From contig NC_015726.1 of assembly GCF_000219215.1 (NCBI RefSeq), forward strand, positions 1,302,001-1,366,000: DNA of 64,000 nucleotides, read 5' to 3'. The notes under the pieces are model-generated. The model was not told where the DNA came from. It saw nothing but the letters and a program-made list of their open reading frames with translations, and did not search any database. The position numbers and the translations under genes are program-made. Shown here piece after piece: positions 1 to 64,000 of this stretch. Within the stretch, counting starts at the first letter, position 1. Every line of letters starts with the position of its first letter. Source of the stretch: Cupriavidus necator N-1 (GTDB taxonomy: Bacteria; Pseudomonadota; Gammaproteobacteria; Burkholderiales; Burkholderiaceae).

Positions 1-268
1 AGTCGAAGGACTGCTCGCCGTGCAGGATGCGGTCCGGCCGGATGCCGAGTTCCTGGCGCCAGGCGCTGGGCGGCTGCGTCAGTTCGAGCGAGAACAGGAA
101 GGTCGGCGGCAGCGGCAGGCCCGGGTGGCCGGCGTCGCGCGCGGCGGCCTCGTCGATATAGACCGGGTCGGTCTGGCCGGTGGCCTTGGCGAAAAAGCGC
201 AGCTGGCTGGCCGGCGCGGAGGTGCGGAAGTCCGCAATCACCCGGCCGATATGTTTCTTGTCGATCAT
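1..268 (-). CDS. MaoC-like (FAS1-type) dehydratase, N-terminal part, cut by window edge
   Basis: Reverse-strand frame running off the left edge, 89 codons visible. The start ATG at 268 has an AGGAG 8-12 bases upstream. The visible residues (MIDKKHIGRVIADF, then FAKATGQTDPVYID, then HPGLPLPPTFLFSLE) match the N-terminal hot-dog half of MaoC_dehydrat_N proteins, which hydrate enoyl-CoA or dehydrate 3-hydroxyacyl-CoA. It lies 26 bases downstream of the thiolase on the same strand, so it is probably the third gene of an operon with the acyl-CoA dehydrogenase and thiolase, supplying the hydratase step. The catalytic half would lie outside the window, so activity cannot be judged. Confidence 0.75.
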   Translation of the reverse strand, partial: MIDKKHIGRVIADFRTSAPASQLRFFAKATGQTDPVYIDEAAARDAGHPGLPLPPTFLFSLELTQPPSAWRQELGIRPDRILHGEQSFD

Positions 269-294
269 GGATGGGCTCCTGTGTCGGGGTGTGC

Positions 295-1482
295 TCAGGC
301 GTGCTTCTGGTACAGCGTGACCACGCAGGCGCCGCCCAGGCCGAGGTTGTGCGTCAGGGCCAGGCGTGCGCCTTCGACCTGGCGCTGGTCGGCGGTGCCG
401 CGCAACTGCTGGACCATCTCGTAGCATTGCGCCAGGCCGGTGGCGCCCAGCGGGTGGCCCTTGGACAGCAGGCCGCCCGACGGGTTGACCACCCACTTGC
501 CGCCGTAGGTGTTGTCGCCGTCGTTGACCAGCTTCTCGGCGCCGCCTTCCGGGCACAGGCCGAGGCCTTCATAGGTCAGCAGCTCGTTCTGCGCGAAGCA
601 GTCATGCAGTTCGATCACGTCGATGTCCTGCGGGCCGACGCCGGCCTGCTCATACACCTGCTGCGAGCCTTCGCGCGTCATGTCGAAGCCGACCACGCGG
701 ATCATGTCGCGTGCGTCGTAGGCGCTGGGGCGGTCGGTGGTCAGCGACTGGCCAGCGATCAGCACGTCAGTCTTCAGGCCCTTCTTGCGGGCGAATTCCT
801 CCGACACCACGATGGCGGCGGCGGCGCCGCAGGTTGGCGGGCAGGCCATCAGGCGCGTCAGCACGCCTTCCCACAGCGCCGGCGCGGCCAGCACGTCCTC
901 GGTGGTCAGCACGTTGCGGAACACGGCCAGCGGGTTGTTGGCGGCGTGGCGGCTGGCCTTGGCGCGGATCCTGGCGAAGGTTTCGAGCTTCGTGCCGTAC
1001 TTTTCCATATGGGCCTTGCCGGCGCCCGAGAACTGGCGGATGGCATTGGGTAGGTCCTTGCGGTCGACCAGTTCGTCCACCAGGCCGATGGCGCGCTCCA
1101 GCGCCGGGGCGCGGTCGTCCCAGCGCGACTTTAGCGCGCCGGGCTGCATGAATTCGAAGCCGACAGCGAGCGCGCAGTCCACCGCGCCGCTCTGCACCGC
1201 CTGGCGCGCCAGGAACAGCGCCGACGAGCCGGTGGCGCAGTTGTTGTTCACGTTGATGACAGGGATGCCGGTCATGCCGACCTGGTACAGCGCCTTCTGG
1301 CCGCAGGTCGAGTCGCCGTACACGTAGCCGGCGTAGGCCTGCTGCACGTCCTCATAGCCGAGGCCGGCGTCTTCCAGCGCCTGGCGCACGGCGGTTGCGC
1401 CCATCACGTCATAGGTGTCGCTGCTGCCCGGCTTCTTGAACGGGATCATGCCGGCGCCGGCGACGAAAACCTTGCGAGTCAT
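295..1482 (-). CDS. thiolase-family acetyl-CoA acyltransferase (SCP-x-like)
   Basis: A 395-residue thiolase of the lipid-transfer/SCP-x branch, which cleaves 3-ketoacyl-CoA with CoA. The nucleophilic cysteine is present at about residue 82 (NNNCATGSS). The C-terminal half has the HDCFAQNE segment, the GHPLGATGLAQ histidine motif and a final NLGLGGACVVTLY, so both catalytic regions look intact. It starts at ATG 1482, 38 bases after the acyl-CoA dehydrogenase stop, and precedes the MaoC-like gene; together they form a short beta-oxidation-like operon. The substrate is not evident. The length suits the family (about 390). Confidence 0.88.
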   Translation of the reverse strand: MTRKVFVAGAGMIPFKKPGSSDTYDVMGATAVRQALEDAGLGYEDVQQAYAGYVYGDSTCGQKALYQVGMTGIPVINVNNNCATGSSALFLARQAVQSGAVDCALAVGFEFMQPGALKSRWDDRAPALERAIGLVDELVDRKDLPNAIRQFSGAGKAHMEKYGTKLETFARIRAKASRHAANNPLAVFRNVLTTEDVLAAPALWEGVLTRLMACPPTCGAAAAIVVSEEFARKKGLKTDVLIAGQSLTTDRPSAYDARDMIRVVGFDMTREGSQQVYEQAGVGPQDIDVIELHDCFAQNELLTYEGLGLCPEGGAEKLVNDGDNTYGGKWVVNPSGGLLSKGHPLGATGLAQCYEMVQQLRGTADQRQVEGARLALTHNLGLGGACVVTLYQKHA

Positions 1483-1520
1483 GTGTGTGCTCCGATGAGT
1501 GTTTGTCTTGGGATCAGTGC

Positions 1521-2660
1521 TTACAGCTTGCGCGCGATCAGATCGCGCATCACTTCGCTGGTGCCGCCGTAGATGCGGGTCACGCGCATGTCGGCAAAGG
1601 CGCGCGCCACCGGGTACTCCATCATGTAGCCGTAGCCGCCGTGCAGTTGCACCATCTGGTCCAGAGCGGTGCCCAGCACTTCGGTCGCATGGAGCTTGGC
1701 GATGGCCGCTTCTTCCAGCGTCAGGCGGCGGCGGATGTGCTCGCCGAGGTAGTGGTCGACCAGCAGCCGCACTGAGATCGCCTGCGTCTTGATGTCGGCC
1801 AGCTTGAACTTGGTGTTCTGGAAGTCCCAGACGGTCTGGTTGAAGGCCTTGCGGTCCTTGACGTAGGCCAGCGTGTGTTCCAGGCAGACCTCCAGCTTGG
1901 CGGCGGCGCTGACCGCGATTGACAGGCGCTCCTGCGGCAGCTCGGCCATCAGGTAGCCAAAGCCCTTGCCTTCCTCGCCCAGCAGGTTTGCCACCGGCAC
2001 GCGCACGTTGTCGAAGAACAACTCGGCGGTGTCCTGCGCGTGCTGGCCGACCTTGTCCAGCTTGCGGCCGCGGCGGAAGCCCTCGCGGTCGGCTTCCACC
2101 ACGATCAGGCTGACGCCGCGCGCGCCGGCGGCCGGGTCGGTCTTGCAGACCATGATGATCAGGTCGGCGTTCAGGCCGTTGCTGATGAAGGTCTTGCTGC
2201 CGTTGATCACGTACTCGTCGCCATCGCGGATGGCGGTGGTGCGGATCGCCTTGAGGTCGCTGCCGGTGCCCGGCTCGGTCATGCCGATGGCCAGGATGCT
2301 CTCGCCGGAGCAGACCTTGGGCAGCCAGCGCTGCTTCTGTTCCTCGTTGCCGATGCGGGCGATATACGGCGCGATGATGTCGGAGTGCACGCCGAAGCCG
2401 ACCCCGCTCAGGCCGGCGCGGGCATACTCTTCGGCATAGATCGCGGAATGGCCAAAGTCACCGCCGCCACCGCCGTACTCGGTCGGCAGCGTCACGCACA
2501 GCAGGCCTTCGCGGCCGGCCTTGAGCCAGGTCTCGCGGTCGACCTTGCCGGCTTTGTCCCATTCGGCTTGCCTGGGCAGGCATTCGCGTTCCAGGAAGCG
2601 GCGCACGGTGGTGCGGAACATCTCGTGGTCGTCACGATAGATGCTGCGGTTGATTTCCAT
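1521..2660 (-). CDS. acyl-CoA dehydrogenase
   Basis: A 379-residue flavoprotein of the acyl-CoA dehydrogenase family, which introduces the alpha,beta double bond into an acyl-CoA and passes electrons to ETF. Visible motifs: MTEPGTGSDLKAIRT (FAD/substrate contact), GLNADLIIMVCKTDP, QERLSIAVSAAAK, and a C-terminal LHGGYGYMMEYPVAR followed by RIYGGTSEVMRDLIAR, where the Glu of GGTSE is the usual catalytic base position. It is first in a reverse-strand operon with the thiolase and MaoC-like genes. The 196 bases upstream hold a 17-bp dyad at 2759-2775. The ETF-ubiquinone oxidoreductase at 38 kb could take its electrons. Confidence 0.9.
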   Translation of the reverse strand: MEINRSIYRDDHEMFRTTVRRFLERECLPRQAEWDKAGKVDRETWLKAGREGLLCVTLPTEYGGGGGDFGHSAIYAEEYARAGLSGVGFGVHSDIIAPYIARIGNEEQKQRWLPKVCSGESILAIGMTEPGTGSDLKAIRTTAIRDGDEYVINGSKTFISNGLNADLIIMVCKTDPAAGARGVSLIVVEADREGFRRGRKLDKVGQHAQDTAELFFDNVRVPVANLLGEEGKGFGYLMAELPQERLSIAVSAAAKLEVCLEHTLAYVKDRKAFNQTVWDFQNTKFKLADIKTQAISVRLLVDHYLGEHIRRRLTLEEAAIAKLHATEVLGTALDQMVQLHGGYGYMMEYPVARAFADMRVTRIYGGTSEVMRDLIARKL

Positions 2661-2758
2661 TGAGTACTCCGGATGTCGGTCTGCGGGAGGTAGCCTCAGC
2701 CCAGCAATGCGGCCGTTGGTATGGCGCTAAGGTACCGGGGAGGAGGGGGCCGCGAACA

Positions 2759-2775
2759 CCACCCGCATCAGGTGG
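2759..2775. promoter_or_regulatory. 17-bp dyad, site A (CCACCCG-CAT-CAGGTGG)
   Basis: Inverted repeat with 7-base arms (one mismatch) and a 3-base spacer, 99 bases before the acyl-CoA dehydrogenase start. Near-identical dyads occur at 5882-5898, 11341-11357 and 31696-31712. A weak -10-like TACCTT on the reverse strand lies about 35 bases downstream of the centre. An activator site for one of the adjacent MalT-type regulators is an inference. Confidence 0.5.
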
Positions 2776-2856
2776 CCGGAGACAGCAAAGAGGGGGCCGT
2801 GCTTGGGTCGCGCGGCCTTGGGGGGAGGGAGAGGGGGAGAGGGGGCGGCCGCGCCG

Positions 2857-5547
2857 TCAGTGCGGCACGTCAGGCGGCTGGGCGCCGCCGGCCTGGTCCA
2901 GCTCGCGGTCGCGGGCGCGGGCCACGGCCTCGTCGCGGCTGCTGACGCCCAGCTTGCGGAAGATGTTGCGCAAGTGCCATTTCACCGTCTCCGGCGACAG
3001 ACCCAGGCTACGTGCGATCTTCTTGTTGGGCAGGGCCTGGCCGAGCAGGCGCACGACATCGGCTTCGCGGTCGCTCAGTTGCTCAAAGCGCGCATCGGCC
3101 CGGGCCGGGCTGCCGGCGGGCGCGGCAGCCGCGGCGGTGCCGGCTTCTGTGGCTCGCGGCGGCACGGTGGCCTGCAGCCGTTCGACATAGAAGGCCAGCA
3201 CCGGGTCCAGCGTGGTGTTCGCGGCCACGCGCACGATCTGGCCGAGTGCGCCGGGGCAGGCATCGATCACGCTACGCATCAGGCCGAGCCGGTGGCCCCG
3301 GCGCAACCCTTCCAGTACATGCGCGCGTGCCGCCTCGGCGTCGCCGCGGCGCGATGCCACCACGGCCGCCAGCATGTGCATCTGCGCCACGTGGCGTTGC
3401 CAGCCGCGCGCCTCGCAGTACGCGATCAGCGCTGCGGTGCGGGCCTCGGCCCCGCACATGTCGTCATGCGCCAGGCTGAGCAGCAGGTGGGCGCGCTCGT
3501 TCACCATGTGGATGGCGTCCAGCGAGCCGCGCGGCGCGTTGCGATGGCGCGCGGCAATGGCGTCCAGGCGCGCCAGCGCCGCCTCGGCGGCAGCGATGTC
3601 GCCGCTGGCCAGGTGCAGCCGGATCTGGTTGGCCAGGCTCTGCGCCACCAGCCGGTCCAGGCGCAGTTGCGTGCCGTAGTCTTCCAGCCGCTCCAGCTGC
3701 GCGAAGGCATCGAGCCGGTGGCCGCAGATCCAGTGCGCGGCTGCCAGCACGGTGTGCACCCGCAGCACCGAGTCGGGGATCGATACCCGTTCGAGCACGT
3801 CGACCCGGTCTTCCAGCAGCCGGCGCGCGGCCTCCAGGTCGTTCTGCTCATACAGCGCCTCGCCCAGCAGGGCTGCGGCAAAGTACTCCGGCTCGGCGCC
3901 GGCGCCGCCGTGGCCCGCTTGCTCGACTTCGCGCAGCACGTCGCGGGCGACGCGCTCGGCCTGGATCATGTTGCCTTCCAGCGCATGGCTGAAGCCGATC
4001 ATGCAGCGCCCGTTGAGCATGCCGCTGGCGGTGCCCAGCAGCGGCACGCCGTCGATCACCAGCGGCGGTGCCTCGGTCTGGATGCGGCGGGCGCGCTCGT
4101 AGTCGCCCAGGTGCATATAGAGCCACGACAGCAGGTTGTTGCGCGAGCCGATAAACAGCGCCGGCATGTCGGCGGGCGCGCTCTCGATCTGCGGCAGCAG
4201 CGCCAGCGCGCCCTGGCTGTCGTCGCGCAGCAGCACCAGGGAAAAGCGCAGCAGCGCCAGCCGGTAGCGCAGCGAGGCGTCGCCCGGCGGGATGTCGGCT
4301 TCGAGCCGGTCCGCGGCCGCGGCGCACGCGTCCAGGTCGCGCGAGAACATCTGTGTGCGCAGTGCCAGCAGGCGCAGTTCGGGGCGCGACTGCACCTGGT
4401 CGGCGGGGATGGTGCGCAGCAGCCCGAGCGCCTTGCGCACCTCGCCGCGCATGATCAGGGTGTCGGCAAAGCGCTGCACCAGGTCGGCGGCGGTGTCGGC
4501 ATCGCCGGCCAGAACCGCGTGGCGCACGGCTTCTTCCAGCATGCGATGGTCGCGGAACCAGCGCCACGCCGCCGCGTGCACGGCGCGCTGCTGGGCCTCG
4601 CTGCGCGAGCGGAAACGCTGGGCCAGGGTTTCGCGCAGCAGCGGATGCAGCCGGTACCAGGATTCGCGCTCGGGGCCCTGCGCCGGGGTAATGAAGAGGT
4701 TCTCCTGTTCCAGCCGCGCCAGCAGCGCCAGAATCTCGCCTTCACCCAGCGCCTGCTCGCCCAGGGCCTCGCACAGCGACGCGGTGAAGCGTTCGCACGC
4801 GGCGGCACGCACCAGCAGCTCGGCTTCGTCCGGCGCCAGGCGCGACAGCACCTCGCGTTCGAAATACTCGGCGAAGGCGCCAGCATCCTGCACGCTGGCC
4901 TGCACGAAGCCGGTGGCAAAGGTGAGGCCGCTGGCGTTGGCCTTCTTGCGTTTCCAGTGCGCGGCAAAGAGCTGCAGGCCGGCCACCCAGCCGTCGGTCA
5001 GCTCGTGCAGCATGCGCGCATCGCGCGGGCTGATCTCGCCCAGCTGGGCGCGCAGGAAATGCTGCGATTCAGCAAGCGTGAAGCGCAGGTCGCGCTGGTC
5101 CAGCTCCAGCAGCATGCCCTGGTCGCGCAGGCGCCCGAGCGACAGTGGCAGCGCCACGCGCGAGGCCAGCACCACATGGAAATTGGCCGGGGCATAGTCG
5201 AGCAGCCACTGCAGCGGCTCCAGCACGCGCGGCGCCGTCAGGTGGTGCATGTCGTCGAGCACCAGCGTCACGTCGCGCGGGTGGGCAGCAATGCCGCGCA
5301 CCAGCGCGATGATGGCGCGCTCGACGGCTTCGTCGTCCGTGCCGCGGTCGGCCAGCATCATGGCTTCGCGCGTCAGCGCGGGGCTGACCTCGGACAGGCA
5401 GCCGAGCAGGCGGTCCAGCCAGCGCTGGCGCTCGTTGTCGGCCGGCTCCAGCGTCAGCGCGGCCATGTCAAAGCCGAGCGCCAGCAGGTCCAGCCGCCAT
5501 GCGGTCAGCAGCGCGGTCTTGCCGTAGCCGGCCGGGCCCTGCAGCAC
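2857..5547 (-). CDS. MalT-type LuxR transcriptional regulator (frame break near the 5' end)
   Basis: Large STAND-class regulator. The continuous frame gives 896 residues: Walker A ([13 protein letters not shown]) at the very start, Walker B ([11 protein letters not shown]), a long helical-repeat middle, and a C-terminal LuxR helix-turn-helix ([14 protein letters not shown]... [11 protein letters not shown]). The frame begins right at the P-loop, whereas relatives carry about 40 residues before it. Those residues are present in another frame: ATG at 5708 opens MPQTPANPP... ending VARERLLAQ, and one missing base near 5572-5580 would join it to [12 protein letters not shown]. So the natural gene is probably 2857-5708, carrying either a real frameshift or a sequence error. 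It is divergent from a second regulator of the same class and probably senses a small inducer. Confidence 0.8.
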
Positions 5548-5708
5548 GATGCAGCGCCGGCGCCGCGCGTCGGTCGCTGCGCCAGCAGGCGCTCGCGCGC
5601 GACCACGCGCGCCGCGCTGCGCAGCGAGGCCGGGCGGGACGGCTGCGAGACTGGCGCGGCGGGCTGGCTACGGGGAGCGGCTGGCGGATTGGCTGGCGTC
5701 TGGGGCAT

Positions 5709-6063
5709 GGGCGAGGCAGGACGGTGCAGGTGAGGTGCGGAGGAAATGCGGGCGAGGCAGCGCGATGCCGGGCAAAGGCGGCACGTTGTCGCGATTGTAC
5801 TGGCAGACGCGGCGCGGCGGCCAAGCCACGCCTGGCCAGCTGTCCGGGTGGCCAGGGTGAGACGCGCACAGCACCCGCAGGCCACCCGGAACAGGTGGGG
5901 AAGGGTTTGCCGGGTGTCCGGCCACAAGGCGTCGCCTTATATTCGCGCAGCGGCAAGCCCGCCGGCGAAGCGCGTGCCTTTTCATGCCTGCACGCCTTCG
6001 CCCCTTCATTGTCTTGCCGCTTCGTCCCTTTGTCCCGCTTCAATTGCGCACCGCTGGACGCCC
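5709..6063. promoter_or_regulatory. divergent regulatory region between the two MalT-type regulators
   Basis: No gene is seen here. On the forward strand a TATATT at 5938-5943 could be a -10 for the regulator starting at 6064. On the reverse strand TACAAT (5796-5801) could serve the other regulator. A 17-bp dyad lies at 5882-5898, and a degenerate relative with a 2-base spacer (CCAGCTG-TC-CGGGTGG) at 5836-5851. The pattern suggests shared or cross-regulation of the two genes. Confidence 0.45.
5882..5898. promoter_or_regulatory. 17-bp dyad, site D (CCACCCG-GAA-CAGGTGG)
   Basis: Same arms as site A with a different 3-base spacer. It sits between the divergent regulators, its centre about 50 bases upstream of the candidate -10 at 5938. 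Autoregulation by one of the two regulators is the simplest reading, but that is inference. Confidence 0.5.
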
Positions 6064-8844
6064 ATGGAAACCATACATGCTGCCGTCGCGACCCGCCTCG
6101 TGCCGCCGCGCCAGAACCGGCGCGCGATCGCGCGCGAGATCCTGCTGCAGCGCCTGCACGACGCCAGGCATGGCCGGCTGGTATTGCTGACTGCGCCTGC
6201 CGGCTATGGCAAGACCACCGTCATGGCGCAATGGCGCCACCGCCTGCTGGCCGGCGGCGCGCGCGTGGCCTGGCTCACGCTCGCGCCGGAGGACGACGAC
6301 CTGGGACAGTTCTGCGCCAGCCTCGATGCCAGCCTGCGACAGGCTGGCATCCGCGTGTGCCGGCCCGGCCCGGAGTTCGGCTTCGACCCGGCGCACCCCA
6401 CCGCGTTGCTGCCCGCGTTCGTCGCGCTGCTGGACGGCGTGCCGGGCGAGGTCTACCTGATGCTGGACGGGCTCGACCGCCTGCGGCACCCGGCCACGCT
6501 GGCCTTCCTGCAGGGCGTGCTGAGCGCGCGCCTGCCGCACCTGCATATCGTCGCCGCGGCGCGCGGCGAGGCCGGGCTGGCCCTGGGCCGGCTGCGCGCC
6601 GGCGGAGAACTGGCCGAAGCCGGCCGCGCCGAGCTGGCCTTCAGCGTTGCCGAAACCCTGGCCTTCGTGGGCCAGCGCGTGGAAGGGCGCACCGCGCGCC
6701 GGGAGAGCTCGCAAGCCGCGGTCGACACGGCGGTGGTGCTGCAGGAAGTCACCGAGGGCTGGCCCGCCGGCCTGGAGCTGGTTGCCGCATCGCTGCGCAC
6801 GGGCCAGGAACCGGCGTGGCCGCATGCGCAATCTGCCGCCCTGCATGCCTACTGGCAGGAGGAGGTGACTGCCGGATTGCCGCCGGCGTTGCTGGACTTC
6901 ATGCGCTGTCTCGCGGTGCCGCGCCGCATCCATGCTGAGCTGGCCGCGCTGCTGGCCGGCTGCGCGCAGGCACCCGCGCGCCTTGCCGAGATCGCCGCGC
7001 GCAGCCTGTTCCTGGAGGCAGCCCCGCCCGAGCCGGATGAGGTTGCCGATGGGAGCGGGCAGGGCTGGTACCGCTTCCACCCGTTGTTCCGGGCGCACCT
7101 GCTGCATGAACTGGAGCACGGCACGGGTCCCGGGCCGCATGGACTGCCCGAGTTGCAGCGGCTGCACGGGCTTGCGTCCGCGTGGCTGGACCGTTGCGGC
7201 AAGCCGGCGGAGGCGATCGGACACGCGCTGTGCAGCGGCGACTTTGGCCGTGTGCTGGCGCTGGTGGAGGCCACCGCGGCCCACTTGCCCGGCGTCAGTC
7301 CGCTGCGGGACTTCCTGCAATGGGCCGACGGCATTGCACCCGCGCGGCTGGCGTTGCACCCGGCGCTGCTGCTGGCCTCGGCATGGGCATGCGTGGTATC
7401 GGTGCGGCCGCAGCACGCCGAGCACTGGATCCGGCGCTGGGAAGCCAGTGCCGGGCCCGGCGTGGATACCGTGGTGCACGCCACGATGATGCGCGCGACC
7501 ATTGCCGCGCAGCAGGACGACCACGCGCGGGTGCAGGTGCTGCTCGACAGCCTGCAGGGCAGGCCGCAGGGCAATCCCGCGCTCGAGCAGATCCGCATGA
7601 GCCTGGCGTTGCGCTACGGCACCCTGCTGGGCTGCCAGCCCCGCTCGCGTGCGCCATACCGCTGCGCGGCGCAGCCCGGCGACACCGAGATCGCGCTGAT
7701 GGGTGCCGGCACGCTGGCGCTGACGGCCTGGATCGAGGGCAACGCTTACGAGACACTGCGGCTCGGCACGGACGTGCTGGCGGCCGCGCAGCATGCCTAT
7801 GGGCGCCGCTCGATCGCGGCCAGCCTGTGCGCGGTGGCGGTGGCTGCAGCACTGTACGAGCAGGACCGCATCGCCGAAGCCAGCCAAGTGCTGGCGGGCC
7901 GGCTGCAGACGCTGCGCACCGGCACCCCGGACGTGCTGATCGAAGCGGCGCTGTGCCATGCGCGGCTGCAATGGCTGGCAGGCGCGCGCCATGAAGCCCT
8001 GGCGGAACTGGTGGAAGCCGAAGCCATGTTCCACCGCCGCGGCCTGCCGCGCGGGGTGGCGCGCGTGGCGGCCGAGCGCCAGCGGCTGGCGCTGCTGGGC
8101 AAGGACCTGCGCCACGCGCAGCGGCTGCAGGCCTCGCTGGAGGAACTGGGCCGGCAAGATCCGGGCGATACACCGCGCGGCCAGGAAATCGCCGCTGTTG
8201 CGGCACTGGGCCGCGCACGGCTGGCGCTGGCGCAAGGCGAGCCCGCGCTGGCGCTTGCCGCGCTTGGCACCGTGCGCGGCCTGTACGTGGCTTCGATCCG
8301 GGAACCGCTGCTTGTGACTGTAGACCTGCTGCAGGCCACCGCGCTCGACGACCTCTATCGTCCCGATGAAGCGGCGCCGTATCTTGAAGCCGCGCTGGCA
8401 GCGGGCGAGCGGCTGGGGCTGGTGCGCACTTTCCTCGATGAAGGCGAACGTACCTTCGGCTTGCTGGCAGGCATGGCTGGCAGGGAGGACGGTGGCGCGG
8501 CGGGGCGCGGGGCTTACCTGGCGCGCCTGTGCGAGGCCGCCGCGATGACGGCGCCGCCGCCCGGGCCGGCCGAGCACAGTCCGGAGCCCGCCGCCGCGCC
8601 GGCTGCGTTGCCGGCCACGCTGCCGCCGGCCGACGTCGGCAAGGGCCGGCTGCTGACCCCGCGCGAGCGCGAGATCCTGGCGCTGCTGGAGCAGGCGATG
8701 TCGAACAAGCGCATTGCGCTGGTGCTCAACCTGAGCGTCGACACCGTCAAGTGGAACCTGCGGCAGATCTACGCCAAGCTCAACGTGTCGCGCCGCTACG
8801 ATGCCATCTTGGTGGCGCGCAGCGCGGCGCAGCGGCCGGGCTGA
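6064..8844 (+). CDS. MalT-type LuxR transcriptional regulator
   Basis: A 926-residue STAND/LuxR regulator. I chose ATG 6064 (METIHAAVATRLVPPR) because LVPPR...R..L about 40 residues before the P-loop is the usual start of this family; the frame is open further upstream, but in unlikely sequence. Walker A APAGYGKTT is at about residues 44-52, a Walker B-like VYLMLDGLDRL follows, then a helical-repeat sensor region and the C-terminal LuxR HTH (LTPREREILALLEQ... VDTVKWNLRQIYAKL). It is paired head-to-head with another regulator of the same type and surrounded by acyl-CoA catabolic genes, so control of those genes in response to a pathway metabolite is likely. Confidence 0.85.
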   Translation: METIHAAVATRLVPPRQNRRAIAREILLQRLHDARHGRLVLLTAPAGYGKTTVMAQWRHRLLAGGARVAWLTLAPEDDDLGQFCASLDASLRQAGIRVCRPGPEFGFDPAHPTALLPAFVALLDGVPGEVYLMLDGLDRLRHPATLAFLQGVLSARLPHLHIVAAARGEAGLALGRLRAGGELAEAGRAELAFSVAETLAFVGQRVEGRTARRESSQAAVDTAVVLQEVTEGWPAGLELVAASLRTGQEPAWPHAQSAALHAYWQEEVTAGLPPALLDFMRCLAVPRRIHAELAALLAGCAQAPARLAEIAARSLFLEAAPPEPDEVADGSGQGWYRFHPLFRAHLLHELEHGTGPGPHGLPELQRLHGLASAWLDRCGKPAEAIGHALCSGDFGRVLALVEATAAHLPGVSPLRDFLQWADGIAPARLALHPALLLASAWACVVSVRPQHAEHWIRRWEASAGPGVDTVVHATMMRATIAAQQDDHARVQVLLDSLQGRPQGNPALEQIRMSLALRYGTLLGCQPRSRAPYRCAAQPGDTEIALMGAGTLALTAWIEGNAYETLRLGTDVLAAAQHAYGRRSIAASLCAVAVAAALYEQDRIAEASQVLAGRLQTLRTGTPDVLIEAALCHARLQWLAGARHEALAELVEAEAMFHRRGLPRGVARVAAERQRLALLGKDLRHAQRLQASLEELGRQDPGDTPRGQEIAAVAALGRARLALAQGEPALALAALGTVRGLYVASIREPLLVTVDLLQATALDDLYRPDEAAPYLEAALAAGERLGLVRTFLDEGERTFGLLAGMAGREDGGAAGRGAYLARLCEAAAMTAPPPGPAEHSPEPAAAPAALPATLPPADVGKGRLLTPREREILALLEQAMSNKRIALVLNLSVDTVKWNLRQIYAKLNVSRRYDAILVARSAAQRPG

Positions 8845-8874
8845 CCGTACCGGCCACCCGGCCGCGCGCTGGCC

Positions 8875-9843
8875 TTATTCCGCGGTGGCGCCGCTGGCCT
8901 TGATCATCTGGGCGATCACGGGCTCGGTCGCGTCGAATTCGCGCCGGAACTCCGCCGGCGAGTTGCCCACCGGATCCATGGCCAGCGCATCGAGCCGCGC
9001 GCGCATGGTCGGCGACTGGATCGACGCCCGCGCTTCGGTCTCGAGCCTGGACAGGACCGCCGCCGGCGTGCCGGAGCGCGCGAACAGGCCAAGCCAGGCT
9101 GGCGAGCGCAGTTCCTGCTGCTTCAGCCCGGCCTCGGCCATGGTCGGTACGTCGGGCAGCTCCTTGATGCGCTTGTCGCCCATCACCGCCAGGGCCGTCA
9201 GCCGGCCGCTCTTGATATGCGGGCCGAGCGTGCTCATCGAGCCGATCGCCCAAGCGATGTTGCCGGCGATCATGTCCTGCGCCATCGGTGCCTCACCCTT
9301 GTAGGCCACGTGCGCCATGTCCAGGCCGCGCACCTGATTCAGGTGCGCGCCGACCAGGTGCGGGAAGGTGCCGACGCCATAGGAGCCGTAGCTGACCTTG
9401 CCCTTGTTCTTCGCGGCCCAGTCGAGAAACTGCTGCATGTTCTTTGCCGGCACGTCCCGGCTCACCACCAGCACGATCTTGCCGACCGACACCTCGGTGA
9501 TGAAGGCCAGGTCCCGGCGCACGTCGTACGGCACGTTGCGGTACAGGTGCGGCGTGTTGATCAGCGGCGAAGAGTGGCTGAGCAGGATCGTGTAGCCGTC
9601 CGGCGCGGCACGCGTAATGGCCTGCACGGCGATCACGCCCGCGCCACCGGGCTTGTTGTCGACGATGATGGTTTGCCCGAGACGCTTGCCCATGTCCTCG
9701 GCCAGCGCGCGCGCCACGGTGTCGGTGGCGCCGCCGGGCGGGCCCGGAACGACAAAGGTGATGGGACGCGACGGGTAGCTCTGGGCACCGCAGACGGCGC
9801 TCCATGCCATCACTGCCATCGCGATCAGGGACTTCATGCGCAT
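8875..9843 (-). CDS. Bug/TctC-type periplasmic substrate-binding protein
   Basis: 322 residues. Start ATG 9843 is set by GAGG 9 bases upstream, and the signal peptide (MRMKSLIAMAVMAWSAVCGA) then begins correctly. Family marks: YPSRPITFVVPGPPGGATD, the VDNKPGGAG segment, and YKGEAPMAQDMIAG. Bug proteins bind carboxylates in the periplasm, sometimes with TctAB permeases; none is encoded nearby, so this is an orphan receptor, as is common in Burkholderiales. It converges on the regulator at 6064-8844. It probably captures an organic acid that feeds the neighbouring CoA pathway (inference). Confidence 0.85.
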   Translation of the reverse strand: MRMKSLIAMAVMAWSAVCGAQSYPSRPITFVVPGPPGGATDTVARALAEDMGKRLGQTIIVDNKPGGAGVIAVQAITRAAPDGYTILLSHSSPLINTPHLYRNVPYDVRRDLAFITEVSVGKIVLVVSRDVPAKNMQQFLDWAAKNKGKVSYGSYGVGTFPHLVGAHLNQVRGLDMAHVAYKGEAPMAQDMIAGNIAWAIGSMSTLGPHIKSGRLTALAVMGDKRIKELPDVPTMAEAGLKQQELRSPAWLGLFARSGTPAAVLSRLETEARASIQSPTMRARLDALAMDPVGNSPAEFRREFDATEPVIAQMIKASGATAE

Positions 9844-9981
9844 GATGTGATACCTCGGGAAAGGGAATAGGAAACTGCGTAGCAAGAAGGGCTGCATGTG
9901 GGAAGTTATAGGATGCCCGGCACCTTGCATGCCCCCCATATCGGCTGGGCGGGATTGCCCTAGGTGCCGGCCAGTCGGGCA

Positions 9982-10017
9982 GAAAAAAAGAATGCTCCGG
10001 CACGAGGCCGGAGCAAA
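9982..10017 (-). terminator. intrinsic terminator after the CoA-transferase
   Basis: On the reverse strand the hairpin GCTCCGGC-CTCGT-GCCGGAGC is followed by ATTC and a seven-T run, about 55 bases after the CoA-transferase stop. It separates that gene from the downstream tctC-like gene. Confidence 0.8.
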
Positions 10018-10071
10018 ACACGCAGCCGGACGATGCGGCCAGGTGGAGATTGTGTTGTACCGCGCAGTCCC

Positions 10072-11235
10072 TTAGCGCTCTGCCATCAGCCCCAGGCCCT
10101 GTGCTTGCAACTGGGCCACGCCATCGGCATCGAAGCCCCAGTCGCGCAGCGCGGCGGCGCCATGCTCGCCACGCGCCGGCGCGGGCCCGGAGATCTCGGA
10201 TGGCGTACCGAGGAAGCGCGGCGCCGGTGCCGGCTGCACCACGCCAGCGACTTCGACGAAGCTGCCGCGTGCGCGGTGATGCGGGTGGTTGGGGGCTTCG
10301 CTGAATTCCAGCACGGGTGCGATGCAGGCATCGCTGCCTTCGAACACGGCGCACCATTCGTCGCGCGTGCGGGTCAGGAAGACGGCCTCGAACTGCTCGC
10401 GCAGCACCGGCCAGCCGTTGCGGTCGTACTGGGCCGGCAGGTCCTTGCCGGCAAGGCCCAGCTTGTCCAGCAGCTCGGCGTAGAAGCGGCCCTCGACCGG
10501 GCCGATCGACATGTACTTGCCGTCGCGCGTGCGGTAGTTGTCATACCAGGGCGCGCCGCCGTCGAGCACGTTGGCCTGGCGCTCTTCGCGCCAGTTGCCC
10601 GAGGCCAGCAGGCCCCAGAACACCGCGCCGAGTTGCGCAGCGCCTTCGGTCATGGCCGCGTCGACCACCTGGCCCTTGCCGCCGCGCTGCACATTGAGCA
10701 GTGCCGCCACCACGCCAAGCGCCAGTAGCATGCCGCCGCCGCCATAGTCGCCGACCAGGTTCAGCGGCGGCACTGGTGCTTGCCCGGCGCGGCCGATACC
10801 CGACAACACGCCGGACAGCGCGACATAGTTCAGGTCGTGGCCGGCACGGTCGGCCAGCGGGCCGGTCTGTCCCCAGCCGGTCATGCGCGCATAGACCAGC
10901 CTGGGGTTGAGCGCCAGCGCGGCGTCGGGCCCCAGGCCCAGGCGTTCCATGGTGCCCGGGCGGAAGCCTTCGATCACCACGTCGGCGCGTTCGACCAGCG
11001 CCAGCGCTGCGCGCTGCGCTTGTGGCTGCTTCAGGTCCAGCGTGACCGAGCGGCGGCCGCGTCCGGTGATATCCACGCGCTTGCCGGTGGCCGACTTGGG
11101 CCCCAGGTCGGCCGGCGCCGCCGGGCGGTCGACGCGCAGCACGTCGGCGCCCATGTCGGCCAGCAGCATGGCGCCGAACGGGCCCGGCCCGATGGCTTCG
11201 AATTCCAGTACGCGGATTCCGCTCAGTACACCCAT
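10072..11235 (-). CDS. CaiB/BaiF (class III) CoA-transferase
   Basis: 387 residues from ATG 11235, which has a strong GAGGAG 6-11 bases upstream; the open frame extends 14 codons further without a better site. It begins MGVLSGIRVLEFEAIGPGPFG... ADMGADVLRVDRP, the classic start of family III CoA-transferases and alpha-methylacyl-CoA racemases. The aspartate that forms the acyl anhydride is in AGHDLNYVALSG. It either transfers CoA between carboxylic acids or racemises 2-methylacyl-CoA; sequence alone does not separate these, though the close match to racemase-type starts slightly favours racemase. A 17-bp dyad lies 106 bases upstream. Confidence 0.86.
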   Translation of the reverse strand: MGVLSGIRVLEFEAIGPGPFGAMLLADMGADVLRVDRPAAPADLGPKSATGKRVDITGRGRRSVTLDLKQPQAQRAALALVERADVVIEGFRPGTMERLGLGPDAALALNPRLVYARMTGWGQTGPLADRAGHDLNYVALSGVLSGIGRAGQAPVPPLNLVGDYGGGGMLLALGVVAALLNVQRGGKGQVVDAAMTEGAAQLGAVFWGLLASGNWREERQANVLDGGAPWYDNYRTRDGKYMSIGPVEGRFYAELLDKLGLAGKDLPAQYDRNGWPVLREQFEAVFLTRTRDEWCAVFEGSDACIAPVLEFSEAPNHPHHRARGSFVEVAGVVQPAPAPRFLGTPSEISGPAPARGEHGAAALRDWGFDADGVAQLQAQGLGLMAER

Positions 11236-11340
11236 GGTGGTTCTCCTCTTGCCCAGTCCTGTTTGCATGGGACGCACCCATGCCCTTGATTGCGTTTTTG
11301 CACTGGCTGCAAGTAGACCAAAAGCGGGCGCCCCCGAGCC

Positions 11341-11357
11341 CCACCCGTATCAGGTAG
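11341..11357. promoter_or_regulatory. 17-bp dyad, site B (CCACCCG-TAT-CAGGTAG)
   Basis: Located about 105 bases before the CaiB-type gene and 100 bases before the divergent hypothetical gene at 11457, so it could serve either. It differs from site A only at the first spacer base and one outer-arm base. On the reverse strand a weak -10-like TCTACT lies about 34 bases from the centre, close to the spacing at site A. Confidence 0.5.
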
Positions 11358-11456
11358 TAGGCCGCCCACCCTTCCTGCGGTGCACAAATGCGCTCCTATA
11401 ATCGGTTCACAGCGGCCGCAGTGCAGGCCGGAAGACGAAGTGAGCCGGAGCCAGAA

Positions 11457-12179
11457 GTGAGCAATACCCAGCGCGCAATCGCATCGCCAAGGCGGACACG
11501 GCAGGCCGCACGCCTGTTGCCGGTCCTGAGCGAGCTCAGGCAGGAGGTGCGCTCGCTGAGCCGGCGTGCGCATCGTCTGGCGCTCGCCCAGGCCGGTGGT
11601 GATGACGACGCCTGCCGCCATCAGCTGGCGCAGTTGTTCGAGCGCTGGATCGAAGACGGCTCGCCACGCGCCCAGGTGGTCTGCTTTGCCTCGGCCGCCG
11701 AGTTCGGCCTGCCGCTGCACCGGCATGCCGAGCGCTGCCGCGCCGCCGCGACGTGCGACGGCTCCGATGCGGTGCGCGCCTTGTACTGGGCGGCGCTGCA
11801 CCGCACGCGCAGCCGCGTTGGCATGACCGCGCAGATGGAAGATGCGCAGGCCGCAGTGCTGCCCGCGGTGGCGCCGGCGCCACCGGCTGGCGCGCAGCTG
11901 CGGGTGCTGCCCGCCGCATCGGTGCGGCCGCTGTGCCGCCGCTGCGAGCGGCTGCGCCTGGATGCGCGCTGCGCCAATGGCCACGGTGCCTTGCGCCCGC
12001 TGGGCGACATGCAATGGCGCAGCCTGGCCGCCGGCGTGCAATGCCAGACGCGCGAGCACCAGTGCGATACCTGCAGCACGCGCTGGACCCAGCACCGCAG
12101 CGCGGCGGATCCCTTTACGGCCTGGACCATCAGCCGGCGCGGCAACGCAATCCCGGCAAGGGACGCATTGACGGCCTGA
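11457..12179 (+). CDS. hypothetical protein with cysteine-rich C-terminus
   Basis: 240 residues from GTG 11457, chosen because GGAG lies 6 bases upstream; an in-frame ATG at 11388 would add 23 residues. I do not recognise the family. The N-terminal half is Arg/Ala/Leu-rich and probably helical. The C-terminal third has two cysteine clusters (LCRRCERL with a later RCANGHG, and VQCQTREHQCDTCSTRW) spaced like Zn knuckles, so metal or nucleic-acid binding is possible. It is divergent from the CaiB-type gene across dyad B and ends at a strong terminator. No transmembrane segment or signal peptide is visible. Confidence 0.55.
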   Translation: MSNTQRAIASPRRTRQAARLLPVLSELRQEVRSLSRRAHRLALAQAGGDDDACRHQLAQLFERWIEDGSPRAQVVCFASAAEFGLPLHRHAERCRAAATCDGSDAVRALYWAALHRTRSRVGMTAQMEDAQAAVLPAVAPAPPAGAQLRVLPAASVRPLCRRCERLRLDARCANGHGALRPLGDMQWRSLAAGVQCQTREHQCDTCSTRWTQHRSAADPFTAWTISRRGNAIPARDALTA

Positions 12180-12220
12180 ATGCAATGCACCGGCCATGCA
12201 GCAATGGCCGGCAATAACAG

Positions 12221-12258
12221 AACGGCGCGCCGGACCTTGCGGACCGGCGCGCCGTTTT
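12221..12258 (+). terminator. intrinsic terminator between convergent genes
   Basis: A perfect 13-bp stem (AACGGCGCGCCGG / CCGGCGCGCCGTT) with a 10-base loop, ending in TTTT on the forward strand. It lies between the hypothetical gene ending at 12179 and the acyl-CoA ligase ending at 12272. Confidence 0.85.
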
Positions 12259-12271
12259 ACTTGCGGCTGGG

Positions 12272-14011
12272 CTAGGCCTTGTGGTTCGCCAATGGAGCGC
12301 CCTGCATCTCCTGCTCCTGCAGTTCGCGCCACGCGATCTTGCCGGTGGCGGAGCGCGGCAGGCGCTCGACAAACTGCACGATGCGCGGCGCCTTGTAGGT
12401 CGCCATGCTGGTACGGCACCAGGCCAGCAACTCTTCCTCGGAAACGCCGGCGCCGTCACGCCGCACGATCACGGCCTTCACCGTCTCGCCCCGATGCGGA
12501 TCGCGCGCGGCGATCACGCAGGCTTCCAGGATCGCAGGGTGGGTATGCAGGATCGCTTCCACCTCGGCCGGCCACACCTTGTAGCCCGAGGCGTTGACCA
12601 TGCGCTTGAGGCGGTCGCGCATGACGAAGTAGCCGTCGGCATCGACGCTGGCAAGGTCGCCGGTACGGAAGAAGCGCTTGCCGTCGATCGTGATAAAGCT
12701 CTCGGCATTGGCGGCGGGCTGGTTCCAGTAGCCCAGCATCACCTGCGCGCCGTGCACCACGATCTCGCCGACCTCGCCGCGCGGCACTTCGGCCAGCGTG
12801 GCGGGATCGATGACGCGCGCGTCGACGCCGTAGGTCGGCACGCCCAGGAGCCCGGTGCGCGGTGCGGCGAGAGGGTTGGCGATGATGAACGAGGCGGTCT
12901 CCGTCAGGCCGTAGCCTTCGACAAACTGCAGCCCGTAGCGCTCCTTCATCACCCGCGCGGTGCTGTCGGGCACCGCCGCGCCGCCGCCGACCACGCAGGC
13001 CAGGCTGCTCAGGTCGAATGACTCGATATCCGGCTGCGCGAAGAACTCCACCAGCATCGGCGGCGGCGCCGCCCAGAACGTGACGCGATGGCGCGCTACC
13101 AGCTGCGCCGCGGTGCGCCGGTCCCAGCGCGGCAGCAACACGATGGTGCCGCCCATGTAGACCGGCGCATTGACGCCGTTCTGCAGCCCGAGCAGGTGGA
13201 ACATCGGCGCCACCGCCAGGAAGGTCGACTCCGCGTGCGAGCGCCGCCATAGCTGCGAACCCGCCACCGACACCATCACCGTGCGGTGCGTGTGCATGCA
13301 GGCCTTGGGCGCCCCGGTGGTGCCCGAGGTGTAGGGCAGCATGCACAGGTCGTCCAGGCCTGCGGCGCGCGGCGATGGCGTGGAGCCGGCGGCCATGGCC
13401 TGCTGCCAGTGGACTGCGCCGGCCGGCAACGCCGAGCCGGACGAGCGCTGCTGCACCCAGTCCGGAATCGCGAGGCTGTCGTCGGGCTGCGCGGGCAGGG
13501 CATCGCCATAGTGATGCACGATCACGTGGCGCAGCGGCGTGGTGCCGACCAGCGGTGCCACCTGCCCGACCAGCTCGCTTGCGGCAAACGCGGCCACCGC
13601 GCCGCTGTCGGTGACGATATGGCGTAGCTCGTCTTCCAGCAGCATGGCGTTGGCCGGCACCACCACGGCATCGGCGCGCAGGATCGCGTAGTAGGCCACG
13701 ATGAACTGCGGGCTGTTCTGGCTGAGCAGCACCACGCGGTCGCCTCGGTGCACGCCGCATGCCTGCTGCAGGTAACCGGCCATGCGCTCCACCTGCGCCA
13801 GCAGTCCGGCATAGGTGGTGGCGCCGTGGTAGAACTGGACCGCGACCTTGTCGGGGAAGCGCCGGGCCGAGATTTCAAGGTTCTCGGCCAGCGTGGTGTG
13901 CGGCATATGGAAAACGCGCGGCACGTCGCCGAGCGCCACTGCGGCATCCACCGCAAGCGGGCCAGTGGGGGCGGCGGCGACGCCTGCATCGGGCAGATCG
14001 TTGTGGGTCAT
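12272..14011 (-). CDS. AMP-dependent acyl-CoA ligase (fatty-acyl-CoA synthetase family)
   Basis: 579 residues from ATG 14011 (GAGAGGACCACC directly before it); a second candidate ATG lies at 14029. ANL-superfamily motifs are intact: LPYTSGTTGAPKACMHTH (ATP loop), GYGLTETASF, FRTGDLASVDADGYF, RLKRMVNASGYKVWP (hinge) and the C-terminal SATGKIAWREL with the catalytic lysine. It activates a carboxylic acid to its CoA ester via an acyl-adenylate, the natural entry step for this cluster. The following reverse-strand genes upstream (56-residue ORF, DUF35, thiolase-like) are closely spaced and probably co-transcribed. The chain-length class is not determinable. Confidence 0.88.
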   Translation of the reverse strand: MTHNDLPDAGVAAAPTGPLAVDAAVALGDVPRVFHMPHTTLAENLEISARRFPDKVAVQFYHGATTYAGLLAQVERMAGYLQQACGVHRGDRVVLLSQNSPQFIVAYYAILRADAVVVPANAMLLEDELRHIVTDSGAVAAFAASELVGQVAPLVGTTPLRHVIVHHYGDALPAQPDDSLAIPDWVQQRSSGSALPAGAVHWQQAMAAGSTPSPRAAGLDDLCMLPYTSGTTGAPKACMHTHRTVMVSVAGSQLWRRSHAESTFLAVAPMFHLLGLQNGVNAPVYMGGTIVLLPRWDRRTAAQLVARHRVTFWAAPPPMLVEFFAQPDIESFDLSSLACVVGGGAAVPDSTARVMKERYGLQFVEGYGLTETASFIIANPLAAPRTGLLGVPTYGVDARVIDPATLAEVPRGEVGEIVVHGAQVMLGYWNQPAANAESFITIDGKRFFRTGDLASVDADGYFVMRDRLKRMVNASGYKVWPAEVEAILHTHPAILEACVIAARDPHRGETVKAVIVRRDGAGVSEEELLAWCRTSMATYKAPRIVQFVERLPRSATGKIAWRELQEQEMQGAPLANHKA

Positions 14012-14042
14012 GGTGGTCCTCTCTGTCATGTTGCAGTTGCCG

Positions 14043-14213
14043 TCAGAACGCGGTATCGCCATCCAGCAGCCGGCGGCCGCTCTCGTCGTAGGCAGTGCGT
14101 TCGCTGCCCAGCAGGGCGCGGTGCTCATGCACCAGCGCGGCCACTTCGCGGTCGATGGCTTTGATCAGCGCACCGCCGAATTCGACCCATTCGCCCGGGG
14201 GCTGGAAATCCAT
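14043..14213 (-). CDS. small conserved-looking protein, 56 residues
   Basis: ATG 14213 with AAGGAG about 11 bases upstream, ending TGA at 14043-14045. The product begins MDFQPPGEWVEFGGALIKA, then AALVHEHRALLGSERTAYDE and a GRRLLDGDTAF end. It fits exactly between the ligase and the DUF35 gene with tight spacing, and has the codon bias of its neighbours, which supports a real gene. I do not recognise a family. It is acidic and mostly helical, with no export signal. A small partner of the thiolase-like/DUF35 pair or of the ligase is possible. Confidence 0.6.
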   Translation of the reverse strand: MDFQPPGEWVEFGGALIKAIDREVAALVHEHRALLGSERTAYDESGRRLLDGDTAF

Positions 14214-14246
14214 GTTGCTGCTCTCCTTGACAGGTTCAGCCCGGCC

Positions 14247-14645
14247 TCAGGCCAGCGTGAAAGTCGGTACCGGGGCGCCGCCATCGCTGGGCGAGAACTT
14301 CACCTGCACCTTCTGCCCGATCCGCACCGTGTCGAGGTCGCAGTCGACGATATGGGTCATCATGGTCACGCCTTCGTCCAGCGTGACGTAGGCGATGCAG
14401 AACGGATTGGGACCTGCGCGGCGCGTCACGCTGAAGCTGTAGATCGTGCCGCGGCCGCTGGCCGGCTTCCATGAGGTGGTGCCCATGCAGAACGGGCACA
14501 GCACGCGCGGATACCAGTGGGGCTTGCCGCAGTCGTCGCAGACCTTGAACAGCAATTGCCCTTCGCGCGCGGCCTGCCAGAAGGGCAGGTTGTCGGGCTG
14601 CTCGTCCGGCGCCTTGTAGGCAATGGGGGTATGTGGGGTCGTCAT
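14247..14645 (-). CDS. DUF35 Zn-ribbon/OB-fold protein
   Basis: 132 residues from ATG 14645 (GGGAG upstream). The N-terminal rubredoxin-like ribbon shows two pairs of cysteines, CDDCGKPHWYPRVLCPFC, followed by an OB fold (SGRGTIYSFSVTRR... DLDTVRIGQKVQVKF). DUF35 proteins partner with thiolase-like proteins: in steroid side-chain breakdown they form the Ltp2/ChsH2-type aldolase, and in archaea they sit with HMG-CoA synthase and thiolase. Here it lies 17 bases downstream of a thiolase homologue lacking the active cysteine, which fits such a complex. The substrate is unknown. Confidence 0.85.
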   Translation of the reverse strand: MTTPHTPIAYKAPDEQPDNLPFWQAAREGQLLFKVCDDCGKPHWYPRVLCPFCMGTTSWKPASGRGTIYSFSVTRRAGPNPFCIAYVTLDEGVTMMTHIVDCDLDTVRIGQKVQVKFSPSDGGAPVPTFTLA

Positions 14646-14662
14646 GTCATTGCTCCCGCGCA

Positions 14663-15829
14663 TTATTCACGTTCAAGGATCAGGGTGGCGCTGCCGTGGC
14701 GCGAGCCCAGGTAGCCGCCGGTGCCTTGCGCCAGCGCCAGGTCGCAGTTGGCGACCTGCACCGCCGGGTGGGCTTCGCCGCGCAGCTGGCGCACGGCCTC
14801 GATGACCTTGGTGATGCCGCCGCGGTTGGCCGGATGGTTGTTGCACAGGCCGCCGCCGTCGGTGTTGAAGGGCAGCTTGCCGACGCCGGAGATCAGGTTG
14901 CCGTCGGCGACGAACCTGCCGCCTTCGCCTTTCTTGCAGAAGCCCAGGTCTTCCAGCTGCATCAGCACGGTGATGGTGAAGCTGTCGTAGATCGACGCGT
15001 ACTTGATGTCGGCCGGCGTGACGCCCGCTTCGGCGAACGCCGTCGCGCCCGAGAAGCGCGCGCCGGACCAGCTCAGATCGACTTCTCCACCGAGCTGGCC
15101 CTTGATGTACTCGCCGGCGCCGCGGATCTTCACCTTGGGCCTCTGCAGCGTGGCGGCGATTTCCGGGCGCGCCACGACCAGCGCGCCGCCGCCGTCCGAT
15201 ACCACGCAGCAGTCGAGCTTGTGCAGCGGATCGGAAATCATCGGCGAGTTCAGCACGTCCTCGACCGTGACCACGTCGCGCAGCATGGCATGGGGGTTGT
15301 GCTGCGCGTGGTGCGACGCGGCCACCTTGACCCAGGCGAGCTGCTCGGCAGTGGTGCCGTATTCGTGCATATGGCGCATGGCCGTCATCGCGTACAGGTT
15401 GACGGTGACCGGGCTGAAGGGGCTCTCGAACGGCGCGTCGGGCAGGTTGGCGCCCCAGTTGCGCGCCTGGGTGCCGCTGGAGCCTTCCGAACGCGGGCGG
15501 CCCGCCAGCGTGATCAGGGCCACGTTGCACTTGCCGGCCGCGATGGCCTGCGCCGCGTGCGAGACATGGACCAGGTAGGCCGAGCCGCCGGTGTCGGTGG
15601 AGTCGACATGGCGCACCTTGAGGCCGAGATAGTCGACCATATTGACCGCGCCCAGTCCGGGCGCGTCGCCGGCGCAGAAGTAGCCGTCCACGTCCGCCAG
15701 CGTCAGGCCCGCGTCTTGCAGTGCGCCCTTGGCGCTTTCGGCGTGCAGCTGCGCCACCGACTTGTCCGGTGCCTTGCGGGTCGGGTGCTCATAGGCGCCG
15801 ACGATATAGGCCTTGCCGTTGATGCTCAT
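14663..15829 (-). CDS. thiolase-like lipid-transfer protein lacking the nucleophilic cysteine
   Basis: 388 residues; ATG 15829 is preferred over ATG 15832 because GGAG is then 5 rather than 2 bases away. The fold is clearly thiolase/SCP-x (GAYEHPTRKAPDKS start, later NNHPANRGGITKV and a C-terminal GTGGYLGSRHGSATLIL). Where active thiolases have a cysteine, this protein reads HVDSTDTGGSAYL, without cysteine. With a DUF35 gene next door this recalls Ltp2-type retro-aldolases rather than a thiolytic enzyme; that is inference. It heads the operon thiolase-like, DUF35, 56-residue ORF, ligase, all on the reverse strand. Confidence 0.85.
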   Translation of the reverse strand: MSINGKAYIVGAYEHPTRKAPDKSVAQLHAESAKGALQDAGLTLADVDGYFCAGDAPGLGAVNMVDYLGLKVRHVDSTDTGGSAYLVHVSHAAQAIAAGKCNVALITLAGRPRSEGSSGTQARNWGANLPDAPFESPFSPVTVNLYAMTAMRHMHEYGTTAEQLAWVKVAASHHAQHNPHAMLRDVVTVEDVLNSPMISDPLHKLDCCVVSDGGGALVVARPEIAATLQRPKVKIRGAGEYIKGQLGGEVDLSWSGARFSGATAFAEAGVTPADIKYASIYDSFTITVLMQLEDLGFCKKGEGGRFVADGNLISGVGKLPFNTDGGGLCNNHPANRGGITKVIEAVRQLRGEAHPAVQVANCDLALAQGTGGYLGSRHGSATLILERE

Positions 15830-15915
15830 CATTTCTCCTCTCGTGCGTCAAATGGTGCTACGCATGGATATTGCAGCGGTTTGGTCATTCTGTCCTGAGG
15901 GGCCTGTAGACCGGC

Positions 15916-17016
15916 CTACCGGATGGCCCCCGCCGCGCGCATGTGCACGATCTCTTGCTTCCCATAGCCCGCCGCCAGCAGGATCGCGTCGGTGTGCTCG
16001 CCAAGCATGGGCGCGCGCTGGAGTACCGCGCCGGGGGTGGCGCTGAGCTTGATCGGCACGCCGGCGATCTTGACCGGCGTGGCCGAGCCCGGTTGCTCAA
16101 CGTCGACCAGCATTTCGCGCACGCGGTAGTGCGGGTCCGCGAAGATCTCCGCGGAGGTGTAGACCGGACCGAACGGCACCTTGCCGCCCAGGCACTGTGC
16201 GATCTCCTCTTTGGTGCGCGCGGTGCTGAACGCTTCGATGGCGTCGATCACTTGTTGCGCGTTGCGCACACGCGCGGCGTTGGTGGCGAAGTCCTCGTCG
16301 GTGGCCATCTCGGGGCGGCCGATGGCATGGGCCAGCTTGGCCCAGAACGCGTCGGTGGCGCAGGCGATCGAGACATGGCCATCGCGGGCGCGGAACAGGC
16401 CGAACGGGCACAGCAGCGGGTGGCGGTTGCCATCCGGCGCAGGCACGGTGCCGGTGTAGGAGGTCTGGTAGACGATGCGCTCGCACATGGCCAGCACGGC
16501 GTCGGTCATGGCCACGTCGACGAACTGGCCTGCGCCGGTCTCGCGCACACGATGCACAGCGGCCAGGATGCCGATGCACAGCATCAGCGCCGGCACGGTG
16601 TCACCGACGCCGGGGCCGATCTTGGTCGGGGTGTCGCGGTCCGGGCCGGTGATTCCCATCATGCCGCCCATCGCCTGCGAGACCACGTCATAGGCCGGCC
16701 ATTGCGCATAGGGGCTCTCGCCGCTGCGCGGATCGCCGAAGCCGCGCACGGTGCCGTAGACCAGCCGCGGATTGGTCTCGCGCAGGGTTTCATAGGCCAG
16801 CCCGAGGCGTTCCATCACGCCGGCGCGGAAGTTCTCGACCACGATGTCGGCACCGTCGATCAGCTTGCGGACGATCTCGCGGCCCTTGTCGGTCTTCAGG
16901 TCGACTGCGATCGATCGCTTGTTGCGGTTCACGCTCTGGAAATAGCCGCCAAAGTCGCGCAGCGTGTCGTCGGCGCAGAAAGGGCCGGTGACGCGCGTGC
17001 CGTCGCCGGTCGACAC
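15916..17016 (-). pseudogene. CaiB/BaiF CoA-transferase, 5'-truncated
   Basis: 366 codons can be read from GTG 17016, but intact relatives have about 40-45 more residues containing the GIRVLDL... ADMGADVIKVE start. Here recognisable sequence begins only at STGDGTRVTGPF. Upstream the frame meets a stop at 17050-17052 inside a remnant of another gene. The rest is normal, including the aspartate in WPAYDVVSQAMGG, NRNKRSIAVDLKTDKG and CPFGLFRARDG. Loss of the nucleotide-binding start should abolish function. The junction with the remnant of an N-formylglutamate amidohydrolase lies at about 17013-17024. Confidence 0.75.
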
Positions 17017-17021
17017 AGTGC

Positions 17022-17258
17022 CTGCGCGGCTACGGCTACCGGGTGGGCATCAACTGGCCGTACAAGGGGGCGGAGCTGATCCGCGCCTATGCCGACCCGG
17101 CGCGCGGCCGCCACAGCCTGCAGATCGAAATCAACCGCGCGCTTTATATGGACGAGGCAAGGCTCGCGCAGCACCGCGGCTTCGCCGTGCTGCGCGGCCA
17201 TCTCGACCAGTTGCTGGAGGCGGTGGCGGCATTTATCCGCGAGGCACTGGCGCGATGA
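17022..17258 (+). pseudogene. N-formylglutamate amidohydrolase remnant (C-terminal fragment)
   Basis: The frame LRGYGYRVGINWPYKGAEL... HSLQIEINRALYMDE... GHLDQLLEAVAAFIREALAR ends at TGA 17256-17258 and matches the last roughly 78 residues of HutG/FGase-like N-formylglutamate amidohydrolases (PYKG and QIEINR are family marks). The N-terminal two-thirds with the metal site are absent, and no start or RBS fits. It is fused head-to-head to the broken CoA-transferase. The intact enzyme releases formate from N-formylglutamate in histidine breakdown; this copy is dead. Confidence 0.7.
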
Positions 17259-17271
17259 TGGCGCGGCGCGC

Positions 17272-18690
17272 TCAGATAACCTTGCCCGGATTCATCAGCC
17301 CCTGCGGATCGAGTGCGCCCTTGATCGCGCGCATCATGGCCAGCTCGACCTCGCTCTTGTAAAGCCGGTTTTCCTCGCGCTTGAGCTGGCCGAGCCCGTG
17401 CTCGGCGGAAATCGAGCCGTTATGCGAGCGCACGCTGTCGTGCACGATGCGGTTGACCTGGTCCTGGTGGGCCAGGAAGGCGTCATGGTCGACGCCTTCC
17501 GGCGGCGACACGTTGTAGTGCAGGTTGCCGTCGCCAAGGTGGCCGAAGGTCACCATGCGTGCGCCGGGGAAGGCGTTCTGCAGCAGCGCGTCGGTGGTCT
17601 CGATAAAGTCCGCCACACGCGACACCGGCACGGCGATATCGTGCTTGATGTTCTTGCCGTCTTCCACCTGCGCCAGCGGGATATGCTCGCGCAGGTTCCA
17701 GAAATCACGCGACTGCTGCACCGATTCCGCCACCACCGCGTCGGCGACCACGCCGGCATCGAAGGCGGCCGACATCATGGTTTCGAAGATGCCGCGCGCA
17801 TGGGCTTCGCTTTCGCTGTCGGACAGTTCCAGCAGCACCAGCTGCGGGTGGATGTCTGCGAACGGATAGCGCAGCTGCGGGAAGTGCCGCGTCACCAGCG
17901 TCATGCTGAGCGCGGACATCAGCTCGAACCCGGTCAGCATGGCGCCCGCATGCGATTGCGCGATGGCCAGTAGCGCCAGCGCGGCGCGCGGGCTCGGCAC
18001 CGCGGCCAGCGCGGTGACCGAGGCGCGTGGCAGCGGGAACAGCTTCATTACCGCGGCGGTGATGATGCCCAGCGTGCCTTCGGCGCCGATAAAAAGGTCG
18101 CGCAGGTCGTAGCCGGTGTTGTCCTTGCGCAGCCCGCGCAGGCCGTGCCAGATCTCGCCCGACGGCGTCACCACTTCCAGGCCCAGGCACAGCTCACGCG
18201 TGTTGCCGTAGCGCAGCACCGCGGTGCCGCCGGCATTGGTCGACAGGTTGCCGCCGATGGTGCAGCTGCCTTCGGCCGCCAGGCTCAGCGGAAACAGCCG
18301 GCCGTGCTCGCGCGCCACTTCCTGCAGGTGCTGCAGCACCACGCCGGTCTCGACCGTGATGGTGTTGTTGAGCGGATCCACCTGGCGGATGCGGTGCAGC
18401 CGCTGCAGCGAGACCACCACCTGGTCCTGCCCGGCCACCGGCGTGGCGCCGCCGCACAGGCCGGTGTTGCCGCCTTGCGGCACCACGGCGATCTTGTGCG
18501 CATGGCAGGCATGGACCACCTCGGCGACCTCCTCGGTGGTGCCGGGGCGCAGCACCGCCAGCGCCTCGCCGCGATAGCGCTTGCGCCAGTCGGTCAGGTA
18601 GGGCGCCTTGTCGGCTGCATCGGTCAGCACGTGCTGCGCACCCAGCGCGGCGCGGCACAGTGCGAGGAAGGAGTCTTGAGGCGAGGTCAT
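17272..18690 (-). CDS. FAD-linked oxidase (D-2-hydroxyacid dehydrogenase, GlcD/D2HGDH type)
   Basis: 472 residues. The PCMH/VAO FAD-binding half has VVPQGGNTGLCGGATP and SLAAEGSCTIGGNLSTNAGG. The C-terminal FAD-oxidase_C half has TFGHLGDGNLHYNV (metal/substrate His) and SAEHGLGQLKREEN, ending DPQGLMNPGKVI. These are the marks of D-lactate, glycolate-subunit and D-2-hydroxyglutarate dehydrogenases. It is a single polypeptide without an Fe-S domain, which favours a D-2-hydroxyglutarate-type enzyme. It lies 18 bases upstream of the DUF2069 gene on the reverse strand and converges on the amidohydrolase remnant. Confidence 0.87.
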   Translation of the reverse strand: MTSPQDSFLALCRAALGAQHVLTDAADKAPYLTDWRKRYRGEALAVLRPGTTEEVAEVVHACHAHKIAVVPQGGNTGLCGGATPVAGQDQVVVSLQRLHRIRQVDPLNNTITVETGVVLQHLQEVAREHGRLFPLSLAAEGSCTIGGNLSTNAGGTAVLRYGNTRELCLGLEVVTPSGEIWHGLRGLRKDNTGYDLRDLFIGAEGTLGIITAAVMKLFPLPRASVTALAAVPSPRAALALLAIAQSHAGAMLTGFELMSALSMTLVTRHFPQLRYPFADIHPQLVLLELSDSESEAHARGIFETMMSAAFDAGVVADAVVAESVQQSRDFWNLREHIPLAQVEDGKNIKHDIAVPVSRVADFIETTDALLQNAFPGARMVTFGHLGDGNLHYNVSPPEGVDHDAFLAHQDQVNRIVHDSVRSHNGSISAEHGLGQLKREENRLYKSEVELAMMRAIKGALDPQGLMNPGKVI

Positions 18691-18708
18691 GGCGATGGCG
18701 GAATGGGG

Positions 18709-19844
<1,136 letters not shown>

Positions 19845-19881
19845 TTATCCGTCAGAACCAGATCCAGGAGGTCGTTTGCGC

Positions 19882-21228
19882 ATGATTGGACCCCGCGTTG
19901 CCCGCCTGCGCCGGGAATGGAACCTGCAGAAGGTACGCGCCCTGGCGCGCTATGCACTGCGCCGCGCCGGCGAAGACCGGCTGCCGCAGGTCTCGGCCAG
20001 CCTGACCTTCACCACCGTGCTGGCCGTGGTGCCGGTGCTGACGGTGGCGTTCGCGCTGCTGGCCGCGTTCCCGGTGTTCCGCGACTTCCGCAACGCCATC
20101 GAGTCGTTCCTGTTCCAGAACCTGATCCCCGGCAACGTCAGTGAATCGATCCAGCGCTACCTCGGCATGTTCGCCAAGAGCGCGCGCGGGCTGACCGCAA
20201 TGGGCCTGGGCGGACTGATGGTCACCTCGGTGCTGACCATGCTGACCGTGGAAGATGCGCTCAATGCGATCTGGCGCGTCAAGCAGCGCCGCCCGCTGGC
20301 GCAGCGGGTGCTGGTGTTCTGGGCGGTGCTGACCTTCGGGCCGGTGCTGATCGGCGCGAGCCTGTCGATCAGCTCTTACCTGATCTCGGTCTCGGCGGGC
20401 TATGTCGGCACCATGCCGGTGGGGCTGGGGCTGCTGGTGGGCGCAACGCCGGTGCTGCTGTCGGCGCTGGCCTTTGCCTTCCTGTACACGGCGGTGCCCA
20501 ATGCCTATGTCGAATGGCGCGATGCCATCGTGGCGGGCCTGGTGGCGGCGATCGCGTTCGAGTTTGCCAAGCGCGGCTTCGGCTATTTCATCACGCATAT
20601 CCCGACTTACACGGCGGTCTACGGCACCTTCGCGGCGCTGCCCATCTTCCTGCTCTGGATCTACCTGAGCTGGCTGGTGACGCTGCTGGGTGCGACCATC
20701 GCCGCCAACCTGCCGGTGATCCGGCAGGGCTACTGGCGCCGCCGCACCTTTGCCGGCAGCGAGTTCTTCGACGCGCTGGGCGTGCTGCTGCTGCTCTACC
20801 GCGCGCGCGACGAAGTGCCGCGCAGCGTCGGCGAACTGGACCTTGGCCGCAAGCTGCGGGTTGAGGCCGACTACCTGTCGGGCCTGCTGGGCAAGCTCAA
20901 GGCCTTGCACCTGATCGGACGCCTGCAGCAGGAGCGTGGCCAGGCCCACTGGGCGCTGCTGTGCGATCCGTCGCAGGTGACGCTGCGGACGTTGCATGAC
21001 CGGTTGGTGCTGAACCTGCCGCGGCTGCCGCGCACGGCGCTTGCGCAGCAGCTTCGCGGCGCCGATGCGCTCAAGTCGATTCTGGACAATCCGCAGCTGG
21101 ACCAGACGCTGGAGGCGGTGTTCCGGCAGCAGCCGGCCGATCTGCCGCCGACTGAAGGAGATGGGGGGAGCCATCTGCAGCGGCGCACGCTGGAAGTGGT
21201 GCCGCCGGGCTGGCATGGGCAGGTGTAA
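19882..21228 (+). CDS. YihY/ribonuclease BN-like inner-membrane protein
   Basis: 448 residues from ATG 19882; AGGAGG ends 10 bases upstream, and a TTG at 19876 is an alternative. The family start RAGEDRLPQVSASLTFTTVLAVVPVLTV is followed by about six transmembrane helices, with TAVYGTFAALPIFLLWIYLSWLVTLLGA typical of YihY. A C-terminal cytoplasmic tail of about 140 residues follows. Once called RNase BN, the family is not a ribonuclease; its role in the envelope is unsettled. No operon partner is evident. Confidence 0.88.
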   Translation: MIGPRVARLRREWNLQKVRALARYALRRAGEDRLPQVSASLTFTTVLAVVPVLTVAFALLAAFPVFRDFRNAIESFLFQNLIPGNVSESIQRYLGMFAKSARGLTAMGLGGLMVTSVLTMLTVEDALNAIWRVKQRRPLAQRVLVFWAVLTFGPVLIGASLSISSYLISVSAGYVGTMPVGLGLLVGATPVLLSALAFAFLYTAVPNAYVEWRDAIVAGLVAAIAFEFAKRGFGYFITHIPTYTAVYGTFAALPIFLLWIYLSWLVTLLGATIAANLPVIRQGYWRRRTFAGSEFFDALGVLLLLYRARDEVPRSVGELDLGRKLRVEADYLSGLLGKLKALHLIGRLQQERGQAHWALLCDPSQVTLRTLHDRLVLNLPRLPRTALAQQLRGADALKSILDNPQLDQTLEAVFRQQPADLPPTEGDGGSHLQRRTLEVVPPGWHGQV

Positions 21229-21260
21229 GGCCCGGGCCAGCCCGGCGACAGTGAAGTTGC

Positions 21261-21578
21261 CTAGAACGGAATCTTGCCCCGCCAGATATCGGCATACATC
21301 ACCCAGTCTCCCATCAGGCTGTAAAGCGGATGCCGGAACGTCGCCGGCCGGTTCTTCTCGAAACCAAAGTGCCCGACCCAGGCAAAGGCGTAACCTGCCA
21401 GCACAGCGGCCAGCAGCCACCACGCATTGCCGGTAACCACCAGCGCCACCAGACACAGCAGCGCCACCGTCGACCCGGCAAAATGCAGCCGCCGGCAGGT
21501 ACGGTTCTGGTGTTCGGCCAGGTAGTAGGGATAAAAGGCCGCGAAGTTTTCGAACTCGCGCGCGCGGGCGTGGGCCAT
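21261..21578 (-). CDS. DUF962/Mpo1-like membrane protein
   Basis: 105 residues from ATG 21578 with CCGGAG 6-11 bases upstream. It shows FAAFYPYYLAEHQNRTCRRLHFAGS, then two hydrophobic hairpins and WVGHFGFEKNRPATFRHPLYS, which are the conserved elements of Mpo1/YGL010w-like proteins. The yeast member is a dioxygenase in alpha-oxidation of 2-hydroxy fatty acids, with iron ligated by conserved histidines; His residues at the same landmarks (EHQNR, HFAGS, GHFG, RHPL) are present here. It converges on the YihY gene. Confidence 0.8.
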   Translation of the reverse strand: MAHARAREFENFAAFYPYYLAEHQNRTCRRLHFAGSTVALLCLVALVVTGNAWWLLAAVLAGYAFAWVGHFGFEKNRPATFRHPLYSLMGDWVMYADIWRGKIPF

Positions 21579-21680
21579 GGCTGTCTCCGGCAGGTCTTGT
21601 TTTGTGCAGTGTAGACCTTCTGCGCAGAGGTGCCGGGAGGCTGGCCGCCGGCGTGGCCGGCCAGCCATCTGCGGCCAGGC

Positions 21681-22505
21681 TTAGCCGGCCGCGACCACCT
21701 TGCGCGCAAACGCCGCCAGCGCGTCCAGCACTTCATCCGGGCGTTCGCCCATCAGCGCGTGGCCGCACGGGACCGTGACCAGGCTCGCCTTGGTCATCTT
21801 GCCGGCCAACGCCTGGGCCGCCTTGGGCGACGTCATCATGTCCTTGGTGCCGGTGATGAAGAGCGCGGGGCAGGCGACCGCGGCCGCGGCCTCTTCGCCA
21901 TGGGCGTAGGCATTGCAGGCCGAGAAGTCATTGTGGAACACATGGGCCTGCGGGTTGTTGCGCGACACGCGCTCCATCAGCCGCTGGCTGCCGCCGTGCA
22001 TCCACGCGCCCGGCCCGGGCGAAGACGGCTTGTTGGCCAGGCTCGAATGCGACCAGGTGTTGACCATGGCGATGGCCTCGCCCTCGCGGTTGAGCGAAGC
22101 GTCCAGCAGCGCGTCCGAGACCTTCATCGGGTAAGCCGTGGCCAGCAGGCCGATGCCGCGCACGGCCTGCGCATGCCGCGCCGCGCATTCCAGCGCGATC
22201 AGCGAGCCCATGCTGTGGCCGAACACGAAGGCCGGCGCCTTCACGCCGGCGGCCGCCACCAGCGCCATGACCCAGTCGGCCATGGCCTCGACGGTGGCCA
22301 GCGGCGCGCCCTTGCTGCGGTTGTGGCCCGGCAGGTCCACCGCCAGCACCGAGAAGCCGTGGTTGGCAAACCAGCGCGTCTGCAGGGCCCACACGCTGTG
22401 GTCGTTCTGCGCGCCGTGGACAAACACGGCACAGGGCAGGGCGGGATCGAAGGGTTTGCCGCCGGTATAGGCGTAGGCCGGCTGGCCTGCAATGGTCAGT
22501 TCCAT
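21681..22505 (-). CDS. alpha/beta-hydrolase
   Basis: 274 residues with the alpha/beta-hydrolase marks: oxyanion FVHGAQNDHSVW, nucleophile elbow FGHSMGSL (Ser), acid region FITGTKDMMTSP and the C-terminal His in VPCGHALMGERPDEV. The start ATG overlaps the stop of metY by one base (TGATG), so the two are coupled. The substrate is not evident. Position suggests an accessory ester hydrolase rather than homoserine O-acetyltransferase, which is longer and has a different elbow. Confidence 0.85.
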   Translation of the reverse strand: MELTIAGQPAYAYTGGKPFDPALPCAVFVHGAQNDHSVWALQTRWFANHGFSVLAVDLPGHNRSKGAPLATVEAMADWVMALVAAAGVKAPAFVFGHSMGSLIALECAARHAQAVRGIGLLATAYPMKVSDALLDASLNREGEAIAMVNTWSHSSLANKPSSPGPGAWMHGGSQRLMERVSRNNPQAHVFHNDFSACNAYAHGEEAAAAVACPALFITGTKDMMTSPKAAQALAGKMTKASLVTVPCGHALMGERPDEVLDALAAFARKVVAAG

Positions 22506-23815
22506 CAGGCTTGCCCTCCCTTGCCGCTCATGGCCTTTTCGGCCGCCTTCAGGCCGCGCTTGAGATCGTCGATCAGGTCATCCGGGTCTTCCAGCCCGAT
22601 CGACAGCCGGATCGTGCCCTCGGTGATGCCGGCCGACTGCAGCGCCGCCGCGTCCATGCGGAAGTGCGTGGTCGAAGCCGGGTGGATCACCAGCGAGCGT
22701 GCGTCGCCCACGTTGGCCAGGTGCGAGAACAGCGACATGCTCTCGATAAAGCGCTGGCCGGCCACGCGGTTGCCCTTCAGGTTGAAGCTGAACACCGCGC
22801 CGCAGCCGCGCGGCAGCAGGCGCTTGGCCAGTTCGTAGTCAGGGTGCGATTCCAGTTCCGGGTAGGACACCGATTCCACCATCGGGTGCGAGACCAGGAA
22901 CTGCACCACCTTGCGAGTGTTGTCGACATGCCGGCTCATGCGCAGCGGCAGCGTCTCCACGCCCTGCAGCAGCTGCCAGGCGGCCATCGGGTTCATGCAG
23001 GCACCGAAGTCGCGCAGGCCCTCGCGGCGCGCGCGCAGCAGGAAGGGCGCCACCGTGCTTTCCTCGGTGAACACCATGTTGTGGAAGCCCTCGTACGGCT
23101 CGGACAGCTCCGGGAAGCGCCCGGAGGCCTCGAAGTCGAAGGTGCCGCCTTCGACCAGCACGCCGCCGATGGTGGTGCCGTGGCCGCCCAGGAACTTGGT
23201 GGCCGAATGGTAGAGCAGGCCGGCGCCGTGGTCGAACGGGCGCAGCAGGTAGGGCGTGGTGAAGGTGGAATCCACCAGCAACGGGATGCCGTTGTCCTGG
23301 CCCAGTTGCGCCAGCGTCGGGATGTCCAGCACGTCCAGTCCCGGGTTGCCCAGGGTCTCGCCGAACAGCAGCCGGGTATTGGGCCGGATCGCCGCGCGCC
23401 AGGCGTCGATGTCGCGCGCCTTGACAAAGGTGGTCTCGATGCCGAAGCGGCGCAGAGTGTAGTGCAGCAAGTTGTGCGAGCCGCCATACAGTGCCGACGA
23501 GGCCACCACGTGCGAGCCCGCGCCCATCAGAGTGGCCACCGCCAGGTGCAGCGCGGCCTGGCCCGAGGCCGTGGCGATGGCGCCGGCGCCGTTCTCCAGC
23601 GCGGCGATGCGCTCTTCGAGCACGGCCACGGTGGGGTTGGAAATACGAGAGTAGACGTGCCCCGCGCGCTCCATGTTGAACAGCGACGCGGCGTGCTCGC
23701 TGTCGCGGAACACGAAGGACGTGGTCAGGTGGATAGGGGTGGCGCGGGCCCCGGTGGCGGGGTCTGGCGCGGCGCCGGCGTGCAGCGCAAGCGTGTCGAA
23801 TCGGGTTCCGGACAT
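22505..23815 (-). CDS. metY: O-acetylhomoserine sulfhydrylase (PLP, Cys/Met metabolism)
   Basis: 436 residues from ATG 23815; the frame is open upstream, but family members start MSGTRFDTLALHAG. PLP-enzyme marks: YSRISNPTVAVLEERIAALE, ASSALYGGSHNLL, and the Schiff-base lysine in HSATKFLGGHGTTIGG, with FSFNLKG and the C-terminal RLSIGLEDPDDLIDDL. The length and lysine region fit MetY (O-acetylhomoserine plus sulfide to homocysteine) better than the shorter MetZ/MetB. It is translationally coupled to the downstream hydrolase. Confidence 0.9.
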   Translation of the reverse strand: MSGTRFDTLALHAGAAPDPATGARATPIHLTTSFVFRDSEHAASLFNMERAGHVYSRISNPTVAVLEERIAALENGAGAIATASGQAALHLAVATLMGAGSHVVASSALYGGSHNLLHYTLRRFGIETTFVKARDIDAWRAAIRPNTRLLFGETLGNPGLDVLDIPTLAQLGQDNGIPLLVDSTFTTPYLLRPFDHGAGLLYHSATKFLGGHGTTIGGVLVEGGTFDFEASGRFPELSEPYEGFHNMVFTEESTVAPFLLRARREGLRDFGACMNPMAAWQLLQGVETLPLRMSRHVDNTRKVVQFLVSHPMVESVSYPELESHPDYELAKRLLPRGCGAVFSFNLKGNRVAGQRFIESMSLFSHLANVGDARSLVIHPASTTHFRMDAAALQSAGITEGTIRLSIGLEDPDDLIDDLKRGLKAAEKAMSGKGGQA

Positions 23816-24054
23816 GGTCGGTCGGCCTTGAGTTGTCTCCGGCCAGCATCGTAGCACCGTGCGCCCGCCGACGCCCGCAAACCGGCCTCCCGCTTTACTT
23901 TGACGGCGGGTTTGGGCTAGGATCGGCCAACGGGGCGCTACGATGCAGAGTGCGCCCGCACACCCATAGACAGATAACAATGTGACCGGTATCGCCCCCT
24001 GTGCCCCCGGCCGGAGCGATGCCCTCAGTTTGAGCGCAGGCAGCGGAGACCAAC

Positions 24055-24501
24055 ATGAAAGTCAGCGACATCCTCCAGATCAAGGGCAATACGCTCTATA
24101 CCGTGACGCCTGACACCTCCTTGCTGGTAGCCGTCCACACCATGGCCGAGCACGATATCGGCTCGCTGGTGGTGATGGAATACGGCGACCTGGTCGGCAT
24201 GCTGACCTTCCGCGAGATCATCGAGACGCTGGCCCGAAATAATGGCAACGTCGGCAGCACCAGCATCCGCAAGGTGATGGACGATGCGCCGCTGACCTGC
24301 ACCATGGAGACCGACGTCAACGAGGTCCGCCGCATGATGCTGGAACGTCACACCCGCTACCTGCCGGTGCTCGACAACCGCACGCTGATGGGCGTGATTT
24401 CCTTCTACGACGTCGCCAAGGCCGTAGTCGAGGACCAGAGCTTCGAGAACAAGATGCTCAAGGCCTATATCCGCGACTGGCCGGAAGAGCGCGCCGAGTA
24501 A
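24055..24501 (+). CDS. CBS-pair domain protein
   Basis: 148 residues made almost entirely of two CBS motifs: GNTLYTVTPDTSLLVAVHTMAEHD... VGMLTFREIIETL, and CTMETDVNEVRRMMLERHTRYLPVLD... MGVISFYDVAKAV. CBS pairs bind adenine nucleotides and act as energy sensors; no effector domain is present. It is a stand-alone gene between metY (divergent) and the MFS-PlsC gene. Confidence 0.87.
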   Translation: MKVSDILQIKGNTLYTVTPDTSLLVAVHTMAEHDIGSLVVMEYGDLVGMLTFREIIETLARNNGNVGSTSIRKVMDDAPLTCTMETDVNEVRRMMLERHTRYLPVLDNRTLMGVISFYDVAKAVVEDQSFENKMLKAYIRDWPEERAE

Positions 24502-24651
24502 TTGCGCCGGGCCGCCCGGGCTGAAGCTTCCTTCGGAAATACCCTCGGTTGGCGCCACGGGGCCGTGGCGGGGTGGCGGCCGAACCCCGGCTCCGGCACA
24601 CTAGCCGGCGTTCCCATTTCGGCGGCGGTCCCCTGACCGACCGGCCCATCC

Positions 24652-26550
24652 ATGAGCCAACACAGCCAGTTCCGACTGCTCGGCCTGCGCCGCTTCGCCC
24701 CGTTCTTCTGGACCCAGTTCCTTGGGGCGATGAACGACAACGTCTTCAAGGTCGCCTTCACCTCGCTGGTGACTTACCACACGGCACTGTTCGAGGGCGT
24801 GGACGCGCGCAGCGCGGCCTTTCTGATCTCGGCCATCTTTATCGCGCCGTTCGTGCTGTTTTCGGCCACCAGCGGGCAGATCGCCGACAAGCTGGAGAAG
24901 TCGCGCCTGATCCGGCTGGTCAAGTCGCTGGAAATCGCCATCATGGTGCTGGGCCTGGCCGGCTTTGCCTGGCACAGCGCGCCGCTGCTGTACGCCGGCA
25001 CCTTCCTGATGGGGCTGCATTCCACGCTATTCGGCCCGGTCAAGTTTGCCTACCTGCCGCAGCACCTGGATGAAAGCGAGCTGGTCGGCGGCAACGGGAT
25101 GGTGGAGATGGGCACCTTTGTCGCGATCCTGATCGGGACGCTGATCGGCGGCGAACTGGCCGGGCTTCAGCAGGGCGGCACGATCGTGGGGCCGATGTAC
25201 GTGGGCGCGGTGTGCGTGGTGATCGCGGTGGCGGGGCGGCTGGTGTCGGGCCGCATCCCGGTCTCGCCGGCGCCGCAGCCGGACCTGCGCATCAACTGGA
25301 ACCCGTTCTCCGAGACCTGGCGCAACCTGGTGCTGGCGCGCGGCAACCGCACGGTATTCCTGAGCCTGCTCGGCATTTCGTGGTTGTGGTTCCTGGGCGC
25401 CACCTTCCTGACCTCGTTCTTCAGCTATGCCAAGGATGTGCTGGGCGGCGACCAGAACGTGGTGACGCTGCTGCTGGCGGTGTTCTCGCTGGGCATCGGC
25501 ACCGGTTCACTGCTGTGCGAGCGCTTGTCCGGGCGCCATGTCGAGATCGGCCTGGTGCCGTTCGGCTCGATCGGCATGACAGTGTTCGCAGTCGACCTGT
25601 ACTTTGCCAGCCAGGGGCAGGCACCCGTGGCGCTGAGCGGCATCGGCGGTTTCCTGGCCGAGCCGCGCCACTGGCGCGTGCTGGTGGACCTGTTCTTGCT
25701 GGCCATGTTCGGCGGGTTCTACAGCGTGCCGCTGTACGCGCTGATCCAGAGCCGCAGCGCACCCACGCACCGCGCCCGCATCATCGCCGCCAACAACATT
25801 CTGAACAGCTTCTTCATGATTGCCGCTTCGCTGCTGGGCGTGGCGATGACGCGGGCGGGCTACAGCATCCCGCAGCTGTTCCTGGTGGTGGGGCTGCTCA
25901 ATGCGGTGGTGGCGGTCTACATCTACTCGCTGGTGCCGGAATTCCTGCTGCGCTTTATCGCGTGGATCCTGGTCCATACCCTCTACCGGCTGCGCCGCGT
26001 CAACGCCGAGCGCATTCCCGCCGACGGCCCGGCCGTGCTGGTCTGCAACCACGTCAGCTTTGCCGACGCAGTGGTGCTGATGGCCTGCAGCCCGCGCCCG
26101 GTGCGCTTCCTGATGGACCACAACATCTTCAGGGTGCCGCTGCTGTCGTGGTTCTTCCGCCAGGCCCGGGCGATCCCGATCGCGCCGGCGCACGAGAATC
26201 CGGACATGCTCAAGCGTGCCTATGACAGCGTGGCGCAGGCGCTGGACGAGGGGGATCTGGTCTGCATCTTCCCCGAAGGCAAGATCACCGCCACCGGCGA
26301 GATCAACCCGTTCAAGCAGGGCGTGCAGCAGATCATCCGGCGCACGCCGGTGCCGGTGGTGCCGATGGCGCTGCGCGGGCTGTGGGGCAGCTTCTTCTCG
26401 CGCAAGGGGGCACCGGCGATGTCGCGGCCGTTCCGGCGCGGCATCCTGAACCGGCTGGAGCTGGTGGTGGGCGAGCCCGTGCCGCCCGAGGCCGCCACCC
26501 CGGAGGGGCTGCAGCAGATGGTGCAGGCCCTGCGCGGCGACTGGCGCTAA
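24652..26550 (+). CDS. MFS lysophospholipid transporter fused to PlsC acyltransferase
   Basis: 632 residues. Residues 1 to about 410 form an LplT-like MFS transporter ([27 protein letters not shown], multiple transmembrane helices). About residues 430-630 are a PlsC acyltransferase: [13 protein letters not shown] (H-x4-D) and [19 protein letters not shown]. Such proteins flip and reacylate lysophospholipids at the inner membrane. The third, acyl-ACP-synthetase domain found in three-part LplT-Aas fusions is absent, so the acyl donor must come from elsewhere. ATG 24652 suits the family start. Confidence 0.87.
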
Positions 26551-26577
26551 ATCCGTTGTGCGGAACCCGAATCCACA

Positions 26578-27300
26578 ATGATCACGCTCTATACCTTTGG
26601 CCCCGCCTTCGGGCTGCCCGACGCCAGCCCCTTCGTCACCAAGGCCGAGATGCTGCTCAAGCTGGCCGGCCTGCCTTACCAGGCGCGCCGCGGCAGCCTG
26701 CGGCGCGCGCCCAAGGGCAAGCTGCCCTACCTGGACGACATGGGCCGGATCGTGGCGGATTCCACCATGATCCGCTGGCATATCGAGAAGACCTACCACA
26801 TCGACTTCGACGCCGGCCTGAGCGCGGCCGAGCGCGGCATCGCCTGGGCCGCCGAGAAGCTGATGGAAGACCACCTGTACTGGGCGGTGGCGCGGGTGCG
26901 CTGGCTGGACCAGGCCAACTTCGACAAGGGGCCGGCCCAGTTCTTCCGCGGCGTGCCGGCGCCGGTGCGCGGCCTGGCCGAGCGGCTGGTGCGCTACAAG
27001 GTGCGCAAGACGCTGTGGGGGCAGGGGCTGGGCCGGCACAGCGAAGAAGACCTGGTGGCGCTGGCCAGCAAGGGCGTGACCTCGATTGCCGACATCCTGG
27101 GCGACAAGCCCTACCTGATGGGCAACGCGCCATGCGGGGCCGACGCCACGCTGTTTGCCTTTGCCGGCAGCCTGCTGTGCCCCGTATTCGACACTCCGAT
27201 CCGCACCGCGGCCGAGGGGCATGCCAACCTGGTGGCCTATATGGAGCGGATGCGCGCCGAGTTCTACCCCGAACTGGTGCTGGCAAGCGCCGCCGCCTGA
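26578..27300 (+). CDS. glutathione S-transferase family protein
   Basis: 240 residues, starting 27 bases after the MFS-PlsC gene. The N-terminal thioredoxin-like part is [33 protein letters not shown], with [26 protein letters not shown] (the glutathione-binding cis-Pro and DS region). The helical C-terminal half has [26 protein letters not shown]. It matches the metaxin-like/FAEES class seen in proteobacteria. The substrate is unknown; detoxification or a lipid-related role is possible. Confidence 0.85.
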
Positions 27301-27374
27301 GCCTGTCGGGCCGCCCGAGGCCCGCCATTGGCCTTACAATGGAAACCTTCCCCAATTCCTGTGCGGTTTCCATC

Positions 27375-28484
27375 ATGTCCGGCAACACCCTTGGCCTGCT
27401 TTTCACTGTTACCACCTTCGGCGAATCGCACGGGCCCGCCATCGGCGCGGTGGTGGACGGCTGCCCGCCGGGCATGGCGCTGACCGAGGCCGACATCCAG
27501 GGCGACCTGGACCGCCGCCGGCCCGGCACCTCGCGCCACGTCACGCAGCGCCAGGAAGCCGATCAGGTCGAGATCCTGTCCGGCGTGTTCGAGGGCAAGA
27601 CCACTGGCACCCCGATCTGCCTGCTGATCCGCAATACCGACCAGCGCAGCAAGGACTACGGCAATATCGTCGAGACCTTCCGCCCGGGCCATGCCGACTA
27701 CACCTACTGGCAGAAGTACGGCATCCGCGACCATCGCGGCGGCGGCCGCTCGTCGGCGCGCCTGACCGCGCCGGTGGTGGCGGCCGGGGCGGTGGCCAAG
27801 AAGTGGCTGCGCGAAAAGTACGGCACCGAGATCCGGGGCTACATGTCGCAGCTGGGCGAAATCGCCGTGCCGTTCACGGACTGGTCGCATGTGCCGCAGA
27901 ACCCGTTCTTCGCGGCCAATGCCGACGTCATCCCTGAACTGGAAACCTATATGGACGCGCTGCGCCGCGACGGCGACTCCGTCGGCGCACGCATCGAGGT
28001 GGTGGCCAGCAACGTGCCGGTGGGCCTGGGCGAGCCGCTGTTCGACAGGCTCGACGCCGACATTGCCCACGCCATGATGGGCATCAACGCGGTCAAGGGC
28101 GTGGAGATCGGCGCCGGCTTCGACAGCGTGGCCCAGCGCGGCAGCGTCCATGGCGACGAGCTGACCGCCGAGGGCTTCCGCACCAACAATTCCGGCGGCG
28201 TGCTGGGCGGTATCTCCACCGGCCAGGACGTCACGGTGTCGCTGGCGATCAAGCCGACGTCTTCCATCCGCACCCCGCGCGAATCGATCGACAAGGCCGG
28301 CAATGCCGCCACCGTCGAGACCTTCGGCCGCCACGACCCGTGCGTGGGCATCCGCGCCACGCCGATCGCCGAGGCCATGCTGGCGCTGGTGCTGATCGAC
28401 CACGCCCTGCGCCACCGCGCCCAGTGCGGCGACGTCAAGGTCGATACGCCGCGCATTCCCGCGCAGGCCGGCCAGACGCCTTGA
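27375..28484 (+). CDS. aroC: chorismate synthase
   Basis: 369 residues from ATG 27375 ([20 protein letters not shown]); the longer open frame upstream crosses the GST gene and is not used. Signatures: [37 protein letters not shown], the FMN/phosphate site [15 protein letters not shown], and [17 protein letters not shown]. It converts EPSP to chorismate with reduced FMN, the last common step to aromatic amino acids. It follows the GST by 74 bases and is followed 12 bases later by an MFS gene. Confidence 0.97.
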
Positions 28485-28496
28485 TCTGACCTCGCG

Positions 28497-29771
28497 TTGG
28501 CCACGCCTTTCGCGGGCGGCGGCGCCACCGGCGCCGGCCGCCCCGACTACGCCCGTTTCGGGCTCTTCTACCTTGGCTACTACGGCTACGTCGGCCTGAT
28601 TTCGCCGTACGTCAGCCTGTATTTCGCCGACCGCGGCTTCAACCCGGTGCAGATCGGCGTGCTGATGGCGAGCTTCCAGGTCAGCCGCATCGTCGGGCCC
28701 TACCTGTGGGGCTGGCTGTCCGACGTGATGCACACGCGCGTGCGCATCCTGCGCGTGAGCGCGTTCACCTCGTTGTTGGCTTTCCTGATGCTGCCGGGTG
28801 TCGGCAGCTACGGCGGCATGATGGCGATGATGCTGACGCTGAGCCTGTTGACCAGCGCGATGTCGCCGCTGGGCGATGCCCTGACCATCTCCACGCTGCG
28901 CCGCTACGGCGCCTTCGACCATAGCTACGGCCGCATCCGCATGTTCGGCTCGGTCGGTTTTATCGGCGCGGTACTGGCCGGCGGGGCCTTGTTCGAAGCG
29001 GTCGGCATGCGCGCCTTCCCGTGGGTGGCCAGCACGCTGCTGGCGATCCTGGCCGGGGTGGTGCTGACCATGCGCGACGCCGCCGCCGACGGTACGCACA
29101 CTGCGCCGCCGCGCGCCTTGCCGCTGCTGCGCCGCCCGGACGTGGCCTGGTTCCTGGCGTCAGCCTTCCTGATGATGTTCGCGCACGCCGCGCTCTATGT
29201 GTTTTATTCGCTGTGGCTGGCACAGCTGGGCTACAGCAAGTTCGCCATTGGCGTGATGTGGACCATCGGCGTGGTCGCCGAGATCGTTTTCTTCTACTAC
29301 CAGGGCCTGCTGTTCGCGCGCTATTCGCTGCGCACCATCCTGGCCGGCACCTTTGTGCTGGCGGCGCTGCGCTTCGGCCTGACCGGCTACTTTGCCCAGT
29401 TTGCCTGGCTCATGGCGCTGGTGCAGGTGCTGCACGCGGCCACCTTTGCCGCGCACCACAGCGCCAGCCTGAAGCGGTTGCAGGCCTGGTTTGCCGGGCC
29501 GCTGCAGGGGCGCGGGCAGGCGCTGTACACGGGCATTTCCTACGGCGTCGGCGGCACGCTGGGCGGGCTGGCGATGGGCTGGACCTGGAACGCGCTGGCG
29601 CCCGAGCATACGTTCGGGCTGGCCGCCATTGCCGCGGCGGCCGGCGCGCTCTGTGCGGTGATGAGCTTTCGCGCGGAAGGCGATGGCGCCGCTCAGGCCA
29701 GCGCTGCGCAGACCCGCTCGGCGATCGCCAGCGACGAGGTCAGCCCCGGCGACTCGATGCCGAACAGGTGA
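28497..29771 (+). CDS. MFS transporter (MFS_1-like)
   Basis: 424 residues. The only start compatible with an upstream in-frame stop at 28482-28484 is TTG 28497, and no good RBS is visible. Twelve hydrophobic segments; [30 protein letters not shown] and [20 protein letters not shown] resemble the HcaT/nucleoside-permease-like MFS_1 group. The last about 26 codons overlap the 3' end of the convergent FAD-oxidase gene (29693-29771), suggesting that the original stop was lost. The substrate is unknown. Confidence 0.82.
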
Positions 29772-30799
29772 ACCAGCCCCGGCACGCCGTGCACGGCGGG
29801 GCCGTCGATGCGGAAGTCTGCCGCCGCCTCATGCGGGCCGCTGATCTTGGGGCGGATGCCGGCATAGCCGGGTTGCAGCGCGCCGTCGGCCAGTCCGGGC
29901 CAGTAGCGCCGCACCTCGTCATAGAAGCCGTCGGCGTCGGCTGGGTCCACGCCGTATTCGATCTCGTCGATCCAGCGCACATTGGGGCCGAAGCGCGCCT
30001 GCCCGCCCAGGTCGATGGTCAGGTGCACGCCCAGCCCAGCCGCCTCGGGCACCGGGTAGATCAGCCGTGAGAACGGCGCGCGTCCGGCCAGCGTGAAATA
30101 GCAGCCCTTGGCGTAGTACTGCGGCGGGATATGGGCCTCGGGCATGCCGTCGATGCGGCGCGCCAGTTCCGGCGCGGTCAGCCCGGCCGAGTTCACCACC
30201 GTGCGCGCCAGCAGCGTGGTGACGCTGCCATCCTCGTTGCCGATCTCCAGCCGGATGCCGTCCGGCGTCACCGCGCCGCCCAGCACCGGCGACTGCACCG
30301 CCAGCATCGCGCCGGCGTTTTCCGCGTCGCCCAGCAGTGCGGTCATCAGGCCATGGCTGTCGACAATCCCGGTCGACGGTGACAGCAGCGCGGCATGGCA
30401 CTGCAGTTGCGGCTCAAGCGCCTGCGCCTCGGCGCGGCTGACGAGGCGCAGGTCGTCCACGCCGTTGGCCGCCGCCTTGGCGCGGATGCCTTCGAGCGTG
30501 GCCACCTGGGCCGCGCTGGTGGCCACGATCAGCTTGCCGCAGCGCTGGTGCGCCACGTGGTGGCTGGCGCAGTAGTTGTACAGCATGGCCTTGCCGCGCA
30601 CGCACAGCTGCGCCTTGAGCGAGCCGGCCGGGTAGTAGATGCCGGCGTGGATGACCTCGCTGTTGCGCGCGCTGGTGATGGTGCCGAAGGCGTTCTCGGC
30701 TTCCAGGATGATTACTTCGCGGCCCTGCAGCGCGAGTGCGCGCGCCACCGCCAGTCCCACCACGCCGGCGCCGATGACGACGCAATCCACTGTTTCCAT
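29693..30799 (-). CDS. FAD-dependent oxidase, L-2-hydroxyglutarate oxidase (LhgO)-like
   Basis: 368 residues from ATG 30799 (GAGGAAC before it). The dinucleotide fold is [20 protein letters not shown], followed by [22 protein letters not shown], a hallmark of LhgO/DAO-type oxidases, and [22 protein letters not shown], and a C-terminal [19 protein letters not shown]. It oxidises an L-2-hydroxyacid, probably L-2-hydroxyglutarate. It shares the reverse strand with the GntR gene 36 bases upstream. Its 3' end overlaps the MFS gene by 79 bases. Confidence 0.86.
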
Positions 30800-30835
30800 G
30801 GTTGTTCCTCGCTTCAATGTCTGTGTGTTCGGGAC

Positions 30836-31549
30836 TCAGGCCGTCAGGTCGAGGCGCGCGGCGGCGGCCGCAAGGTGCTGTTGCGCGGCGTTGCGGGCGG
30901 CCGCGGCGTCGCCGGCGGCAATGGCTTCGGCCAGCGCCGCATGTTCCTGGTCGGCGGCGCGCGGCGCGCCGGTCGTCACGCTCAGCCGCGAGGTGTTCTC
31001 CCAGGCGCGCTGGCGCGCGGCCAGCATCTGCTGGCTGACGAAATCGGTCAGGCCGGTAAAGCAGGGGTTGTGCGCGGCTTCCGCAATGGCATGGTGGAAG
31101 GCCATGTCGGCCGCCGCCGCGCTGGCCATGTCGCCCTGGCCGTCGGCCTGTGCCTGCATCGCCGCCAGTGCGCCGCGGATGGCATCGATATCGGCATCCG
31201 TGCGCCGCTGCGCGGCCATTTCGGCGCAGGCGGTTTCCACCACCCGGCGCAGTTCGAACAGCTGCGCCAGCGTCGGGCCGCCGTCGGGCGCGCTGGCCAC
31301 GCGCCAGGCCTGGCCGCCCGGCGTCTCCGACACATAAGCGCCCGAGCCCTTGCGCGTCACCAGCACGCCATCGGCCTTCAACTGGGCGATGGCCTCGCGC
31401 ACGATCGGCCGGCTCACGCCGAAGGTGTCGGCCAGGCTGGCCTCGGCCGGCAGGCGCGCGCCCGCGCCATAGCGGCCGGCGAGGATATCGTCGTGCAGGG
31501 TCTGGGCGATACGGCTGGCGAGGGAGGCCGGGCGAGGCAGGATGGTCAT
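30836..31549 (-). CDS. GntR-family regulator, FCD (FadR) subfamily
   Basis: 237 residues. The winged helix is PASLASRIAQTLHDDILAGRYGAGARLPAEASLADTFGVSR... VREAIAQLKADGVLVTRKGSGAYV. The FCD ligand domain has LFELRRVVETACAEMAAQRRTDAD and an MAFHHAIAEAAHNP metal-binding stretch. FCD members respond to small carboxylates. It lies directly upstream of the LhgO-like gene in the same direction, so it may control that gene. A perfect palindrome just before its start (31566-31576) is a likely own operator. Confidence 0.88.
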   Translation of the reverse strand: MTILPRPASLASRIAQTLHDDILAGRYGAGARLPAEASLADTFGVSRPIVREAIAQLKADGVLVTRKGSGAYVSETPGGQAWRVASAPDGGPTLAQLFELRRVVETACAEMAAQRRTDADIDAIRGALAAMQAQADGQGDMASAAAADMAFHHAIAEAAHNPCFTGLTDFVSQQMLAARQRAWENTSRLSVTTGAPRAADQEHAALAEAIAAGDAAAARNAAQQHLAAAAARLDLTA

Positions 31550-31565
31550 GGTTTGATATGTCAGG

Positions 31566-31576
31566 CTGTCAGACAG
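31566..31576. promoter_or_regulatory. palindrome CTGTC-A-GACAG, candidate GntR operator
   Basis: Perfect 5-1-5 inverted repeat 17 bases before the GntR start. FCD-type GntR operators commonly have a GTC-N-GAC-like core, so autoregulation is plausible. Confidence 0.45.
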
Positions 31577-31695
31577 CTTTTGCGGATTTTCGGCCTAACT
31601 TTGCGGCGCGTCAAGGTTTCCGTAGGGAGCGAATGCTACACATGCGGCCTTAGTCAATCGCCGAGGGCTTAATTTCGCCGCGCCGGCGCCGATAG

Positions 31696-31712
31696 AAACC
31701 TGATACAGGTGG
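31696..31712. promoter_or_regulatory. 17-bp dyad, site C (AAACCTG-ATA-CAGGTGG)
   Basis: Forward-strand ACCTG-ATA-CAGGT has perfect inner arms and matches the reverse complement of site B at 14 of 15 central bases. It lies 78 bases before the PilZ gene, about 20 kb away from the acyl-CoA cluster. Confidence 0.4.
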
Positions 31713-31789
31713 CGGATCCTGCGCGTCAGCTCCGCCCAGGGCTTGCCATGCCCCGTGGCGTCCAATGCCGGGGCCTACTGCGAACAGCC

Positions 31790-32677
31790 ATGATCCAGCT
31801 CACACCTAACGATCTTCCCGTCGGATACCCGCTGCCCTGGTCATTGCTCGATGGCGAGGGCAACCTGGTGCTCGGCAGCGGCAGTGTCATTCCCGATGAA
31901 CGCGACCTGGCGCTGGTGTTCCACCATGGCGTGGTCTGCCGCGAAGATGGTCACGACGATGCCGATGACGAACTGCGTCCGACCACCGGGCCGCTTGGCC
32001 TGCAGGTCGGCACGCTGCTGCATGTCAAGCATGAGGGCGAGGCCGCGCGCCCGGCCGCCAGCCGCCTGATCGGTTTTATCGAGCAGGGCCTGTTTGTCAC
32101 CTGGCCGCAGCTCGGCGGGCGCGACCTGCCGCTGCAGGCGGGCGATTCCGTGCTGCTGCGCGGCTTCTCCGGACAGGCCATCCACAGCTTCACCTCGACC
32201 ATCACCGCCGTGTGCCGCAGCCCGTTTCGCTACCTGGTGCTGTCGGCGCCGGTGCAGAAGCACGCAACGCCGGTACGCAAGGCCGCGCGCGTGCCTACCC
32301 GGCTGGCGGCCTACCTGACCGAGCCCGGCGATGACGACGGCATCGACACCGGCACGGCGCGGCTGGCGCTGCTGTCCGACCTCAGCACCGGTGGCGCGCT
32401 GGTGCAGACCACCGCGCCTGCGCCGGCGCCGGGCAGCCGCGTACGGCTGCGCTTCAAGATGCGCACGGCGTCGCTGGACAGCGAGGTCACCATCGACGGC
32501 TGGGTCCGCCTCGCGCCCCCCGGCGCGGCCAGCGACGATGCCGACTTCCCGGCCTTCGGCGTGGCCTTCGACGTGCTGGCCGAGCGCGAGCTGACGCTGC
32601 TGCAGTGCTACATTTACGAACAGCTGCTTTCCAGCACCCGCATGCCCTTGCAGCCCGCGGCTGTATTGGCCGTTTAG
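31790..32677 (+). CDS. PilZ-domain (YcgR-like) c-di-GMP effector
   Basis: 295 residues from ATG 31790; the RBS is poor, but an upstream GTG at 31709 would start inside site C. The C-terminal PilZ domain shows RKAARVPTR (RxxxR) and LLSDLSTGGALV (D-x-S-x-x-G), the c-di-GMP contacts, then FPAFGVAFDVL. The N-terminal half resembles the YcgR N domain (LLHVKHEGEAARPAASRLIGFIEQG). YcgR proteins brake flagella when bound to c-di-GMP; no flagellar genes are nearby. Confidence 0.83.
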   Translation: MIQLTPNDLPVGYPLPWSLLDGEGNLVLGSGSVIPDERDLALVFHHGVVCREDGHDDADDELRPTTGPLGLQVGTLLHVKHEGEAARPAASRLIGFIEQGLFVTWPQLGGRDLPLQAGDSVLLRGFSGQAIHSFTSTITAVCRSPFRYLVLSAPVQKHATPVRKAARVPTRLAAYLTEPGDDDGIDTGTARLALLSDLSTGGALVQTTAPAPAPGSRVRLRFKMRTASLDSEVTIDGWVRLAPPGAASDDADFPAFGVAFDVLAERELTLLQCYIYEQLLSSTRMPLQPAAVLAV

Positions 32678-32766
32678 AAGGAATCCGCTAATGTTTTGAT
32701 TGTCTCCTCGCGTCGGCCCGTCTTTACTGCTTCCAACATAAAAAGACCCACCACCGAGGAGACAAG

Positions 32767-33292
32767 ATGGAGCACTGCGGACACCACGCGTGCGGACAAC
32801 GCACGCCCGCGCTACGCGAGCAGAAGGCCGGCAAGGCCTGGCACAGGCTGGCAGGCACAGCCGCGCTGGCCGTGGCGGCCATGCTGGCGCAGCCAGCACC
32901 CGCGCTGGCCGCGAGCGGCGACTATGCGAAGACGCGCTACCCGATCGTGCTGGTCCACGGATTGACCGGCGCGGCCAAGATGGGTGGTGCTCGACTACTG
33001 GTATGGCATCCCCGAGGTGCTGCGGGCCAACGGCGCGCAAGTCTATGTGGCCACGGTGCCGTCGTTCAACAGCGATGAAGAGCGCGCGCTGGCGCTGCAG
33101 GCCTATGTGCACGCGGTCAAGCTGGAAAGCGGCGCCGACAAGGTCAACCTGATCGGCCACAGCCAGGGCGGGCCGACCTCGCGCATGCTGGCGGCGATGT
33201 CGCCGCAGGACGTGGCCTCGGTCACCACCATCGGCAGCCCGCATCGCGGCAGCGAAGTGGCCGACACCGTGCTGGACCTGATCAATGGCTTG
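32767..33292 (+). pseudogene. lipA: triacylglycerol lipase, 5' part (frame break, then IS insertion)
   Basis: Starts ATG 32767 with a long n-region and signal peptide (RLAGTAALAVAAMLAQPAPALA). Then YPIVLVHGLTGAAKMGG, where a base has been lost at about 32983-32989. The next frame continues VLDYWYGIPEVL... LIGHSQGGPTSRML (nucleophile Ser) ... GSPHRGSEVADTVLDLING, and stops dead at the IS boundary near 33290. The C-terminal half resumes at 36472. The family is subfamily I.1/I.2 secreted lipase, which needs a Lif foldase; that gene follows at 37058. Two independent lesions make it a pseudogene. Confidence 0.88.
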
Positions 33293-33299
33293 ACATCCT

Positions 33300-33346
33300 C
33301 CTCGTCCTCAGCCTTCGGCTGCCGCCTTACGGCGGAAAGGACGAGG
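33300..33346 (-). repeat. IS605-type right-end structure: stem enclosing two hairpins
   Basis: A 9-bp outer stem (CCTCGTCCT / AGGACGAGG) encloses two hairpins, AGCC-TTC-GGCT and CCGCC-TTAC-GGCGG, forming a three-way junction. It lies just past tnpB at the element edge. By analogy with known IS605 elements it is both the transposase end-recognition structure and the scaffold of the TnpB guide (omega/reRNA), whose guide would read into lipase sequence; the RNA role is inference. Confidence 0.5.
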
Positions 33347-33415
33347 ATTCCTACGGCGCTACGTGATGCTCTACGTAGTCACTTCGGTGGGTTCCTGCTT
33401 CGTAGAGCGGCTTGA

Positions 33416-34575
33416 CTACGCCGACTCTCCACAGGCTGCAACGCGGTGCCCCCGCGCCAAAATGTTGATCGCGCCGACCACGTCGGCGTGATTCGCATAG
33501 CCGCATGCCACACAGGCGAAGCTCGCCTGGCTCTGCCGGTTTCGGCAGATACATGCCCGCAGCAAGGGCACGTGCGACTGGTGTGCTGTGGCGGCACAGC
33601 TATTAGCCAGCCGCCATTCCACGCTAGCTTGTATTCCAGTTGACGCCCGAACTCGTACCAACCCTGATCGAGGATGGCCTTGTTCAGGCCGGACTTGGCC
33701 CTGACGTTCTTGCCCGGTTGCCCGCTTGAACCGGCCGCTGACTTGGACATGTTCCGTACCTTCAGGTCCTCGATACACACCATCGCTTGATTTTCGCTGA
33801 TCGTGGTCGTGGCTTTGTGCAGGTAGTCGAGGCGGGCGTTACCGATGCGTGCGTGGATACGCTGGATTCGGGCCTTGGACTTCTTCCAGTTGTTGCTGAA
33901 TTTCGTCTTGCGGCTCATCGCCCGCTGCGCACGGCGCAGTCTGGCTTCGTGCTTCCTAAAGCTGTTGAGCGGCGCGAGGAAAGTGCCATCGCTCATGGTG
34001 GCAAAGCGAGCGATGCCCATGTCGATGCCGATGGCGCTGGTGGCTTTCGGCACAGGTCGCTCGACCTTCCGCTCAGTCTGGATCGAAACAAACCACTTGC
34101 CGCCCGACAGGCTGACGCAGGCATTGCGTACCTCACCGAGTACGTCGCGGCTGTTCCTGTATCGCAGCCAGCCCAGCTTGGGCAAATAGATACGCGAGTT
34201 GGTCTGATCAAGCTTGATTTGCTTCTGGTCGGGATAGCGGAAACTGTCGCCCAGACCCTTCTTCTTGAAACGCGGGAAGTCGGCCCGTTTTGCGAAGAAA
34301 TTTGTGTAGGCCCGCTCCAAGTCCTTGAGCGTCTGTTGAAGAGGATGGACTGGTGCATCGGCCAGCCATGCTGTTTCCGTGCTGTTGCGCCACTCCGTGA
34401 GTTGCTTACACAGACCGGCATAGCTGAGCTTCTTTTCGCCTTGATCGTAACGCTGTTTCTGCAACGCCAGCGCCTTGTTATAGACGAACCGGCACGATCC
34501 GGCATAACGGCGCATGTTGCGCTGCTGCTCGCCGTTCGGCATCAATTCGTATTTGAATGCTTGAAGACGCTGCAT
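33416..34575 (-). pseudogene. tnpB: IS605-type TnpB (RNA-guided nuclease), frame break in the zinc finger
   Basis: Start ATG 34575 (MQRLQAFKYELMPNGEQQ). The N-terminal OrfB helix has RRYAGSCRFVYNKAL. RuvC residues visible are D185 (AIGIDMGIARF) and E269 (VCIEDLKVRNM). The zinc finger starts TSRTCPCCGHVSAE, then the frame runs into nonfamily sequence. One base appears lost from an A run near 33540; the other frame continues NRQSQASFACVACGYANHADVVGAINIL, with the second Cys pair and third catalytic Asp, ending at 33416 (about 386 residues restored). As read, the product lacks the third acidic residue and should be inactive. Confidence 0.85.
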
Positions 34576-34614
34576 GGCCCAATCATACTCTTGGCCTACG
34601 AGCGACGACAATGA

Positions 34615-34929
34615 CATTCGGCAGAGGACCTGCGCGACATATTTACCGGCGTTTGCGCAGATTTCGAAGCTGAACTGGTGGAGTTCGATGGGGAGGACGA
34701 TCACGTTCACCTTCTTGTGAACTACCCGCCAAAGGTCGCGGTGTCCGCACTGGTAAACAGCTTGAAAGGGGTATCCAGCCGTATGATCCGAAAGAAGAAC
34801 TACCCGAGCATCAGCAAGAAGCTATGGGGCGGTGCACTGTGGTCGCCGTCTTACTTCGCAGGGAGCTGCGGCGGTGCGCCCATCGAGATCATCCGCCAAT
34901 ACATTGAGCAACAACAGACGCCGCATTAG
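34615..34929 (+). pseudogene. tnpA: IS200/IS605 TnpA (Y1 HUH transposase), 5'-truncated
   Basis: The frame from 34615 reads HSAEDLRDIFTGVCADFE, then DDHVHLLVNYPPK (the HUH motif), LKGVSSRMIRKKNYP, LWGGALWSPSYFAGSCGG and PIEIIRQYIEQQ, where the Tyr is the nucleophile. About 35-40 N-terminal residues of a normal 135-140-residue TnpA are missing, and an in-frame stop lies at 34612-34614. The deletion point is near 34618, against the tnpB 5' end. Catalytic residues remain but the fold would be incomplete. Confidence 0.82.
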
Positions 34930-34970
34930 CCGCCGAAAGGACGCCGACGGCGTCCGCGCTATCCTTCCCC

Positions 34971-34997
34971 GGCCTAAAGGCCTGAGCTTTACCCACA
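34971..34997 (+). repeat. 27-bp inverted repeat, left copy
   Basis: GGCCTAAAGGCC hairpin followed by TGAGCTTTACCCACA. The reverse complement of 36441-36467 matches it at 23 of 27 positions. A separate perfect hairpin GGACGCC-GAC-GGCGTCC lies just before it at 34939-34955. Confidence 0.6.
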
Positions 34998-34999
34998 TC

Positions 35000-36421
35000 C
35001 TATGGACCTGAACTGAAGATGCGGAACATTTCGGTAATCTCGTGGAGGACGAAGAAGCCTCGCCAGATAACCGTGGCGCCGGGCGGAGGATCACTGCGGC
35101 GATTCAGGTAGCCACCCAGCGTGGCGATCCACAGTACTGCCTGATTCAGCGATGGCACTTTGTCCGGTGGCCGGGTGGTTCGGTGTACGCGGCAATACAG
35201 AGCCTGCCATTCGATGGGCTGAAGGACTACCTCGCAGGGCAACTCGCCATCAAGGCGAGCCAGTAGAGTCGTGTACAGAATGCGCCAGGCGATTACGGCA
35301 AACAGGGAGGTGGCCCGCACGAAGCGTTCCAGTGTACCGAATTGGCGGGCCTCGATACGGCAGCCACTCTTGAGCACACGGTGCCAGGTCTCGATGGTCC
35401 AGCGCCGCGCATACCACTGAAGCCGTTCAAGAGCCTGCTCAGGCGAGTGCGTGGGCACCGAACTGAGTAGCATCCATTCGAGCGGCTCGATACCGGCGGG
35501 CGGTTCGTCCTCGATGACATGCACAGCGAAGACATTCTGCTCGGGCAAGCCAGCCCGCGTCTGAGGTGGTTGCAGGCGAACGGGCGCGTATCGCAGCGTC
35601 AGGCGGGCCGTGCGTAGGGTGCGTGCACCTCTGGCCGGAATCAGCAACTCGGTGTAACCTGCCGCAGGGGTGTCCAATACCGCTTGCCAGAGATAGCGCT
35701 GGGGATGGCGGGCACAGCGATTCCATGCTGCGCGCACCAGCCAGTCCACTCCGTCTGGTCGCTCGGCAGCAAACAGTTCATACACATCGCTTTCGCGATC
35801 TCCGATCCCTACCAGTTGGGTCTGTGCACAGCGCGACTTCAGCGCAGACAGATGGGCAAGACCCTCGATCCACTTAGCGCTTTCTTTCTCGTGGACGGGT
35901 CGGGACTTGCGCTGCGCCGCACTACCTTTGGTTGCTTCAGCGCGTGTCCACGTCTTCATGCCCAGCACCCCAAGCGGCAGCCCCTCTGGACTGACTGCCA
36001 GCAGGCTGTGCATCAGGAAACCACGCTCATTGCCACCGGTACAGCGACCTAAGCCCTCTGTGGCGTGCAGGTGCGTCAGATTGAATTCGGTCGTATCCTG
36101 TATTGCCAGCACCACTGGCAACTGTTCCATGCGGTGCAACGTCTGTGCAATATGCGGCGCCAGCACGCCGTTGGTATCGACCTGATCGTTATCGAAGAAG
36201 CGGTAGGCCGCCTTCAGTTCAGCTGGTGACAGGGCCTGGGGGAGCGAAGTGTGTGGACTGATGGCCAGCTGCCGGGCCAGCGCGACCAGTCGCTGCGACA
36301 GGCGAGCATCGCCGAGACTCGCCTCTGCGAATTCTTCGCTAGCCCAGTCTGCCGTGTCGTCTCTGATCGCCAATCCGCTGCAACAACATAAATAGGATGG
36401 GCGAAAGTTAACACCGCTCAA
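35000..36421 (-). CDS. Tn5-like IS4-family transposase
   Basis: 473 codons read from TTG 36421; the true start may be nearer TTG 36373. It is clearly Tn5/IS50-like: DDTADWASEEFAEASLGDARLSQRL at the N-terminus, AAYRFFDN, catalytic D109 (AIQDTTEFNL), D208 (GIGDRESDVYE) and E344, with the YREK signature complete in YARRWTIETWHRVLKSG. The frame is continuous, so the enzyme may be active. It inserted into the IS605-type element, not directly into the lipase. The last codons run through the presumed terminal repeat to TAG at 35000-35002. Confidence 0.88.
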   Translation of the reverse strand: MSGVNFRPSYLCCCSGLAIRDDTADWASEEFAEASLGDARLSQRLVALARQLAISPHTSLPQALSPAELKAAYRFFDNDQVDTNGVLAPHIAQTLHRMEQLPVVLAIQDTTEFNLTHLHATEGLGRCTGGNERGFLMHSLLAVSPEGLPLGVLGMKTWTRAEATKGSAAQRKSRPVHEKESAKWIEGLAHLSALKSRCAQTQLVGIGDRESDVYELFAAERPDGVDWLVRAAWNRCARHPQRYLWQAVLDTPAAGYTELLIPARGARTLRTARLTLRYAPVRLQPPQTRAGLPEQNVFAVHVIEDEPPAGIEPLEWMLLSSVPTHSPEQALERLQWYARRWTIETWHRVLKSGCRIEARQFGTLERFVRATSLFAVIAWRILYTTLLARLDGELPCEVVLQPIEWQALYCRVHRTTRPPDKVPSLNQAVLWIATLGGYLNRRSDPPPGATVIWRGFFVLHEITEMFRIFSSGP

Positions 36422-36426
36422 TCCAG
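35008..36426 (-). mobile_element. Tn5/IS4-type insertion sequence (ends approximate)
   Basis: Imperfect terminal repeats can be aligned: CTGAACTGAAGATGCGGAAC at 35008 against the reverse complement of 36426 leftwards, CTGGATTGAGCGGTG. Both start CTG, as IS50 ends do. No 9-bp target duplication is evident next to these points, so the ends are tentative. It carries one transposase on the reverse strand. Confidence 0.55.
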
Positions 36427-36440
36427 TTTACAACCGGATT

Positions 36441-36467
36441 TGTGGGTAATCCTCAGGCCTAAAGGCC
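36441..36467 (-). repeat. 27-bp inverted repeat, right copy
   Basis: TGTGGGTAATCCTCA followed by GGCCTAAAGGCC, the inverted partner of 34971-34997. The surrounding CCTCAGGCC-TAAA-GGCCGAGG (36451-36471) forms a hairpin directly at the junction with lipase sequence. Confidence 0.6.
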
Positions 36468-36471
36468 GAGG

Positions 36472-37071
36472 CTTGCCGCGCACCTGGTCAACAGTATTCC
36501 AATCGCCGGGCCGATACTCGTCGGCATCATCCAGGGCGTGCTCGATACGGTGGGCTGGTTCAACGGCATCGGCAACGGGCAGGCGCTGGATCAGGATGCG
36601 CTGGCCTCGCTCAAGATCCTGACCACGCGCGGCGCCGCCGAGCAGAATGCGCGCCTCAATGCCACGCTGGTGCCCGGCACGAAATCGGCACTGGGGCCGG
36701 ATTGCAATACCGCTGGCGCGGTGTCCGAGCAACGGCAGGCGCGCGATGCCGCGGGCAACCTTGTCACCCATACCCAGGCCGCGTATTCCTGGACTGGTCA
36801 GGGCGGGCCGTTCAGCCTGCTGCGCTCCAACCTGCTGGACCCGACCACGGTGATGATGTCGACCTCGGCCGGGCTGATGGACCTGAAGGGCGCCGGCCCC
36901 AATGACGGGCTGGTCTCGGTCTGCAGCAGCAAGTGGGGCCGGGTGCTGGCCACTGGCTACTACTGGAACCACCTCGACGAGGTGAACCAGATGGCCGGCC
37001 TGTACCAGGACGTCGATCCGCGCACAGTCATCCTCAGCCACGCCAACCGGCTGCGCAATGACCAGCTCTGA
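36472..37071 (+). pseudogene. lipA: triacylglycerol lipase, 3' part
   Basis: Reads LAAHLVNSIPIAGPILVGIIQGVLD... in the restored lipase frame. It contains the remaining catalytic residues: Asp in GAGPNDGLVSVCSS and His in YYWNHLDEVNQM, and ends ILSHANRLRNDQL. Cys residues in GPDCNTAG and VSVCSSKWG could form the usual disulfide. It overlaps the foldase start by 14 bases, as in an operon. Separated from its signal peptide and nucleophile Ser by 3.2 kb of IS DNA, it cannot give an active enzyme. Confidence 0.88.
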
Positions 37072-38107
37072 GCGCTCGCCGCGGCTCTGGCTGGCCTTGC
37101 TGCCGGCCGGCGCAGCGGCAGCAGCGGTGTACTGGCTGACGATGGCGTCCGGCCCGGCTGCCGTGCCGCAGCGCACGGCGGCGATCACCACTGCTGCGAG
37201 TCCTTCGACAACATCGGCTGACGCCGGACCCGCCGGCGTGGCTGCGTTGCCATCGCTTTCCGGCGTCGACGTGCCCGCAGGCCTCGAACTCGACGCGCAG
37301 GGCAAGCTGCGGCTGACGCGCGCGCTGCGCACCTACTTCGACTACTTCCTCAGCACCCGCCACGACGCCGGCGGCGCCGACGCGCTGGACCGGCTGGTGT
37401 ACGACGATATCCGCCGCCGCGTGCCGCAGCCAGCGGCAGGGCAGGCGTGGCAGCTGTGGCAGCGCTATGTAGCCTATCTTGCCGAGATTCAACCGCAGGC
37501 CACCCGCAAGCCGCGGGCGGATTCGAACGGCACGCTGGATGCGGCGCAGGTGCAGCAGCTGCGCGCGCTGCAGGCTGAGCGCAACGGTGCGCGGCAGCGC
37601 CTGCTGCCGGAGGTGGCGGCAATCTGGTTCGGCGACGAGCAGGCGTATGACGATGCCATGCTGGCGCGGCTCGACATCGCGGCGCAATCCGGCCTGGATG
37701 ACGCGCAGCGGCAGCAGCGGCTGGCCGAACTCGAAGCCATGCTGCGCGAGCCATTGCGCGCGGCACGGGAGGCCAGCGCGCGTCCGCAGGCGATCAGCGA
37801 CACCATCGCCGGCATGCAGGCCGCCGGCCGCAGTGCGCAGGACATCGGTGCGGCGTTGGCGCAGGCCTACGGTCCCGAGGTGGCGCAGCGCTACCAGCAG
37901 CAGGCGCAAGCCGGGCAGGCCTGGCAGCAGCGCTACGACGACTACGCCGCGCGCCGCGCGCAGATCGAGGCCTTCCCGGGGTTGTCGGAGCAGGACCGCC
38001 GGCAGCAACTGGATGCGCTGCGCAGCCAGACCTTCGGCAATCCCAGCGAAGCGCTGCAGGCCGAGGTGGTCGACAAGGCGATGGCCGCGCGGCGGCAGGC
38101 ACGATAG
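37058..38107 (+). CDS. lifO: lipase-specific foldase (Lif)
   Basis: 349 residues. One N-terminal transmembrane anchor ([20 protein letters not shown]) is followed by an Ala/Pro/Thr-rich linker and a helical periplasmic domain. The diagnostic Lif motif RTYFDYFLST is present at about residue 90. Foldases bind secreted lipases and drive the last folding step before type II secretion. The gene overlaps the lipase stop by 14 bases. The lipase is destroyed, so this intact foldase has lost its operon partner, and probably also its upstream promoter unless the IS supplies one. Confidence 0.92.
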   Translation: MTSSERSPRLWLALLPAGAAAAAVYWLTMASGPAAVPQRTAAITTAASPSTTSADAGPAGVAALPSLSGVDVPAGLELDAQGKLRLTRALRTYFDYFLSTRHDAGGADALDRLVYDDIRRRVPQPAAGQAWQLWQRYVAYLAEIQPQATRKPRADSNGTLDAAQVQQLRALQAERNGARQRLLPEVAAIWFGDEQAYDDAMLARLDIAAQSGLDDAQRQQRLAELEAMLREPLRAAREASARPQAISDTIAGMQAAGRSAQDIGAALAQAYGPEVAQRYQQQAQAGQAWQQRYDDYAARRAQIEAFPGLSEQDRRQQLDALRSQTFGNPSEALQAEVVDKAMAARRQAR

Positions 38108-38127
38108 CCGCGCTGCATCGCCCAAAG

Positions 38128-38159
38128 AAAAACGGCACCGGGTTCCCGGTGCCGTTTTT
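38128..38159. terminator. bidirectional intrinsic terminator
   Basis: AACGGCACCGGG-TT-CCCGGTGCCGTT stem with A-run before and T-run after, between the convergent foldase and ETF-QO genes. Confidence 0.88.
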
Positions 38160-38180
38160 ACAGCCGCTGGCTCGGCAGGT

Positions 38181-39869
38181 TTACATCCCGACGTAGTTCG
38201 GACCGCCGCCGCCTTCCGGCGTCACCCAGACGATGTTCTGGGTCGGATCCTTGATGTCGCAGGTCTTGCAGTGCACGCAGTTCTGCGCGTTGATCTGCAG
38301 ACGCTCCTTGCCCGACGTCTCGTCCTGCACGAACTCATACACACCGGCTGGGCAGTAGCGCGACTCGGGGCCGGCGTACTTGTCCCAGTTGATGTTGACC
38401 GGCACGCTGGCGTCCTTGAGCGTCAGGTGCGCCGGCTGGTTCTCTTCGTGGTTGGTGTTGCTGATGAACACCGAGCTGAGGCGGTCGAAGGTCAGCTTGC
38501 CGTCCGGCTTCGGGTACTCGATCTTCTGGCACTCGGCCGCGGGCTTCAGGTACACATGATCCGGCTTCACGCGGTGGATGGTCCACGGCGGGTTGCGGAT
38601 GCCCAGCTTGGGCAGCAGCCATTGCTCGATGCCGGTCATCAGCGTGGCGGTGGTGCGGCCCTTCTTGAACCACTGCTTGAAGTTCTTGGCCTGCAGCAGT
38701 TCCTTGTGCAGCCAGCTCTGCTCAAACGCAGCCGGGTAGGCGGCCAGTTCGTCGTGCTGGCGGCCGGCCTGCAGCGCGTCATAGGCGGCCTCGGCGGCCA
38801 TCATGCCGGTCTTGATGGCGGCGTGGCTGCCCTTGATGCGCGAGGCATTCAGGTAGCCGGCATCGCAGCCGACCAGCGCGCCGCCCGGGAACACGGTCTT
38901 GGGCAGCGACAGCAGGCCGCCGGCGGTGATGGCACGCGCGCCGTAGGAGAGGCGCTTGCCGCCTTCAAAGTACTGGCGGATTTCCGGATGCGTCTTGAAG
39001 CGCTGGAATTCCTCGAACGGCGACAGCCACGGGTTGGTGTAGTCCAGGCCGACCACAAAGCCGACCGCGACCTTGTTGTCTTCCATGTGGTACAGGAACG
39101 AGCCGCCGTAGGTGGCCGGGTCCAGCGGCCAGCCGGCGGTGTGCACCACCAGGCCAGGCTTGTGCTTGGCGGGATCGATCTCCCACAGTTCCTTCAGGCC
39201 GATGCCGTAGCTCTGCGGATCCTTGCCGGTGTCGAGCTTGAATTTCTCGATCAGCTGCTTGCCCAGGTGGCCGCGCGCGCCTTCGGCGAAGATGGTGTAC
39301 TTGGCATGCAGCTCCATGCCCAGCTGGAAGTTCTCGGTGGGCTCGCCTTCCTTGTTGATGCCCATATTGCCGGTGGCCACGCCCTTGACCGAGCCGTCTT
39401 CGTTGAAGAGCACTTCGGCGGCGGGGAAGCCCGGGAAGATCTCCACGCCCAGCGCTTCGGCCTGCTGGCCCAGCCAGCGCACGAAGTTCGACAGGCTTAT
39501 GATGTAGTTGCCTTCGTTGTGGAAGCACTCGGGCAGCAGCGCGGGCGGCGTGCCCTTGGAGCCGGACTCGTTCAGGAACAGGAACTTGTCTTCGGTGACC
39601 GCCTGGTTCAGCGGCGCACCCAGTTCCTTCCAGTTCGGGATCAGCTCATTGAGGGCGCGCGGATCCATGATGGCGCCCGACAGGATGTGGGCGCCGGGCT
39701 CGGAGCCCTTTTCCAGTACGCACACGTTGACGTCGGCGCCTTTCTCCTGCGCGAGTTGCTTCAGGCGGATGGCGGTGGCCAGGCCGGCGGGGCCGCCGCC
39801 GACGATGACCACATCGTATTCCATGGCTTCGCGCGGGCCGAACTGCTCCACGAGCTGTTGCTGATCCAT
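38181..39869 (-). CDS. electron-transfer flavoprotein:ubiquinone oxidoreductase
   Basis: 562 residues, standard ETF-QO length. The N-terminal FAD fold is YDVVIVGGGPAGLATAIRLK. The membrane-face substrate region follows, and the C-terminus carries the 4Fe-4S ligands in RYCPAGVYEF and INAQNCVHCKTCDIKDPTQNI. It takes electrons from ETF, hence from acyl-CoA dehydrogenases such as that at 1521-2660, into ubiquinone. It is divergent from an SDR gene across about 310 bases containing an operator-like palindrome. Confidence 0.95.
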   Translation of the reverse strand: MDQQQLVEQFGPREAMEYDVVIVGGGPAGLATAIRLKQLAQEKGADVNVCVLEKGSEPGAHILSGAIMDPRALNELIPNWKELGAPLNQAVTEDKFLFLNESGSKGTPPALLPECFHNEGNYIISLSNFVRWLGQQAEALGVEIFPGFPAAEVLFNEDGSVKGVATGNMGINKEGEPTENFQLGMELHAKYTIFAEGARGHLGKQLIEKFKLDTGKDPQSYGIGLKELWEIDPAKHKPGLVVHTAGWPLDPATYGGSFLYHMEDNKVAVGFVVGLDYTNPWLSPFEEFQRFKTHPEIRQYFEGGKRLSYGARAITAGGLLSLPKTVFPGGALVGCDAGYLNASRIKGSHAAIKTGMMAAEAAYDALQAGRQHDELAAYPAAFEQSWLHKELLQAKNFKQWFKKGRTTATLMTGIEQWLLPKLGIRNPPWTIHRVKPDHVYLKPAAECQKIEYPKPDGKLTFDRLSSVFISNTNHEENQPAHLTLKDASVPVNINWDKYAGPESRYCPAGVYEFVQDETSGKERLQINAQNCVHCKTCDIKDPTQNIVWVTPEGGGGPNYVGM

Positions 39870-40179
39870 TGTCTCTAACCCTCTATTTCTTTGCTGCTTG
39901 CTTGCAATTGTGGGAAATGCGGTGATCGTTTTGCCGAGAACCGGGCCAGCGCGCGGACGGGAGCCGCGGGTGGGTGAGTTGGCAGCGATTTGGAGTCCAA
40001 AGACGCCCGGATCGCGCGTTTTCCCTCTTTCCCTTTACTGGCCAAGTTCTTAGAATCTCCGGCATTGTCCGGGACTCGCCACCCACAGGCAAGGATTTTT
40101 TTGGAACGGTCGTTCTTTTTTTGATATGCTGCCTTCTGCTCCCGCATAGGCCGGAGGAGCTCCCGCACAAGAGGTAATC
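39870..40179. promoter_or_regulatory. divergent intergenic region, ETF-QO / SDR
   Basis: No gene is seen. On the forward strand -35 TTGGAA (40101-40106) and -10 TATGCT (40125-40130) are 18 bases apart. The perfect inverted repeat GAACG-GT-CGTTC at 40104-40115 overlaps the -35 and spacer, the position expected for a repressor. The SDR RBS (GGAGGAG at about 40152, or GAGG at 40170) precedes ATG 40180. Confidence 0.5.
40104..40115. promoter_or_regulatory. operator-like palindrome GAACG-GT-CGTTC
   Basis: Perfect 5-base arms with a 2-base spacer, overlapping the forward -35. The symmetry and position resemble TetR-family sites of fatty-acid catabolism regulators. No TetR gene lies in this window. 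Confidence 0.5.
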
Positions 40180-40965
40180 ATGGGTTTGTCGATCAATCTG
40201 GAAGGCAAGGTCGCGCTGGTCACCGGCGCTTCAAGCGGGCTGGGCTCGCGTTTCGCCACGGTGCTGGCCGCCGCCGGCGCCAAGGTGGTGCTGGCCTCGC
40301 GCCGCACCGAACGGCTCAAGGAACTGCGCGCGGCGATCGAGGCCGAGGGCGGCAGCGCCCATGTGGTGCGCCTGGACGTCACCGACCCGGACAGCATCCG
40401 CGCCGCGGTGGCGCACGCGGAGACCGAGGCCGGTTCCATCGACATCCTGGTCAACAACTCCGGCGTGTCGACCACGCAGAAGCTGACCGATGTGACCGCC
40501 GATGACTTCGATTTCGTCTTCGACACCAATACCCGCGGTGCCTTCTTCGTCGCCCAGGAAGTGGCCAAGCGCATGATTGCGCGCGCCAAGGGCGCCGAGC
40601 GCAACGGCAGCCCGCTGCCGCAGGCGCGCATCGTCAATATCGCCTCGGTGGCCGGGCTCAAGGTGCTGTCGCAGATCGGCGTCTATTGCATGAGCAAGGC
40701 GGCCGTGGTGCACATGACCAGGGCCATGGCGCTGGAATGGGCGCGCCACGGCATCAATACCAATGCCATCTGCCCGGGCTATATCGACACCGATATCAAC
40801 CACCACCACTGGGACTCGGACGCGGGGCAGAAGCTGATCCAGATGCTGCCGCGCAAGCGCCTGGGCAAGCCAGAGGATCTCGACGGCCTGTTGCTGCTGC
40901 TGGCATCCGATCAGTCGCAATTCATCAACGGGGCTGTCATTACCGCCGACGACGGCATGGTCTGA
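40180..40965 (+). CDS. short-chain dehydrogenase/reductase
   Basis: 261 residues. Cofactor loop GKVALVTGASSGLGSRFA, NNSG (LVNNSGVSTT), catalytic Ser in IVNIASVAGL and YCMSK (Tyr-x3-Lys), with NAICPGYIDTDI after it. LASRRTERL after beta-2 suggests NADP(H) preference (Arg). The local context (ETF-QO, thioesterase, TRAP) suggests a hydroxyacyl or related lipid-chain substrate. Divergent from ETF-QO and probably repressed through the 40104-40115 palindrome. Confidence 0.88.
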   Translation: MGLSINLEGKVALVTGASSGLGSRFATVLAAAGAKVVLASRRTERLKELRAAIEAEGGSAHVVRLDVTDPDSIRAAVAHAETEAGSIDILVNNSGVSTTQKLTDVTADDFDFVFDTNTRGAFFVAQEVAKRMIARAKGAERNGSPLPQARIVNIASVAGLKVLSQIGVYCMSKAAVVHMTRAMALEWARHGINTNAICPGYIDTDINHHHWDSDAGQKLIQMLPRKRLGKPEDLDGLLLLLASDQSQFINGAVITADDGMV

Positions 40966-41233
40966 CCGCCTGACCGCTGACCGGGGGGCGCAAGGCCCCC
41001 TGCATCCCGGCTGCGCGCCAAAAGTGCCGCGGGATGGCCAGATTGCACGCCCAGGGCTTATCCGGTCCCCTTGGGTGCGCCGTCGTCAGCACACACCAAT
41101 CATCAGAAAATTCGTGCGTGATGGGCCAGTCTTGGCATAATCCGCCATGTCTGCAGATTAAGTCTTTACATACAAGTAAAAAAACGCCGCGGTGGCTGCA
41201 TGGCCCGAGCGGCCCGGACCGGAGGCCGGGGAG

Positions 41234-41836
41234 ATGGAGCAACAAGAAGAGGCACGGCGCAACGCCGTGCCGCAACACGTCGTCGATTCCGCGGTGATCC
41301 CGCAGGCTGCCGACGAAGCGCAGGACGCTGAATTCCGGGTTTCGCCCCGCATCGAGGACTGGATTGGCGTGATCGTGATGGTGCTGCTGGTCGGCATCAC
41401 CTTCGCCAACGTGGTGGTCCGCTATTTCACCGACGAGTCGTTTGCCTGGACCGAGGAGTTCTCGGTCTTCCTGATGATCGTGCTGGCGCTGGTCGCCGGC
41501 AGCGCCGCGGTGGCGCGCGACCGCAATATCCGCATCGAATTCTTCTTCGAGCGCGGCAGCGCGGCCCGGCAGCGGCGCCTGGCGATCCTGTCGGCGCTGG
41601 CCGTGGCGGTGATGTTCATCGCGCTGGCAGTGCTGGGGGCGCGCATCACCTGGGACGAATACACCTTCGGCGAGACCTCGCCGGGCATTGGCGTGCCAAG
41701 CTGGTGGTACTCGATCTGGCTGCCGGTGCTGTCGGCCGGCATCGCGCTGCGCGCGCTGGGGCTGGTGCTGCGCAACGTGCGCGCGCTCAAGGCGCTGCAT
41801 GCAGCCAGGACAGGCACGATGGAGCAGGCGCCATGA
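41234..41836 (+). CDS. TRAP transporter small permease (DctQ)
   Basis: 200 residues from ATG 41234; GGAGG lies 8 bases upstream. Four transmembrane helices (DWIGVIVMVLLVGITFANVVVRY; FSVFLMIVLALVAGSAAVARD; LAILSALAVAVMFIALAVLGARI; SIWLPVLSAGIALRALGL) and the DctQ mark RDRNIRIEFFFERG. The stop overlaps the dctM start (ATGA), so it is coupled. It forms the small membrane subunit of a Na+/H+-driven carboxylate importer. Confidence 0.88.
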   Translation: MEQQEEARRNAVPQHVVDSAVIPQAADEAQDAEFRVSPRIEDWIGVIVMVLLVGITFANVVVRYFTDESFAWTEEFSVFLMIVLALVAGSAAVARDRNIRIEFFFERGSAARQRRLAILSALAVAVMFIALAVLGARITWDEYTFGETSPGIGVPSWWYSIWLPVLSAGIALRALGLVLRNVRALKALHAARTGTMEQAP

Positions 41837-43137
41837 CTCTCGTTGCCATCATCCTGTTCGTGGTCTTTATCGGCCTGATGCTGCTGGGCGTGCCCATCGG
41901 CGTGTCGCTGGGGCTGGGCGGCCTGGTTGCCATCGGCCTGTCCAATCTCGACACCCAGATGTTCGGCCTGCTGGCCGTGCCGCAGAACTTCTATGCGGGG
42001 CTGGCCAAGTATCCGCTGCTGGCGATCCCGATGTTCGTGCTGGTGGGGTCGATCTTCGACCGCTCCGGCGTGGCGCAGCGGCTGGTGACCTTTGCCATCG
42101 CCATCGTCGGCCGCGGCCCCGGCATGCTGCCGCTGGTGGCGATCCTGGTGGCAATGTTCCTGGGCGGCATCTCCGGTTCCGGTCCGGCCAACGCGGCCGC
42201 GGTGGGCGGAGTGATGATCGCGGCGATGTCGCGCGCCGGCTATCCCGGCTCGTACAGCGCGGCGGTGGTTGGCGCTGCCGCCGCGACCGACATCCTGATC
42301 CCGCCGTCGGTGGCGTTCATCATCTACAGCGTGCTGGTGCCCGGCGCGTCGGTACCGGCGCTGTTCGCGGCCGGCATGATTCCGGGCATCCTGGCCGGCG
42401 TTGCGCTGATCGTTCCGGCGGTGTGGCTGGCGCGCAAGCACAATATGGGCGCGATCGAGGCCGGGTTGCCGCGCCCGCCGTTCTGGAAGAGCCTGCGCGA
42501 GGCCGCCTGGGGTCTGGTGGCGCCCTTCCTGATCCTGGGCGGTATGCGCGCTGGCTGGTTCACGCCGACCGAGGCCGCCGTGGTGGCCGTAGTCTACGGT
42601 CTCTTTGTCGGCATGGTGGTGTACCGCAGCATCGGCATGCGCGACCTGTTCACCATCTTCCAGGAGGCGGCCGAGACCTCGGCGGTGATCCTGCTGGTGG
42701 TGGCGCTGGCCGGCATCTTTGCCTATGCGCTGTCGACGCTGGGCGTGATCGACCCGCTGGCGCATGCCATCGCCACCTCCGGGCTGGGCGAGTACGGCGT
42801 GCTGGCGCTGATCGTGCTGCTGCTGATGACGGTAGGCATGTTCCTGGACGGCATCTCGATCTTCCTGATCTTCGTGCCGCTGCTGCTGCCGATCGCCAAT
42901 GCCTTCCACTGGAACCCGGTATGGTTCGGCGTGGTGCTGACGCTGAAGGTGGCGCTGGGCCAGTTCACGCCGCCGCTGGCCGTGAACCTGATGGTGTCGT
43001 GCCGGATTGCCCGCGTGCGCATGGAAGAGACCGTGCCCTGGGTGATCTGGATGCTGCTGGCGATGTTTATCGCCATGCTGATGGTGCTGGCCTATCCGCC
43101 GCTGGCGACCTGGCTGCCTGAGTACCTCGGCTACTGA
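41833..43137 (+). CDS. TRAP transporter large permease (DctM)
   Basis: 434 residues from ATG 41833, overlapping the dctQ stop. About 12 transmembrane segments; family marks LGVPIGVSLGLGGLVAIG, FLGGISGSGPANAAAVGGVMI, AAAATDILIPPSVAFIIYSV and GQFTPPLAVNLMVSC. It is the transport channel of the TRAP system, between DctQ and the binding protein at 43187. Confidence 0.92.
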   Translation: MTLVAIILFVVFIGLMLLGVPIGVSLGLGGLVAIGLSNLDTQMFGLLAVPQNFYAGLAKYPLLAIPMFVLVGSIFDRSGVAQRLVTFAIAIVGRGPGMLPLVAILVAMFLGGISGSGPANAAAVGGVMIAAMSRAGYPGSYSAAVVGAAAATDILIPPSVAFIIYSVLVPGASVPALFAAGMIPGILAGVALIVPAVWLARKHNMGAIEAGLPRPPFWKSLREAAWGLVAPFLILGGMRAGWFTPTEAAVVAVVYGLFVGMVVYRSIGMRDLFTIFQEAAETSAVILLVVALAGIFAYALSTLGVIDPLAHAIATSGLGEYGVLALIVLLLMTVGMFLDGISIFLIFVPLLLPIANAFHWNPVWFGVVLTLKVALGQFTPPLAVNLMVSCRIARVRMEETVPWVIWMLLAMFIAMLMVLAYPPLATWLPEYLGY

Positions 43138-43186
43138 TGTTCCGCATTCACAAACAAGAATTGACGCTTTCCCGAGAGGAGATGAG

Positions 43187-44215
43187 ATGAAACGTCGTGC
43201 CCTGATGCTCGCAACGGCTGCCGCCATTGCCGCTTCCGCCTTCGCCCCCGCCGGCGCAATGGCCCAGACCTACAAGTCCGAGTACAAGATGTCGCTGGTG
43301 CTCGGCCCGGCCTTCCCGTGGGGCAAGGGCGGCGAGATCTGGGCCGACCTGGTCAAGCAGCGCACCAACGGCCGCATCAATATCAAGCTGTACCCGGGCA
43401 CCTCGCTGGTGGCCGGCGACCAGACCCGCGAATTCTCGGCGATCCGCCAGGGCGTGATCGACATGGCGGTGGGCTCGACCATCAACTGGTCGCCGCAGGT
43501 CAGGGAACTGAACCTGTTCTCGCTGCCGTTCCTGATGCCCGACTACAAGGCGCTGGACGCGCTCACGCAGGGCGAAGTCGGCAAGTCGCTCTTCACCACG
43601 CTGGAAAAGGCTGGCGTGGTGCCGCTGGCCTGGGGCGAGAACGGCTTCCGCGAAGTGTCCAACTCCAAGCGCGAAATCCGCAAGCCGGAAGACCTCAAGG
43701 GCATGAAGCTGCGCGTGGTCGGTTCGCCGCTGTACATCGAGACCTTCAACGCGCTGGGCGCCAACCCGACCCAGATGAGCTGGGCCGACGCGCAGCCGGC
43801 GATGGCCTCGGGCGCGGTCGACGGGCAGGAGAACCCGCAGTCGGTGTTCGCCGCCGCCAAGCTGTACACGGTGGGCCAGAAGTTCGTCACCACCTGGGGC
43901 TACGTGGCTGACCCGCTGATCTTCGTGGTCAACAAGCAGATCTGGGAAAGCTGGACCCCGGCCGACCGCGAGATCGTCAGGCAGGCCGCCATCGACGCCG
44001 GCAAGCAGGAAATCGCGCTGGCCCGCAAGGGCCTGGTGGAGCCGGGCGCGCCGGCCTGGAAGGACATGGAGGCGCACGGCGTCAGGGTCACGCACCTGAC
44101 GCCGGCCGAGCACGACAGCTTCCGCAAGGCCACCGCCAAGGTCTACGACAAGTGGAAGAAGCAGATCGGCGCCGACCTGGTGACCAAGGCCGAAGGCGCG
44201 ATCGCCAAGCGCTAA
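43187..44215 (+). CDS. TRAP transporter periplasmic binding protein (DctP)
   Basis: 342 residues with signal peptide (MKRRALMLATAAAIAASAFAPAGAMA). Family marks: FPWGKGGEIWADLVKQRTNGRINIKLYPG, LRVVGSPLYIETFNALGANPTQM with the substrate-binding Arg in KLRVVGS, and QPAMASGAVDGQENP. It binds an organic acid and delivers it to DctQM. It lies 49 bases after dctM, completing a three-gene transporter operon possibly continuing into the thioesterase gene. Confidence 0.92.
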   Translation: MKRRALMLATAAAIAASAFAPAGAMAQTYKSEYKMSLVLGPAFPWGKGGEIWADLVKQRTNGRINIKLYPGTSLVAGDQTREFSAIRQGVIDMAVGSTINWSPQVRELNLFSLPFLMPDYKALDALTQGEVGKSLFTTLEKAGVVPLAWGENGFREVSNSKREIRKPEDLKGMKLRVVGSPLYIETFNALGANPTQMSWADAQPAMASGAVDGQENPQSVFAAAKLYTVGQKFVTTWGYVADPLIFVVNKQIWESWTPADREIVRQAAIDAGKQEIALARKGLVEPGAPAWKDMEAHGVRVTHLTPAEHDSFRKATAKVYDKWKKQIGADLVTKAEGAIAKR

Positions 44216-44267
44216 GCCACGCAGAGGGTCCGCCAGACTCGGCGGGCCTGTTCCTTTGGAGACTGTG

Positions 44268-44669
44268 ATGAAGCACGTCTATACGGTGGTCATGCCGATC
44301 CGCTGGGGCGACATGGATGCCATGGGCCATGTCAACAACACCGTCTATTTCCAGTACCTGGAGCAGGCGCGCATCGAGTGGTTCGCGTCGCTGGGCCGCG
44401 GCGGCAAGGACGCGAACGGGCAGGGCCCGGTCATCATCAATGCGCATATGACCTTCCTGAAGCAGCTGCGCTATCCGGGCGACATCGAGTGCCGCGTCTA
44501 CGCCGGCCAGCTCGGCCGCACCAGCTTCGAGACCCGCATGGAAATCCGCCGCACCGACCTGCCCGACGTGGTCTGGGCCGAGGGCGGGGCCAAGGTGGTG
44601 TGGTGCGATTACACGCAGGAGAAATCGGTGCCGGTGCCGGCCGAGATCCGAGCGATCATCGAGGGCTGA
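44268..44669 (+). CDS. acyl-CoA thioesterase (YbgC/4HBT hot-dog family)
   Basis: 133 residues from ATG 44268, set by GGAG 6 bases upstream; a TTG at 44256 is in frame. The hot-dog signature is IRWGDMDAMGHVNNTVYFQYLEQAR, with the catalytic Asp in WGDMDAMGHVNN. It hydrolyses a short or aromatic acyl-CoA. Position directly after the TRAP operon suggests co-expression. Confidence 0.87.
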   Translation: MKHVYTVVMPIRWGDMDAMGHVNNTVYFQYLEQARIEWFASLGRGGKDANGQGPVIINAHMTFLKQLRYPGDIECRVYAGQLGRTSFETRMEIRRTDLPDVVWAEGGAKVVWCDYTQEKSVPVPAEIRAIIEG

Positions 44670-44684
44670 CGCCCGCCACGGGGC

Positions 44685-45230
44685 TCAGTGGTTGACCAGC
44701 CGCTGCACCAGGTCCACCGAGGTACTGGCCCCGTACTTCTTCATCAGCCGCGCCCGGTAGATGTCCACCGTGCGCGGGCTGATCGCCAGCAACTTGCCGA
44801 TCTGCTTGCTGGTTTTCCCCTCCACCAGCTGAGCCGCGATCTCGCGTTCGCGCGCGGTCAGCTCGGCCGTGACCTGGCGCTTCTGCGACAGGTCCTCGAA
44901 GGTCCAGATCCCGGCGCCCAGCGGTTGCGTGCGGTCCAGCGCGCGCCCGGTGACATGGCACCAGAACAGTTCCCCGCCTGCGCGCTTCATGATGCGCTCG
45001 TCCGAGTACATGCCGCGCTTGCCCATGATCGGCGCGATGCGCGCGCCGGTGCGCTCGAATTCGTCGGGGGTGGGGTAAAGCACCAGGAAGGACTGGCCCA
45101 GCAGCGCCTCGCGCGTGGTGCCGAAAATGCGGCAGACCTCCTCGTTGCAGTCCTCGATCACGCGTTCGCGTGACAGCACCAGGCCCACGGGGGCGAGCTG
45201 GAAGGCGGTCTGGTAATCGATTGCGGGCAT
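44685..45230 (-). CDS. PAS-LuxR transcriptional regulator
   Basis: 181 residues from ATG 45230. An N-terminal PAS domain ([22 protein letters not shown]... [15 protein letters not shown]... [12 protein letters not shown]) precedes a FixJ/NarL-type HTH ([42 protein letters not shown]). There is no receiver domain, so it probably senses its ligand directly through PAS. It is divergent from scoA-scoB across about 180 bases and likely regulates ketone-body or 3-oxoacid use. Confidence 0.87.
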
Positions 45231-45244
45231 CTGCTTATGTATTT

Positions 45245-45252
45245 TTACGTAA
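45245..45252. promoter_or_regulatory. palindrome TTACGTAA between the PAS-LuxR gene and scoA
   Basis: Perfect 8-base palindrome 15 bases before the regulator start, continuing as TACG-N6-CGTA. LuxR/NarL-type HTH proteins often bind TAC-rich half sites, so autoregulation is plausible. Confidence 0.35.
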
Positions 45253-45412
45253 TGGCGTAGCCGGCTGCGCTTGCGTATGCTGTCGGTCGGACGAGTTGCG
45301 GCGACTGTCGCCCGCCTGTTGCCGATTGTACCGTTACAATTTCCCTGCGTCGCCCGCCGCACAATCCGGTGGCGGGAAGAGCGACAGGGAACTACCGAGG
45401 AAGGAGCGAAAC

Positions 45413-46114
45413 ATGAACAAGGTCTACGCCAGCGCCGCAGAAGCGCTTGCAGGCGTCGTCCGCGACGGCCAGACGATCGCCGTTGGCGGTTTCGGCCTGT
45501 GCGGCATCCCCGAGGCGCTGATTGCCGCGCTGCGCGACAGCGGTGCCAAGCAGCTGACCTGCATCTCCAACAACGCCGGCGTCGATGGCTTCGGCCTGGG
45601 CCTGCTGCTGGCCACGCGCCAGATCAGGAAGATGATCTCGTCCTACGTGGGCGAGAACAAGGAGTTCGAGCGCCAGTACCTGGCGGGCGAACTGGAGCTG
45701 GAATTCACGCCGCAAGGCACGCTGGCCGAGAAGCTGCGCGCCGGCGGCTCCGGCATCCCGGCCTTCTTCACCAAGACCGGTGTCGGCACCATCGTCGCCG
45801 AAGGCAAGGAAATCCGCGAATTCGACGGCGAGCAGTACGTGATGGAGCGTTCGCTGACCGCCGACGTCGCGCTGGTCAAGGCATACAAGGCCGACAAGGC
45901 CGGCAACCTGGTGTTCCGCCGCACTGCGCGCAACTTCAACCCGATGTGCGCGATGGCGGGCAAGGTCACCATCGCCGAGGTCGAGCATATCGTCGAGACC
46001 GGCGAGCTGGACCCGGATGAAATCCACCTGGCCGGCATCTTCGTGAAGCGCCTGGTGCTGAACACCACCCCCGAGAAACGCATCGAGCAGCGCACCGTGC
46101 GCGCGGCCAGCTGA
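45413..46114 (+). CDS. scoA: 3-oxoacid CoA-transferase, subunit A
   Basis: 233 residues from ATG 45413 with AAGGAG 8 bases before. The CoA-transferase I glycine-rich start is [22 protein letters not shown], then [14 protein letters not shown] and [22 protein letters not shown]. It is the alpha subunit of succinyl-CoA:3-ketoacid CoA-transferase, which activates acetoacetate; 3-oxoadipate CoA-transferase is the close alternative. It is followed 11 bases later by scoB. With hbdH at 47.9 kb it fits 3-hydroxybutyrate use. Confidence 0.9.
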
Positions 46115-46125
46115 GGAGACCCATC

Positions 46126-46764
46126 ATGGCATGGACACGTGACGAAATGGCCGCGCGCGCCGCGACCGAGTTGCAGGACGGTTTCTACGTCAACCTGGGC
46201 ATCGGCCTGCCGACGCTGGTGGCCAACTGGGTGCCGGAAGGCATGGAAGTGTGGCTGCAGTCCGAGAACGGCCTGCTGGGCATCGGCCCGTTCCCGACCG
46301 AGGACGAAGTCGACGCCGACATGATCAACGCCGGCAAGCAGACCGTGACGACGCTGCCAGGCTCGTCGATCTTTTCTTCGGCGGATTCGTTCGGGATGAT
46401 CCGCGGCGGCCACATCAACTTGGCGATCCTGGGTGCGATGCAGGTCAGTGAGAAGGGCGACCTGGCCAACTGGATGATCCCGGGCAAGATGGTCAAGGGC
46501 ATGGGCGGCGCGATGGACCTGGTGGCCGGCGTCGGCCGCGTGGTGGTGCTGATGGAACACACCGCGAAGAAGAAGGACGGCACCGAGGACATCAAGATCC
46601 TAAAGGACTGCAACCTGCCGCTGACGGGCGTTGGGGTGGTCAACCGCATCATCACCGACCTGGGCGTGATCGACGTGACCGAGGCCGGCCTGAAGCTGGT
46701 GGAAACCGCTCCGGGCGTCAGCCGCGAGGAAATCCAGGCCAAGACGGGCGCGCCGCTGCTGTAA
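46126..46764 (+). CDS. scoB: 3-oxoacid CoA-transferase, subunit B
   Basis: 212 residues. The catalytic glutamate lies in [22 protein letters not shown]. Further marks are [29 protein letters not shown] and the C-terminal [21 protein letters not shown]. It forms the alpha2beta2 enzyme with ScoA, carrying CoA as a glutamyl thioester intermediate. A GAGGAG RBS precedes ATG 46126, and an intrinsic terminator follows. Confidence 0.92.
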
Positions 46765-46791
46765 GCGGGCTGAGCTCCGAAGCCTGACAGG

Positions 46792-46826
46792 GCCCCTGCA
46801 GTGCGATGCGCCGCAGGGGCTTTTTT
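46792..46826 (+). terminator. intrinsic terminator after scoAB
   Basis: GCCCCTGC / GCAGGGGC stem with a 13-base loop and six Ts, 28 bases after the scoB stop. Confidence 0.88.
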
Positions 46827-46990
46827 GTCAGGTCGCTCCGCCTTGGAACTCACCGGCCGGGCTACGCCAGCCGGCTGCACTCCCTAGCTCTTCCGGCGAA
46901 TAGCCCGGCAGCATCGCTGCGCACTATGCTGGCTGCTCTCCGGCAAGGCGCAGACCCTGGCCGCGGTCGAACCCTCACGGAAGGTGCGTC

Positions 46991-47374
46991 ATGCCGGCTT
47001 CCCCGAACCAATCCTTGCCACTGGTCTACGCCTGCTCCGGTTGCTCCAGCGTGGCGCAACTGGCCAATGCCTGCGCGGTGCGGCTCGACCGCAGCGGCCG
47101 TGCGGAAATGTCCTGCATCAGCGGCGTGGGTGGCGGCGTGCCGGCGCTGACGCGGGTGGCGCGCTCGGGGCGGCCGATCCTGGCGCTGGACGGCTGCCCG
47201 TTGGCCTGTGTCAAGGCCTGCCTGGCCAGCGCGGGCGTGGCGGCGGACCGGCACCTGGTGCTGAACCGGCTCGGCGCGACCAAGCGGCAGCACGGCGCAT
47301 GCACCGAGGCCGAGGAACAAGCGATCTGGGGAGCGGTAGAGGCGGCACTGACGAGCCTGGCCGCCGCAGGCTGA
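46991..47374 (+). CDS. DGC-domain putative zinc-binding protein
   Basis: 127 residues. It has the DGC family pattern: YACSGCSSVAQLANA, EMSCISGVGGG, and the name-giving LDGCPLACVKACL. Eight cysteines in these clusters suggest metal binding. GGAAGG lies about 6 bases before ATG 46991. Function unknown; it sits near a DUF411 protein that is also Cys-rich, which may point to metal handling. Confidence 0.78.
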   Translation: MPASPNQSLPLVYACSGCSSVAQLANACAVRLDRSGRAEMSCISGVGGGVPALTRVARSGRPILALDGCPLACVKACLASAGVAADRHLVLNRLGATKRQHGACTEAEEQAIWGAVEAALTSLAAAG

Positions 47375-47409
47375 AGCCGGGCGCGCCGTGGCACGCCCGG
47401 TGCGGCAGG

Positions 47410-47892
47410 TCAGCCGGCCTGCTTGTTGTAACTTGCGAACACCGAAGCGGCGCCGTCCGCTTTTACAATCAGCACGTCGAACGGGTCCTTGCGCGGGCCC
47501 TGTTCCATGCCGGGCGAGCCGACCGGCATGCCCGGCACGGCCAGCCCGACGGCCCTGGGTTTTGTGGCCAGCAGCTTGCGGATATCCGCCGCCGGCACAT
47601 GGCCCTCGATGGCGTAGCCGCCGATATGCCCGGTGTGGCAGGAGCCAAAGCGTTCCGGCATGCCGAAGCGCTTGCGGTACACGCCGGTGTCCTCGACGTC
47701 ATGCACCGTCACGGTGAAGCCGTTGCTGCGCAGGTGCTTGACCCAATCCTCGCAGCAGCCGCACAGCGGGCTCTTGTAGACGTCGATGGCAAGCGGCCTG
47801 GCGGCTTGCGCCAGCGCGCCGGCCACCGGTGCCAGCGCTCCGGCCGAGACCACGCCCAGCGCCAGCGCGCGCAGGAAACTGCGTCGTTGCAT
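47410..47892 (-). CDS. DUF411 metal-binding protein, exported
   Basis: 160 residues with a signal peptide beginning RRSFLRALALG, a Tat-like twin-arginine start, ending AGALAQA. DUF411 marks: IDVYKSPLCGCCEDWVKHLRSNGFTV and RFGSCHTGHIGGYAIEGHVPAADI, and VGLAVPGMPVGSPGME. The family occurs with copper or silver resistance genes and is thought to bind Cu in the periplasm. Here it stands alone next to hbdH on the same strand (10 bases downstream). Confidence 0.85.
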   Translation of the reverse strand: MQRRSFLRALALGVVSAGALAPVAGALAQAARPLAIDVYKSPLCGCCEDWVKHLRSNGFTVTVHDVEDTGVYRKRFGMPERFGSCHTGHIGGYAIEGHVPAADIRKLLATKPRAVGLAVPGMPVGSPGMEQGPRKDPFDVLIVKADGAASVFASYNKQAG

Positions 47893-47902
47893 CGCTTGCT
47901 CC

Positions 47903-48679
47903 TTACTGCGCCACCCAGCCGCCGTCCATGTTCCAGATCGCTCCGCGGACCTGGCGGGCCGCTTCGGACGACAGGAACACGGCCAGCGCGCCCAGTTCAT
48001 CGGGCGTGACAAACTGTCCCGAGGGCTGCTTCTCCAGCACCAGCTCGCGCTTGGCCTGTTCCACCGGAATGCCTTCCTTCTGCGCGCGGGCTTCGACCTG
48101 CTTCTGCACCAGTGGCGTCAGCACCCAGCCCGGGCAGATCGCGTTGGCGGTGACACCGGTCTGCGCGGTTTCCAGCGCGGTCACCTTAGTGAAGCCGACG
48201 ATGCCGTGCTTGGACGCCACATAGGCGGACTTCTGCGCCGAGGCCACCAGCCCGTGGGTGGAGGCAACATTGATGATGCGGCCCCAGTCCTTCTGCTTCA
48301 TGCCGGGCAGCGCCAGGCGCGTCGTGTGGAAGGCCGAGGTCAGGTTGATGGCGATGATCGCGTCCCAGCGCTCGGGCGGGAAATCCTCGATGGCGGCCAC
48401 GTGCTGGATGCCGGCGTTGTTGATCAGGATGTCGGCGCCACCGAAGTCGGACTGCGCGTAGCGCATCATGTCCTCGATCTCGGCCGCCTTGCTCATGTCG
48501 GCGCCGTGGTAGCCGACCCGGATTCCCTGGCCGGCCTGCGCGATCTCTGCCTTTGCGGCGTCCGCGTCACCAAAGCCGTTGACGATGATGTTAGCGCCCT
48601 GGGCCGCCAGCGCTTTCGCGATGCCGAGCCCGATGCCGCTGGTCGAGCCAGTCACCAGTGCGGTCTTGCCGTTGAGCAT
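47903..48679 (-). CDS. hbdH: D-3-hydroxybutyrate dehydrogenase
   Basis: 258 residues from ATG 48679 with GGAGG 5 bases upstream. SDR marks: GKTALVTGSTSGIGLGIA, NNAGIQH, catalytic Ser in NVASTHGL, YVASK, and ANAICPGWVLTPLVQKQ followed by KQPSGQFVTPDELG, typical of PHB-related hydroxybutyrate dehydrogenases. It oxidises D-3-hydroxybutyrate to acetoacetate with NAD+, the substrate for ScoAB encoded 1.1 kb away on the other strand. Confidence 0.92.
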   Translation of the reverse strand: MLNGKTALVTGSTSGIGLGIAKALAAQGANIIVNGFGDADAAKAEIAQAGQGIRVGYHGADMSKAAEIEDMMRYAQSDFGGADILINNAGIQHVAAIEDFPPERWDAIIAINLTSAFHTTRLALPGMKQKDWGRIINVASTHGLVASAQKSAYVASKHGIVGFTKVTALETAQTGVTANAICPGWVLTPLVQKQVEARAQKEGIPVEQAKRELVLEKQPSGQFVTPDELGALAVFLSSEAARQVRGAIWNMDGGWVAQ

Positions 48680-48885
48680 GTAAGCCTCCGTCGAGAGAAA
48701 GGGATGCCACAGAAGGAATGCCACAGGGTTGGCGGCGCGCGCCGTGGCGGTGCGCGGCCGCGCACGCGGGGCGCTGACACTGTGCTGTGGCATTGTACCC
48801 GCTGCGGCGTACAATCCAGCTTTGCTCAACCTCCGGCAGCACCGTCTTTTTTGCGGTCCGCGGTCCGGTTCGCCAGGGAGTCCAG

Positions 48886-49767
48886 ATGTCTGCCAGTCCG
48901 CGTCTCGGTTTTGTCCAGTGCATCAGTCCGGCGGGCCTGCACCGCATGGCCTACCACGAGTGGGGCGACCCCGCCAATCCGCGCGTGCTGGTGTGCGCGC
49001 ATGGGCTGACGCGCACCGGCCGCGACTTCGACACCGTTGCCAGCGCGCTGTGCGGCGACTACCGCGTGGTCTGCCCCGATGTGGCCGGGCGCGGCCGCTC
49101 GGAATGGCTGGCCGATGCCCACGGCTACGTGGTGCCGCAGTACGTCGCGGACATGGTCACGCTGATTGCGCGGCTCAATGTGGAGAAGGTGGACTGGTTC
49201 GGCACCTCGATGGGCGGGCTGATCGGCATGGGCCTGGCCGGGTTGCCGAAGTCGCCGGTGCGCAAGCTGTTGCTCAACGACGTGGGGCCGAAGCTGGCGC
49301 CCTCGGCGGTGGAACGGATCGGCGCCTACCTGGGGCTGCCGGTGCGCTTCAAGACCTTCGAGGAAGGCCTGGCCTACCTGCAGACCATCAGCGCATCGTT
49401 CGGGCGCCATACGCCAGAGCAGTGGCGCGAGCTCAACGCCGCCATCCTGAAACCGGTGCAGGGCACGGACGGCCTGGAATGGGGCTTGCATTACGATCCG
49501 CAGCTGGCGGTGCCATTCCGCAAATCCACGCCCGAGGCCATTGCTGCCGGCGAGGCCGCGCTGTGGCGCAGCTTCGAGGCCATCGAAGGCCCGGTGCTGG
49601 TGGTGCGCGGCGCGCAGTCGGACCTGCTGCTGCGCGAGACCGTGGCCGAAATGGTGGCGCGCGGCAAGCATGTGAGCTCGGTGGAAGTGCCCGACGTGGG
49701 CCATGCCCCGACCTTTGTCGATCCGGCGCAGATTGCGATCGCCCGGCAGTTTTTTACCGGGGCCTGA
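48886..49767 (+). CDS. alpha/beta-hydrolase
   Basis: 293 residues from ATG 48886 (AGGGAG 5 bases before). Marks: VLVCAHGLTRTGRDFD (oxyanion), the nucleophile in WFGTSMGGLIGMGLAG, acid near VVRGAQSDLLLRETV and His in VPDVGHAPTFVDP. It is widespread in Burkholderiales upstream of ridA and relA, as here. The substrate is not established. Confidence 0.87.
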   Translation: MSASPRLGFVQCISPAGLHRMAYHEWGDPANPRVLVCAHGLTRTGRDFDTVASALCGDYRVVCPDVAGRGRSEWLADAHGYVVPQYVADMVTLIARLNVEKVDWFGTSMGGLIGMGLAGLPKSPVRKLLLNDVGPKLAPSAVERIGAYLGLPVRFKTFEEGLAYLQTISASFGRHTPEQWRELNAAILKPVQGTDGLEWGLHYDPQLAVPFRKSTPEAIAAGEAALWRSFEAIEGPVLVVRGAQSDLLLRETVAEMVARGKHVSSVEVPDVGHAPTFVDPAQIAIARQFFTGA

Positions 49768-49811
49768 TTGCATCGCATGCCGGCCTTGTTTTTATCAGTC
49801 AACGCATTGTC

Positions 49812-50174
49812 ATGAGTAACCTTGAACTGAAGCGCGCCCACGTGGGCAAGCGGTTGTCCGAATACGCGGTCTATAACGGTGTGGTGTATCTCGCCGGTCA
49901 GGTGCCCGAGGTCGATCCCAAGGCCGATATCCGCGGCCAGACGCGCGAGGTCCTCGGCCATATCGACCGCCTGCTGGCCGAGGCCGGCAGCGACAAGACC
50001 CGCATCCTGTCGTGCCAGATCTTCCTGACCAATGTCGACCAGATCGGCGAGATGAACGAGGTCTGGGACGCCTGGGTGCCGCAAGGCAACACGCCCCCGC
50101 GCGCCACCGTCGAAGCCCGCCTGGCCAATCCCGATTACCTGATCGAAGTGGTGGTGACCGCTGCGCTCAACTGA
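49812..50174 (+). CDS. RidA-family protein (YoaB subgroup)
   Basis: 120 residues: KRLSEYAVYNGVVYLAGQVPE, EVLGHIDRLLAEAGSDKTRILSCQIFL and the C-terminal PPRATVEARLANPDYLIEV, where the Arg is the imine/carboxylate-binding position of RidA. It hydrolyses reactive enamine/imine intermediates or is a related family member. It lies 44 bases after the hydrolase and 15 before relA. Confidence 0.88.
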   Translation: MSNLELKRAHVGKRLSEYAVYNGVVYLAGQVPEVDPKADIRGQTREVLGHIDRLLAEAGSDKTRILSCQIFLTNVDQIGEMNEVWDAWVPQGNTPPRATVEARLANPDYLIEVVVTAALN

Positions 50175-50189
50175 TGCAGGCGTTGTGAC

Positions 50190-52418
50190 ATGGTGACGTC
50201 CACCGACCTGACCGGTCGGGTCGCGGGCATTCCGGATGCCGAACTGGTCGAACGCGCACTGGCCTACGTGCGCGAGCATGGTGCCGAGGTCGCGCTGCCC
50301 ACCGGCGAGACCGTGCTGTCGCACGCGCAGGGCATGCTGCGCATTCTCGACGGCCTGCGCGTCGACGACGCCGCGCGCGCCGCCGCCTGCCTGTTCGGGC
50401 TGGTGGCCTTCGTGCCCGGCACCGAGGCCGAGATCGCGCCGCGCTTTGGCGACGAGGTGGCGCGGCTGGTCGACGGTGTGCGGCAGCTGCTGCGCATCGG
50501 TGCCATCGCCGGCAGCCGCCCCGAGGCCGAGCCGGCCGCGCCGTCCAAAAACGAAGCGCAGGCGCGCCACGAACAGGTCGAGGCGCTGCGCAAGATGCTG
50601 CTGGCGTTTGCGCAGGATATCCGCGTGGTGCTGGTGCGCCTGGCCTCGCGGCTGCAGACGCTGCGCTGGATGGCCGAGACCAAACAGGCGCCGCAGCCGG
50701 GCGTGGCGCGCGAAACGCTGGACATCTACGCGCCGCTGGCCAACCGCCTTGGTATCTGGCAGATGAAGTGGGAGCTGGAGGACCTGGCGTTCCGCTTCGA
50801 GCAGCCCGATACCTACAAGCGCATCGCCAAGCTGCTGGATGAAAAGCGCATCGAGCGCGAAGGCTATATCGCCAGCGCCATCGAACGGCTGCAGTCCGAA
50901 CTGGCGACCGCCGGCATCCCTGCCGAGGTCAGCGGGCGGCCCAAGCATATCTACAGCATCTGGAAGAAGATGCGCGGCAAGGAGCTGGATTTTGCCGACC
51001 TGTACGATGTGCGTGCCTTCCGCGTGATCGTCGACGATATCAAGGACTGCTACACGGTGCTGGGTATCGTCCACCATATCTGGCAGCCGATCCCGCGCGA
51101 GTTCGACGACTATATCTCGCGACCCAAGGCCAACGGCTACAAGTCGCTGCATACGGTGGTGATCGGCGATGACGGGCGCGCCTTCGAGGTGCAGATCCGC
51201 ACCCACGAGATGCACCACTTTGCTGAATACGGCGTGGCCGCGCATTGGCGCTACAAGGAGGCGGGCAGCCGCGGCTATGCCGGGCAGTTTTCCGCCAGCG
51301 AGCGCTATGACGAGAAGATAGCCTGGCTGCGCCAGCTGCTGGCGTGGAAGGACGATGCCGACCACAGCGTGGCGCACGACGAGTCGTGGGAGCAGATCAA
51401 GCATGCCGCGATCGACGACCACATCTACGTGCTGACGCCGCAGGCGCGCGTTGTGGCGCTGCCGCAGGGCGCCACCGCGGTGGACTTTGCCTACTACCTG
51501 CACAGCGATCTCGGCCACCGCTGCCGCGGCGCGCGCGTGGACGGCACCATGGTGCCGCTGAACACGCCGCTGAAGAACGGCCAGACCGTGGAGATCATCG
51601 CGGTCAAGCAGGGCGGACCGTCGCGCGACTGGCTCAACGCGGACCTGGGCTACCTGGCCAGCAGCCGCGCGCGGGCCAAGGTGCGGGCCTGGTTCAATGC
51701 GCTCGATTCGCAGGAGACCATCGCGCAGGGCCGCGTGCTGATCGACAAGACCCTGCAGCGCGAAGGCAAGACCGCGGTCAAGCTGGAAGACCTGGCCACG
51801 CGGCTGGGCTTCAAGACGCCGGAGGACCTGTTTGCGGCAGTGGCCAAGGATGAGTTCAGCCTGCGCCACGTGGAGCACGCGCTGCGACACCCGGAGGGCG
51901 AGGTCCAGGCGCCGCTGAGCGAGGAAGATGCTGTCACCAAGAAAAGCCGCGCCACCAGCGTGGCGCGCGGCGCCAAGAGCGGCGTGCTGGTGGTGGGGGT
52001 GGATTCGCTGATGACGCAGATGTCGCGCTGCTGCAAGCCGGCGCCGCCGGATGACATCGTCGGCTTTGTCACGCGCGGGCGCGGGGTGTCGATCCATCGG
52101 CGCAGCTGCCACACCTTCCAGCAACTGGCCGGGCGCGCGCCGGAGCGGGTGATCCAGACCGAGTGGGGCCAGAAGAGCCACGCCGCGGTCTACCCGGTCG
52201 ACATCCACGTCGAGGCGATCGATCGCCAGGGGTTGCTGCGCGATATCTCCGAAGTGCTGTCGCGCGAGAAGATCAACGTCACCGGCGTCAAGACGCTCTC
52301 CAGCAAGGGCGTGGCACGCATGCAGTTCACTGCCGAAGTGTCCGAGGCTACGCAGTTGCAGCGCGCGCTGCAGTTGATCGAAGACGTCCAGGGGGTGTTG
52401 CAGGCGAAAAGAAAGTGA
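50190..52418 (+). CDS. relA: (p)ppGpp synthetase I, RelA type
   Basis: 742 residues. The N-terminal HD region is degenerate: where hydrolases have HDxxED, this reads GLVAFVPGTEAEI, so no ppGpp hydrolysis is expected. The synthetase domain has YDVRAFRVIVDD, EFDDYISRPKANGYKSLH (the ExDD form typical of RelA rather than RxKD) and FEVQIRTHEMHHFAEYGVAAHW. TGS (DDHIYVLTPQARVVALPQGATAVDFAYYLH), a zinc-finger/RIS region (MSRCCKPAPPDDIVGFVTRGRGVSIHRRSC) and ACT follow. It makes (p)ppGpp on starved ribosomes. tRNA-Val lies just downstream. Confidence 0.95.
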   Translation: MVTSTDLTGRVAGIPDAELVERALAYVREHGAEVALPTGETVLSHAQGMLRILDGLRVDDAARAAACLFGLVAFVPGTEAEIAPRFGDEVARLVDGVRQLLRIGAIAGSRPEAEPAAPSKNEAQARHEQVEALRKMLLAFAQDIRVVLVRLASRLQTLRWMAETKQAPQPGVARETLDIYAPLANRLGIWQMKWELEDLAFRFEQPDTYKRIAKLLDEKRIEREGYIASAIERLQSELATAGIPAEVSGRPKHIYSIWKKMRGKELDFADLYDVRAFRVIVDDIKDCYTVLGIVHHIWQPIPREFDDYISRPKANGYKSLHTVVIGDDGRAFEVQIRTHEMHHFAEYGVAAHWRYKEAGSRGYAGQFSASERYDEKIAWLRQLLAWKDDADHSVAHDESWEQIKHAAIDDHIYVLTPQARVVALPQGATAVDFAYYLHSDLGHRCRGARVDGTMVPLNTPLKNGQTVEIIAVKQGGPSRDWLNADLGYLASSRARAKVRAWFNALDSQETIAQGRVLIDKTLQREGKTAVKLEDLATRLGFKTPEDLFAAVAKDEFSLRHVEHALRHPEGEVQAPLSEEDAVTKKSRATSVARGAKSGVLVVGVDSLMTQMSRCCKPAPPDDIVGFVTRGRGVSIHRRSCHTFQQLAGRAPERVIQTEWGQKSHAAVYPVDIHVEAIDRQGLLRDISEVLSREKINVTGVKTLSSKGVARMQFTAEVSEATQLQRALQLIEDVQGVLQAKRK

Positions 52419-52427
52419 TGCTATACT
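52398..52427 (+). promoter_or_regulatory. promoter of tRNA-Val
   Basis: TTGCAG (-35) and TATACT (-10) with an 18-base spacer, ending 12 bases before the tRNA. It overlaps the last codons of relA. Confidence 0.65.
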
Positions 52428-52439
52428 TGCGGCTTCGCT

Positions 52440-52516
52440 AGGCTCGTAGCTCAGCTGGTTAGAGCACCACCTTGACATGGTGGGGGTCGTTGGTTCGAGT
52501 CCAATCGAGCCTACCA
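52440..52516 (+). tRNA. tRNA-Val (GAC)
   Basis: 77 nt with encoded CCA. The acceptor AGGCTCG pairs perfectly with CGAGCCT; D arm GCTC/GAGC, anticodon arm CCACC/GGTGG with loop TTGACAT (anticodon GAC), and T arm with TTCGAGT. Confidence 0.95.
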
Positions 52517-52877
52517 ACGAATTGCAGGAAAGCAGTAAAAAGAAGTGTGGCAAGTCCGATTCAACCCCATACGGAACGGAAGGGCATCATGGTTATGACA
52601 CCGCGAACTACTACCGCTGGCAAGCGACAGTAGTCGAGGTGCGCCTTCGACCCGGTTGGATTGGGTTTGACAAAGAGAAACGCGGCCTTGGCCGCGTTTT
52701 TTTTCGTCTGTCGCCTGCCAGCACCCTGATAAGCTGCCGCCTTTCCGGTGCGGCAGAGCAGGGCAGTAAAGAATAAATCGCCAGTCCCGCAGGCATGCCG
52801 GGGCCGGTGCCACAAGATGCAGTTTGATCCGCTCAGGCGATGCGCAAGGCGCAGCCAGCGGAACCTGGAGAGTCGAA
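52517..52877 (+). other. tRNA-Val to thrS spacer
   Basis: No convincing gene. It holds a strong intrinsic terminator (52677-52704) and the thrS leader, with GGAG about 9 bases before ATG 52878. A 14-codon ATG-started frame near 52589 is too short to support. No T-box-like structure is apparent. Confidence 0.5.
52677..52704 (+). terminator. intrinsic terminator before thrS
   Basis: AACGCGGCC-TT-GGCCGCGTT followed by a T run to 52704. Confidence 0.88.
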
Positions 52878-54785
52878 ATGATCGCAATCACGCTGCCGGA
52901 TGGGTCCCGCCGCGAGTTTCCCGGCCCGGTGACGGTTGCCGAAGTGGCGCAGAGCATCGGTGCCGGCCTGGCCAAGGCCGCGCTGGCCGGCAAGGTGGAC
53001 GGCCAGCTGGTCGACACGAGCTACAAGATCGACCGCGATGGCGAGCTGGCCATCGTCACGGACAAGGACGCCGATGGCGTCGATGTGATCCGCCACTCCA
53101 CGGCGCACTTGCTGGCCTATGCCGTCAAGGAGCTCTATCCGGAAGCGCAGGTGACGATCGGGCCGGTGATCGAAAACGGCTTCTACTACGACTTTGCCTA
53201 CAAGCGTCCCTTCACGCCCGAAGACCTGGCCGCCATCGAGAAGAAGATGACGGAGCTTGCCCGCAAGGACGAGAAGGTCGTGCGCGAAGTGTGGAACCGC
53301 GACGAAGCGGTGGCGCTGTTCGAGTCGATGGGCGAGAAGTACAAGGCCGAGATCATCGCCTCGATCCCCGCCGACCAGGAAATCGGCCTGTACCGCGAAG
53401 GCAGCTTCGTCGACCTGTGCCGTGGCCCGCACGTGCCGTCCACGGGCAAGCTGAAGGTCTTCAAGCTGATGAAGGTGGCCGGCGCCTACTGGCGCGGCGA
53501 TGCCAACAACGAGATGCTCCAGCGCATCTACGGAACGGCCTGGGCGAAGAAGGAAGACCAGGAAGCCTATCTGCACATGCTGGAAGAGGCCGAGAAGCGC
53601 GACCACCGCAAGCTGGGCAAGACGCTCGACCTGTTCCACCTTCAGGAAGAGGCGCCCGGCATGGTGTTCTGGCATCCGAAGGGCTGGCAGGTGTGGCAGG
53701 CCGTCGAGCAATACATGCGCGGCCGCCTGACAGACGCCGGCTACGACGAAGTCCGTACGCCGCAGGTGATGGATCGTTCGCTTTGGGAGAAGTCCGGCCA
53801 CTGGCAGAACTACAAGGAGAACATGTTCGTCACGGAGTCGGAGAAGCGCGACTATGCGATCAAGCCGATGAACTGCCCAGGCCATGTGCAGATCTTCAAC
53901 CACGGCCTGCGTTCGTACCGCGACCTGCCGCTGCGCTTGGCCGAGTTCGGCGCCTGCCACCGCAACGAGCCGTCGGGCGCGCTGCACGGGCTGATGCGCG
54001 TGCGCGGCTTTGTGCAGGATGATGCGCACATCTTCTGCACGGAAGAGCAGATCGTGGCGGAGGCCAAGGCCTTCAACGAACTGGCGTTCTCGGTCTACGA
54101 CGACTTCGGCTTCAAGGATGTGAAGGTCAAGCTGTCGCTGCGCCCGGACCAGCGTGCTGGCTCCGACGAGGTCTGGGACCACGCCGAAGAGGGCCTGCGC
54201 CTGGCGCTGCGCGCCTGCGGCGTGGATTGGGAAGAGCTGCCGGGTGAGGGCGCCTTCTACGGCCCCAAGGTCGAGTACCACATCAAGGACGCGATCGGCC
54301 GCTCGTGGCAGTGCGGCACGCTGCAGCTTGACCTGGTGCTGCCGGAGCGCCTGGATGCCGAATACGTCTCCGAGGACAACTCGCGCAAGCGCCCGGTGAT
54401 GCTTCACCGCGCCATCCTGGGTTCGTTCGAGCGTTTCCTGGGCATCCTGCTGGAAAACCACGCCGGTGCGTTGCCGGCCTGGCTGGCCCCGGAGCAGGTG
54501 GTGGTCATGAATATTGCGGATTCGCAGGCGGAATACGCCGAAAGCGTCGTGCAATTGCTGCAAAAACAAGGGTTTAGGGCCAAGGCCGATTTGCGTAATG
54601 AGAAAATTACGTATAAAATCCGCGAGCATTCGCTTCAAAAGGTTCCCTACCTGCTGGTAGTGGGCGACAAGGAGCGGGATGCCAGTCAAGTGGCCGTGCG
54701 TGCCCGTGGCAACGTGGATCTGGGTGTGATGCCCGTCTCCGCGTTTGTTGAGCGTCTGCAAAACGACGTCGCCAGCAAAGCCTGA
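52878..54785 (+). CDS. thrS: threonyl-tRNA synthetase
   Basis: 635 residues from ATG 52878. TGS domain ([25 protein letters not shown]), editing domain with [16 protein letters not shown] and its zinc-type HxxxH, class II motifs [48 protein letters not shown], the Zn-binding Cys in MNCPGH, and a C-terminal anticodon-binding domain. It charges tRNA-Thr and deacylates mischarged serine. First gene of the thrS-infC-rpmI-rplT-pheST block. Confidence 0.97.
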
Positions 54786-54833
54786 TGGGTGGTGAGCACG
54801 GCTTGTTTTTTTGTCTTCTTGAGGTAACGCAAC

Positions 54834-55355
54834 ATCGCTACGGACAAAGGTCATCGCATCAACCGGGAAATCAGCGCGCCTGAGCTGCGCCTGGTAGGGG
54901 TTGATAACGAACAGCTCGGCATCGTCAAGTTCATGGACGCACTGCGGCTGGCTGAAGATAAGGACTTGGACCTGGTCGAGATCGCGCCGAACGCGGTTCC
55001 GCCCGTCGCCCGGATCATGGATTACGGGAAGTTCAAGTACGAGGAAGCCAAGCGCGCCCACGAGGCGAAGCTGAAGCAGAAAATCATCCAGGTCAAGGAA
55101 GTCAAGTTCCGGCCGGGTACGGATGATGGCGACTACAACGTCAAGCTGCGCAACCTGAAGCGCTTCCTGGAAGATGGCGACAAGACCAAGATCACGCTGC
55201 GGTTCCGTGGTCGCGAGATGGCGCACCAGGAAATCGGCGCGCGCATGCTCGAACGCTTGAAGGCGGACCTGGATGAAATCGGCCAGGTCGAGCAGATGCC
55301 GAAGATGGAAGGGCGCCAGATGGTGATGGTGCTCGCCCCCAAGAAGAAGAAGTAA
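54834..55355 (+). CDS. infC: translation initiation factor IF-3, AUC start
   Basis: 173 residues read from ATC 54834 ([22 protein letters not shown]). The frame has a stop at 54825-54827, so translation must begin at or after 54828. GAGGT lies 8 bases before the ATC; the first internal ATG (54933) would remove a third of the N-domain. Non-AUG starts (AUU/AUC) are typical of infC and allow IF-3 to repress its own translation. Marks: [38 protein letters not shown] and a C-terminal poly-Lys. Confidence 0.95.
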
Positions 55356-55373
55356 TTCCTGCGCGTTGCAGCG

Positions 55374-55396
55374 GCCGGGATGCCAGGCATCCCGGC
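55374..55396 (+). repeat. hairpin between infC and rpmI
   Basis: GCCGGGATG-CCAGG-CATCCCGGC, a perfect 9-bp stem with no T run. It could be an mRNA-processing or L20-type regulatory element in the infC-rpmI-rplT message; the sequence does not decide. Confidence 0.4.
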
Positions 55397-55522
55397 GTTG
55401 CTTCGTGCGGAAGTCGCGCGCGGCCCGCAAGGGCCGCTGTGCAACAACAAGTGGATGCGGGTCTTGCAAGCGTCGGCGTGAGCCGTCCACCTGCATGCAT
55501 GTCATATGAGCTGGAGTTTTTC

Positions 55523-55720
55523 ATGCCGAAGATGAAGACGAAGAAAAGCGCCTCCAAGCGCTTTACTGCCCGTCCGAACGGTTCGTTCAAGCGTGGCCAG
55601 GCCTTCAAGCGTCACATCCTGACCAAGAAGACCACCAAGAACAAGCGTCAACTGCGCGGTACTCAGGACGTCCATGAGACGAATCTGAAGTCGGTGCGCG
55701 CGATGATGCCTTACGCATAA
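55523..55720 (+). CDS. rpmI: 50S ribosomal protein L35
   Basis: 65 residues, standard L35: [14 protein letters not shown]... [31 protein letters not shown] 55523 is chosen by the conserved MPKMKT start; CTGGAG lies 6 bases before. Component of the large subunit; co-transcribed with rplT 28 bases downstream. Confidence 0.97.
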
Positions 55721-55748
55721 CCCCTGACGAAAACGAAAGGAGAATTAC

Positions 55749-56105
55749 ATGCCTCGAGTAAAGCGTGGGGTCACTGCACGGGCCCGTCACAAGAAAGTCA
55801 TCGATGCTGCCAAGGGTTACCGCGGCCGTCGCAATAATGTCTATCGCATCGCCAAGCAGGCGGTCATGCGTGCTGGCCAGTACGCATACCGCGATCGCCG
55901 CAACAAGAAGCGCGTGTTCCGCGCTCTGTGGATTGCGCGTATCAATGCCGCGACGCGTGAGCATGGCATGACCTACAGCGTGTTCATGAACGGTCTGAAG
56001 AAGGCCTCGATTGAACTGGACCGCAAGGTGCTGTCGGACATGGCTATTCACGACAAGCCTGCCTTTGCCGCCATCGTCAACCAGGTGAAAGCCACCGTTG
56101 CCTGA
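55749..56105 (+). CDS. rplT: 50S ribosomal protein L20
   Basis: 118 residues: [68 protein letters not shown]. It binds 23S rRNA early in assembly and, in enteric bacteria, represses its own operon. AAGGAG lies 8 bases before the start. A terminator follows at 56184. Confidence 0.97.
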
Positions 56106-56183
56106 TGCCGGCTGCGGTAGCGCGTAAGCGCTGCCGGGCAAGCACCGACCGCAAGGTCGACCGCTGACCGCAAGGTCCGCTGA

Positions 56184-56212
56184 AACGGGGCTCCTCACCG
56201 AGCCCCGTTTTT
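56184..56212 (+). terminator. intrinsic terminator after rplT
   Basis: AACGGGGCTC / GAGCCCCGTT with a 6-base loop and T run. It separates rplT from pheS, which therefore probably has its own promoter or relies on read-through. Confidence 0.85.
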
Positions 56213-56343
56213 ATTTCGAATGCCGTTTCAGTTGCCGGAATCCGGTTGCCGAGACCGCATTCGAAACGAACACCGCACGTAGTGCCAACCCACGTCGGAC
56301 CGGTGCGTACCGGCCCGACGCCAAAAGTCCCACGACCGCCGCC

Positions 56344-57375
56344 ATGTCTCAGGATCTGGATCAAATTGTCGCCGATGCCCAGGCCGCCTTCGCTGCTGCC
56401 AACGACAACGCCACGCTGGAAAACGAAAAGGCCCGCTTCCTGGGCAAGACCGGTGCGCTGACCGAACTCCTCAAGGGCCTAGGCAAGCTCGACCCGGAAA
56501 CCCGCAAGACGGAAGGCGCCCGCATCAACCAGATCAAGCAGCAGGTTGAAGCCGCCCTGCAGGCACGCCGCCAGGCGCTGGCCGATGCGCTGATGAACGC
56601 GCGCCTGGCCGCGGAGGCCATCGACGTCACGCTGCCTGGCCGTGCGGTCAGCCGCGGCAGCCTGCACCCGGTGATGCGCACGTGGGAGCGCGTCGAGCAG
56701 ATCTTCGGCTCGATCGGTTTCGATGTGGCCGACGGCCCCGAGATCGAGACCGACTGGATGAACTTCACCGCGCTGAACAATCCGGATAACCATCCGGCGC
56801 GTTCGATGCAGGACACCTTCTATGTCGACGGCCGCGACAGCGACGACAAGCTGCTGCTCCTGCGCACGCACACCAGCCCGATGCAGGTCCGCTACGCGAA
56901 GATGCATGTCGAGAAGTACGCCGGCAAGGCGATGCCGCCGATCAAGGTGATCTGTCCGGGCCGCACCTACCGTGTCGACAGCGACGCCACGCACTCGCCC
57001 ATGTTCAACCAGGTCGAAGGCCTGTGGATCGGCGAGGACGTCAGCTTTGCCGACCTCAAGGGCGTGTACACCGATTTCTTGCGCAAGTTCTTCGAGCGCG
57101 ATGACATCCAGGTGCGCTTCCGCCCATCGTACTTCCCGTTCACCGAGCCGTCGGCAGAGATCGACATGGCCTTCGGCAATGGCAAGTGGCTGGAGATCTC
57201 CGGTTCGGGCCAGGTGCATCCGAACGTGCTGCGCAACATGGGCCTCGATCCCGAGCGCTATATCGGTTTTGCGTTCGGCTCCGGCCTGGAGCGCCTGACC
57301 ATGTTGCGCTATGGCATCAACGACCTGCGCCTGTTCTTCGAGGGCGACGTGCGCTTCCTGCGCCAGTTCGCCTGA
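56344..57375 (+). CDS. pheS: phenylalanyl-tRNA synthetase alpha chain
   Basis: 343 residues. N-terminal coiled coil ([17 protein letters not shown]... [20 protein letters not shown]), class II motifs [69 protein letters not shown], and motif 3 [30 protein letters not shown]. It binds ATP and Phe and pairs with PheT. Confidence 0.97.
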
Positions 57376-57432
57376 CGCGCCGCCGTCCCCTCGTCAACGA
57401 CCACACAGAATACTTACCGGATCAGAAGCGCC

Positions 57433-59880
57433 ATGCAATTCTCGGAATCCTGGCTTCGCACCTTCGCCAACCCTGAAAAGATCTCCACCGACGCGCTGTC
57501 GCACACGCTGACCATGGCCGGCCTGGAAGTGGAAGAGGTGGGCTCGGTCGCGCCGCCGTTCGACAAGGTGGTGGTCGCGCGCGTGCTGTCGACCGAGCGC
57601 CATCCCAACGCCGACCGCCTCAACGTGTGCCAGGTCGATGCCGGCACCGGCGAGACCCTGCAGATCGTCTGCGGTGCGCCCAACGTCAAGCCCGGCATCC
57701 TGGTGCCGTGCGCACTGGTTGGCGCCGTGCTGCCCCCGTCCGAGGACGGCGGCAAGCCGTTCGAGATCAAGGTCGGCAAGCTGCGCGGCGTGGACAGCTA
57801 CGGCATGCTGTGCTCGGCGCGCGAACTGAAGCTGTCGGAAGAGCACGGTGGCCTGCTGGTGCTGCCGGAAGACGCGCCGGTCGGCCAGAACATCCGCCAA
57901 TACCTCGACCTGGATGACCAGGTCTTTGTCATCAAGCTGACGCCGAACAAGGCCGACTGCCTGTCGATCCATGGCGTGGCGCGCGAAGTGTCGGCACTGA
58001 CCGGCGCCGCGCTGACGCTGCCCGAGATGAAGCCGGTGGCGGTGACGATCCAGGACAAACTGCCGGTCAAGGTATCGGCGCCGGACCTGTGCGGCCGCTT
58101 CTCCGGCCGCGTGATCCGCGGTGTCAATGCGCGCGCGGCCACGCCGGCATGGATGGTGCAGCGCCTTGAGCGCTCGGGCCAGCGCAGTGTTTCCGCACTG
58201 GTCGATATCTCGAACTACGTGATGCTGGAATTGGGACGTCCGTCGCACGTGTTCGACCTGAACAAGATCCACGGCGGCCTGGATGTGCGCTGGGGCCGCA
58301 AGGGCGAGCAGATCAAGCTGCTCAACGGAAATACCATCGAGGTCGACGAACAGGTCGGCGTGATCGCCGATGACAAGGAGATCGAAAGCCTGGCTGGCAT
58401 CATGGGCGGCGACAGCACTGCCGTGACGCTGGACACCACGGACATCTATCTCGAGGCCGCATTCTGGTGGCCCGCTGCGATCCAGGGCCGGGGCCGCCGC
58501 TACAATTTCTCGACCGACGCCGGACACCGCTTCGAACGCGGCGTGGACTACGCCACCACGGTCGAGCATATCGAGCGCATCACCGCGCTGATCCTCGAGA
58601 TCTGCGGCGGCCAGGCCGGTCCGGTGGACGACCACGTGGTCAACCTGCCGCAGCGCAAGCCGGTCAGCCTGCGCGTGGCGCGCGCCGAGCGCGTGCTGGG
58701 CATCGAGCTGTCGCCGGCGGCCATCGCCAATGTATTCCAGCGCCTGCAGCTGCCGTTCGTGCGCACCCAGGGCGCCGAGGGCGAGGTGTTTGAAGTCACG
58801 CCGCCGAGCTACCGCTTCGATATCGAGATCGAGGAAGACCTGATCGAGGAAGTGGCCCGCATCTATGGTTTCGAGCGCATCCCGGCGCGTCCGCCGATCG
58901 CCGAGAGCGAGATGCGCCCGACCAACGAGGCTCGCCGCTCCACCCACGTGGTGCGCCATGCCGTGGCCGCGCGCGACTACCAGGAAGTCATCAACTTCGC
59001 CTTCGTCGAAGAGAAGTGGGAGCGCGACTTCGCCACCAACGACAACCCGATCCGCCTGCTGAACCCGATCGCCAGCCAGTTGGCGGTGATGCGTTCGACG
59101 CTGATCGGCGGCCTGGTCGACAAGGTGCGCTACAACCTGAACCGCAAGGCCGCGCGCGTGCGCCTGTTCGAGGTGGGCCGCGTGTTCCATCGTGACGACA
59201 GCGTGAAGGACGGCGGCCTGACGGTGGCCGGCTACGATCAGCCGATGATGGCCGCGGGCATTGCCTACGGCCCGGCCTTCGAAGAGCAGTGGGGCATCCC
59301 CACGCGCAACGTCGACTTCTTCGACATCAAGGGCGATGTCGAGGCGCTGTTCCATCCGCGCGTGCCGCGTTTCGAGCCGGTGTCGCACCCCGCGCTGCAC
59401 CCGGGCCGCGCCGCGCGCGTGCTGCTCGACGGCAAGGCCGTGGGCGTGGTCGGCGAGCTGCATCCGCGCTGGCTGCAGGAATACGAGCTGACGCACGCCC
59501 CGGTCGTGTTTGAACTGGCGCTTGACGCGCTGCGCGACACCGGCCTGCCGGTGTACACCGAGATCTCCAAGTTCCCGGCCGCCGTGCGCGACTTGGCCGT
59601 GGTCGTGAAGCAATCGGTACGCGTGCAGGATCTGCTCGACGCCATGCGTGCCGCACTGGAAAAGCAGGGCTACGGCCGCTACTGCCAGAACCTGGTGGTG
59701 TTCGATGAGTTCCGTCCCAAGGGCGCTTCAGCTGCCATTGGCGCGGACGAGAAAAGCCTTGCGTTCCGGGTGACCTTGCAAGATACTGGGTCGACCCTCC
59801 AGGACGAAACCGTCGACAGCGCAGTGCGCTGCATGGTCGACGCGCTGACAGAGGCCTTCCAGGCCCGGCTGCGCGGCTAA
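57433..59880 (+). CDS. pheT: phenylalanyl-tRNA synthetase beta chain
   Basis: 815 residues. EMAP-like tRNA-binding domain ([29 protein letters not shown]), B3/B4 editing region, B5 domain, catalytic-like module ([24 protein letters not shown]) and FDX-ACB at the C-terminus ([18 protein letters not shown]... [15 protein letters not shown]). The only odd point is the slightly long length. It follows pheS by 57 bases. Confidence 0.97.
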
Positions 59881-59981
59881 GCCATCGCCAGTACGCGACA
59901 AGTACGCGACGGACACACGATAAACAAGGGCGCCCGGGCTCGCCCCGGGCGGATCGCCAGACACACACTTGAGCGATCGAC

Positions 59982-60392
59982 ATGAATGATCGAGACGCGA
60001 ATTCCATGACCGCTGCAGCACTGGGTGAGATGAGCGACCGGCAGGCTTCCTCCCTTGACGACGCGATGCCGGATAACCGCGCGACCGAAGTTCCCACGCT
60101 GACCAAGGCCGAACTCGCCGAGATGCTGTTCGACCAGGTGGGCCTGAACAAGCGTGAATCGAAGGACATGGTCGAAGCCTTCTTCGACGTCATCCGCGAA
60201 GCGCTGGAGCAGGGCGACAGCGTCAAGCTGTCCGGCTTCGGCAACTTCCAGTTGCGCGACAAGCCGCAGCGGCCCGGCCGCAATCCCAAGACCGGCGAAG
60301 TCATTCCAATCACCGCGCGCCGCGTGGTCACGTTCCACGCCAGCCAGAAGCTCAAGGGCCTGGTGGAAGAACGCGCAGGCATCGCCGGCTGA
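59982..60392 (+). CDS. ihfA: integration host factor alpha subunit
   Basis: 136 residues. The IHF/HU core starts at about residue 38: [34 protein letters not shown], with the DNA-intercalating arm [36 protein letters not shown]. The first about 37 residues are an acidic, Ser/Ala-rich extension absent from E. coli IhfA (99 residues). Internal ATGs at 60006, 60030 and 60066 could also be used. IHF bends DNA; the pheT-ihfA order is the classical one. Confidence 0.92.
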
Positions 60393-60508
60393 CGCGTCAC
60401 CCGAACGGCGGATTGCTTCCCGAAGCCGGCATCGGTATGCTTCTGGGCGCGCACCTGGTGCGCGCCAACCGCATGGCCGGCATGGCCTGACGCTCGTCTA
60501 CACACCAC

Positions 60509-60934
60509 ATGTCGGACAAATCCAGCGATCGCATCGCGTTGCCGCCGATTCCGGCCAAGCGCTACTTCACCATCGGTGAGGTGAGCGAGCTTTGCGCCGT
60601 CAAGCCGCACGTCCTGCGCTATTGGGAGCAGGAGTTCACGCAACTCAAGCCCGTCAAGCGCCGCGGCAACCGCCGCTACTACCAGCACCATGAAGTCCTG
60701 CTGATCCGCCGCATCCGCGAACTGCTCTACGAACAGGGCTTCACCATCAACGGGGCGCGCAACCGCCTCGATGAAGGCCGTCATCACAGTGGGGCAGCGG
60801 CAGCGCCTGAGGCCGCAGAGGTTGGCGAAGAAAACGCGGCGGCATTGTCGGTCGACATCAGCGGCCTGCGCAATGAACTGGTCGAAGTGCAGCACCTGCT
60901 CGCGCAACTGCGGGAGATCGCGAAGCACGGATAA
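60509..60934 (+). CDS. MerR-family transcriptional regulator
   Basis: 141 residues: IPAKRYFTIGEVSELCAVKPHVLRYWEQEFTQLKPVKRRGNRRYYQHHEVLLIRRIRELLYEQGFTINGARNRL, the MerR winged-helix, then a short C-terminal coiled coil (ISGLRNELVEVQHLLAQLREIA) with no metal-binding cysteines. This MerR-like protein follows ihfA in most Burkholderiales. Its target is unknown. Confidence 0.9.
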   Translation: MSDKSSDRIALPPIPAKRYFTIGEVSELCAVKPHVLRYWEQEFTQLKPVKRRGNRRYYQHHEVLLIRRIRELLYEQGFTINGARNRLDEGRHHSGAAAAPEAAEVGEENAAALSVDISGLRNELVEVQHLLAQLREIAKHG

Positions 60935-60974
60935 TTTCGACGCCAGGAGCTAGTCATACGAGAAATGCTTCTGT

Positions 60975-60980
60975 TATAAT
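60975..60980 (+). promoter_or_regulatory. -10 box of tRNA-Pro (TATAAT)
   Basis: Perfect TATAAT 9 bases before the tRNA. No good -35 is visible at 16-18 bases upstream. Confidence 0.6.
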
Positions 60981-60989
60981 CTTTTGCTT

Positions 60990-61068
<79 letters not shown>

Positions 61069-61070
61069 TT

Positions 61071-61106
61071 AAAGCCCGCGTAATCAATAGGTTACGCGGG
61101 CTTTTT
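61071..61106. terminator. terminator after tRNA-Pro
   Basis: AAAGCCCGCGTAA / TTACGCGGGCTTT, a 13-bp perfect stem with an 8-base loop and T run, starting 5 bases after the tRNA. Confidence 0.85.
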
Positions 61107-61194
61107 CGTGGCGCTTTGTGGCGCTCTAACGGCTCGATTTGGATGTTATCCAATATCCGCGCTGAACTCCCGCATGTTTTCGTGACTTGGTACC

Positions 61195-62499
61195 ATGAGC
61201 GACCACGATCCGGCAGAAGACTTCATCAACGAGCACCAGGCGGAGATAGATACTCGCGTAGCTCTGTTTGATAAAGTGAAGGAGCGCTGCGCGGCAGCGA
61301 ACTTGGCCACAAGCGACGACATAAATTTGGAGGACGACGGGCCAGCGCTCATCGTGCATATGGCATGTGGTCGCGGTACCAGAGAAGTCAAGCTCGAAGA
61401 AGCCTCGCAGGCTCAGAGCTTCTTAGATATGGACTTCGAGAGGTATCGATTCCTTCCCGGATACGATGCCATTTTCTGCCCTGATACCGGCGAGTTAGAG
61501 GCTCTTCTTCGGCAGCTCGGCTCCACCTTGCAGCAAGTTTCCCTTGTAACGCGGGCGCGGCTTCTCGGTAAGTCGGAAACGCGCGGCAGGGTGCGGATGC
61601 AGTCATTGGAAGTAACTGGCGAAAATTCGACGAAGGCCATTCTGCAACCTGAAAGTTCGGTGCTGTCGGCATTACTTGCTCGGCCTTCGAGAGTGTCCCT
61701 CAAGATTTCCCAACCTGGACTGACCTCGGCTGAGGAGTTTGAAAAGGTGTTGGTGAAGTTGTCCAACGCGCTTTTTTTCCAGGTGGAGCACCTTTCCGGC
61801 ATTGGCCTTGGCTTGGTCAGACATCGCCCTCAACCTGCTCCGCGATCCAAGCAGTCGCGAACAAATTTGGCGGAAGTGATTCAGTTTCCGACTATGGAAT
61901 ATGACGAGGCTCCCATATCTCTTTATTGGTATGGTCGAAACGCTTCTGGCATTCCATTGTTGCAGTTTCTTGCGTACTACCAAGTCCTCGAGTACTACTA
62001 CCCCGTCTACTCGAAAGCCGAGGCGAATAGAAGGGTAAGGCATGTCCTAAAGGAACCAGGCTTCCGCGCAGACCGAGACGCAGATGTCAACAGGCTTCTT
62101 GGCGTGATTCAAGCGGCACGGGGAGGGGGATTCTTTGATGAGCGCGCTCAACTCAGCGCCACGCTAAAAGAGTGTCTGGATGAAGGGGAACTTCGCGAAT
62201 TCTTTGCGGCGGACGAGGACCGCAAGGCCTGGTTCATAAAATCCGAAAAGCAAAGCGTACTGAAAGTACGCGCTATTCCACTGAACGATTCTCGAGCGGA
62301 TCTGGTGTCCGAAGTCGCAGAGCGGATTTATCAGATCCGCTGCAAGATTGTGCATACCAAGGCGGAAGGCGGCGCCGGTGAAGTCGAATTGTTGCTTCCG
62401 TATTCGAGAGAGGCGGAATCGCTAACACATGACATTGAGCTGGTCCGCTATGCGTGCCAGAAAGTCTTAATCTGCGCTAGCGTCCCTTTTCAACTTTGA
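61195..62499 (+). CDS. orphan protein with HEPN-like R-x4-H motif, element cargo
   Basis: 434 residues; ATG 61195 is the first ATG in the frame. I do not recognise a named family. The N-terminal half is mixed acidic sequence. The middle has [42 protein letters not shown], typical of large uncharacterised cargo proteins. The C-terminus has [14 protein letters not shown], where R382-x4-H387 matches the catalytic motif of HEPN nucleases. Base composition is clearly lower in GC than the flanks. It lies between tRNA-Pro and the convergent integrase, a position often occupied by defence or toxin cargo. A nuclease or defence role is inference. Confidence 0.7.
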
Positions 62500-62500
62500 A

Positions 62501-63619
62501 TTACCGGGGAATGGAGAGACGCACCGTCGAAACCGGCACGTCGCGCTGCTTGATATAGCCTTCGGTGGTCGCGCGATCTGTGTGTGCGCCGGCCACCTGC
62601 AGGGCCTCGATGTCATAGCCTGCCTTCTTCGCGTCCGTGAGCGCCTTGGCCCGGATGTCCTTCACCGTGTAGTCCTTGCCTTCCAGCTTCGCGCGCACCA
62701 GCGCATCCCGCCATGCGTCCCGGCATGCCGCCGCCGTCTTCGGCTTCCCACTGCGGTCGACCAGCACGAAATCATCAGCCAGCGCCTGCACTTTGATGCT
62801 CCGGCGTAGCTCTTTGGCGCGGCGCAGCACCTCGTCAATCTCCGGTGTGATAGGCCAGTCCACCGCCTCGCCGCTGCTGTCCGCCGTCTTGCTCGGCACG
62901 AAGTGGATCACACCGGCGTGGCGGTCCACCTGCGACCAGCGCAGCTCGCGGATGTCGGTCGAGCGCTGGCAGGTGAGATAGCAGAGATCGACGAAGACCT
63001 GCATCTCCGGGCCGGTGGGTACCTTGGCCGTGACCTCTTGCACTTCACCCCGGACGGCTTTTTTGTACTTGTAGGCGGCTAGGGCGGCCCGGATGGCAAG
63101 GAAATGGCCGTGCGGAATGTAGACCTTCCGCATCTTCGGCTTCTTCAGGGCGACCTCGCGGCACGGATTGATGGTGATGTGGCGACGCAACACCGCCCAG
63201 GCGAAGAACTTGGACAGCCAGCCCTTCATGGCGGTCTGGGTCGGCAGCTTGTCGGGCCAGTTGCCCAGCAGGAAGTCCTGCACCGCCCCGGGATCGATCT
63301 CCTCGATGCCATGCCGCTTGAAGGCCTTGCGGACATCCTCACCGCGGCGGCACCATTCGTCCCGGAAGGACTCTGCGTAGTGTTTGGCGTGCTGCTCCAT
63401 GTAGATGGCGACCAGCCGCGACATGCTGCCTTCGTCGCCGTCGACATCGGTCTTGCGCTTCTCCTCGGCCAGGCGCTCGAACATGCGGGTCTCGCCCTCG
63501 TCGACGCGGCAAAGCTTGATCCACTTCTCGTCGGTGTTCCGGACCCAGAAGTAGCTGCCGTAGCGGATGTACACCCGGCTCGGCAGGCCGTCCGGCTTCG
63601 TGCGGCGCCTTGCGTTCAT
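62501..63619 (-). CDS. int: tyrosine-type phage integrase
   Basis: 372 residues from ATG 63619, which overlaps the DUF4224-like stop (ATGA). Catalytic residues visible in the C-terminal half: Arg in CQRSTDIRELRWSQV, Lys in VPSKTADSSG, KDIRAKALT at the HxxR box (Lys in place of His), His in VAGAHTDRATTEGYI and the nucleophile Tyr in the same segment. The N-terminal half has a SAM-like arm (QTAMKGWLSKFFAWAVLRRHI). It mediates insertion, probably into tRNA-Pro. Confidence 0.9.
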   Translation of the reverse strand: MNARRRTKPDGLPSRVYIRYGSYFWVRNTDEKWIKLCRVDEGETRMFERLAEEKRKTDVDGDEGSMSRLVAIYMEQHAKHYAESFRDEWCRRGEDVRKAFKRHGIEEIDPGAVQDFLLGNWPDKLPTQTAMKGWLSKFFAWAVLRRHITINPCREVALKKPKMRKVYIPHGHFLAIRAALAAYKYKKAVRGEVQEVTAKVPTGPEMQVFVDLCYLTCQRSTDIRELRWSQVDRHAGVIHFVPSKTADSSGEAVDWPITPEIDEVLRRAKELRRSIKVQALADDFVLVDRSGKPKTAAACRDAWRDALVRAKLEGKDYTVKDIRAKALTDAKKAGYDIEALQVAGAHTDRATTEGYIKQRDVPVSTVRLSIPR

Positions 63620-63912
63620 GCTGCCTTCCGGATCGGGATGAGGGGAGTTCGAGTAGGCGCGCTTGCGCCCGGCAGCACGCCGGCGCGCTTGGCCTGAAGC
63701 CCTTCGAATGCCGACCAGGTCATGATGACCCGGCCATCGGCGCGCTGGACTGGCGTGACGCCAAAGTGCCGCTGGAACCACTGCACCTGCAGGCTACGGC
63801 GCTTGAGGCCGGTGACGTCCTGCAGGTCCTGCTCACTCATCAATCTGTTGTCCACTTGCTGCTCCCAGTGTTGCCGGGTAATTGCGATGATCCGTTGTGC
63901 TTCTTCAGTCAT
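63616..63912 (-). CDS. DUF4224-like small protein upstream of the integrase
   Basis: 98 residues: MSEQDLQDVTGLKRRSLQVQWFQRHFGVTPVQRADGRVIMTW is the DUF4224 pattern, a helix-turn-helix-like domain found next to phage integrases and perhaps acting as excisionase. Its start overlaps the stop of the upstream gene and its stop overlaps the integrase start, so the three are translationally coupled. Confidence 0.8.
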   Translation of the reverse strand: MTEEAQRIIAITRQHWEQQVDNRLMSEQDLQDVTGLKRRSLQVQWFQRHFGVTPVQRADGRVIMTWSAFEGLQAKRAGVLPGASAPTRTPLIPIRKAA

Positions 63913-64000
63913 GCCGTGAACCGCTGCGGCTTGGTGCTGGCCGCGATGTAGAGAGGGTGTTTCGGGCTGCCGTCCTTGTTCAGGCCCAGATGGTGCAGCA
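63909..64000 (-). CDS. DUF1643-like protein, C-terminal end, cut by window edge
   Basis: About 29 codons ending at TGA 63909-63911: LHHLGLNKDGSPKHPLYIAASTKPQRF. The GLNKDGSPKHPLY pattern resembles the end of DUF1643 phage proteins. Too little is visible for certainty. Confidence 0.5.
   Translation of the reverse strand, partial: LHHLGLNKDGSPKHPLYIAASTKPQRFTA

Follow-up and report, generated by a model that had tools for sequence, protein, structure and literature searches.

A conserved 17-bp dyad at acyl-CoA and regulator promoters of Cupriavidus, a candidate operator of large MalT-type regulators

Results

Organization of the locus

The window analyzed here is a stretch of 64,000 nucleotides from Cupriavidus necator N-1, whose genes were called with a codon-usage caller of our own and not with a standard gene finder. 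The genes, dyads and promoter-like elements considered below are as follows.

295..1482, minus strand: SCP-type thiolase gene (Pfam), 38 bp from the acyl-CoA dehydrogenase gene
1521..2660, minus strand: acyl-CoA dehydrogenase gene (Pfam), putative target of site A
2729..2734, minus strand: -10-like box TACCTT, 24 bp from site A
2759..2775: site A, CCACCCG-CAT-CAGGTGG, upstream of the acyl-CoA dehydrogenase gene and kept beside LuxR1 orthologues
2857..5708, minus strand: LuxR1, MalT-type regulator (NTPase, TPR_MalT, GerE HTH), candidate binder
5882..5898: site B, CCACCCG-GAA-CAGGTGG, between the divergent LuxR1 and LuxR2 genes
5938..5943, plus strand: -10-like box TATATT of LuxR2, 39 bp from site B
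6064..8844, plus strand: LuxR2, second MalT-type regulator, putative target of site B
8875..9843, minus strand: gene of a TctC-type solute-binding protein, flanked by LuxR2 and the CoA-transferase gene
10072..11235, minus strand: CoA-transferase family III gene, putative target of site C
11311..11316, minus strand: -10-like box CTACTT of the CoA-transferase gene, 24 bp from site C
11341..11357: site C, CCACCCG-TAT-CAGGTAG, between the CoA-transferase gene and a small unnamed gene
11397..11402, plus strand: TATAAT towards the small gene, 39 bp from site C on its opposite side, from the open-spacing search
11547..12179, plus strand: small gene with C-terminal Cys pairs, whose true start may lie further upstream
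31669..31695, plus strand: sigma-28-like promoter of the PilZ/YcgR gene, TTAATTTC-N11-GCCGATAG
31696..31712: site D, on the other strand CCACCTG-TAT-CAGGTTT, upstream of the PilZ gene and not counted in the regulon
31790..32677, plus strand: PilZ/YcgR-like gene (Pfam), not judged to be in the regulon

All four dyad sequences were found where an earlier note on this DNA had placed them. The nearest start codons lie 99 bp from site A (acyl-CoA dehydrogenase), ~165 bp from site B (LuxR2, at 6064), 105-106 bp from site C (CoA-transferase) and 77 bp from site D (PilZ, at 31790). The distance of 106 bp that the note had given from site B to a start codon finds no support, the ATG of LuxR1 in relatives corresponding to position ~5708, ~173 bp from site B. 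In its refined form, the dyad reads CCACCYG-N3-CRGGTGG, or 17 bp arranged as 7-3-7; a palindrome with two mismatches also occurs at 9330, within the TctC-type gene. The thiolase gene probably shares an operon with the acyl-CoA dehydrogenase gene. The small gene behind site C, a possible target of that site, had no Pfam match; its identity as a decayed MalT-type regulator was considered and dropped, tblastn having given no convincing match.

LuxR1 and LuxR2 are large MalT-type regulators

A GerE HTH was recognized in LuxR1 (60.1 bits) and in LuxR2 (926 aa; 49.0 bits) against a cut-off of 23.5, as was the MalT-like TPR region PF17874 (45.8 and 48.4 bits, respectively; cut-off 45). The Pfam AAA matches of both proteins fell under their cut-offs; the N-terminal P-loop NTPase of LuxR1 is seen from the motif GPAGYGKT and from a match to 8bob. 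With a length of ~900 aa, a C-terminal GerE HTH, a TPR region and a P-loop NTPase, the regulators are thus of the MalT-type LuxR (LAL) kind, of which this genome appears to hold many representatives, given 15 TPR_MalT matches, two of these within one gene. The LuxR1 open frame spans 2857-5547 (896 aa), and in the window the 5′ part of the gene is spread over two reading frames, which is not the case of LuxR1 in relatives; the active binder in this particular genome may thus be a paralogue, such as LuxR3 (see below).

The dyad accompanies the LuxR1 clade

To compare clades, non-coding dyads with at most one mismatch were sought in 72 regions surrounding 13 LuxR1 orthologues, 36 LuxR1 paralogues and 23 distant MalT-type genes, gene identities being based on at most 15 candidates scored per genome. 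The dyad lay beside 12 of the 13 orthologues, whose identities range from 61 to 100% (21 sites over 20.2 kb of non-coding DNA), the one orthologue without it being L209 of genome G024. It also lay beside 9 of the 36 paralogues, at 39-51% identity (9 sites over 64.9 kb), the other 27 showing none within the fetched stretch of ~3.5-8 kb per side. The regions of the 23 distant MalT-type genes, at 90 kb, had no dyad at all, and reversed and wider-spaced (spacer+2) control motifs were absent from all three groups of regions. A recognition-helix residue (HL-R/K-NI, versus HL-T/G-NI in L219-L221) was tried as a predictor of the dyad and rejected, since paralogues with R/K also occur without dyads.

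The earlier note had staked its proposal on the conservation of the motif before orthologues in related species, and this is what was observed for sites A, B and C. Site B was present in all nine loci in which LuxR2 adjoins LuxR1, exactly in six, with one mismatch in two and with two mismatches in one. Upstream of the CoA-transferase gene, the dyad was retained with 1-2 mismatches, 63-245 bp from the gene, in 10/10 orthologues examined (80-100% identity), while the next 10 homologues examined (≤59%) had no dyad with fewer than four mismatches; this set consisted of the best match from each of 20 genomes, a 73% copy in G023 being left out. At a paralogous locus (C3:1526212), a strict dyad precedes LuxR3, followed by genes resembling, by eye, those of an acyl-CoA dehydrogenase and a thiolase.

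Four genomes carrying LuxR1 without an adjoining LuxR2 bear on which of the two regulators binds the dyad. Site B was missing from all four and site A retained in three (L210, L211 and L212, with no LuxR2 within ~4 kb), which makes LuxR1 the best candidate binder. Binding by LuxR2, or by both neighbors, in place of the LuxR1 clade is an unlikely alternative: LuxR2 is a MalT-type regulator adjoining site B and disappears together with it, but this joint loss fits a role of site B as the promoter site of LuxR2, and the persistence of site A without LuxR2 disfavors LuxR2 as the main binder. Dyads moreover adjoin LuxR1 paralogues that have no LuxR2 nearby, and the regions of six genes 34.7-36.8% identical to LuxR2 (L054, L058, L252, L253, L255 and L256) are devoid of a dyad with at most one mismatch, that of L054 having one only at two mismatches.

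The dyad stands at set distances from -10-like boxes

Judged by position, the same dyad is found at enzyme promoters (sites A, C and E, and L222) and at regulator promoters (site B, C3:1526212, L222 and L236). At four enzyme promoters the dyad lies 23/24 bp from the -10-like box; a distance of 38-40 bp is seen mainly in front of regulator genes. Across loci these -10-like blocks are conserved (at 23/24 bp for sites A and C, at 39/40 bp for site B) and the spacers are not; TANCTTAGCG occurs in 10/12 aligned loci at site A and TTTGNTCTACTTG in 5/5 at site C. When sequences were shuffled, the score of the regulator promoters at 38/39 bp was reached by none of 2000 shuffles and that of the enzyme promoters at 22-24 bp by 3 of 2000, for promoter sets that were picked after the sequences had been seen and that include one orthologous pair. 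The fit failed at two of seven regulator promoters and was clear in only four of nine enzyme promoters.

An open-spacing search (TAYAAT, 25-55 bp) of 398 genomes of the family returned 11 matches, nine of which fell at 38/39 bp, the back side of site C among them. One match, in another genus, precedes regulator gene L358 (60% identical to LuxR3 and 47% to LuxR1 over the 424 aa compared). At the level of the order, the search added one more match at 39 bp, whose dyad lies inside an unrelated gene. The fixed distances point to an activator site, predicted to be centered near -45 or -60.

Site E, a further 17-bp dyad with a -10-like box, was examined in the 30 of 60 genomes that had loci. Its presence was associated with that of LuxR1 (Fisher p 0.0003, 30 genomes). 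On the tree, LuxR1 changes six times and the dyad twice, with two concordant, no discordant and four uninformative independent pairs; with so few independent changes, we do not count the association as a test. The dyad at E is kept in G019, which has paralogues of ≤47% only, and in G037, whose best HTH match is 47% identical; G059 and G023 have LuxR1 and no dyad at E. Its persistence in G037, where LuxR1 has no close relative, would suit an unrelated transcription factor encoded elsewhere, for instance an acyl-CoA sensor of the TetR or GntR type co-regulating these genes. We regard such a factor as slightly less probable still than binding by LuxR2, for the dyad tracks the LuxR1 clade over the 72 regions, is missing beside distant MalT-type genes and, in the open-spacing search, turned up in another genus upstream of a gene of the clade.

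Site D is of another class

A position weight matrix was built from 28 distinct sites, 27 from the genus and one from Paraburkholderia (L097). It gave 22.5 bits for site A, 22.1 for C and 20.9 for B, these three being part of the training set, and 16.2 bits for D. Block-shuffling the window 20 times gave top scores of 10.7 to 19.8 bits, 5 of the 20 reaching at least 16.2, so that sites A-C stand above chance and site D does not. Elsewhere in the non-coding DNA of the window the score did not exceed 10.4 bits, less than even the lowest of the shuffled maxima. The four dyads do not form one class; A, B and C are real sites and D stands apart.

The PilZ/YcgR gene is preceded by TTAATTTC-N11-GCCGATAG, which, by its consensus, we take to be a sigma-28-like promoter; the likeness to sigma-28 (FliA) promoters, with conserved -35 and -10 elements 11 bp apart, concerns the surroundings of site D only and not the regulon. 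Upstream of PilZ orthologues, GCCGATA was found in 21 of 28 usable rows, GTCGATA in 4 and neither in 3 (28 of 30 rows were usable, the upstream region being uncovered in L131 and L148). A scan for the operator before PilZ orthologues (30 loci of 60 genomes) yielded at best two mismatches, in the window only; the nearest relative, G037, has three. A place for site D, and hence the PilZ gene, in the regulon is very doubtful. The site scores as above and lies close to its gene, its right half ACAGGYGGC is kept in many orthologues, and CCTGAT on its left is kept in a few rows (e.g., L126, L141 and L143); its left half is variable in most rows, however, and, the sigma-28-like element ending at 31695 and site D starting at 31696, the conserved half falls within the presumed start region. 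The link to a c-di-GMP effector that the earlier note had drawn fails on these grounds: a chance-level score, a poorly conserved left half and a position directly after a sigma-28-like promoter. Our preferred reading is that site D is a chance match adjoining that promoter.

Strict matches are in excess outside genes

In its own genome, CCACCYG-N3-CAGGTNG gave 7+7 strand matches, versus 1+1 for the reversed control, the 14 places comprising 5 non-coding and 9 within genes. Genus-wide, over 60 genomes, there were 77 strict matches versus 26 for the control (hand sums from tables). Examination of 75 of the 77 (those of G058 and G059 were left out) and of 22 of the 26 placed 40 strict matches inside genes and 35 outside, and 18 control matches inside and 4 outside. 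The earlier note had named occurrence in genes as often as in promoters as grounds for abandoning the motif; taken literally, 40 versus 35 is such a result, yet the coding share of the fetched regions is ~0.80, and this, with the mere 4/22 control places outside genes, reveals a clear excess of non-coding dyads. That the dyads at A-C are an accident or codon-usage artefact of a G+C-rich genome is highly improbable and in our view refuted by conservation, the many matches inside genes and the 393+409 own-genome matches at two mismatches (240+248 for the reversed control) being outweighed by the strict and non-coding excesses and by the fixed spacing to -10-like boxes.

Discussion

What the sequence shows directly is where the sites lie, that they are conserved and confined to one clade, and how they are spaced. 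As judged from these sequence features, sites A, B and C are likely to serve the LuxR1 clade, a group of large MalT-type (LAL) activators, as operators. The earlier proposal of an operator or activator site of a MalT-type regulator tied to acyl-CoA catabolism is thereby upheld for A, B and C, through co-occurrence with the clade, cross-species footprints and set spacing, and given up for site D.

We propose that a dimer of GerE-type HTHs would occupy the two 7-bp half sites, and that a pathway metabolite may activate the ATP-binding regulator. The activated regulator would then bring in RNA polymerase by either of two arrangements: at the catabolic genes for acyl-CoA dehydrogenase and CoA-transferase the dyad would be centered near -45, and at a second group, made up mainly of genes for regulators (LuxR2, LuxR3 and further paralogues), near -60. 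Sites at regulator promoters could give rise to a cascade or feedback loop.

The closest described arrangement is that of AlkS from Pseudomonas putida GPo1, a LuxR/MalT activator of alkane degradation which is described as acting through one inverted-repeat operator before the catabolic operon and the regulator promoter PalkS2, resulting in positive feedback (PMC8784404, PMC3664771). Compared by this described arrangement, both systems have a LuxR/MalT regulator and the same operator at catabolic and regulator promoters, in our case by position. The AlkS sites are described as containing a 20-bp inverted repeat (PMC8784404), unlike the 17-bp 7-3-7 dyad reported here. The putative targets also differ, being acyl-CoA genes, with no alkane hydroxylase among the annotated genes of the window, and the dyad stands before other regulators as well (LuxR2 and LuxR3).

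LuxR1 shares its domain order with Escherichia coli MalT, residues 2-391 matching the solved MalT chain 8bob (E 2e-26) and TPR_MalT and GerE domains being present as well. Neither regulator is MalT itself, however, the scores of LuxR1 and LuxR2 (224 and 206 bits) lying under the cut-off of the NCBIfam MalT equivalog (537), and the operator is a dyad, whereas MalT operators are short MalT boxes. The HTH of LuxR1 matches the DNA-binding domain of NarL (1je8, E 4e-9), and the dyad likewise has two 7-bp halves; NarL sites are 7-2-7 and of another sequence, and no receiver domain was seen in the regulators studied here.

Among the open-licence papers listed by our literature searches, no title or abstract opening describes an operator for MalT-type regulators beside acyl-CoA genes. 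More tentatively, and with somewhat less than even confidence, lineage-expanded MalT-type regulators of Cupriavidus and its relatives may share one operator alphabet read in two geometries (~-45 at enzymes, ~-60 at regulators), by which duplicated catabolic clusters would be cross-wired into a self-amplifying acyl-CoA regulon and one dyad could serve two divergent genes. The rejection of site D takes away a false link to c-di-GMP signaling. MalT-type regulators being numerous in these genomes, an operator with a set promoter spacing would make their regulons predictable from sequence.

Dyads and their genomic setting

The four 17-bp dyads that the earlier note had placed at 2759 (A), 5882 (B), 11341 (C) and 31696 (D) were all found there, in a genome of 8.48 Mb on four contigs. 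The genes concerned are listed below, the PilZ/YcgR gene lying at a greater distance from A-C than the others.

Genes near the dyads (window coordinates, strand)
295-1482, minus, thiolase (SCP-type)
1521-2660, minus, acyl-CoA dehydrogenase
end at 2857, minus, LuxR1, MalT-type regulator
6064-8844, plus, LuxR2, MalT-type regulator
8875-9843, minus, TctC-type protein
10072-11235, minus, CoA-transferase III
12272-14011, minus, acyl-CoA ligase
31790-32677, plus, PilZ/YcgR gene

Window positions 14247-17016 also hold a ChsH2-like zinc-ribbon/OB-fold protein neighbored by an SCP-type thiolase, an acyl-CoA ligase and a CoA-transferase III, a neighborhood suggestive of a side-chain (retro-aldol) acyl-CoA pathway.

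A position weight matrix trained on 28 distinct sites, A-C included, gave 22.5 bits for A, 22.1 for C, 20.9 for B and 16.2 for D; maxima in 20 shuffled windows ranged from 10.7 to 19.8. A scan of 60 genomes from this genus yielded 77 places with the strict motif CCACCYG-N3-CRGGTGG and 26 with the reversed motif. Strict places were non-coding in 35 and intragenic in 40 of the 75 examined, and reversed-control places in 4 and 18 of 22, the coding share of the DNA being ~0.80 as computed with our own gene caller on 60 regions [L207-L266]. By eye, a MalT-type regulator or CoA-metabolism gene adjoined 31 of the 35 non-coding strict places, the exceptions being L089, L329, L347 (PdxA by Pfam) and L354. 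For seven of the less obvious neighbors, Pfam assigned three to AMP-binding, two to enoyl-CoA hydratase, and one each to thiolase and MaoC/mesaconyl-CoA hydratase. At L331 (genome G006), the strict dyad CCACCCGGACCGGGTGG lies 136 bp upstream of an enoyl-CoA hydratase-family gene (552 aa), the start of which is presumably similar to benzoyl-CoA-dihydrodiol lyase.

Conservation at putative enzyme targets

Ten genomes, each with LuxR1, yielded a CoA-transferase orthologue (80-100% identity), and in all ten a dyad with 1-2 mismatches lies 63-245 bp upstream of it. Of the 10 homologues examined next (≤59%), none had an upstream dyad with fewer than four mismatches. Site E, at C1:661669 of the same genome, separates divergent acyl-CoA dehydrogenase-like and ligase-like genes, and its dyad (≤1 mismatch) was present in 10 of 30 orthologous loci examined. 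It occurred in 8/10 genomes with LuxR1 versus 2/20 without, an association that is not an independent test since the dyad changed only twice on the tree. G037, with the E dyad and no close LuxR1-clade gene, is an awkward case.

The candidate regulator

The six named loci closest to LuxR1 (67-93% identity) all come from Cupriavidus. Among regions fetched around MalT-type genes, a non-coding dyad with ≤1 mismatch adjoined 12/13 LuxR1 orthologues (61-100% identity), 9/36 paralogues (39-51%) and 0/23 distant regions (≤33% to LuxR1 where measured), and both control motifs scored zero in all three groups. Site A lies downstream of the LuxR1 stop. B was found in 9/9 loci having LuxR2 beside LuxR1 (six exact, two with one mismatch, one with two). 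Four genomes carry LuxR1 without a LuxR2 neighbor: three kept A and lost B [L210, L211, L212], and the fourth lost both [L209]. As the simplest reading of these sequences, LuxR1 would be the binder of the dyad and B the site serving LuxR2.

Three LuxR1 paralogues of G023 [L219, L220, L221] have T or G in the recognition helix instead of R/K, and no dyad with ≤1 mismatch was detected near them. Near its 5′ end (5547-5708, the N-terminus), LuxR1 of the window falls into two reading frames, unlike the orthologues compared, which may reflect either a true lesion or an error in sequencing; if it is a lesion, LuxR3 (a paralogue at C3:1526212) or another paralogue would act in this genome.

Two spacings to -10-like boxes

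A short spacing of 23-24 bp separates the dyad from a -10-like box (TACCTT, CTACTT, TATSAT) at A, C, E and the CoA-transferase of L222/L223. By eye, a TA-initial box stood at this place in 10/10 E loci with the dyad and in 1/16 aligned loci without it (L286, TAGTAT). A long spacing of 38-40 bp to TATAAT-like boxes was found at LuxR2 (B), LuxR3, and the paralogues of L222/L223 and L236/L240. Shuffled downstream sequences matched the regulator-promoter result in 0/2000 trials and the enzyme-promoter result in 3/2000; 2/7 regulator promoters did not fit, and only 4/9 enzyme promoters fitted clearly.

When spacings of 25-55 bp were allowed across 398 family genomes (60 of the genus), 11 matches were obtained. 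Nine had 38/39 bp, every one at a clade regulator or site C, and the other two had other spacings in unrelated contexts. One of the nine comes from outside the genus: over the 424 aa compared, the regulator encoded at L358 shares 60% identity with LuxR3 and 47% with LuxR1. A sample of 250 genomes of the order added one 39-bp match, with the dyad inside an unrelated gene. The long spacing at C is on its other side, facing a small conserved gene (11547-12179) that matches no Pfam family; the long geometry is therefore not confined to regulators. This gene encodes C-terminal Cys pairs, zinc-ribbon-like, and a similar gene occupies the same place in G043 [L363].

Site D

The earlier note had made D a regulon member linking the PilZ gene, and thereby c-di-GMP, to the dyads. 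This link is not supported, as 5/20 shuffled windows reached at least the score of D and its left half was kept in few PilZ rows; the right half is conserved along with the start region. Upstream of the PilZ gene lie the sigma-28-like promoter elements TTAATTTC (31669-31676) and GCCGATAG (31688-31695), 11 bp apart, with D starting at 31696; 28 usable upstream rows read GCCGATA in 21 and GTCGATA in 4. D is taken as a chance match beside a flagellar-type promoter. Between the PilZ gene and a divergent GntR/FCD-type regulator gene (30836-31549), the palindrome CTGTCAGACAG (31566-31576), conserved across many PilZ loci, may be a GntR operator.

Proposed mechanism

The closest known system is AlkS, the operators of which precede both the alkane operon and AlkS's own promoter (PMC8784404, PMC3664771); the 17-bp dyad and the putative targets described here differ from those of AlkS. 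In the mechanism that we infer, the activator would be an ATP-binding MalT-type regulator seated on the 7-3-7 dyad through a dimer of its GerE HTH domains. From there, at about -45 or -60, it would contact RNA polymerase, and LuxR1 would act on LuxR2 in a cascade.
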